From assembly GCA_000310025.1 (NCBI GenBank), contig FN647938.1, positions 197,629 to 240,545 on the forward strand: a stretch of DNA of 42,917 nucleotides. The letters are read 5' to 3'. Positions 1 to 42,917 of the stretch are shown in pieces. This DNA is from Ectocarpus siliculosus. Taxonomy: Eukaryota; Sar; Phaeophyceae; Ectocarpales; Ectocarpaceae. A model generated the notes under the pieces. The model saw only the letters and a program-made list of their open reading frames with translations. It was not told the DNA's origin and did not search any database. Every line of letters begins with the position of its first letter. Position 1 is the first letter of the stretch. A program made the position numbers and the translations under genes.

Positions 1-283
1 AAAAATATTTGGGGGGACACCCCCCGGAAATTTTTTTTCCCCCCCTCTCATTTTGTGGGTTTTTTAAAAAATCCGGGGGATAGCAGATTTGTCCCGATGG
101 GGGGGGATTCTCTTGGGGGGGGTTTTGGGGGGGCCCGGGGGGTGCCGGCCCCCAGGAAATTCCTTTGGGCGGCCCCCGTTGGGGGGTTTTTGGGGTTTTG
201 AACCCGGAGGGGGTTTGTGGGGGGGGGGGGGGGCAAAGGGGCCCGGGGTTTTGGGCAGGGGAAACCCGAAATTGTGTCCTTTT

Positions 284-328
<45 letters not shown>

Positions 329-330
329 CT
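1..330. other. low-quality contig end with long G runs
   Basis: This stretch consists of expanded homopolymers (runs of A, T, C and especially G, including about 40 consecutive G near 285-327). It looks like overcalled peaks at the end of a read rather than genomic sequence. Open frames through it encode only Gly/Pro runs and are not credible genes. Confidence 0.75.
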
Positions 331-1033
331 CACGTGCTGCTCTCCTTTGGTTTTTCGTTTTTCGACGAGAACGACTTTCAGGGGCGCAGCAAATAATTCA
401 GCCGGCAGAAAACCGGCGGTTTAACGGCAAATCCGCCCACCAGGGCGGTCATTGGTCGACATAACCTTTGCTTTTAACGGCACTGTAGGGGGCACACGCG
501 TTTATTCAGACCAGAGTTGGTTCTGGTTTCCAGTCGAGTATCTTCCAGGATGTGAGGCTGGGTACTGGCGGTGTTCCAAAACCAAAAATTCCAAAATCAA
601 GAATCAAGATTGGTTCTGGTGGGTGGGAAGTTACTATTTTTCGAGTTGATTTCTGAGGAAGAGAAAGAGTCTGCCGGGGACATTTTGCATGTTACGGAAT
701 TCAAGATCGAAGCTCTGCGGGAAACACAGAGAAGGCTTATTGTGGGGTCTTTGGCCAATCAGAGCTCGGTTTTTGGCTCATGAGAGTTTTATGAGGGACT
801 ATAATAGGTTGCTGGTGTCACGAGGTTCTGCCACAAGAAGTGGGGGAAACTGTACGGGAAATATGCGTTCTATATGTGTCTGAACATTTAGTTTCCAATG
901 TGGACTATACAGGATAGCGTTAACTGTTAATGCTAATGCTTCCATCAACCACATCTTGGGCCTTTCCCTCTTGCGTTCGTTGCCGCTGTCATGGCCACCT
1001 CCACCTCCGCCGCCGTTTTTCTTCCGAGCGAAG
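331..1033. other. no supported gene; upstream intron or unresolved 5' part of the giant gene
   Basis: I see no recognisable exon here. The first propeller of the downstream gene should need more coding sequence upstream, so part of this stretch may be intron of that gene, with earlier exons lost off the contig edge. An ATG at 1003 opens a 29-codon frame ending at the TAG at 1078, which I do not consider a gene. Confidence 0.4.
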
Positions 1034-3366
1034 ATCCCAAGGGCAGTCTGCTCTTGTCAGGCCGTTCGCCGCTCGAGTAGTTGCTGCTGCTGAAGCCGAT
1101 GCAACTGCTGAGGCTAGCAGGAACGACAACGACGCCAACAGTCACAACAGCGACAGCTTGCTCGCCGCAGGAAACGCTTATCCGACCGTCGGGGGAACGG
1201 CCAACGCGCCATCACCGTCCCTGTTTGGTCAAAAAGTGAGTGGGTGGTCTGCCATCTTGGCAACTACTGATATGTATCCTCTCCCTGTCCACTCCAGCTT
1301 ACGGTGTCGTGTCGGCACCCATGCATGTGCATACCCTCCTTTAGGCTTTCCGGAATCGGCGAGAAGGAGAAAGGTTTTTCGTCATGTTAACGGTTCAACA
1401 TGTTGGGTCGCCACGTGGGCAGGGTGTCGGGGACGGACTTGTGACACCCGCCAATACGTATTTCATGTTTTCTCATCGTATTGGCCCCCCAATCGAAACA
1501 TACCTCCGCTAGGCATTTCGCTCGGCACCCTAGTTCAATTGGATAGGGGATTGAGTGTTTCAAGAATGAGAAACGGAACTGATCTCCCTATTTTTCGTTT
1601 TTGGATGGCACGAACGGTGGCTCTCATTTTCAACCGTGCTGATTGGCTCAACTCTCACCGGTCTTTGTCACTGCCTCCTTCCCTTGTGCCTGTTTGAAAA
1701 ATCCAACCTATGACGTTGTGGTGTGTGGTGTGTGGCGGGGGACCCCAAGGCTGCGGTGACAACTGTGTTCCTGGCGTCGGAGCCAGTGGTGATGGTGGCT
1801 CTATCGGTGGGATTGAGGACGAGTGCCCCTGGGTGAGATATTGGTGGGGGGGGGGGGCGGTTGCCTGTAGCGGTAGACCGCATTTACCCGATGGCACAGC
1901 AGTTGGCCTGTCTGGATTGTACGCTGGTGCGCGCAAGTAAGACACTGCTGTGTTTGTCGGGCGTGAGCTTGGTTTTGTGCCTCATTGCTGCGCCATCACA
2001 CACTCGAGCCCCCAAACCCCATAGCAGCCAGCCTCGTGATCCTGCGGAGCTCCTTTCAAGCGACCTTTCCTCCCTACCAAAATTCACCACCTGTCCCTTG
2101 CTGTACTCCAAGTACAATACAATCGTGGCTGCCGAGTATGGCACCTTTGGTTAGCCGGGGTGCCCCATCAACCCATGACATGTCTGGTTTGGTTTGGAAC
2201 AGCGCAGGCAAGGATGATGGCCAGCTCCTGGTTCTCATGCTTGTGAAACGTAGCCTGGGCCGGCGGAAACTCGGCATTATCGCTCCGTCGCGGCATTGTA
2301 GAGATTCGAAGTCAGTGGTCTAACGAAATGACCACGGCATGCATTTACATGAGTACCCCCCTCCCCATATTTTCAGACTTTTGCTGGCGAACGAGCGCCG
2401 CCCCAGCAGCCGGCTGGTCCTGCTGAGCCTCCTGGACGCCAACCTCCCCGTGCTCTACTCGATAGTGGCCCCCCACGCCATCGAGGCCCTGTGTGTGGAG
2501 CCCCGCAGCGGCAGGATCTTCGCCGCTCGGTCCATGACCTCTGCTGCTGCTGCTGCTGCTGCTGCTACCGGTACCGGTGCAGCTGCTACAAGTATTGCTG
2601 TGGGCGGAGCCGGCGTTGGTAGTGGTGCGGCCGGGGGGCTAGATTGGGGGGCGAGGGCGTTGTCGAAGGGGGGGATCGTCGGGTCAGGAGACGTCGATGC
2701 CGCCGGTGCTGCCTGGAACGGCTCTGCAGAGGGCTGGATGGGGATGGCGGGAGGGGACGGGGGAGGAGGAGGAGCCGTGAGCGTGTTGGCGCTAGCCAGC
2801 GGGAGCTTTCTGGACCGTGGTCCGTTGCGGTGAGTTGGGATTGGGAAGCGGCGTGTTGGTCATCGCGTTTCTTGTCGCCTCTCTTGTTGCAGATGCATGT
2901 GATGTATTCACGTTGCGTTTGGTTTCATGCTTCAGGGTTTGATTGTTGTCTGTGTACGACACCGCTGTTTCCGCGAGCGGGAGGAGGCTTGATGCAGTGC
3001 CGTTATGACGTCTTGCCCATGGTATGGAGGCAGGCGCAGGCCTTTTTTTCTCTTTTTCCGACGCGGTTGTGTTTTGATGTTGGTTCCCCGCCTTTCGCTC
3101 CCATTGGCGGTGGACTGCGCGACTTTGCGATTGTATCAGCCCCCCGTCGCCCGTCGCGCACAAACCACACTTTCTACAGCAGTCAGTAGTCAGTACTTGC
3201 CTGCTGCACGCGGCCCTCCGTCCCTCGTCGCTCTGGCAGGGTGCTGAATACTACAATGGAGGTGCCGCCGACGGTTTTCTTGGAGGGGGTCAAGGGGCGC
3301 GACGAGACATCATCGCCGAATGCTGCCCGAACGCAGCAGCAACCGCTTATACCGCTGCCGCTACAG
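1034..3366 (+). CDS. exons for the end of the first beta-propeller
   Basis: Four exons. Exon 1034-1235 (alternative acceptor at 1061) is Ala/Asn/Ser-rich and ends in frame at an AAAAA|GTGAGT donor. Exon 1750-1832 encodes a blade-like strand pattern (TVFLASEPVVMVALSVG) after an AAG acceptor. Exon 2377-2829 encodes VLYSIVAPHAIEALCVEPR and then an Ala/Gly-rich insert including a GCT-repeat poly-Ala run at about 2542-2566. Exon 3240-3366 ends at CTACAG|GTGGGT. The LYSIVAPHAIEALCVEP segment matches, in order and spacing, the YPLPRIKTIEVHP-type end of the first propeller in plant TWD40 proteins as I remember them. Earlier blades are not visible. The first two exons rest mainly on phase agreement and are less sure than the last two. 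Confidence 0.5.
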
Positions 3367-6300
3367 GTGGGTGCACAACGACACGGAGCTCTTAGTAGTA
3401 CACTACGCTTTGCCAGTCGCTGAAGTAGTTCGTTCGTTGGCATATCACTTTCCTTCTCGGCACACCTTCAGATGAAAGCCGCTTGGATAGATGTTAGATA
3501 GCACTTGGGATGAGGTGGGAGTTGGGAGGCAATACAATGGTGGTCTGAACGCGCGGTTGCTTTAGGGTTCTCGTTTACCGTGTGTCGCCGTTTGTTTTGT
3601 GCTCATCGGCGATTCGAGTTGCAACGTCTCCCCTTCCACCCCACAAACGCTGAACATCTGCGGTACACTCCGAGCCATTATAGTGTTTGTGTGTGAGACC
3701 CCAGGATCGGGTTCCCTTGATCCTGTGGACGTTGTTGCTAGTACAGGTGGGTGCCCTCTAGCACAGATGGAATCCTCAAGATATTATTGTTAGTACATTG
3801 AATAGCACCGATGGAATACTCAAGATACATACGGTTAATTCATTGAATAGCGCGGGTGCCCGCTCGCTATAGTGCGCGGGTAAGAGCGCTTGACGCATAC
3901 CCGCACCATCTAGGGCACCCGACTGCTGAAGCTGTGTTTCCTCCACAAATGATGTCGACCCCATGCCCTACTCTCGACTTGGCGCGCAGGTTTACTTCTT
4001 GCGAACCATGGCGGTCCTTATCCAGGCAGGCCCAGGGGGTGGCTTGGATGTTCCAGCTGTCAAGGCCGTCCTGCATGCGCAGGGGTTGGAACGGTACGAA
4101 TCCCCCCGCCCACGAGCGCTTCCCAACTTAAACTCATCCGGGCATGGCCAAGAGCTGGGGTCTTTCTCACTCCAACATGTGTAAATTATTTGTTGAATTT
4201 CCTTCGGCAGTATTGTACTATTAGTCTATCTTCCTTTGCCCGGCTACGTTGAGGCGCAGCGTGGCTGCTTTGCGTGACCAAAGACTGTGCTCTCCCATCC
4301 CATGTCATGCCATCTCATGCCATGTCATGTCACGTCACGTCATATCACCTGACACCGTACACCGTACGGGGGAAGGAGAGGGTACTTTTCTTTCTGTGGG
4401 TTGGGCGCTGCATCCATAGCGATTTACTCATCGTCAGTAGGGCTACTGTAGATGCCGCCACTGTCTGTCATGCAGCGAATGATACCATACCGCATCATGT
4501 TGACGAAGTGCCCCTCAACACATGCGTTGTTTCGTTCTGATCTGAGGCCAGCTTTATTTTTTGCGACCGAACATCGGCTGCCCGGCCGGTATCGCCCCCT
4601 TCTCTTTGGTGTATCCGCGCGACTATCACGCTGCAGAGTAGGCGTTGCCCAGCCCTTCCCCGGTGTAGAAAGTCAACGTCATCTCCTCTGCATCGGTGAT
4701 GAACACAGGACAGAAATTAAAACACACGGCACCCCGTTCGGCGTTCCGTCAATTGCATTTTTCGCTTTTTTTTTGCGTGCAGGGACAAGGGTCTGAAGGA
4801 CAGGAGTAAACCTAGGCGGCTGGCGTCTCTACCGGGGCACACGGATGACCTCCTCAGGCACACCACGGGAGAGGTTCGGCGTCTTTGTCTCTGTCTGTCT
4901 CCTTCCCTATGTACCATGCCGTATTTTCACTTGTGTGTCTTTGTTGGTAGACTCGACCGCGCTAACCGGCTGGCATTGACAAGACTTGCCTCTCAGTGCG
5001 GCTAAATCCTGAAAATTCTTCTCTATAGCCCCCATGGTCTGGGGGGGCGTTGGTGTGTGTGTGTACGGTGCAAGATGCGGTATTATTAAGTCGTCAAGCG
5101 TTGCTGTTCGCCGCTGTTTAGGTGACGTCGGTGATGATGCTGATGGTAAAGTATTCGGGGCGCGTGGGTGGTTCGGGTTGCTGCTACAATACTCTGTTTG
5201 CTGTCGCTAAGGAGTATCGGACTAGCAGGTCGTTCCGGTCGTGTGTTGTCGTTTACAAGGTCAAGTTCTCCGTGCTGCTTACTGTCCGTGCTGTTGCTGT
5301 GTCTTGGCGACGCCGTTGGCAGCTCGTGACGGCATGACGATGGTGATGGCGATGGATGGCGATGGTGATGACGATGGATGACGATGATGAAACCGAAACC
5401 GAAACCGTCACCCACCAACTCTTTTTTTTTTTTTTTTCCCACCAACAACACCCCTCAAAATAACGGCCCCGTGTTTTTGCAACAGTCCGCGGGGTTCCCA
5501 TCCGGACACCTGATGCCATATCGGCTCGTTGCGGGACCCCTGCTGAGGCTCTCGACGGCCGAGGGGGGTGGCGCTGCGGCTGGCTTGGGGGGTGTCTCCC
5601 ACGAGGAACGTAGGCGCTTCTTGGTCCTGTACGAGATAGTGGCTACGGAGGGATCGGACCGACCGCCACCACCTAACAGAGGTACCGTACCGTACCGTAC
5701 CGTACCGTACCGTACCGTAGACACTGCCGTAGATACCGTAGATCGATAGATCGACACTTCTTGTTTTTTGCCTCCTATTTTGTGTGATTGTTTGTTTTAA
5801 GCAGAGGGTTTCTTTTTGTGCAGGCGTTTTCACCGTGTAGAGGCTGCCCAGGCGTGGGCTTCTCTCGCCACTCATCCTTAGTCTCTCAGTCTCTTAGTCT
5901 TGTGAAGAATATATTTCAAGTTTCATGAAGTTGTGGTGTCATGGGTGAGTCGATGCCCTTGCGAGAAATGGAGCTACTCTACTGCCATCCCGGATGCACG
6001 TGGTTGTACCTCCGTTGCACGAAACGCCTTCACAAAATGAGAACGGACTCCAGTTGTGTACAGGGGGGGCGGCGCAAGGGAGAGGGCACGGATACGTCGC
6101 TGTTTCATTCAGGCTTTCAAACTCACTCCGCTCTGGTTGCACTTTTTCCCTTATCGAAAGTCGACGCCAAGCAAAAGCTGCATCATCAAGCGGTTGAATC
6201 GTCAAAAGTGGTGAAATCACCAAATGGTTGAATCGGCTTGGCTTCCTTGCGGCATCTTGACCAAGGCCTGCTGTACGGTATTTTCACTTTTTCTGACCGT

Positions 6301-8280
6301 GTTCCCGGGTTTAACATTTCCCCCCCTGGTTTTGGATGAAAATTTACGAAGACGCGGCGTTGCGGGAGACATCGCGGACGGTGTGTGGCCTGGTGACGCC
6401 TGCGGGATACGGAGAGGCCCACGGCAGGTGGGCACGACTGGCTTTGGCGAACGGCGAATACTGCGTGCAACGTTGATTTGTTCCAAACAACGAGTGTGTG
6501 TGCGTGTGTTTATTTGTTCCAAGCGGCACGCCTCGTTTTGGAAAACTTAAGCTTCGATCCTAAATAGCGCTGTTGTTCTTGCTGCCATGAAATCCATACG
6601 CGTACACGTCGAACAGACACTTTTTCGCCGTTGTTGCTCTAGAAAAGATGGCGAAGTGTATTCACTTCTATTCCATGGTATGTTACGTCATACCATGGTA
6701 CGGAATATGTTGTATTGAAAGTTTCTCGTTCGCTTAGTACCTATTATACCTCCTAATATATGCTTTCGTGTCGTCTGTGTTGTGTTTGACCTTCCCTTCC
6801 CGGTCCACAATTATCAATATGCGTGGTTGTTTTTTGTGGTGTTTGACTGTGCTTCACACCATGTACCCCATGTACTGCTGTATTCCCATGCTGCCGGTGC
6901 TGCTGCTGATGCTACTACTGCTGGTGGTGGTGGTGCTGGTCTGGTGCTGTGGTGCATGGCGTCGGTTACTGCCTGATAATTGGTACACCCGGGTCTGGTG
7001 TTGATCTGGCTTGGTCTGGTCCTACCCCATCTCCAGATACGAGAACGAAGCACAGCTGAGCCATCTCTTCCCGGCTACGGTGAGACTATTACTATTTCTA
7101 TTACCATTACCATTAGTACGTATTACTGTTATTACCTTTTTGTTACTATCACTATCACCATCACTATTACTACTATATTACTACTATCACTATCACTATC
7201 ACTATCACTATTATTTATCACTAGTTAGTCGTAAGCCTCATTCCGCCATTCCCGCCATTTCCGTAGTACTTGGACGGGGCTATACTGTACTGTACCTACC
7301 GAAGAAGGAGACGACTAATCCCATTCCCGGCTAGGGTTTGGGGGGGGGGGGGGGGGGGTGTACTCATAGTCCGTGCATGCCGTAGTCGTTTGACCATTGA
7401 CCTCGCATCCCTACAAAGCCGGGACGGAGCACGCCGGGTTCACACCGGACCAGGCTCTCACATTCACCAAGCGCGAAGCGCCGTGAGGTATTTGGCGAGT
7501 CGCATGAAGGGTGAGCTGCATCCTGCTAAGTGTGTTCGGCATCTTGTGCTTACTTCCTTGCGCACGGATGACAGCTACGTATGACTTAATTTATTTTCTG
7601 GTGCTTTCACTTCCAGAGACAGTTGTAAGCACTGTGTAACTGCCTCGAGGAAGCTTGACCATTTTAACACAACGTGGTGCGATCATCCCCCGTTGTGCGG
7701 AGTGAGGTTTCTCGACCCCGCACAACATGATCTACTCGACCACCATTATGGTTACCGCCAAAAAAAAACCAGAGGTAAAAAAAAAACGGTAACCTGGTTG
7801 CCGAGTTCACGAAGTGAATTGGCTTGTTTTACAACGTCGTTGCCAATCGACGAAAACCCAATCCCGATGGCAAACATCGAGTGGGGGGCTTGTTTTACAA
7901 CGTCGTTGCCAAGCGACGAAAACCCAAACCCCGACGGGGGGGGGGGGCATTTCCGTAGTACTTGGACGGGGCTATACTGTACTGTACCTACCGAAAAAGG
8001 AGACGACTAATCCCATTCCCGGCTAGGGTTTGGGGGAGGACGGGAAATGCGTGTGTTCGAGTTCGTGCACCACATCACACATCTAGGTTGTGGCATGTCA
8101 CCGTTGAGATGGTTGATATCGACATGCAGGCTTGAAAACCTACTAACGCTTAGCCGACGAGTTTCATTGCAATGGCTGGCTGTCTCCTGCCTTGTACGTC
8201 AACCGCTCAAGAACACGCCGAACACCTCTCCCGTGCCGTCCATGAGCACCGCGCGTCATCGTCCTTTCCAGAAAGAAATC

Positions 8281-8317
<37 letters not shown>

Positions 8318-9746
8318 CGGAAAGTCAAGGCTGACCGTTTCTTCTCACGTGCCTGCCCTTCCTTCCATTCCTCAACACCGCGGCAGGATGGCTGCTTCGT
8401 GTCCACGTCCGCGAACGCCGGAGCCGAGCCCTCGGCTTTGCTGGTGGAGGGAGGTGGCTATCTGGCGGCGGTGTACTCGATACCCGACATGCAGATGCTG
8501 GGTCGGAAGGCCCTCTCCCTGCCGGTAACCAGGGTGATTGCCACGCCAGAGTGCTTGGGTCCGCAGCGGGGCAAGGTGAGGGGAGCTCGTCGGGAGGCCG
8601 CTATTGTTATAGTCGCCCGAACATGGTTGGAACGCGTCGAAAGTTGCTTCGATATATGGTTGGAAGATGTGTCTCAGCTTTGTGACTGTCTCCCCTTTGT
8701 CTCGCGGAGCCTCTCCGTGTGTCACGGACTTGCCTCGCACGTTGATAAACAAGCAACCTCTTTTATTTCATGATGCGGCGTCTGACTTCATGATTTCATG
8801 ATGCCGTGTCGTGTCGTGTCTTCCAGGTGTTGTACGTCGTTCGATCCCCACACACCCCGTCTGGCTTTCTGGAGACCATGGTGTACAGCGACCGCGGAGG
8901 ACTTCAGTGCCCGGAACCCCTCCTCCCGGTGAGTATTTAGCATTTAGTATTTAAATTTAGTATGTGATGTTTTTCTTTGGTGGTTCTTTCTTTCGTTTTT
9001 TTGGAACAGAGGCCGTTGTCGTTGTCGACATCAATCAATCAATCGTGTTGGAAGAGGCCATTTTTGTTTTTTTCTCTCTTGTTTTTGTCAATACAATGGT
9101 TTATTTGTCGAACAATCAATCGATCAACCGCGTTGGAGGAAGTCATGTTTTTTTTTTACTTTTTTCATAGACCAATGGTTTCTTGATCGATCAATCAATC
9201 AATCGTGTTTGCTTGAATACAGCTTCGGCCTTCCAACGGTGTAGGCTTTGCACCCTCGCCGCCGTGCGTGCACGAAAATTGTTCCTCACGCCCTTGGGTG
9301 CTTGCATGTGTTCTCCCCGTCTATATTCTGGCGCCGGTCTACGACACACTGCGGTGTGTAGGTTTGTCGTATGAGCCGGAACCACACATGAGGAAGGTTT
9401 CACAACCAGAGCTTTGTAGTTTTTATGTTATTGTGATGCCCCACCTTCCCTTCCTTCCGTCCTGCTGGGTGTTTTTTTTTTTAATTCGGTGTGTGTGAAG
9501 GTGGTCTCACAAGGTGAAGGAGGCGGTGTCGCCCCGGGGTGGGCAGGAGGTCGGCCGTACGCTAACGCTCATCTCGTGCTGGAGCCCTCTGAAAGAGTTG
9601 TCGACGCGAAGTTCCAGCAGCTCACGACCGTGACGGAGCTCGCGACTTGGGGTTACAGGGTAAGTCGGCAGAGTCGGTGGGATTGGTGATCTTGCTGGTG
9701 TTATTGCATTTGATTGGTGTTGGTAGCGTCTTGCTGGTGCTGCTGC

Positions 9747-9783
<37 letters not shown>

Positions 9784-12700
9784 CGCCATGATGATGACTC
9801 CGATGATGCCTGTGTACTATTCATGGTGCTTTCAGCTTCTGAAACTCGAACGTCCTACTGTACACTCACTGATCTTTGCTCTGTGACGTTTCCGCGTGCC
9901 CTCCCCCCCCACCCCAGCGAGGCGGGCAAGAAACCACCACCACCAGCTCCACCCCCCAGCCCGCCGCCCCGATGCTCGCGGTCCTCACGACGCGGCGCGT
10001 GCTGATGCTCTCGGCCGCCCGCCTCACCACCGTCGCGGAGGCCTGGGGTCACCCCCCCGACAGCCGCTCCGCCCTGGGCGCCTCCGGCGGGCTGTCCGTG
10101 TCCGCGGTGTCGGTGGCGTGGGCGGGGTCTAGTGTTGTCTGTACCCTGGAGGACGGCAGGTGCGTGCGTGGGAGGCGGGGGGAGGGGGGGGGGGCGCGTC
10201 CTCTTGTGTTTTTCATGCCTTAGCGGTTAGACCATTGACCACGCGTCCTCGAGAGGACGGAGCATTGTTCCCACAGGACCGATGGCCAATCGTTCGTTCC
10301 TACTAACCGATATGGGGGGGGGCTGATATAGAACTTTTTGTGGGTTTACCTTCGAGGCGTGAGGGTTAGACTCGCGGGGGGGGAGGGAGAAGAAGAGCCA
10401 CCCTAAGACAGCTCACAGACAAGAGGGGCGTTCACCTCACCAGAGCTTGAACCAAAGTATCCACCCAGCTTCTGGCGAAGGTGATGCGTTTGTTGAGGAG
10501 ATGGATGTGGTGGATGTGGTGGATGCGGTGGGGCTAAGGCAGGGTGAATGTTGTTTTTCCCGTCGGTACTGTCGCTGTCGCACGGCGTAAGCTCTGCCAG
10601 CAGCCCCCAAACCCATCTCAAACCCCGCCGCTTCAACATCCCCCCCCCCAATCTCCTTTTCACGAAAACACTCTTGTTGTTCAGGATTGTCTACCTCAAC
10701 CCGGGAGATGGCGTCAAAAACGCCTTCCAGCAAAATGAACATCAACATCAAGAGCCCGACATCCCCGGCGGGGGCTCTCTTGGCTCCGGCCCCTGGCGAC
10801 CGCTGTGCTCCATGGACCGCCGGCTGTGCGCGGGAGGCATTGGTATCGCGGCCTGTCTGCCTGACCGGTTGTGTCTGGTGGTTCGGGGAGGCGCCGGGGG
10901 CGGCATTTCTCATCTTATCACGAGGTAGGTGTGGACGGGGTCAAGTGTTGCATTATGGCGTACAACACGTCGTAGATGTCGTAGATGTCGTAGATGATGG
11001 GGTCGGTAGGGAAGGTTAGCGAGGGGTTTGGCAGTGCCGTTTTCGTCGTAGATGTCGTAGATGTCGTAGATACTGGGGAAGAATTGGCCGGTCCTGTTTG
11101 ATGTGACAAGACCGTTGCTGTAGTTGTGTCGATCACAGTTTTCGAATTTTGTAGTTGGTTGATCGTCGGATCCACTCCCTCGGCCCAGATCCCTTCGCCC
11201 CTCGTATCTCGTGCTTTATCACTAATTCATTATCATCATTCACGACAACAAATTTCTTGCTCTCATTGTACCACTTTGCTGTGCTTTGCTCACGGCCATT
11301 GTACTGTCTTGTCTTGTCCCCTCTCTCTCTTCATCGTCGTGCTCTCGAATTAATTCATGAAATTGATTGCATAATTTTTTATTTCAGGCCGTTTTTCCCG
11401 TTAGAGCCCCTCGTGGCGGGCGTGCTAGCCGCCGCCTCAGCCGGATCTTCGCCGCCGCCGCTCCCATTCCCACTCCCACTCTTCTCTCCGGGAAGCGGCA
11501 GCGACGGCAGCGACGGCGGGGGCGACGTGGAGCGATTGTTGGATGACGGCACCCTCCAAGTGCTGAGAAGGTGTACAACGGCTCGGGTTGGGTAAAGGAA
11601 CAAGCCGCACATGTTTGTACAGTCGTGATTCCTCTATCGTTCGGGTGGCTGGAATAGGGCGGGTGACACCTCTTTTGTCTCCTGAAATAGACCGAACGAT
11701 CAAGTTGTGTTGTGCTTTGAGTAGAGCGGGGCGCCCACGATAGGGAGATAGGGGGAAATCGGCCTGGCACGTACCCGGGTTTTGGAGGGCCCATGACAAC
11801 TGGAACCACTGTAACCTTCTTTTCGTTATGTCTGTCTCCTATGGTATCCTATCCTATCCTACCCTATGTCCTATCTTGCCGCCGTGCTCGTATTGTAATT
11901 CGGGAGTCATCGTTGTGTTGTTCTTCTGAGATACCAAGCACGAAACACAGACATACTCTAGTACCTTTTTTCCCTGTACAGAACGTATCCCCGAACCCCC
12001 CTCCCCCGGCTCCTTGGCGTATTGACGGGGTGGTGTGATACCCCTACCCACACAAAATTGAACGGGCACAACCATTTGTAATAATCCGTCTCCTCAGGAT
12101 TGTGGCGCGGTACGCCCCCCCCAGATCACGCCTTCCCCGGGGCACAAACCCCGGGGATGGGCCGGGTCTCGGAGCGGGCGCCACCTGCTCGGCGTTCCGC
12201 GTCCTCAGTCGCTACGGGCTGCACGTGTTGGCGGCGGAGGTTGCCGGGGTGAGCAGCAGCAGCAGCGGCGGGGAGGCGACGGAGACTCGGTCATCGGATG
12301 TGTTCATGCGAAGGTGTGGAGTATGAGTGGTCAGTGTTAAGTTTGCACAGTGAGTTTGGTCCGACGGGATCCCTTTTTGTGCTCTCTCTGGTTCGTTTTT
12401 TTGCTTTGGTAAGGTCGTTGGTTTTCCGAGCTGCAGTTCTAAGAAACACGCGTTTCTACCATGCCGTGAGTGCTTCCACACTAGCTACCCTGCTTGTTTC
12501 GAGTCTTGGATGATGTCTATGACTGAGATGGTTGTGGTGTGTCTTTTTCGCGGTGAAGCACAGCAGCAACAGGCAGTTGGCAGGTTCATATGACTAGGCT
12601 TTGCGGGTCTCAATGTTGCATTGCAATAGGTGCAAAGCGAGTGCATGAAAAGACGCAAAGACGAGAGAAACAGTCAAGATCGAAGTAATTGCGCCGCATG

Positions 12701-14931
12701 TTGGACGTTGCGGGACGGTATTAGTAAATGGTGGATTCCTGCATATTAGAAAGTAACGGAGAGAAGGTGTGATATTTTCACCACACTCATGTGGCATCGA
12801 AAGCAGCTATGCATACAATGCCAGGAAAGCCTCAATTACAGTGCTCTTACTGTAGGGGGATTGGATTGAAGGAGGGAGATCGCTGGGTGGAGGAGATCTT
12901 GTTTGGGGTGGACCTGACTCCCGAGCTGCTGCCGCACTAACTTCTTTTCCGTCCCGCCTCCTCCCGCCTTCCCTTCCCTGGCTCTGGCGTGCAATGCGAC
13001 ACGTCTTGTGCACGACGGGCGCCGTGCTGCTGCTGCTGCTGCTGCCGGGGGGTGGCAGGCGGCCCTGGATCTCCCCCCTAGAGCGGAGCCACTGTGCCGC
13101 GTCGCTGGAGCTTCCTTTGACGGCCATGATCGAGGGGATCGGGGATGACCCAGCGTTAGTCGACACTTCGACCGACCCGGACGCCATGACCTCGGCCGTT
13201 CTCCCTGCCGTCGGCAGCAGGTACAGTACAGTACAGAACAGCACAGCACAACATAGCAGTACACGCGGCACTTGTAGAAGAAGTAGATCGTTCTGGTTGG
13301 TACGCGTTGTTCGGAGAATATACCGTTGGTTGTTCAGTACATAATACGCGTTCAGTGTCCAGGGTATAGACTATTGTATGGTCTTTGCTGTTGGTATCGT
13401 CTATCATATGATGTGCTGACGTGCCACGTGCATATGTTGTTGGTACTGATTGCGGCGATAGGTTTGGGGCCTTGATTTTTTGTGAAGGGACGAGAGTGTG
13501 GTGTTGTGGCATCGTTGGTGTTGTCGTGACTCGAATGGGACCTAGCCTTGTCCCCATTCAAAAATCAAATATAAAGAATACTGCTGAAACGCAGCATGTA
13601 CACGAGACATGTGCTAGATTGGCCAGGTCAGGTACGAGATATCTCGAACCTATGGCCGTTTTGAGTGTTGAGAGTACAGGTTGAGACAAGCAGCAGCAGA
13701 CGTGTACCTCAAGTCTGGATCATGTTTCTGTCCCGCACAGGGAAAAAAGCCCGTGTTGGCCTGCACCTGGTACTCATCATTGCTACAGTCGAGCTATGCA
13801 TGAAAATAGACGTTCTACCTCCCCGTTGGCGTCGACTACAGCTTCAGATGGCGCTGATCGGCCGTACCTTTAGATGCCGGTGATTTGTGTGGCCAGCCAA
13901 ATGCTTTTCCGTTGGCGGAAAAGTCCCCCTTGCGGCGAAGTCGAAAACTCCGATTTGTCCTTGGTTGGAGCAGCCGGCGGGAGGCACCAATCACAGTAGT
14001 GAATGTTTGCGTTAGAGGGCAGCGTTGATTGTCACACGAGAGCTTCTTGGGTGTTTCACTCCGTACGACACTTCCATCATTCCATCCACGACCTTGTTGT
14101 TGTTGGTTCTTGGCGCACGTTTTCGTGCCTGTGTTGTGGACGAGATCAGGCTTTCTCGGATGGCACTCTCCCTCGGCGAGCAAAGCGCTCGTCTCGGCCT
14201 CCACGAGGCAGCCGCACGTCTCTTCGACATCTCCGGAGAAGATGCCCGACTCTCCGGCTATCTCAACGGTCATGTCAACGGTCACACATCCCAGAGCGGG
14301 TCCCTAAACGAAGCAGCGCAAGCCGCCCCGGACGGGATCGAAACCCAGCCTGAGGCTGCTGCTGAAGTTGAGGTCGCCGCAGCCGATCAGCTGAGGGCGT
14401 TGACGGCTGCCAGGGAGGCTGGAGGGGGGAGGGGGGTCGGGAAGGCTACGGGGGAGGTATCGGCGCAGGCCGCAGGGCTGTTCCGGCGCACGTCGCTGTT
14501 GGCTGGGGTTGTGCGGTTCCCTCAGGTGGGTCATGCGTCCGTTATCTGTCGACGAGTGTCACAGACGTTTGGTGAAGGGGAGTGCCAGCGAATTGCTGTA
14601 GCTAGGTCGTACGGCGCTGTAGCTGCGTGCATGTTCATGTCTCACCACTGTTGTGTTGACCTCACGCGCATCTTGTATTTTTTCTGGTGTCCCACCAATC
14701 TTGTTTAGTTTCTTTGCTCGCCCTGCTGCACCACAAGGTTTCGATTGACGGTGTAGAGAGGGCCGTCGTACTTACATTGCACATGGCCATTATTTCCGGC
14801 TGGAATCCAAAAGAAAGAGCACGTTCTCCGCTTCCACCAGTGCGAAAAAAAAAGCCAAAGCTCTGTCCCGCCGCAACCAGATACACGCGAGAGAGAGACA
14901 GACAGACAGAGACAGGCAGACCGAGACAGAG

Positions 14932-14975
<44 letters not shown>

Positions 14976-17900
14976 GCCAGACTGCGCACACTTGCACTGA
15001 CCGACCGCAACCAACAGCACCCTGAAACCTCGCACGGCACTCAACCGCCACAGGCATCCTCATCCTCAGGGGGTCTCAAGGGGAAAGCCCTCGAGGCGGC
15101 GGGGGGAGGGGCGAAGTGGGACGTCATCATGGAAGAGGCGAAGCCGGCAGGGGGGCTGAGTTTCGGCGGCGGAGGGCGTGTCGGGGAGGGGCCTCCGTCT
15201 TCCAGTCTGCGGCCCCTCGCCCTGCACTGTGCGGAGCAGTGGTCGGGCAGGGTCCGGCCGGAGTGCCTAGAGGTATCTACATACGATGTGGTCCTTCAAG
15301 TCGTGCAGCCTCCGCAAGCTCTTATTGCTGGGAAATGACTTGTTTAGTGTCTGTGCGGACGGGTTTAGGTGTAGTTTCACGGCAACGAAGTGCGAAGTCG
15401 AAGTTGAGGATGCGAGAACGCATTTTCCCCAAGAATTTCTCGTACTTCTCGTCAAGGCCTGCCTTCCCTTGTTCTCATTCTGGGAACCTAAAGGGCATCT
15501 GCTATACCCCCTCCCCCCTCCTCTGAGCCTGGTCCGGTGAGAACCCGGCGTGCTCCGTCCCGGCTTTGTAGGGATGCGAGGTCAATGGTCAAACGACTAC
15601 GGCATGCACGACTATGAGTACACCCCCCCCTCCTCTGCCTCTCCCTTACGCTTCGCTGCCCCGACCAAGGTGAACTCCGCCGGAGGTACAGTGGCAATGG
15701 AGATATTTGCGAGTCGTCAGCAGCCCCTCTTCCCTGCCGCCTCCATGACTCCCGCAACTACCACCACCAGCTCTAGCGCTGGCTTTAGCAAAATCGGTAG
15801 CGTCGGCGGGTTGGCAAGGTCCGTGCTGTTCGAGTCGCAACCTGCATCGCAGAGACAGCAGCAGGGCGGGGGTGCTGATGAGGCGGTAACAACAGGTCAC
15901 GTTTCGTCAAGGACCTCGGAGTCGGCCGTAGGGGCGGTGGAACCCGGCAGTGTTGACAGCAAGATGGAGGAGACGCTGCAACAGCAACCGTGGGTGCCCG
16001 TGGGGGGCTCGTGGAAGGACGAGGATAACGTGTGTGGGTACTGGAGGTTTAGTGAGGGAGCCGCGGTTGTCGGAGGACTGGAGGATGGGAAGCAGGTGAG
16101 GAATGGGCTTCGGCGGTCCGGATTCGACCGCTATTGTCCAAACCGTTTTGAGAGCCGGGGGCGATGTGGTAGAGGTCCATGTTCGTTTTGTGGTTCAGTA
16201 TTGTTGCGAGGAGGTAGGAGGAGTAAAGAGAATTATGTGAGGGGTATGCGTTGGAGTCGGTGTGTTTTTCGTGCGTTGCAGTGCAAGGACGGAAGCTGCA
16301 GGCTGCGTTTGGCTACCGGTGGAACACGTCGCAGTGGACATGTGGGTCTTCAGTTGTCATCGACCGCGCCAACCGACTGAAGAATGAAAGAAAGCACGCC
16401 AGTCTTGTTTGGCGCATGTGCGCTTGTGTGATGTGTTATTTTGTCGGTTCGTCGTGGTGGGCGTGAAACCGTCATTTGGTGCCCGCTGTGTCATTCCTGC
16501 GACCGCGAACACACTCTGGCTGGTGGCGGTACCTCTCTACGACAAGCTGCGGAGAACGTGCTATTTCGCGCTGCGTTCCCCGTTCTGTGCGCAACTTGGG
16601 CGTCATGAGCTTTTTGTTTCGTTCGTTCGAAACAAGACACCATTGTGCCGGCCGGAAGGCTGGCCATCATTTTCAAGGCGATCGTTCAAGATATCGTCTG
16701 ATAGGAGCGGTTACTGGCCCACACACATTGTGTTTTTTTTGGCACAAGAGGCCACCTATCGGTGCGTGATACTTGCGTCACCTGATGTACAAACACACGT
16801 AAAATGTTTTTGGGACAGGTGGAGATGAAGGACCTGACCAAGTACGGGTCCGCGGCGGTTGCGAGGGGGCAGGGTCTGACGTTCCAGACGACATCTTCGC
16901 CGGTGGACCCCGGTGACAAGGGGAAAGTCGCCGAGGCGGTGGACGTGTGCTTCCCTTCCTTCCCCGACGGGGAGGAGGTACGTGTGCGTGGGCACGCCTT
17001 CTATTCCTCTGTTGGGGTGTCTGTCGGCTTGGGTCGTGTGCGGCGAAAATGCTGAGAGGGGTGCGCGATAGAAATGGCCTGGTCTTTACGACCCGGTGCT
17101 GTCAGGCTGGAATTGTTTCGGTCGGCTTGTGTCTGCGCAAGGTGTGATGTGGTCGAATGGAAGGGGAAAGCCCAACGCTCGCCCGGCTGTGTCCTTAATG
17201 CTCGCTACCATATATACAGTATTTTCACTGTTCCAAAATAAGAATGTAAATTGAGGCCTTTGGTTCTCGGCCTCGATGCCCGAAATCCGTTCGGCTTCCT
17301 TTTTTCCGATTTTTTTCGCCATCTTCCCTCGGGAGCCCGGCGAAGGCCTGGTCACGGGTGACGTATATTTCTCGCACAATACATCGTCAGCCATGCCCTC
17401 AAAGCAGGAGGACGGTTCCAAGTTTGCGGTATTTGGGCTGTCTTGCGGTTGCGAGGGGAAAAGCCGTAGAGGGTTTGACATCCTACCACGAAACCTATTT
17501 TGTCTCTTGAACAACCCCAAGAAGGATTCGACGCCATCTGCCGAGGATCAAGGCCCGGTTCAGGCTCAAGACAGCAGTGACGTCACGATTGCGGGAGGAT
17601 ACCGGCGAGGGGTGTTCGTGAGAGCCGTCAGGGGCTCGAGCATCGACGTCGGGCTTTTCCACGACGACCAGCGGCGCAGCGTGGCTACGGTGGAAGTCTG
17701 GGTTAACGCCGGGAAGAAGGTATATGGTATTAAAAAAGCATGACACGTTTTAGAAGGTGGTCGGGTTAGAAGGTGTAACACTCCAGTACGTGGTAAGGCC
17801 AATCCTGGTTCGCACGTTGCCCCCTCAGGGTTGGCTTCGGGGCGGAATTGGAAGGGGAAGATATGTATTGTTTTGGTTTTACGTATCATTGTTCGTGCGG

Positions 17901-18555
17901 TGGTTTTCGTGCAGGCCGCCGGTCCACCTGCTTCACGTCGGGGACGGTGGCAGTTGGGGAATTGACGTTTTCTGTTTCAGCGTGCCGGCGACAACTCCGG
18001 GCACGTTCCTCTATCGTATCGTCTTATTATAGTACGTTGGGGACGAGGTGTGGGTGTCCCTTTGATGTGTCGGTATTGCGGGCTGGGTTATGGCTTGGGC
18101 GGATCATGTGCCGGCGGTCCGCCCCTGACGAGTTTCTGTTGAAGCGACTTCTCCTCTGCCTACCTATCTATCTATCTATAGCGGCAGCGGGTGGCGACAA
18201 ACTCTTTGTTCTGACTCGACTACCCTCTGTCGACACCTTGCCGTGTGGCGAATATTGTGCATTTGGCACACTCCGTCTGTCGGCGTGGTTGGTTGGTGCT
18301 CCAGGCAACACCCACCGGCGAGGAGTACAATGAAGCCGGGGAAGCTTGTAATGTCGACAAATCTCCGGCCGAAGACGAGACTGGAGAAAACAAAGAGGCG
18401 TCGCTAGCAGCAGCAGCGGAGGAGGAGCGACGGTTTCGCCAAGGGTTCCACGTGCTGGCGTGCCGTGTGTCGGCGTCGGGTGAACACGTGTGGTCGTTGG
18501 TGGTCGAGAACAACGGTCAGGTGAGAGAACGAGAGAGAGACAGAGACAGAGACAC

Positions 18556-18587
<32 letters not shown>

Positions 18588-21500
18588 GCACAAGGGTACT
18601 TTGTTTCAACCCCGAGCACATTGGCTGACGTGAGGCTGGCTGCTCTACGTTGGAGATGTAACGTAGGATTACGAATTTTAGGATAGTGTTTGGTCGTCAC
18701 GTGCTTGTTCTTGGTTGTTGTAAATCATCTACCGTACAACCTGCACGGTACCCGTTTGGCCGGACATCGAACCAACGTATGCGTGTACCCTGACACACGT
18801 ACTGTATATCACAAGTATTTTTATGTTGCTTGAGGTGGTATCGCTTGGCCACACGTTTTGGAGCCGACAAAGATCCAGTGCTCGCGAACATTGCCCCCTT
18901 CACTCGACCTACTCGAGCAAACATGAAGCTCCGCCTTCCAACGCGCCACCATTCCCGCGCCCCCTCGTTCCCCTCCCCACTGCGCCTCGACTGCTTTCAC
19001 AGGTAGCCTTCATCCCTGGGCCCGGAGGGCGGCGCGATTTAGGACCCGGTTTCTCCAACACCGTCGGCGAGGGTGAAGACGGGCACAGCGGTGGAAGCGC
19101 CAAGATTGGGGCTCTGAAGGAAGCTGTCTACACAGAAGTATGCTAGAACCGTGGGATTTTCTCCGTTTTTTTCGAGTCGTCGTCGTCGTCGTTATTGTTG
19201 TTGTTATTGATTTTCTGTTGATGTTGTTTTTGATTCTCTGTTGTTGTTTGTCGTTTTCGTTGTTGGTTTTGGTTGCTATACTGTTAAGTGTTTCTTCTTC
19301 TCGGGAACGTTGCGAACAGCGCATGCCGTCACGGTCGAGAGAAACGCGACTCAAACTTCCCCTACCCCACCCTTTATTATCACCTTCCTGTTGGCGACAT
19401 GATCTCCGGTCGTACCACCACCGACAGCCGGGGGCTTTTTCGTGGGACAAGTGGACTCACGTTGCGGTGTCAATGGACACGTCGAGGGACGAGAGCTCGG
19501 CAGAAGTCCGGCTGTTTTTGGACGGGCATAGGGTGGGGTTCGGCACGTGCAGGTTCAACAAGGTGAGTAATGCCACAGGTCCGCCAAACCACTTCCCGAA
19601 ACAACCGCTACTACACATCATTTGGTTGGTCAATCGATCACATGCATGGCAAACGTCCCAAACCTTTCCAACTACCAGGCACAACTGTGAGTCTTCGGTA
19701 TATTTCCACCATTTATGTTTATGAAGCCGCGGATATATAGATTTTTTGCGTGTAGCTGGACCCAGCGGTGGTTAGAAACGATGGCATGTACCATGGAACA
19801 ACCAGAGAGCACTGCCGCACGGTTGTTTCGCTCGTATTTTTCCTATTGTTCAGGTACAGCGGTTCTCTCTGTCGGACACGTGGATGGTGCTCGGCCCAGA
19901 TCTGGTGGGGTGGAAGTTGTCAGAGACAAGAGTGTGGGCCATGCTCAGGGACGAAGATGCTCTGCAGGCAAGACACACGCTCCCACTTACACGAACTAGC
20001 ACGCGTGCAGGGCGTTGCCATGGTGCCAACATGCTACTTCTGCTTATGAAGCAGTTTCCGGTCTTGCTGGTTTTGTCATCCGGAACGTTCTGCCTCATTT
20101 ACCGTGCCTGTTTGTCTCGTCTCGACCTCACCTGCCCTGGTATTGTAACACTGGAAATGTCAGAGGGGTGGAAACCCTCGTATCACGCATAACCGCACTC
20201 CCTCTTCGTTGGCTTGATCCTTGTGCTTGGACATCCGACCAAGGCGACGTGACTACGGGAAAAGCAAATAATGACAGGTATTACACCCACCCCCCCACTC
20301 TGTTGTGAAGGATTGGAAAGAGAACTCTCTCTCTCTCGCTGAGACAAAGAAGGCGAGGCTTATCATCCGCGCGGCATCCAAGGCGAAGACTTCAGCCCCG
20401 ACGTTAAGAAGGGGCCCCGGAGGAACAACTCCCGGGAAGCTTGCGCCTCCCCCCCGTCCCACTCCTGGGACCCCCGTGAGACGGAGGTGAGGGCATGAAG
20501 GCCGTCAAGGTCTGGTTCATGCTGCATGGCGGTGTTTGTGTGCAGAACGTTTTTCCTGGAAGGCCTCCGACGGGAAGTCCAGTTGATCATGTATCTATAT
20601 CGCCTTGTTTCCCGTTACGATGAGATGAGTCACCAAGAACAGACTCGGCCGAATATTGATGCAGAACGCGGTTTCTGTTGGACGGCAGCGTTTGTGCAAC
20701 GCATTGCAACTCGTTGGTTTTCATGTGCACGGCTGTTGCCTGGACTCGCCACAACATGAGCCGGAGTGTTGCACAGAATGAGATATATGGGACTAGGGTC
20801 GGTCATCCTTCATTGCCTCATTACACAGGACATTTGACACCCGTGATGTGTTCTTTGGGTTCCCTCGGTCGAGGTGTTTCTTGTCGCGCATGCCGCACAT
20901 CGAACCTCGAACTTGAGTCGCCCGCCCAACGCTCCGCCCAACTTCCGCGCCAGGGTGATGTCGGGGCTAGCTCCTCCCCCGCAGGGTGCCATTGTGGACC
21001 TCGGGCAAGGGGGCATGGCGCCCCTGCCCGGATCGGGGACCAAAGATCCCCGAAAAAGTCGTTCACGTGCAGGTTCGGGCTCCGGGATTGTGATCGCTCC
21101 ACGGTTGAGGTGAGCGGCCGGCCGGCCTGTCGCCAAGGGTTAGTTAGAAAGGTGGCGATTATTACTCTTTGGGGAAGATGTTTCAGAAATACAAACGGTA
21201 ATAACTTTTCTCGTGTCGTTTTGGTACTATTTTATGAGTATCACACTATCTACGACGTGTAAAAAGACCAGTTTCGAGGTGCAGTTCCGTTTGCGGAGGC
21301 TGCAAGTGGAACTGCAATGGACCACCAACAGGGCGTAAGGGTTTGGGGGCACGGTTTGGCCGTATCTACATAAGTTGTATTGGAGGAGGTGACATCCTCG
21401 AAACTGGCGTTCCTGGACGAAAATTACGTCGGGGGCGACCATTGAGAACTCGGCGGAGCCTGCCGTGAATTATCACGGTTCACGTGCGTTGTAACAATTC

Positions 21501-24500
21501 ACGCGTTTAACATTTTCGCCTCCCCGTCCTCTGGCTGTCGCCCTCGCCGTTGCTCCTGCCAAGCACAGGCCACCGGACTCACCTTTCAGTCGAGACCCAC
21601 GAAAAGCTGCTCTGGCCGCTAGGCACACACCTAACAAACCAAAGCAAGAGCAACAACCGGACATGGATGCCCTCGCCGCTCCAGCCCCTCCCCTAAACTT
21701 CGCGGCGTTTCCTACAACGACGCACGGGGATGGGTCCGCCGCCCCCTTGTACGCTGGGGAAACCCAGCAGTCCAATCCGAACGTTGAAGCAGAAGGGGAA
21801 GCTGGAGGAGATGTTAAGGATAAGGCGTTGGGTTCTCCGGAGACGTCGGTCCCGGTTGTCGGCGAGGTCGCAGAAGGGGCACCGCAGTTGGGAACGTCAG
21901 GGTTTGCTTCGTTCCCGGTGGGAGGGACCCCGGCGGAGGTGGCCATGCCAATGGCAGGGTTTGCGTCTTTCCCCGACATGGGGAGTATTCCAGAAGTCAT
22001 TTCCACGCCGACGGTGTCACCTACCGCTGCGTCCTTCACGCACGCGTGGGCGAACTTCGAGGACAACAGAGGAAATGAAGCAGGTGACACGAAGGAAGCT
22101 GAGTCGGACGTGCGATATCCCGGCTTGAAGCTTGGCGGTGCGCCCCTCGCGACGCCAACAAAGTCGGACGTTTCTTCGCTGGCGAACACACCCTCTTCGT
22201 CGTCGGTGACGGGGAGCACGGTTGCTATGTTGGTATCCAAATTCGGAGGAGGGGGGACGGAGGTCACCGTCATTCGGGAGGGTGAAGATCTGCGAACACC
22301 CGATGCCGACAGATTGACTTCTCATCTTGGAGCGTTGAGCCCAGTTTCTGCGACTGCTGAAGACGATGTTGCCGAAGAGAGTGCGTCCGATCAAGGAGCT
22401 AGCACTGCTGGCGGAACGGAGGAATCCGTTGACGCGGCAGGGTCCAACCCAGTCACTGCGACTGGTGAATATGGTGTTGTTGAGGAAGGGTCGACTGACC
22501 AAGACGCGAGTACTGCTGGCGGGACGAATAATAAGGAAGCCGTTAACCCAGCAACGTTGAGCCCTGTGTCTGCGACTGGTGAAGATGACGTTGCCGAGGA
22601 AGGTGCGACCGTTCAAGAAACGACCAGTGCTAGCGGGATGGGCAACAAGGAAGCCGTTAACGCAGCAGCGTTGAGCACTGTCTCTGCGACTGGCGAAGAC
22701 GGTGTTGCCGAGGAAGGTGCGACCGTTCAAGAAACGACGAGTCCTGCCGAATCGGACAACAAGGAGGCCGTTAACACAGAGGCGAACCCAGTCCCTGCGA
22801 CTAGTGAAGATGATGTTGCCGAGGAAGGTGCGACCGACCAAGAAGCGAGCACTGCTTGTTGGGCGGATAACAACGAAACCGTTGACCCAGCCGCAGTGCC
22901 TCCTGCGGCTACAGACACACATCTTCATGGTCAATCATGCGCTGCGGAGGCGCACGGAGATGTGGCCGTTCAAGCAGAGGCCACCACTGTCCCCCCGGGA
23001 AATGATGATCCCACACCTGTAGACGAGGGTAGCCCCGTGATAGCACTCGAGGACGCTGATCAAACAGAGACCTCGAAGGTGCCAACCTCAGAGTCTACCG
23101 AGGCACCAAAGACAGTGTCTTATTCTGACGGCAGCATCAAACCCGTTACGGAAACGGGAGATCCGGCCACTCCAGGAGACCCGGCCACTCCAGGAGATCC
23201 GACCACTCAAGTTGAAGCAAACTTGAAAGAACCGGACGACGACGAGTCCAGGCAAGACGCAACAGGGATGGGGCCCGTGAATGTTTGCGACACCGAACAG
23301 GCCGACCCGGACAAGCACGAAGAGGAAGAGGAAGGTGGTGCACCTCCTGCACAGGAGGAAGACCATGCTCAAGTGGTGCCGGGACCTTCCACGCAGGTCT
23401 CCCCCCCATCCAATCAAGAAGAGGAAGAGGAAGGTATTGCACCTCCTGCACAGGAGGAAGACCATGCTCAAGTGGTACCGGGACCTTCCACGCAGGTCTC
23501 CCCCCCATCCAAGCAAGAAGAGGAAGAGGAAGGTGTTGCACCTCCTGCACAGGAGGAAGACCATACTCAGGTGGTACCGGGACCTTCCACGCAGGTCTCC
23601 CCCCCATCCAAGCAGCAACAGGAGGAAGAGGAAGGTGTTGCATCTCCTACACAGGAGGAAGACCATGCTCAGGTGGTGCCGGGACCTTCCACGCAGGCCT
23701 CCCCCCCACCCAAGCAGCAAGAGGAAGAGGAAGGTGTTGCACCTCCTGCACAGGAGGAAGACCATGCTCAAGTGGTACCGGAACCTTCCACGCAGGCCTC
23801 CCCCCCATCCAAGCAGCAAGAGGAAGAGGAAGGTGGTGCATCTCCTGCACAGGAGGAAGACCATCCTCAGGTGGTACCGGGACCTTCCACGCAGGTCTCC
23901 CCCCCATCCAATCAAGAAGAGGAAGAGGAAGGTGGTGTACGTCCTGCACAGGATGGAGAAGATACCCAGCAGGTGCCCCTTGCGGAAACTCCCACGCAGG
24001 TCTGCCCCCCATCCGAGGAAGGGGGAGCGACGGGCGGCGGCGGCGAGGGTGACCTGGAAACGTCGGAAACGTCGTCGACGCCGCGTGGCGATTCAAACGA
24101 CAACGCGTTGCCCGCGAGCAACGCTGCTGATACCACGAGTCCGGCAGATACGGCGGCATCTTCAGATGTTGTTGAGCGGGAGCAAGCAACAAGCAGCGAG
24201 ACCGCCAGTAGCACGCCGATGTCGGTTTCTTCCGTAGCAAAGAAAATCGCCCCGGCCGCGGAGAAGACCGCAGCGCTAACACAAGACCCTCGCAAGGTCG
24301 GCAGTGTCGAGCAAGCGCCGCCGCCTTCAACAGGTCCAGCTGAGCACGCCGGGGAAACAGACACCCTGAGCACGGGCCACGGTAGCGGTGTCACCAACGC
24401 CGAGCCAGAGTCAGGGTTGTCGACAGCGACAACCCCGGAAAACGAAGAGTCGCCGAGCAAGGGCGACGTCAAGGTGGGACCACCACAGTCTCCGACAGCA

Positions 24501-24857
24501 GCTCCGGAAAAGATCGAGACTAGCACCCCTGAGTCTGAGGAGTCAAAGGGCACGATAGCGCCGCCGGCAGCGGCTGCTACTAACGCGGGTGGGGGGGCTG
24601 GTGGAGGCGGTACTGAAATCCGCTCTCTTATCCTGGCGGGCTCCAAGGGTGTGTTTTCGACGGCGGAGCTAGCTGAGGGGCACGCCAGGTCACCGCTTCT
24701 TGGCTCCACGGGCACGGTTATGAGCTTGGCGTCGTCGCAAAAGAAGGTGGCTACCGTGGCGATTGTGGACTTGTGGAATGGGGGGGCCACGACAAGGTGA
24801 GATCGCGGCGAGTGGAAGTACAACTGCTGTGTGTGTTTGATAGGAGAAGGGTCGGAG

Positions 24858-24907
<50 letters not shown>

Positions 24908-27900
24908 GTCTTTCCAAGGGCACTGTTCAACATGCCTAGCGTCGAACTCGCCTCCCACTCCTATGCCCGATGATCCACAGAAGCTCGTGGACAGTCTCGA
25001 CGGGTTCCTGCCGAGTTGTCGGGGAGCATGTTTCGGGCCAGTCCAAATACTCTTCTGGCGGGACGTCTGCTGATTAACGCGCATTTGTCTTTTTGTTTGG
25101 TTCCTGATGCGCACATGCTAACACTTGGCCCAACATGTTGATGTTGTTACCGGCCGCTCTTGTTTGTGCCATAAAGATATCCCATCGGTTGCGTGAGCGC
25201 GGTTCTCAGCCCACGAACAGATGAGCAGGTCATCGCTTTGCTTTCGGAGCGTGGGATGCAGGTAAGACTATCGGCGTGACCATGATATTTTGTAACTTGT
25301 GACTGCCACATCCCGCAGATGCGTCTGCTCATCCCATGTCAGCGCTCACGGCGCATCTCTCTATAGTTTTTGCAAAGCTTCAGAACGGGTCCTCATCCTT
25401 CGAAGATGCCTCCTCTGTTTCAGCTTTCTACTGTTGTACACCCCCCTCTCTGTCTCCGCTACCAGCCCACCCAGATGTCTTGGGCTTGTGCTCATCGAGG
25501 TCCCCTCGATTTGTGCTTGACTCACAGTACTAAGCCCCTTACCATCCGCCCCTTGCCACATTCCTAGTTTTGAGTGTCCGATGGCCTTTACACTCGCGCA
25601 ACCCCACCGCATTCATGGTTGGTTTCTATTGCCCCCCTAATCAACCCATGTCATCTCTGGCTTGGTTTGGAACAGCAAACGCAAGGATGATGGCCAGCTT
25701 CTGGTTCTCATCCTTGTGAAACGCAGCCTGGGCCGGCGAAAACCCGTAATATCGCTCCGTCCCGGCGTTGCAGGGATGCGAGGTCAATGGTCCAACGACT
25801 ACGGCATGCGTTTACATGAGCCCCCCCTTGCTTCGTCATTGATGACACCCAGGTGTTCAGCGTGACCCACAGGGTTCGCAGGCGACACGTGGTGATAAAG
25901 TCGTCCAGCGTGAGGCTGTGGAAGTGGGTCGACGACGATGTGATCGCGATTGTCACCAAGGAGGTGGGTGCCTGAGGACGTTACTTACGCCAAGCGCCTC
26001 GACACGGGCCATGTCGGCCGTTCTCAAGACCCTGAAATATTGTTTCTGACGCGGCTGGACAAGTGGACTTTGGTCAACGGTAGTCACATATGTAGACCTT
26101 ATACGGAAACTTGGTGCTCAATGATATGGGTACGATTTAGGGTATGCATCTATCGTTTGGATGATGCACGGAATACTTCATACGTCTTGGACTCATATGT
26201 GTCGCTGTCTCTATGGGTCTGATCAACGACTTTTGTGTGCGAATGCTCGCCATGGGCCCTTCGAGAGACGGAATCCTGATGGCATGGACAATCCACATCT
26301 GCTAAGGCACCTGCCACGTTCCCCGTCTTAGCCTGGCCCGTTGGCGCGTATCCAATAGAGACTAGCGCCGGACGGCCTGGGGGTAGTGTCCAGGCATAGA
26401 CAGACATGTGCCTCAGTCTACAGCAGCCAGGCGGTACATACCTGATTCTGTTTCTCAACCGTTTTTGCGACCCTGTGACTCTGCACTGTACGCGGACCCC
26501 GTGCGCTGTCCGCTCCCAGGAGGTGCTCCGGTGGGATGTTCGAGGGACTGCCATGCCGAAGAAGCTTTTCACGCGGAATCGGCCATACAGCCCATCCCCC
26601 ACCGACGGTGCCAGCAGAGCTTGCGACTACCAGTGCACGGCTGACGGCAGGTGCTAATTATCGTTGGTACAAGAAGTGGTTCTAGGCTTCTCAGTGTACT
26701 CGGGACGGAGCACTGGGTGATGTTGGAACGGAGAAGGAAAGCAACAATGGGCACGTCTGGTAGCGGCTGTTTAGAACGTAGCGAAGTAGCGGAGAAGACG
26801 CACGCAGAGACAGCCTCCTTTGTGCGCGCGCTATTCACGCAGCGGTAGTCCTGCACGTGAAAGTTGACGCCCGAGAGATCACGCCCGTGTCATGCCCATC
26901 ACACGTCGTGCTGGTGCCGCTGGCCTAGTCTGGGGTCTTGCGACGTCGTGGTATGAAACCCGTACAGAGCGTTCAGGTGTAGTTGGGGGACCGACTTCAA
27001 CAGTGAGGAAGTCTGTTGTTTGGATTCTATGCATACGAGGGAGATCATTGCTCGTTGACATGCCGAGGCCATTCGGTTCTTGCCACAGATGGGGGCTGCT
27101 GTTCGTCGCCGACAAGGAGCGCATGTGTGATGGCTGCAGGCATGAGCCGCACGACACAACTCAGGACTGCTGTGCTTGCGAGGTACGACAAACGCTCGTA
27201 TTCGCTTGTGTGATGTTAGGTGGCCTCATATTTCTGTACCTATATGTCACACATCAGTCGAGTATTTTTCTCACATTCTGTGAATTGGAATTTTTCTTCG
27301 GGCACAATCCATCTGTTAGGCGGACAATAGGTTTTGGTCTTGGTTGGTGCGCCGAATAGGTTTCAAGTAGACCGCGTGGACAAGTACATTGCAGCATGCC
27401 GAATGCTCACCTATTTTGCTCTTGCCCGCTCTTGTCGACACGTGTGGCGAATCCTGAATCTCTTAGCCCCAACCAAGAGGGTTTAGTTCGATTCAAAAAT
27501 GAAATGTCAAAACCTGGCAAGGTCTCGTCCAAAGGGTCACACCTAGAAGCGCCCGCGTTATCTCTGACTCGCCCGAATCCAATGGTTGATGCTCTCTTTT
27601 TGGACCATGACATCGTATTCGATCGCAATTCGCACCGTGCCTGGCGTCTTTATACCCACCAGCTGTGGATTGACTCCAGTGAGCTAGAAGACCGTCGGTA
27701 CTCGTTTTTGACACTCTTCACCCTCTGACACGCTTCGGTTGTTTCTGCATCCGTTTGCTTTTTTCAATTCTTGAAGACTTCGTTGCTGCTGGACCTTCAC
27801 GACTTCAGTGGCACGGCAAACACGCGCTGTTTCCGCGCCCTCGGTGCCTCCCTGTTGGACATCCCGCACCGGCCAGCGGCGGATGCGACACCCCCGGCGA

Positions 27901-29196
27901 TGACGGCGGGTGCGCCAAATCATTCGGAGGGTACGTGAAGCTACGCCCCGGTGCTTGCGAGTTTCCTCTGTCTTTTTTTTTCGCTCTTTCTTCTGTTTGT
28001 GTTGGGTGGTACATTGAATGCGCAACACCCGTGGCGGGCGTGGTCACTCATGGTGGCATCAGAAAGTGTTGCGCTTGCGGGTGGTTGGTCGGTTTACGGT
28101 GTGTTTTGGCTGAAGCCCCTGCTGGTCATGCCCACGTGGGTTGAGGTGAGTTCTGTCGCATGTCCAATGAAGGTGCTGTCTATTAGTGGCGTATGTCGCA
28201 TCTGTCTCACAAAGGTACAACAATTGTGGTAGGCGCAGAGGACTGAAGAGTTCCTACACAACTTCGCTCGCTTCCTCTGAATTAAACATTTCACCAGCGA
28301 GCGATCGGTTCTTTGATGTCCAAGGTGCTGCGTACGAACGGCCTTGACCCTCACGCCACGAACGCGAATTTTCTACCGTTGTGCCAGGGTTCGAGTGGGA
28401 CAAGCCCTTGCTGGCGGCTGTTATTCCAGACGCCGACACCGGCTTGAACCTTCTTCAACTGCTGCGGCTCGGCGACCGACAAGGCGGTGGTGGCGGAGAT
28501 GGCGACTGTCTTTGTTCGGCGGTCTTGCAGGAGGAGGGTCAACAGCACACCGGTAATTCAATTCTGTCAACCGCCCTGTGTTGAGAGTACCGTTGAGGCC
28601 GGTCGGTTTCTTTTTGATAAGTCCCACAAGACGAACCCTGACGGATTTCTTCTTCGAAGTGGCTTTGCCACCCATCGGATAGCCCCCAGCTTTCACCAGA
28701 CAGGTAAAAACACGATGTAGTTCTAATCGGACACCCGGGCAGTTTAACCCATGTACGTTCACCCGTGTGAGTTCTGTTTCTAGACGCTGTGTTGCCCTCT
28801 GAAGCCCATACAATCGCTCTTTTCCCACCTCCGCTCCCCCCCTGCTGTGGCACTACTGCTATGGTCGAACAATGCGTGGCACCAGGGCTTCGCCAACTCC
28901 AGCGAAGCCTGAGGGAATCGAAACTGCCCGCTGTGCCGTACAGAATCTTACCTTGGAGACCGGCGCCAGGAATAGACCTTATCGTCGTTGTGACCCTCGC
29001 GGGGGCAATGACGGTTTTCAAGATTGAGCCCGAGGCGGCCGCTTTGACGAAGGTTTCGCACGACGGGCAGGCGTTTCCTGCGGGGGTTGTGGACGTCGAG
29101 GAAGACTCGCTCCACGGGGACCTAGTGGTGCTGTCTGCCGCGGCCGGGGAGGATCGGACCTGGGTAGTTTCTCGAGCATCGAAGGAGGTATCCTGA
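1034..29196 (+). CDS. giant TSET scaffold (TTRAY/TWD40-like) protein with ConA-like domain and C-terminal clathrin-type propeller, 5' partial
   Basis: Exons: 1034(or 1061)-1235, 1750-1832, 2377-2829, 3240-3366, 3990-4093, 4783-4873, 5486-5681, 6352-6427, 7037-7079, 8387-8575, 8827-8928, 9501-9659, 9918-10159, 10685-10924, 11388-11570, 12098-12313, 13059-13220, 14150-14525, 15054-15272, 15670-16095, 16819-16977, about 17522-17719, 18305-18520, 19003-19137, 19428-19562, 19854-19967, 20311-20486, 20918-21109, 21272-21334, 21590-24796, 25177-25261, 25853-25963, 26520 to about 26887, 27777-27931 (end 27930), 28388-28552, 28784-29196. Exit and entry phases agree at every junction except around 26650-27777. 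The TTRAY half and the clathrin half are linked by 21334 to 21590: both are phase 2, the acceptor is strong (ctcacctttcag), and no stop codon or intergenic gap intervenes. Known: TSET is a COPI/clathrin-adaptor relative acting at the plasma membrane or endosomes. Inferred: this protein is a coat scaffold. The alternative is two genes, the second starting at ATG 21663. Confidence 0.62.
2168..2366 (+). mobile_element. short interspersed element copy with poly-C tail, next to a 3' splice site
   Basis: The copy runs from about CAACCCATGACATG to CATGAGTACCCCCC. It aligns along its whole length (about 190 bp, roughly 80% by eye) with the copy at 25642-25827. Its C-rich tail merges into the polypyrimidine tract of the acceptor at 2376. 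Its 3' end resembles the end of the LINE at 41.4 kb. Confidence 0.65.
3759..3850. repeat. two tandem ~45-bp units in an intron
   Basis: Units begin TAGCACAGATGGAATCCTC at 3759 and TAGCACCGATGGAATACTC at 3803, with the start of a third at 3848. They are intronic and no function is evident. Confidence 0.6.
3990..4873 (+). CDS. exons for the inter-propeller helical linker
   Basis: Exons 3990-4093 and 4783-4873. The first encodes YFLRTMAVLIQAGPGGG, which aligns with the KQLFAVLQSARGSS segment that follows the first propeller in plant TWD40 proteins (from memory). It enters in phase 0 and leaves in phase 2 (CG|GTACGA). The second enters in phase 2 after tttgcgtgcag, is basic (DKGLKDRSKPRRLASLPGH), and leaves in phase 0 at a weaker GAG|GTTCGG donor. 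Both phases fit their neighbours, and the other two frames of the second exon contain stops. Confidence 0.55.
5486..10924 (+). CDS. exons for the second beta-propeller (TTRAY/TWD40 signature region)
   Basis: Exons 5486-5681, 6352-6427, 7037-7079, 8387-8575, 8827-8928, 9501-9659, 9918-10159, 10685-10924. This is the best match to TTRAY/TWD40. Shared landmarks in the same order are: HEERRRFLVLYEIVAT (plant SRKRHLFLVVFEFSGAT); ALLVEGGGYLAAVYSIPDM (plant AILDEDKTGLSMYILPKL); LPVTRVIATP (plant TEVDRIFSTP); LAVLTTRRVLMLSA (plant AGILTTQRVLMVSA); VSVAWAGSSVVCTLEDGR (plant SLLWVGPALLFSTT); and GIAACLPDRLCLV (plant VGALNDRLLLA). Plant sequences are from memory. Known role of the family: structural propeller of the outer TSET layer, analogous to alpha- and beta'-COP. 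Exons 6352-6427 and 7037-7079 are short and rest on phase plus partial similarity. Confidence 0.68.
5682..5718. repeat. GTACC microsatellite starting at a 5' splice site
   Basis: About seven GTACC units begin exactly at the GT of the donor after exon 5486-5681. Confidence 0.85.
7256..8037. repeat. direct repeat pair, about 87 bp, 692 bp apart, plus a 66-bp-period pair inside
   Basis: The block starting CATTTCCGTAGTACTTGGAC occurs at 7256-7342 and 7948-8035 with one visible mismatch, both ending in GGCTAGGGTTTGGGGG. Between them, a ~50-bp unit beginning GGCTTGTTTTACAACGTCG occurs at 7821 and 7887. All lie in the intron 7080-8386. The first copy is interrupted on its right by the antisense poly-C-tailed element at 7340-7460. 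Confidence 0.75.
7340..7460 (-). mobile_element. poly-C-tailed interspersed element copy (antisense)
   Basis: On the minus strand it reads GAGCCTGGTCCGGTG onward through GGTCAATGGTCAAACGAC and ATGAGTACAC, then 19 C. It is nearly identical to the sense copy at 15525-15630 (a few differences in about 100 bp), so the two are recent relatives. Confidence 0.75.
8282..8317. repeat. CA microsatellite (intronic)
   Basis: About 18 CA dinucleotides, located about 70 bp upstream of the exon beginning at 8387. Confidence 0.9.
9738..9783. repeat. CTG/TTG trinucleotide repeat (intronic)
   Basis: Three CTG units are followed by about twelve TTG units in the intron after exon 9501-9659. Confidence 0.85.
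10177..10285 (-). mobile_element. poly-C-tailed element copy (antisense), diverged
   Basis: On the minus strand it contains GGACGCGTGGTCAATGGTC, the same terminal block as the LINE at 41.4 kb, and ends in a C-rich run (G-rich 10177-10194 on the plus strand). It begins about 17 bp downstream of the 5' splice site at 10160. Confidence 0.55.
10970..11072. repeat. GTAGATGTC repeats (intronic)
   Basis: The nine-base unit GTAGATGTC occurs in two short clusters near 10970-11000 and 11046-11072 within the intron after 10924. Confidence 0.75.
11388..15272 (+). CDS. exons for the alpha-solenoid of the TTRAY-like part
   Basis: Exons 11388-11570, 12098-12313, 13059-13220, 14150-14525, 15054-15272. The first begins RPFFPLEPLVAGVL, matching the VGLLEPLLIGF motif that joins propeller to solenoid in plant TWD40 proteins. 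Helical segments follow: LLDDGTLQVLRRIVARY, CSAFRVLSRYGLHVLAAEV and LSLGEQSARLGLHEAAARLF (plant LGYACIKYGQFDSAKETF). Ser- and Ala-rich insertions separate them. The first four junctions are phase 2 and then phase 0. The acceptor at 13058 sits right after a CTG-repeat tract that may supply pyrimidines. The solenoid is short compared with COPI relatives. Confidence 0.62.
14936..14973. repeat. GA microsatellite (intronic)
   Basis: A perfect GA run preceded by imperfect GACA/GAGA repeats from about 14888. On the minus strand it creates spurious Ser/Leu frames. Confidence 0.9.
15525..15630 (+). mobile_element. poly-C-tailed interspersed element copy next to a 3' splice site
   Basis: It runs from GAGCCTGGTCCGGTGAG through GGTCAATGGTCAAACGAC to ATGAGTACACCCCCCCC. 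The tail leads into a C/T-rich tract and the AAG acceptor at 15669, about 40 bp downstream. It closely matches the antisense copy at 7340-7460. Confidence 0.75.
15670..19967 (+). CDS. exons for a concanavalin-A/LamG-like beta-sandwich domain
   Basis: Exons 15670-16095, 16819-16977, about 17522-17719, 18305-18520, 19003-19137, 19428-19562, 19854-19967, all phase 0. The domain opens near the end of the first exon with CGYWRFSEGA. It continues with GVFVRAVRGSSIDVGLF and VATVEVWVNAGK, then FHVLACRVSASGEHVWSLV, the hallmark WDKWTHVAVSMDTS followed by EVRLFLDGHRVG, and closes with WMVLGPDLVGWKLSETRVWA. W-x-H-V-A plus L-F-L-D-G is typical of LamG/pentraxin-like sandwiches. No signal peptide is visible, so the domain is probably cytosolic. 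The start of the third exon is uncertain (17405, 17408 or 17522 all keep frame). The last exon ends at CAG|GCAAGA, a GC-type donor. Confidence 0.6.
18521..18588. repeat. GA microsatellite followed by a G run, starting at a 5' splice site
   Basis: The donor GTGAGAGAACGAGAG leads directly into imperfect and then perfect GA repeats and ten G. Confidence 0.85.
20311..21334 (+). CDS. exons for a basic, proline-rich linker
   Basis: Exons 20311-20486, 20918-21109 and 21272-21334. The first encodes a helix (SLSLAETKKARLIIRAAS) that runs into PPPRPTPGTPVRR. The second is Pro/Gly/Arg-rich (RPPNAPPNFRARVMSGLAPP). The third is a 63-nt microexon, FEVQFRLRRLQVELQWTTN, which looks like a charged helix. All three leave in phase 2, and the next exon, 21590-24796, enters in phase 2. 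The acceptors are non-CAG (AAG at 20310, GAG at 20917). No enzymatic motif is visible. This linker carries the frame from the ConA domain into the clathrin-bearing half, so its correctness matters most for the fusion claim. Confidence 0.5.
21590..24796 (+). CDS. 3.2-kb exon: acidic disordered region with two repeat arrays, running into the clathrin-like propeller
   Basis: This is one open frame of about 1,069 codons. An ATG at 21663 could start a protein, but the frame is open upstream to 21494 and a good acceptor at 21589 gives the phase needed to join exon 21272-21334. The first ~130 residues contain recurring aromatic motifs (NFAAFP, GFASFPVGG, GFASFPDMG, AWANFED), reminiscent of short adaptor-binding motifs. 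Two tandem arrays follow, then Ser/Thr/Ala/Glu-rich low-complexity sequence. The last ~60 residues become structured: VATVAIVDLWNGGATTR aligns with QVVIIDMNDPSNPIRR of clathrin heavy chain (from memory). The exon ends at ACAAG|GTGAGA in phase 2. Long antisense frames here are shadows of the repetitive codons. Confidence 0.8.
22337..22895 (+). repeat. coding tandem array, about five degenerate units of 37-39 residues
   Basis: The unit contains a VSATGEDDVAEEGAT core followed by QEASTAGGT and NKEAVNPA. Five recognisable units occur with substitutions and small length changes, all in frame, each about 110-117 bp. The degeneration suggests this array is older than the one at 23319. Confidence 0.75.
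23319..24017 (+). repeat. coding tandem array, about seven units of 32-34 residues
   Basis: Each unit reads approximately EEEEEGVAPPAQEEDH and then QVVPGPSTQVSPPS. Copies begin near 23319, 23418, 23517, 23619, 23721, 23817 and 23915, and the last is divergent. High nucleotide identity between units indicates recent expansion. The strand is strongly acidic (five Glu in a row) alternating with Pro/Ser, so it should be unstructured. Confidence 0.85.
24640..29196 (+). CDS. C-terminal clathrin heavy chain N-terminal-domain-like beta-propeller
   Basis: Exons: end of 21590-24796, 25177-25261, 25853-25963, 26520 to about 26887, 27777-27930, 28388-28552, 28784-29196. Landmarks in clathrin order (clathrin from memory): VATVAIVDLWNGGATTR; VSAVLSPRTDEQVIALL (clathrin DSAIMNPASKVIALK); MQVFSVTHRVRRRHVV; VRLWKWVDDDVIAIVT (clathrin VTFWKWISLNTVALVT); EVLRWDVRGTAMPKKLF (clathrin AVYHWSMEGESQPVKMF); IIVGTRSGS (clathrin LLLTGISAQ); VVLHVKV (clathrin KLHIIEV); and LPAVPYRILPWRPAPGIDL with VVVTLAGAMTVFKIE (clathrin HDVVFLITKYGYIHLYDLE). 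The frame stops at TGA 29194-29196, right after the last blade. There is no alpha-solenoid leg and no trimerisation region. A GAG|GTATCC donor at 29187 could in principle extend it. The path between 26650 and 27777 is uncertain. Confidence 0.66.
24860..24903. repeat. GA microsatellite (intronic)
   Basis: About 21 GA dinucleotides lie 60 bp after the donor at 24797. Antisense Ser-Leu frames here are artefacts. Confidence 0.9.
25642..25827 (+). mobile_element. poly-C-tailed interspersed element copy next to a 3' splice site
   Basis: It runs from CAACCCATGTCATCTCTGG through GGTCAATGGTCCAACGAC to CATGAGCCCCCCC. It is followed after about 25 bp by the CAG acceptor at 25852 of a clathrin-like exon. 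The internal part shares a readable frame with the 2168 copy (DDGQLLVL, VKRSLGRRK), which may be a remnant of element coding sequence or chance. Confidence 0.65.
26520..26887 (+). CDS. clathrin-like exon carrying two apparent single-base frame breaks
   Basis: The exon enters in phase 0 after cgctcccag and encodes EVLRWDVRGTAMPKKLF to DYQCTADGR. The frame then meets TAA at 26655. Similarity continues at once in the next frame (LIIVGTRSGSR), as if one G were missing from AGGTGG near 26650-26653, which would restore the conserved Trp of clathrin W-L-L-L-T-G. That frame runs to FVRALFTQR and stops at TAG 26847. Similarity continues in the third frame as VVLHVKVDARE. Alternatives are a sequencing error, a decayed allele, or a 35-nt intron at 26651-26685 for the first break (it begins gtgcta, ends tctag and restores frame). 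The 3' boundary is not certain. Confidence 0.45.
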
Positions 29197-31051
29197 TGAT
29201 TTCTTCGCTCAGTTCGTTGCTTTTTCGCGGTCCCGCGAGATGTGGAGCAGCTATGAAATAGGTGTAGTCTGCGGGGTTTGTTTTCGGCGTGTGGTACAGC
29301 AGTATCGGGGTTGGATCGTTCGGTTCGCCAGCGATATGGAGAGTCACACCAGGGGCGTATGCTCGGGCAGCAGAAGATCTGGATAGTTACAATATGATTA
29401 TTTTTCGCATGTTGCACTCTGTTCTTAGTTCCCCCACCATTAGCGCGTTTGAAGGGCCGGCAGCTGTACTTGAACGATTCCTGTGGTACAGAACACACCT
29501 GTGTGTGTATTTGTAAATCTCACGCATGTTTTCCGGTGGAATAAGTGCTGTGCTCAGGTCTGTAATAATATGTACAGCAGTATTCTCTTTGCGTTTGGGC
29601 GCGGACGTTACATACGTCAGTGCAACAAGCCGGTTCGTTCGTAACGAACTCTTGTCTGTTGGATTGGCCGGGCTAACCTGTATTGTATGCATACGATCAT
29701 ACGATCCTGTAGAATGTACAATAGATTGTAACAGAAAGAGGCACGGTTGAGAGGCACGTAGAGCAACCAGTGCGCGACCCAACGGGTTGTGCTACACGTA
29801 GTTGGGCCGGGCTGTAGACTAAAAGTAGAAGTAAATTGCGGTTGCCATCGCGATTGAATATTACACGTGGAATGCTGAGAGTGTGGCAAAAAGACGGAAA
29901 CTCGTGCGGGAGTCTGTCGCTCACAAGAGGCACGCGGCTTCGTCCGCTGTTGTTATCAATATTTTGTCCAGTTCCGTCGGGCCTTGAATCTTATAGAACT
30001 AGTCTACGAGGTCTACCACGGACTGGCAGACGGATCCGTCATCCATTTTTGGCGGTTGGTTGTGGATACCGCTCGCTCGACGGAAACATGCAAACATGGA
30101 CACATGACGGTTGTTATATCATCAAGCATCAAGGCATCAACGCTCGCAATTTTGTGGTATCTGGAGTCCTCCGTCCTCCCACGTAAAACGGGAAATAGGA
30201 AATCTACGATGCATCGCATCATTTTTCTATCAAGAACGAACGGTCTTCAAGACACCAAAAATAGGAAAATAGGGCTTGAAAACCATTCTGAAAACCACTG
30301 CCTCGAAGAGGAGGCGTTCGTCGGACCTCTGTCGCGGCGAGCCGGAGAATCGTCGCTAACGTCTCGCCCTGAGTGAAGGGCCTAATTCCGCCGCTGCGCT
30401 CTCAGCGCTCGAGGGAGCCGCAGCATAATTGTCTATACTGTACCTCTACAAGTAGTCCGGCCGCGGGGGGCTATCGGTCCCACAGCAGTAGCAGATGACC
30501 GCGTCAAGTGTTGGATCAGCACGGACATGTGAAGGTGGGTAAATAGAGAGAGATCGGAACGGTTTTTAATGTGAAGACAACAACAACAAACAACAAGCCC
30601 CCGCAGCTGGCCTGAAATAGAAGCATGCGTGAGTCATCGCACTCCCTCTTCCCCTTGCTCACGGGACTTGCAACAGTAACCATCATGCATACATCCATCG
30701 CCTCTCTCTGCTCTCTACTCCTGTAGTGTGGATATGTCGGATATGATATAGGCGTTGCGTTGGCCCTGGACCAGCAGCTGATGCCAGTACAACAGCAGGA
30801 AAAAAAAAAAAAGGTCCAACGGATCACTCCACAAAAATACTCTTCGAAACCATCAACACAAAGACACACACACTCCTTTGCCCACCCGCGTCGCGTCACT
30901 CGCACACCCAGCAACTAGCTCCTTCGGGGAAGACTAACGCTTGTCCGGAGACGAAACGCAAAGCAACCTTACAAAACGGCGAAGCTGCTGCTGCTGAGGA
31001 GGAGGAAGGCTGAGCTAGTCGGCGGTCGTACCCTGCTCCTGCTACTAGACT
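29197..31051. other. intergenic; no gene supported
   Basis: The stretch lies between the stop of the giant gene and the ATG of the PP2C gene. Frames are short and unlike any family I know. It presumably holds the 3' UTR of the first gene and the promoter and 5' UTR of the second. I could not place a polyadenylation signal or TATA box with confidence. A 12-A run lies at about 30800-30811. Confidence 0.6.
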
Positions 31052-34000
31052 ATGGCGCGAGTCGACCAAGGGATCTCGCGAGCCAGCGCAATGAGAGCGA
31101 ACTACGAAGCCTCTCTCGGCAACATCACCAGCGCCATTAGAAGGGGTGGTATCGGCCAGGTCCTCAAGACTCTGGGCATTAACAAGGCCGAGCCAAGCGT
31201 GCACGTGAGTGTGTATCGAATTGTGGACCAGCTAGCGTCTTGGGTATGGGTATGTTTTCATCTTTGTCGACACATCGGTCTGTTCACGTTCACGCTCAAC
31301 TACTACCTGTAGGCCAACTCCACCTAGTATGTGCACAGATCGAAACGAGGTGTTCTGGGTAGAACGTAGATTTCAACCGGTACGTGGTGCACTGCTTGGT
31401 GATGCATGTCCCTTGTGCACCAGAGGGGTGTCGCTTATCGTGCGCTGCGGGCAGCAGCAGCGACTTGGTTCACGGTAGACGTGCTAGACTGCCCTTGGCG
31501 TTCACCCGACATAAGGGCCGCAGATTTTTCGGACGATTTTTGCGCCATTTGGGTTGTTGTGCATTTGTACCCAACCCCTCTCTCAGGAGCACCTAAGCGG
31601 GACATGTATCTAGCTTAGTGGACGTGTTGCCGACCTATAGGTTGGTGTAGAGTTGGCTTCGCTGCCGTTTGATTGCGTGTGTGTCGCGCTTGCCTCGGGC
31701 AATTGAAACGTGGCTAAAGTTCTGGCCCAGTTCCGGCATGATGGATGCGAGATGCGAGACGCAACAGAACGTCTTTCCGCCAAGCTGCCTGTAGCCGAGC
31801 GTTGAAAGATTCTGACCCCAAATGGTGAATGGCATCTCTTGTCTTGACTCCAGTACAGAATCGGGTCGATCATGGCACACATTTTGCTGTTTGCCCGTCC
31901 TTCCGAAGCACTGAACGTGTGTGCTGCTTGCATAGGGAAAGGAATTACCGGAGCGAGGTGCTGCTGCGCGGTGCAGGCCGCCCATGCGCGCATGCATACC
32001 CATCCGGACACAGAGCTTTTTATATTTGAAAAAAGAGAGCCTGTGCCTCTTTTTTTCGGAAAAACAACTCTACCACCCGGCGTGCATGCAGCAGGTGGCA
32101 AACAATTTTCTACTGCTGTCGTTTGTCCTGTCCTTTGGCTCCAACACCCGTACTCACAGGTCAACGTTGGCAAACAGCAGTCTAGCAGCAAGGACACCTC
32201 TGGCAAGGCCGAAGGGCGCGGTGGTCTCGTTGCGGATGGGGAGCGATCAGCCCAACGCACGCTAGGCGTCAGCTTGCTTGGAGCCTGCAGCAGCAAGGGC
32301 TGCCCCACCAAGTCCGTTGAAAACGAAGACCGATACGTGCATGTGAGAGCCGCAACATGTGCAAAGAGGCGCGGGCTCGGTGGTGCAGGAAATCTGCACA
32401 CACAAGAGTGCATTCAACGCTTGCCGTTGCTGGGATATGGCTGCTGCGGTGTCCGTTGGCCTTGCTAGCCTGTAGACTGTAGACCATAGTCTAATGAGGA
32501 ACCACCCCCCTTTGAGTGCCGTTGCGCGCAGCTGTTGTGGGTGCTGCGGAGAAACTAATCTGAATTTGAAATGGCTGGAAACCGGAGCACCGTAACAGCT
32601 AGATATGCCAGCATATGTCAACAGCTATTTACTCGAAGTAGTCGTTTAAGTAGCAGTCTTGCGCTCTGTTTCTCCGTTGTGCAACGGATCAGTAGATATC
32701 ACATGCTGCTGTTACTGTCATCGCGTTATCGCTCCTGATTCCTATCCGTAGAGGAGATCGGAGTCGAACAGATTCGTTCTTCGTTCTTCATGGAAAGATG
32801 GAAAGATGGAAAGAGCAATCATGAGTCATTCATTTCAATTTCTTCTTTTCCAACTTGTTTTTGCGATTTGAAGAAAATTGAAAATTTAATGTGCGGGGTA
32901 CGCCGTTGAAATGCTGCTGTGCTCGACTGTGTACTACTGCTGTAAGTAGGCCAGACAGCGACCGGTGAGGCGCTACTTGCCGCCTTACCCTTTCGACTTT
33001 CGGCTTTCGGCAGTTATTTTTCTTAGTGGCGGTGTCTACTGCTGTGCTACAAATTTATCCCACGACTTGAAATTTCGACAGCACCCGGTTGTGCATGCGC
33101 GTGTATTGATGCATGTGAATAATGTGCCTAGCATGGACCGATGTCCTACTGCTGTGATTCGTTCGACTCAGTCAGGTCAAAAGATAACAGCATCCGTTCC
33201 GTGGTGTTTCTCGTTTCGCATTGACTGATTGACACTTGGATGTTATGTCCCGGAGAAGTGCGGCGATCAAACCCGGGATGTACTAGTAGATGGATGAATC
33301 CAAGTGCCGGCTCTTCAGCACATCAGCTGTTCATCACAGACAGATATCACGTCTCGCTGCTGCATGGTGGTCATGTGGTCACACCATGTGCTCCAAAGAG
33401 TACGATGCAAAAGGCAAAGCTATTGGTTGCCACAATTTCCGCGGCTTTCGCTGTTGCGCCCGTGGGGGTATCATCGACGTGCACGATTGCGCTGACACGG
33501 CATGTCGCACACCCCAGACCTTGCCGCCCACTGACCATCGCATGCCTGCTCATACTGCTGTATTCCTTCGCAGGGCAAAGTCCACGTCGACATGAGCAAG
33601 CTTCAAGGGTTGGGCGTACAGGCTGACTCTGATGGCCATGGCAGCGGCAAGGGTAAGGTTCCGTGCTGGGCTTTCGCCACGTTCGATGGCCACGCGGGCC
33701 CTGCCTGCGCGCACTTCCTCAAGGAGAACTTCATGGTGCGTGTGCCCCTGCAACACATTCCGTTGAGTTGAAAAAATTCCGTTGAGTTCAAAAAGTTTCT
33801 GGGCCCTGATCGGAATCGTCTCTTGGACCCGCAAGCGTGGGTGCGGTTCCAGCGAGTAGTTGGCAGCGCGTCACTGTCGTCATGTGCCACAACCGCGGGT
33901 CGACGGTTGTCCTGTTGAATACACTGTGTTTCGTTGACGTGCTGACCCTATTACAGTATGGGGATTGCATTTCCATAGCAGACCCCCCCCCTCCCCCGTT

Positions 34001-36646
34001 TCTGCGTACCCAAATTATGAAGGCTCACCTGAGAAAAACCGTCGACACAAGATACAACGCGGCCAATGCCAAGACGACCCACAGCACCACCACTAGACAG
34101 GCCCAGGGCAACGCGGACGCGGGAGCAGGCAAGCTGAAGCAAGAGGAGGAAGAAGCTTCCGAGCCGCCGAGAAAGGACGGTAGCGTTGGTCACGGTGGCG
34201 GCGACGGTAACGACAACGCCGACGTACCTCCTCGAAAACTGAGCCCTTCCGTGGAGGTGGTGCTGGCGCGTTTGCTAACCGACACCCTGGCATCGTTGAC
34301 GCGGGAGTTTGAGGAGGAGGCTCTCGAGATCGGAGAGGTGAGGTATAAGAATTGTCCTTCTTGTAGCATATATTGAGCAGTAGCAGCATACAACGGGAGG
34401 CACTTGGTGGGATGGGGCCACGTCGGACATGGGTCACGTTTTCCTTGGTTTCTTGAGAAGCTCCCGTGCCCGTTGGACAACCTGCCGGCAATGCAAACTG
34501 ATCGGTGGACGCCCGGTTGTCCGCTGCCGCTGCTTGCAATGCTTGCAATCATCAGCTGCGACGTTCCTCTCTCTCCCTGAAGGGCTTGCTTGCATGGACA
34601 ATGTGTGCTAGCAGGTATCAGTGTTTGTTTCCACACGGCGTATCCCTGGAGCTCTTCGCTAACCAACCGCTGTGCTCCCTCCCTCCCCATCCTCTGTATG
34701 AAACCCCGGTGCCACGTCTTCGGTTCGCCTTGTCGTCAGATTTCGGGTGCTTGCGTGATCTCCGGTTTGTATTGCGAGGGAGCCCTCGTGCTGGCGAACG
34801 TGGGCGACTGCCAGGCGGTTTACCACGGACAGGTCAAGAGCGCTCCTGGTGATGCTGTCACTGCGCAGACGGTGAGATTTGGCGAGACAGGGAAAGAAGG
34901 GAACCCTAACTCCCTCAGGGGCGGAGGGAGTCCGAAAAGCTTGCTTGTTCTGTTTCTCCAGATGCGTGTGACGGAGGGGGGGGCTATTTCGAACGAGATC
35001 CGTGCTCTTTGGTAGGCATAGCAGTCCGGAGTATGGTTGGACGTCGTGTGACATCGACAGCCCCACAGAGGTGGGCCTGGACCACGTTCTTGTGTGTTTT
35101 CCAAAGCCTTCTCACCAACGCTCTGAATGCGGCTTTGGACCGTTCTGTTTTCATCAGCAACATGGCATCTTCGTATGTAAACACGTGTTGTCGAACGTTG
35201 TTGTTATCCATATCAAGGGTTTACCCGCCTCGTTCGCAAGCGTTGTTCTGACGTGTTTTCTCGGTTGTTTTCCGCTCTTACGTTTCTGCCTGTGGGTCCC
35301 TCCGCCGACAACGGGATGGGCCACTCGCTGATATCTTGAATTGTCCAGACGGTCCACGACGGCACCAACCCCGCGGAGGTGAACCGTTTCCTCATGGCCG
35401 GTGGGTACATAAGTGCCTCCGGGCGTTTCCAGGGGGTGTTGGAGCCGAGCCGCACGGTGGGAGACGTGGACGTGAAGGCGGACTGCCCGAAAGGCTGCAT
35501 CGCTTCTTTCCCAGAGGTATGTACGCACACAGCAGTGTAGGGGCTCAAGCGAGTGATTGGGTTTCGTGTGTTGTGTACATGATGATGGTGTGCATAGCTG
35601 TTTGTGTTCCGTTGGTTGCGCCGCCCGCGTGCAGGCATCCAGGTTGTCTTCGATGGGCTTGGCCCCTGTTCAGATTTCACCACGGAGACAGCAGTGTTCG
35701 CTGAGGTTTTCGTGCATGAATAGAATGAATAGCTCTCACCAGTGACGGTGGTAGGCTATTGTTTGGCTTTCGATTCACCCCCCCGCCGTCCTATTGACGC
35801 CCTTTTGGTCACATCACCATCAAGGTTGCCTTCGTCCGTGTCCGTCTCCATCATTCACGAAACAGTGTTCCGCCCCGCCCATCTTTCATGTGCCCGTCCC
35901 GGCAGCTTTTCAAGGTGGACATCGCGAGCGACGTGTTCCAAGGTGACGAGAAGCCGTCCGTGCCGCCTTTCCTCGTGCTAGCCACCGACGGGATCTGGGA
36001 CGAGACTACGGCCAACATCGTGGTTGACGAGGTCAAGGACGGCATCGCCAAGATCCAGGCCCACAAGCGGCGCTTCGCCATCCGCACAAGAAGCGGTGGC
36101 AAGCATAAGCGAAACTTATCCTTCGGATCGACGACCTTCACCGACGGCGAGAGCGACTCGGAGGACGAGCCGAGCGAGTTTTGTGGAAGCGGCGAGTGGG
36201 CTGAGCAAGGGGTGAGTCGACCAAGTCCGTCCATGGGGTGTACGATTTGCTGCAAAAGGTTGTGTCGATATATGCGTTTGTACCATGTATTTTTGGTGTG
36301 ACCGTGACTTGTCATGTTGGGTCTGCTGTGCCTAAAACAGTTGTATCGGCCGACCTGCCGCTGCGGCAAGCTTTAGCTTTATACTCGAGCCCTTGTGAGA
36401 CGCGAAGAAGAGCTTGCACAAAGGTGTTTGACTTTGCGATGCCGTCCGTCCATCACCTCGTCGACTACCTGCGAAAAAACATGTACTTCGAACTATGTGC
36501 TTTGCCGTATCTTGACCTTTCTCCTCCCTCTCCCTCTCCGTCTACCCTTTGCCCTCCTGTTACAGATGGACCTCGCTGAGCGAGTGGTGTCTCTCGCCAG
36601 GGGACGGTATGACGACGCCACGGCCCTGGTAGTCGTGTTCGAGTAG
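31052..36646 (+). CDS. PP2C/PPM-family serine/threonine protein phosphatase
   Basis: Eight exons: 31052-31204, 32160-32342, 33574-33735, 33957-34337, 34740-34871, 35349-35516, 35906-36211, 36566-36646. All are multiples of three and all seven introns are phase 0. The product is 521 residues. PP2C motifs appear in order: GVSLLGACSSKG then VENEDRYV (about residue 105); FATFDGHAGPACAHFL (about 152); ISGACVISG and LVLANVGDCQAVYHG; AGGYISASGRFQGVLEPSR with TVGDVDVKAD; FLVLATDGIWDE (about 410); and the terminal YDDATALVVVFE. The metal-binding Asp/Glu positions (NED, DGHAG, TDGIWD, DDAT) are present, so it is probably a Mg/Mn-dependent phosphatase. Exon four adds an acidic, Lys-rich insert with no family counterpart, and a second basic/acidic insert precedes the last exon. 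The Arg usually five residues before the ED Asp is not seen. The start is the first ATG after a 5' stretch with stops. No targeting signal is evident. Confidence 0.93.
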
Positions 36647-39600
36647 CTCAAACGACAGCGGTATAGCAACGTAGCTACCACACCAAGTTAAAAAATGGCG
36701 CGTCGTATAGCAGTCAGTTCTCCGCCGGTGTGGCTACACTTGTCAGTTTCCAGTTTCCATCGCGTGTATATACATATTTACACGGTGCAAGGCGGGACAG
36801 GGCCTCGGGTTCGAGGTTCCAATACATGTTAACCTGCTGCTGTTGTACTGCTGTCGTCGTTGATGACAGCGACCTGTATCGGAAGGAGTGAGTCAGTGAG
36901 GGCGCACCTCGTTCCTACATCGTGTATTCGGGCACAGTTGCCATCGGTTTTGAATGGCACGTATGCTTACTGTATGCCGTGGATATCTTCTTTCCTTTGG
37001 TTTTGATGCCTTGACGTCGGTCTCTTGTCTGACTGTCGACACGGAGTCCTCGGGCTGCCTTTTCCTGTTTTCAACCCCCTTCTATGCATCTGTACCGTCC
37101 CATATGACGGGCCAGGGGGAGGGGGGGGGGTGGCGAGAACGAGAAGAATCTCGTGGTGTCGATGTTTCTTTTTCTTCTGTTGTTTGTTGCCCTTTTTGTG
37201 TGTGAGGGGGAGAGAGAGAGATGGACGATGCGGCAACATCTTGACTGCACCGTTGGCCGTTGGCTTGCTCCTTTTGTGTGTTTTCTGTGCTTGTATTCGT
37301 GGAAGCTGGCATGAAACCAGCGTCAGGTGTGTTCGAGTTTGAGAGCGACGGAGTGTAGTTTCGCGCTCGCAATTGTTGTGTATTAGTGTAGTAGAACGAA
37401 CGTATTGATTGAATTGCGTCTGGGTTAGGGGGGTTGGAGGTCATGGAGCCATCGTGAGTTCAGCGATGGACCAGGGTGGAAGAGTTACCTCTTCTCCTTT
37501 TGGGCGGGTGGGGTTTCAGCAACATCGAAGGTGATCGTGCTTGCACTTGCTGATTTCGTTATTCTATGGCACAAACATTAATTAACCGTCTTGTTGTTTC
37601 TGTAATTTGGTTGACGGCGTTGCTGTGGTTTAATTGTCTTTCCACCTGTTCCGGTGGCATTGGCGTCGTATGTCAAAGGTTGATAGGCCCACACTACAAG
37701 CACATATGCGTAAGAGCCCTTTCGCGGGGCACTTTTATAGAGCAAACGTGGCACTTTTTTGGTAGAAGCTTGGCTTTTGGCACTCCGTACGTGAGGGGGA
37801 AGTAAAGCAAGCAGTAAGAAGCGGGTCGATGCTGGAGGTTGTCGTAGGTTGAGTTCAGATTTTTCAGACACAGCAGTATTGTGATTTTTTTTTATCATCT
37901 ACAATAATCGTGATTTGATTTCTTTCTAGAGTGGTGATTTTTCGTATTCTCCTTGGGCAAGGACTTGATGGAGAGCCGGCGGAGCCCTCAGCGTCCTCAA
38001 CTTCGTGTTTGTGGGATGAACAATCCCTGCTGGATATGCGTTTGTAGGTGTGCAAAAGGGGCGAGCGTAAGACTCCCTTGGCTTTGGGGATAGGGTAGGG
38101 TATGTAGGGCTTTTCAGCGCCGTATGCATACGCGAGGGTAAGAAACCATCGTTTCACAGCAGTTCGTTCCTTCGTGTGGACACCCTTTTTTGAGTCTCGT
38201 TGTGTGCATGTATCAAGGGCGGTGGACGTTGCGGGGCCGCCTTGATAGCATTGTCGGGTTAAATGACGCCGAATGTTCTCGACGTTGGGAGGGCACGAGG
38301 GAGAGGAACACACACCGTAGTTCCTCGTGGGCCTGTAACGGAGAGATAGGATTGGATGCCTTCGGAGTGAGTAGAGTTGCATGTATGGAGCGTCATGTAT
38401 TGAACGTTTTCCTTGCATTCATAAATATGTGGTAGTGTTTCTCCCTTACACGGGGGATGGACATACATCTGTTTCTCTAAACATTATTCATTCATTAGAA
38501 AGGAGGAGCAAAGGGTGTGTTTGCGACGTGGTGATGTGAAACCATCGGTTAACAACGGTGGTAGAAGTGAACGTTCGGCGTGCCGGACTCTACTGTAGAT
38601 GTTGTTGGTTATGCCTCCTGACGGCTGCGTGGTCTAGGTTAGGAGGTGGAAGTTTGGTATAGTATTTTTAATGGAAAAAATGGGGATTGTTCAGCTTGAA
38701 CGTGTCTTTTTTTTTTTTTTTTGACATGTTGCATGCCCGGCAGGAATCCATCCTGTAACATTAGTCTCGGGGGTACAGTAACACTCTTCTTGCCTCTTGC
38801 CGAGACAACGTCAGTCAGTCAGATCCAACGAGCACAATCGTTTTGCGTTGTAAGATACTATCAACCATCTTGTGTCGTGTCCAGTGCAACACTGCCGGCA
38901 TATTTCCGTATACGCACCGGAATCTAAGGAGTACAGTTGACATCATGCCTGCGTGCATTTTACTTTTGGCATCATGACACTGTACAGAGCGCATCATGAC
39001 ACTGTACAGCGCACTCCGTTGTGTCATGAACGGTGCTACTTTGTACCCAGTCTAGTCTTGTTTCCGTTTACGACACAGGTTATGTTACATCTTCTTGACT
39101 CTCCAACCAAGTGTATGAAGAGCTGTAGCCCTCCTGCCGGCGAACCTTATCGCTTCGAATGAATCCTATCCTTCCCATCCAAACACAATCGATCTAATCT
39201 CCATGAATCCTTTCCTTTCCCACCCACAAATACACTCGATGAAGACCAGTCAGTTCTCGTACGACGTTGCGTGATATTCGTATACCTGCAATGTTTGCCG
39301 CAGCATGGAATCTCCTGCAACAGAAGACAACTACCGTTTTCCTCTTTCCTCCGTTCCATCACGGGTGCGAATAATGCAGAACTCCGACTCTCACCAGTGG
39401 TGTGCAGACAGAGGCGCTAGACGGGCATATCCTCTTTCTCGGCCTGCCGCTTTTCCGGCCTGAATTTATCCTTGCACAACACACAACGTGTGCAACACGG
39501 CCACCCCTGCTTCACGGTCTCGTACACAGGCACACCTCCAAACCTCTTCCCGTATAAGAGCTATATAGAAAAAAGCTTGGTCCTCTCGCATCGGCATTGC

Positions 39601-41393
39601 CAGAAAAAACACAAGACGCGCCATAAACCATGCAGGTACCGACAACCATCCAAAAGCCATCGGAGACACACGCGCGGGGGTCATCAACAAAATCGAAGCC
39701 AACGAAGGCACTTGCATGCATGAGCCTGTAGACAGACACGAACGGACGATCGAATTTCTGTTCTACGAAACCACGAGATATATCTACCACGGAACGCGTG
39801 CATAGTGGCATTGTACTCAAGACGACAGTTAGTTACCGACAAGACAAGAAGAGCGGAAGGCCCCATCCCAACCACCCAGCAGGCCACACAAAAGCACACG
39901 TTACACAAGCTCGATACGACCAAGGCATCCCGCGCATCCTCGAACGCGCCCCCGTGCATATCATAGTTCTGTTGACAAAGGACTGGATTCTCCACCCTCT
40001 CCTCTCTCTCTCGAAACACACATGCGCCAGTTGGCAAGCTCCGTCAAAAAGTGGTTATTGTTGCAGCGCTCACACCAACCACGCAACACCCTCGTCTTGG
40101 AACATGCTTGACTCTCTCCGAAACACGGGCGGCTCGGCCTGAGGAACGCAAGATGTTGCTGCCAAAACCTGAGGCACGGCGCGCCGACCCCAGCGAAACA
40201 CCCGATAGGCATCACGCTCACACACACCAAGGCAGATGTTGGCGCACAATGGTAACTGAAGGCCGCGACCATGGGGCATCGACATACTTGTTGTAACCAT
40301 AACCATCTAGACAAAAAAAAAAAAAAAACACAGTGACGCGCCTTCCCCGCCACAGGGAACGGTACCGTCAGACGCTGGCAACAGACCCCTCGGGTTCACG
40401 CTCGCGCTGCTGCTACTGCTGCTGTTGCTACTGCTGCTGCTGCTGCTGGGGGTTCCGGGCTCCCCAAGAGCGGGGTCCCCGGTCGTGCGGGTGATCTTGC
40501 CCGATATACCGATGCCAGCTTTGCGGCCAACGCCTCCACTCTCTCAACAACCTCCGGGCTCCAATTCCGAGACACTATCGACCTGGGTGAGTACAGCTGG
40601 CGAGCCATGCAGATCACGTTTTGCTGTACTAACGTTTGGGGCTGAGATTGGCGGTTGTCGAGGTACCCAAGGACTCGTTCTACGCATTCCCGCCATGCCC
40701 TGCCCGTGTGCCAGCCACGACGCCCGTAAAACCACGGTTCCACCTGGAGCGGTACCTGACTGGCGGCAGTCGACAGGGTACAAAAGCGGTACGGAGGGGA
40801 GCGACTTACTTGTGTTTTCGTGCGGATGTAAGGGTCCTGCCAAAAGGCACAGCAGGAGCAGAATGGGCCCAAATTGACGTGCCTGCCGATATGCGCCCTC
40901 CACACTGCGGGTACAAAGGATACACATATTGAATCGCTCTATAAGAGCGGCTAAGAGGTGGCGAGATATTCTTGTTGCCATTTTGGGTCAAGCTCATGTA
41001 GCCACTAAAACTGCTGTCACTACATTGTACAGGGCGCTGCTGCGGGGGCCGCCACAAGTTGGCTGTAACAGGACAAAAACAAAAAGGACGACGAGGAGTG
41101 TTCGTCGCAACGACGCCCGTTTGGAATATGTTTCTTGGCGGCCGGGAAAACAGATGGGCCATGCGGGCACACAATACAAAAAGTTGCAAGTTGCCCATTG
41201 TGTGCGGGAAGGCAAAGAGAGGAAAGGAGCATCTCGAAACGGCACAAGTGTCGCGCGTCAATCCATGTGAAAGGCACCTGCAGGGATCATTCCCCTATAA
41301 TCAACACTACACACAGCGGGAGCCTTCCTTCCTTTCAGGTTGGCTCGCCGCATGGTACGGTTCGTGTTTCCGGGAGCACCTCTAACCCCGCAT
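36647..41393. other. 4.7 kb without a convincing gene
   Basis: No family is recognisable on either strand. Frames are short, and several antisense frames of 150-180 codons lack any coherent motif. The stretch contains a poly-T run at 38708-38723 and a poly-A run at 40313-40328. A CTG/CTA-rich tract at 40408-40449 gives Leu runs on the plus strand and Ala runs on the minus strand. On the minus strand, 40396-40576 could be a terminal exon (VSRNWSPEVVERVEAL then Pro/Ala-rich) after an acceptor ctcacccag, but I cannot support a gene. Confidence 0.5.
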
Positions 41394-41415
41394 GGGGGGG
41401 GGGGGTGGGGCGTAC

Positions 41416-41943
41416 TCATTTGTTGCTTGCCGTAGTCATTTGACCATTGACCACGCGTCCCTTTCGAGACGGAGCACCGTTCCTACACCTACTAGAGACA
41501 CCACCAACATTTGGGAGCTCTTTACGTTTCTGCCACAAACTCCATAAAAATTTCTTGCACATCTTATCCCCGTCCTCTAGGGCCTCTTGTGCCCACCATC
41601 TATCCCCAATTATCGCGATCGTTTTTTCGCTGTTGTCTAATTTACCAAACTTGTCCATGTCACACCCTCTCTGTCTCATTTCCTCCTCGAGATCCTCTCT
41701 TTCCTTCCTGTACAACTCACACTCCCCAACTATGTGGGGTCTACTCTCCTCCGATTTGCCACATGGACATGTGTGTCTATCCTCCTCTTCCTCTCTCCTA
41801 CGGCAGGTATACCTCTTCCTCCGTTCTGGCAAGTCCAGATCGCCTACTCGAAATTGCAATTTCAGCTTTTTCGCACAGTCCATGGGGCCGTCCAAGTACT
41901 TCTTCATCCCTATCCCTTCTTTCAACTTCCCGTATATCTCCAA
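41416..41943 (-). pseudogene. LINE C-terminal domain with zinc knuckle, third frame
   Basis: It carries KLKLQFRVGDLDLPERRKR and then a Cys/His cluster HTCPCGKSEESRPHIVGEC, a CxC-x(n)-H-x4-C type knuckle common at the C-terminus of LINE polyproteins, followed by acidic helices. The protein ends about five bases before the C-rich tail, so there is almost no 3' UTR. Confidence 0.8.
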
Positions 41944-42590
41944 GTGGCTTCGCTTCGTACCTTCTTCCGAAGGGTTGCCTCCTCCCTACTCTCTAGCATC
42001 TCCTTGACTTTCGTCTTGAACCCCCCGAACCCTTCCGTGTCCAACGTTTCCTCCTCGTCTCCTATCTCCTTCCAAACCTTCTCTACCACCTTGTCCCATC
42101 TGATTCCCTTCTTCCCTGGAGTCGCTTTTCCCCAAGCTGCCTCGTCAACCATGGCTGGTAGTCTATCGTCCGACATTCTACTTACCTTGTACTGCCAATT
42201 CAACTTCTGCATGTCTCTCTTTGTTTTAAGAGAGTACATTCCTAATTCTGCTCTCAATACAGTGTTGCTCGTTGTACTTGAACATCCTAGTATTTTCTTG
42301 GCCGCTGCCATCTGCACCGTTTCCAGCTGCTTGACGGCCTTTTCGTTACCTTCCCATATCTCTCCTGCATACTCTAGCTTAGGTACAATCACCTTCAAGA
42401 GAATACACCTCTTAATCCTAGTGTCTAGGTGTGGGTCCGTAAGGATCTCGTCCATCTTGCCTATCTGAGCTTTACTCTTCCCAATCAACTTCGCTATGTG
42501 TGCGTCCCATGAGCACTCCTTCGAAATCTCTACTCCCAGGTACGTATACTTGTCTACTACCGGTATAGTTCTTCCTCCCCCCATTTCCAT
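41922..42590 (-). pseudogene. LINE thumb/connection region, second frame
   Basis: It continues the reverse transcriptase with VDKYTYLGVEISKECSW, the conserved YLG motif after the palm. Helical sequence follows (IKRCILLKVIVPKLEYAGEI, then W), typical of LINE proteins. The frame ends at a stop near 41922, while the protein evidently continues in a third frame, so a second indel lies at about 41925-41945. Confidence 0.82.
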
Positions 42591-42901
42591 TTGAATTCTA
42601 CGGGATTTTTCTTATCTTCGTTACAGACCACTACTGCGCATTTTCCTACGTTCGCCGACAGTCTCCATTTTCGGGTGTATCCTACCGCCGCATCTATTTG
42701 TTCTTGCAACCCTTCTGGTGTTTCGGATACCCCCACGAAATCATCTGCAAACATCAGTCCGGACACACTCTTTCCCTCTACTTGGACTCCCTGTCTTACT
42801 GCTTCAACCGCCCTTATCAAATCGTTGATGTAAATCTTAAATAGAGTGGGTGACATCGTACAGCCCTGTGCGACTCCTTGGAGTATATCCACGTACTTCA
42901 T
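42557..42901 (-). pseudogene. reverse transcriptase fragment
   Basis: It carries the RT palm motifs GVAQGCTMSPTLFKIYINDL and GLMFADDFVGVSET, where FADD is the catalytic aspartate pair, followed by the thumb-side RKWRLSANVGKCAVVV. The upstream RT and any endonuclease lie beyond the window end. The frame is lost at its 3' end near a run of six C (plus strand 42575-42580), and similarity continues in the next frame, which points to a homopolymer indel. Confidence 0.88.
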
Positions 42902-42917
42902 GGGGGGGGGGGGGGGG

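Follow-up and report, generated by a model that had tools for sequence, protein, structure and literature searches.

A predicted Ectocarpus protein combines a likely TSET scaffold with a clathrin-type terminal propeller

The stretch of DNA analysed here (the window) comprises 42,917 nucleotides of Ectocarpus siliculosus and corresponds to positions 197629-240545 of contig C456, in a genome that was searched over 189 Mb and 492 contigs. Exons were read in the three plus frames, chained by splice site and phase, and refined with two homologous proteins, those of Scytosiphon promiscuus and Pylaiella littoralis (P0001 and P0002). A plus-strand gene with 34 exons over 2377-29196, consistent phases and no internal stops was traced through the window as one chain (Table 1). 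This model holds 3057 codons before the stop, its first codon being completed by an upstream exon, and 32 of its 33 introns are GT-AG, the remaining one being GC-AG. The GC donor belongs to the intron after the exon ending at 19967. Two further exons were found 5′ of 2377, and the predicted gene start (MLSFRPVGTL..) was matched ~6.3 kb upstream of the window, past an assembly gap. A run of N on the contig ends at base 1 of the window and masks part of the first propeller; G-rich low-complexity runs border it on its window side.

A previous reading of the letters (the sequence-only reading) had described TTRAY, ConA-like and clathrin motifs in this order, and their location on the same strand in splice-compatible exons was confirmed. 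Its chain 2377..29196 held as one phased, stop-free chain, but the gene begins well before it and exons had been missed. The motif-bearing exons stood, while ~1026-1235, 1750-1832, 3990-4093, 4783-4873, 6352-6427 and 7037-7079 had to be added. In the propeller, 25177-25261 also belongs to the chain, and the last exon begins near 28886.

Table 1 Exons of the predicted fusion gene in the window.
Feature	Position	Strand	Basis
Exon, first-propeller region, ..ALVRPFAARVVAAAEADATAEAS..SLFGQK	1026..1235, start uncertain	+	read against Ectocarpus protein P0123
Exon AAVTTVFLASEPVVMVALSVGLRTSAPG	1750..1832	+	tblastn of P0001 and P0002; phase compatible with 2377
Exon, N-terminal propeller region	2377..2829	+	homologue tblastn and final model
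Exon	3240..3366	+	homologue tblastn and final model
Exon VYFLRTMAVLIQAGPGGGLDVPAVKAVLHAQGLE	3990..4093	+	homologue tblastn and final model
Exon DKGLKDRSKPRRLASLPGHTDDLLRHTTGE	4783..4873	+	homologue tblastn and final model
Exon, second-propeller region	5486..5681	+	homologue tblastn and final model
Exon AALRETSRTVCGLVTPAGYGEAHGR	6352..6427	+	homologue tblastn and final model
Exon YENEAQLSHLFPAT	7037..7079	+	homologue tblastn and final model
Exon, second-propeller region	8387..8575	+	homologue tblastn and final model
Exon, second-propeller region	8827..8928	+	homologue tblastn and final model
Exon, second-propeller region	9501..9659	+	homologue tblastn and final model
Exon with LAVLTTRRVLMLSA, collinear with plant TWD40-1	9918..10159	+	final model and profile comparisons
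Exon, second-propeller region end	10685..10924	+	homologue tblastn and final model
Exon with PFFPLEPLVAGVL	11388..11570	+	homologue tblastn and final model
Exon, putative alpha-solenoid	12098..12313	+	homologue tblastn and final model
Exon, putative alpha-solenoid	13059..13220	+	homologue tblastn and final model
Exon, putative alpha-solenoid	14150..14525	+	homologue tblastn and final model
Exon 3′ of putative solenoid	15054..15272	+	homologue tblastn and final model
Exon, ConA-like domain start (..CGYWRFSEG)	15670..16095	+	homologue tblastn and final model
Exon, ConA-like domain	16819..16977	+	homologue tblastn and final model
Exon, ConA-like domain	17522..17719; acceptor 17522 or 17564	+	homologue tblastn and final model
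Exon, ConA-like domain	18305..18520	+	homologue tblastn and final model
Exon, ConA-like domain	19003..19137	+	homologue tblastn and final model
Exon, ConA-like domain (WDKWTHVAVSMD..LFLDG)	19428..19562	+	Laminin_G_3 E 0.00097, below Pfam cut-off
Exon, ConA-like domain, GC donor	19854..19967	+	homologue tblastn and final model
Exon 3′ of ConA-like domain	20311..20486	+	homologue tblastn and final model
Exon, linker start	20954..21109	+	homologue tblastn and final model
3228-nt exon, disordered linker (FAxF, WxxF) and first clathrin-like propeller strands	21569..24796	+	tblastn, model, motif count
Exon, clathrin-like propeller (YPIGCVSAVLSPRTDEQVIALLSERGMQ)	25177..25261	+	homologue tblastn and final model
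Exon, clathrin-like propeller; VFSVTHRVRRR (clathrin-box groove), VRLWKW	25853..25963	+	PDB searches and hhalign
Exon, clathrin-like propeller (EVLRWDVRG)	26520..26650	+	PDB search, tblastn, final model
Exon, clathrin-like propeller	27089..27182	+	homologue tblastn and final model
Exon, clathrin-like propeller	27777..27930	+	homologue tblastn and final model
Exon, clathrin-like propeller	28388..28552	+	homologue tblastn and final model
Last exon, final propeller strands, stop TGA	28886..29196	+	homologue tblastn and final model

The Scytosiphon and Pylaiella proteins both aligned exon by exon to the model in tblastn searches, with an identity per 100 aa of 52-94% over residues 1-1000, 42-82% in the ConA-like region (residues 1101-1600), only 4-25% in the linker (residues 1701-2600) and 56-80% in the propeller, from residue 2701 to the end. 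The gene product also shares 94% identity with the partial protein P0123 of Ectocarpus sp. 12 AP-2014, on an alignment of 604 residues.

A dispersed repeat that occupies several introns was found at 2167-2360, 15526-15630 and 25640-25827 on the plus strand and at 7348-7412, 10180-10248 and 41400-41462 on the minus strand; read in the direction of the gene, three copies lie just ahead of a 3′ splice site. The genome yielded 1008 first-look candidates for this repeat, and the 40 that were scored (query copy included) were 96-100% identical. Downstream of the gene, a plus-strand frame at 35798-36301 resembles protein phosphatase 2C (Pfam E 0.0012, slightly under the cut-off), and 42557-42916 on the minus strand carries a retroelement reverse transcriptase (RVT_1, E 2e-12). 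An Rfam search yielded nothing useful, and no inverted repeats were found in the one intron where they were sought.

The data support one predicted protein whose N-terminal part is protocoatomer-like and is followed by a ConA-like domain, then a disordered linker and finally a propeller of the clathrin N-terminal domain (NTD) type. The sequence-only reading had pointed to other brown algae for the same domain order, and the whole chain is indeed annotated as a single protein in S. promiscuus (3304 aa) and in P. littoralis (3252 aa, partial). With the C-terminal region as the query, these two proteins were the only matches among 7988 scored candidates of 0.55-1.75 times the model length (63% and 59% identity, respectively, each covering 99%).

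Two adjacent genes might have been falsely merged by the prediction, one ending in the linker and the other encoding a short clathrin-NTD protein, as the gene model is a prediction from genomic sequence and P0124, a related protein annotated with 1822 aa, stops soon after the ConA-like domain. However, the 3228-nt exon has no stop between the beginning of the linker and the first propeller strands (RSLILAG..VDLWNGGATTR), and both of its ends are conserved in the homologues. Since the linker and the first propeller strands share this exon, the join is no splicing guess, and a misjoined neighbouring gene was rejected because a single exon spans the join. Two more species are annotated with the same fused protein, and we regard a false merge as very improbable. 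The junction 21334-21590 that had been drawn earlier was ruled out by tblastn: the homologues read ..RLRPP..SRDPRKAALAAR, fitting 21109 joined to 21569, and the latter junction replaces the former because the Scytosiphon protein reads RLRPPIPATSRDPRKAALAAR where the new join gives RLRPPDSPFSRDPRKAALAAR.

When the window sequence alone was compared with the PDB, clathrin heavy chain was found at E 2.9e-11 over residues 49-179, a match spread over several exons. Clathrin accounted for all 18 matches up to E 0.0012, and the remaining 2 of 20 (E 0.03) were hydrogenase maturation protease. A three-alga profile likewise matched nothing but clathrin up to E 1 (18 of 18 matches, E 1e-15 to 2e-5), with significant homology over residues 33-168, and hhalign against a pair of human and Ectocarpus clathrin NTDs gave a probability of 97.9% over human residues 43-168. 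The significant match is limited to blades 1-3 of the propeller, a second, collinear match further along being weak (P 0.15); the overall identity to the clathrin NTD is ~20-24%, with large insertions after blade 3. The AlphaFold models had a mean pLDDT of 29.8 (propeller) and 27.6 (N-terminal part), too low for fold comparison. Chance or a generic WD40 identity of the C-terminus was rejected on the E values of the window alone and of the three algae. The choice between clathrin NTD and generic WD40, named beforehand as the refuting test, thus falls to clathrin by sequence, and on this basis the C-terminal propeller has its significant homology with the terminal domain of the clathrin heavy chain, ahead of any other propeller.

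The genome also encodes a canonical clathrin heavy chain on contig C86, where its NTD exons were read and the clathrin repeat family matched 8 times. Searched against its own genome (10 candidates scored), the propeller found its own 8 exons and C86:132983-133165 (E 3e-4), an NTD exon of this canonical heavy chain. The human clathrin NTD matched five C86 exons and did not find the window gene, and the clathrin propeller family PF01394 had no match in the genome, the controls being unmatched as well. Pfam searches of the two fused homologues, taken up to E 1, found no clathrin leg family, and the model stops at 29196, directly after the propeller. Being without legs, the fused protein cannot be expected to form a clathrin lattice or cage. 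The earlier idea of a clathrin-like function without clathrin finds no support, given the canonical heavy chain in the same genome and the absence of leg-family matches in the fused homologues. Because the alga has this canonical heavy chain, bridging or competition would be likelier than replacement.

Laminin_G_3 matches (E 0.00097 in the window, 0.0013 in Scytosiphon and 0.0016 in Pylaiella, all below the curated cut-off) suggest a ConA-like domain in the middle of the protein, and its position ahead of a disordered region agrees with the order first read. The linker is acidic and disordered, about 700-1000 residues long (1009 in the window, 712 in Scytosiphon and 698 in Pylaiella). In-frame tandem repeats of the linker exon, at 22333-22891 (114 bp x 5.0, 73% matches) and 23312-23953 (99 bp x 6.5, 92%), may account for the longer Ectocarpus linker. 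The FAxF motif occurs in 3, 2 and 2 copies in the window, Scytosiphon and Pylaiella linkers, each count being reached by 0 of 300 shuffles, and WxxF, an adaptor-ear ligand, in 1, 1 and 3 copies (4, 13 and 0 of 300 shuffles had at least as many); in P0124 there is one WxxF copy, a count reached by 24 of 300 shuffles. None of these three linkers has a clathrin-box motif of its own.

The N-terminal part is likely TTRAY1/TWD40-1 of TSET. The TTRAY/TWD40 identity proposed by the sequence-only reading fits through the intermediate homologue P0124 and weak collinear matches, but the direct algal-plant comparison was non-significant: against nine plant TWD40-1 proteins, a single N-terminal match was obtained (probability 6-11%). 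The plant TWD40-1 profile scored the brown-algal proteins no better than shuffles, and protein P0003 had no match in the genome. Compared with one plant TWD40-1, Scytosiphon residues 1-60 and 120-460 gave z 5.9 and 5.1, and nothing stood out at 690-1200, 1040-1250 or 1230-1570. With three plants, its first 60 residues gave z 6.1, 3.6 and 2.6, and its second-propeller end and solenoid gave nothing.

A middle-region query matched 2 of 7987 scored proteins, P0123 and P0124 (36% over 65% of the query). P0124, a JGI hypothetical protein, aligns with the window model from residue 134 to 1680 at ~35% identity; the alignment begins in the N-terminal part, covers the ConA-like domain and reaches the start of the linker. 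Unlike the window protein, P0124 is annotated to stop after a WADFDAF motif; it may be a relative that is either not fused or truncated. Its second-propeller end matched three plant TWD40-1 proteins at the collinear place with z 6.7, 9.1 and 8.6 (0 of 300 shuffles each), its solenoid with z 1.6-3.5 and its first 480 residues with z 1.8-3.0; its first 60 residues gave nothing against the three plants (z -0.6 to 0.9). A four-sequence profile including P0124 scored one plant above 100 shuffles and the other three below one shuffle. With hhalign, the five best local matches of the profile with P0124 to the plant profile were collinear, the reversed profile gave none better than P 0.37, and the collinear chain score was beaten by 1 of 24 block-permuted decoys. 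By blastp at E up to 10, P0124 matched 46 of the 120 plant proteins listed, and all 47 matches fell at three ordered collinear places, none below E 0.15. For the first propeller, the two fused homologues gave WD40 matches slightly under the cut-off of 27 bits (E 2.5e-5 and 1.3e-5; 25 and 26 bits), and the second propeller and the solenoid are suggested by the collinear matches. The N-terminal part alone had no match in the PDB, and Pfam gave sub-threshold matches only on the model pieces. PF23953 and muHD (PF10291) had no match in the genome, the controls also remaining unmatched.

The N-terminal part could also belong to another protocoatomer-type double-propeller protein, for example a COPI-alpha/beta′-like or unknown scaffold, and the clathrin NTD fusion would then still stand. 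Besides the weak brown-algal matches to plant TWD40-1, alpha-COP was the best PDB family after clathrin for the four-sequence profile, and the N-terminal propeller matched it best in the PDB (E 2.9e-5). The same match agrees with the Dictyostelium TTRAYs, which are nearest to beta′-COP and then to alpha-COP according to PMC4031984. However, Pfam found no COPA/B second-propeller or TPR domains in the model pieces or the fused homologues, the two matches of the COPI second-propeller family in the genome, both under the cut-off, being on contig C20. The high z scores of P0124 at the collinear place, the collinearity of the N-terminal, propeller and solenoid matches, and the TSET subunits reported from the phaeophyte-xanthophyte group (PMC12167817) also speak for TTRAY1/TWD40-1, and we consider another scaffold improbable.

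Mutation of clathrin Q89 or F91 weakens clathrin-box binding, and W164 is a binding-residue site of the clathrin NTD (PMC5182127). In the hhalign alignment, each of the three algae has the same residue as clathrin at Q89, F91 and W164. Of T87, K96 and K98, which we take to be groove residues of clathrin, the first is Gly in the algae and the other two are Arg. At the W-box residues Q152 and I154, all three algae have Arg and Cys instead. The alignment is uncertain beyond residue 168, where the arrestin-box Q192 aligns to Asp, Asp and Ala and is not kept, L183 aligns to Leu and the Royle-box residues have no match. The low overall identity to the clathrin NTD, the replaced W-box residues and Q192, the Gly at T87 and the big insertions after blade 3 could mean that the fusion is real and the propeller folds but has lost peptide binding, so that it serves the coat in a structural role or through protein interactions and does nothing clathrin-like. 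However, Q89, F91, Arg 96, Arg 98 and W164 are the same in three diverged species and fall in the best clathrin-matching part, and we judge such a loss to be unlikely, if less so than a different scaffold.

TSET (the TPLATE complex) is an ancient vesicle coat, and its scaffold and the adaptor-catching head of clathrin are usually on separate proteins. By its collinear matches, the predicted algal protein would have an N-terminal blade, a WD40 propeller, the end of a second propeller and a solenoid segment in the order of TTRAY1/TWD40-1; it differs from plant TWD40-1 by a ConA-like domain, a long linker and a clathrin-type propeller, and by a very low identity. With the clathrin heavy chain NTD it shares the homology over residues 33-168, Q89/F91, the basic pair and W164, whereas its propeller is C-terminal, no legs were found, the W-box and Q192 are not kept, and there are insertions after blade 3. 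TSET fusions are known (PMC4031984): plant TSAUCER carries an SH3 domain, and a TSET subunit is joined to a sequence that encodes F-BAR. These fusions are alike in that subunits gain domains, but they bring no clathrin domain and concern no TTRAY. The F-BAR-joined subunit is presumably TCUP in opisthokonts. A 2025 survey (PMC12167817) reports all six TSET subunits for the phaeophyte-xanthophyte group taken together and, among single stramenopile libraries, for Blastocystis only; the word "fusion" is absent from its main text. No description of a TSET-clathrin NTD fusion was found in the literature searched, a scope that excludes most subscription journals and bioRxiv. Domain gain by fusion is known for TSET subunits, and a clathrin terminal domain on a TTRAY-like scaffold was not found described.

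On balance, we favour a TTRAY1/TWD40-1-type TSET scaffold that has been extended by the ConA-like domain, the linker and the clathrin-type propeller, and whose propeller would capture clathrin-box adaptors. The N-terminal part would sit in TSET at the membrane, and the propeller would swing on the linker, catching the LPhixPhi[DE] clathrin-box peptides of adaptors shared with clathrin. The linker itself may bind adaptor ears through its WxxF and FAxF motifs. The propeller would thus most likely tether clathrin-box adaptors to TSET, which would thereby hold them or hand them over, bridging to clathrin coats. It is conceivable, although here our doubts slightly outweigh our confidence, that in brown algae the combination of TTRAY1 and a working clathrin terminal domain made TSET a clathrin-adaptor docking coat, recruiting adaptors or competing for them. 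If true, this would be a hybrid coat absent from the plant TWD40-1 proteins listed (120 of 390; search up to ~1940 aa), none of which exceeds 1711 aa. With a TTRAY-like scaffold and a clathrin terminal domain covalently linked in nature, a TSET-clathrin connection would become testable in brown algae, and the fusion may serve as a sequence marker for brown-algal endocytosis.
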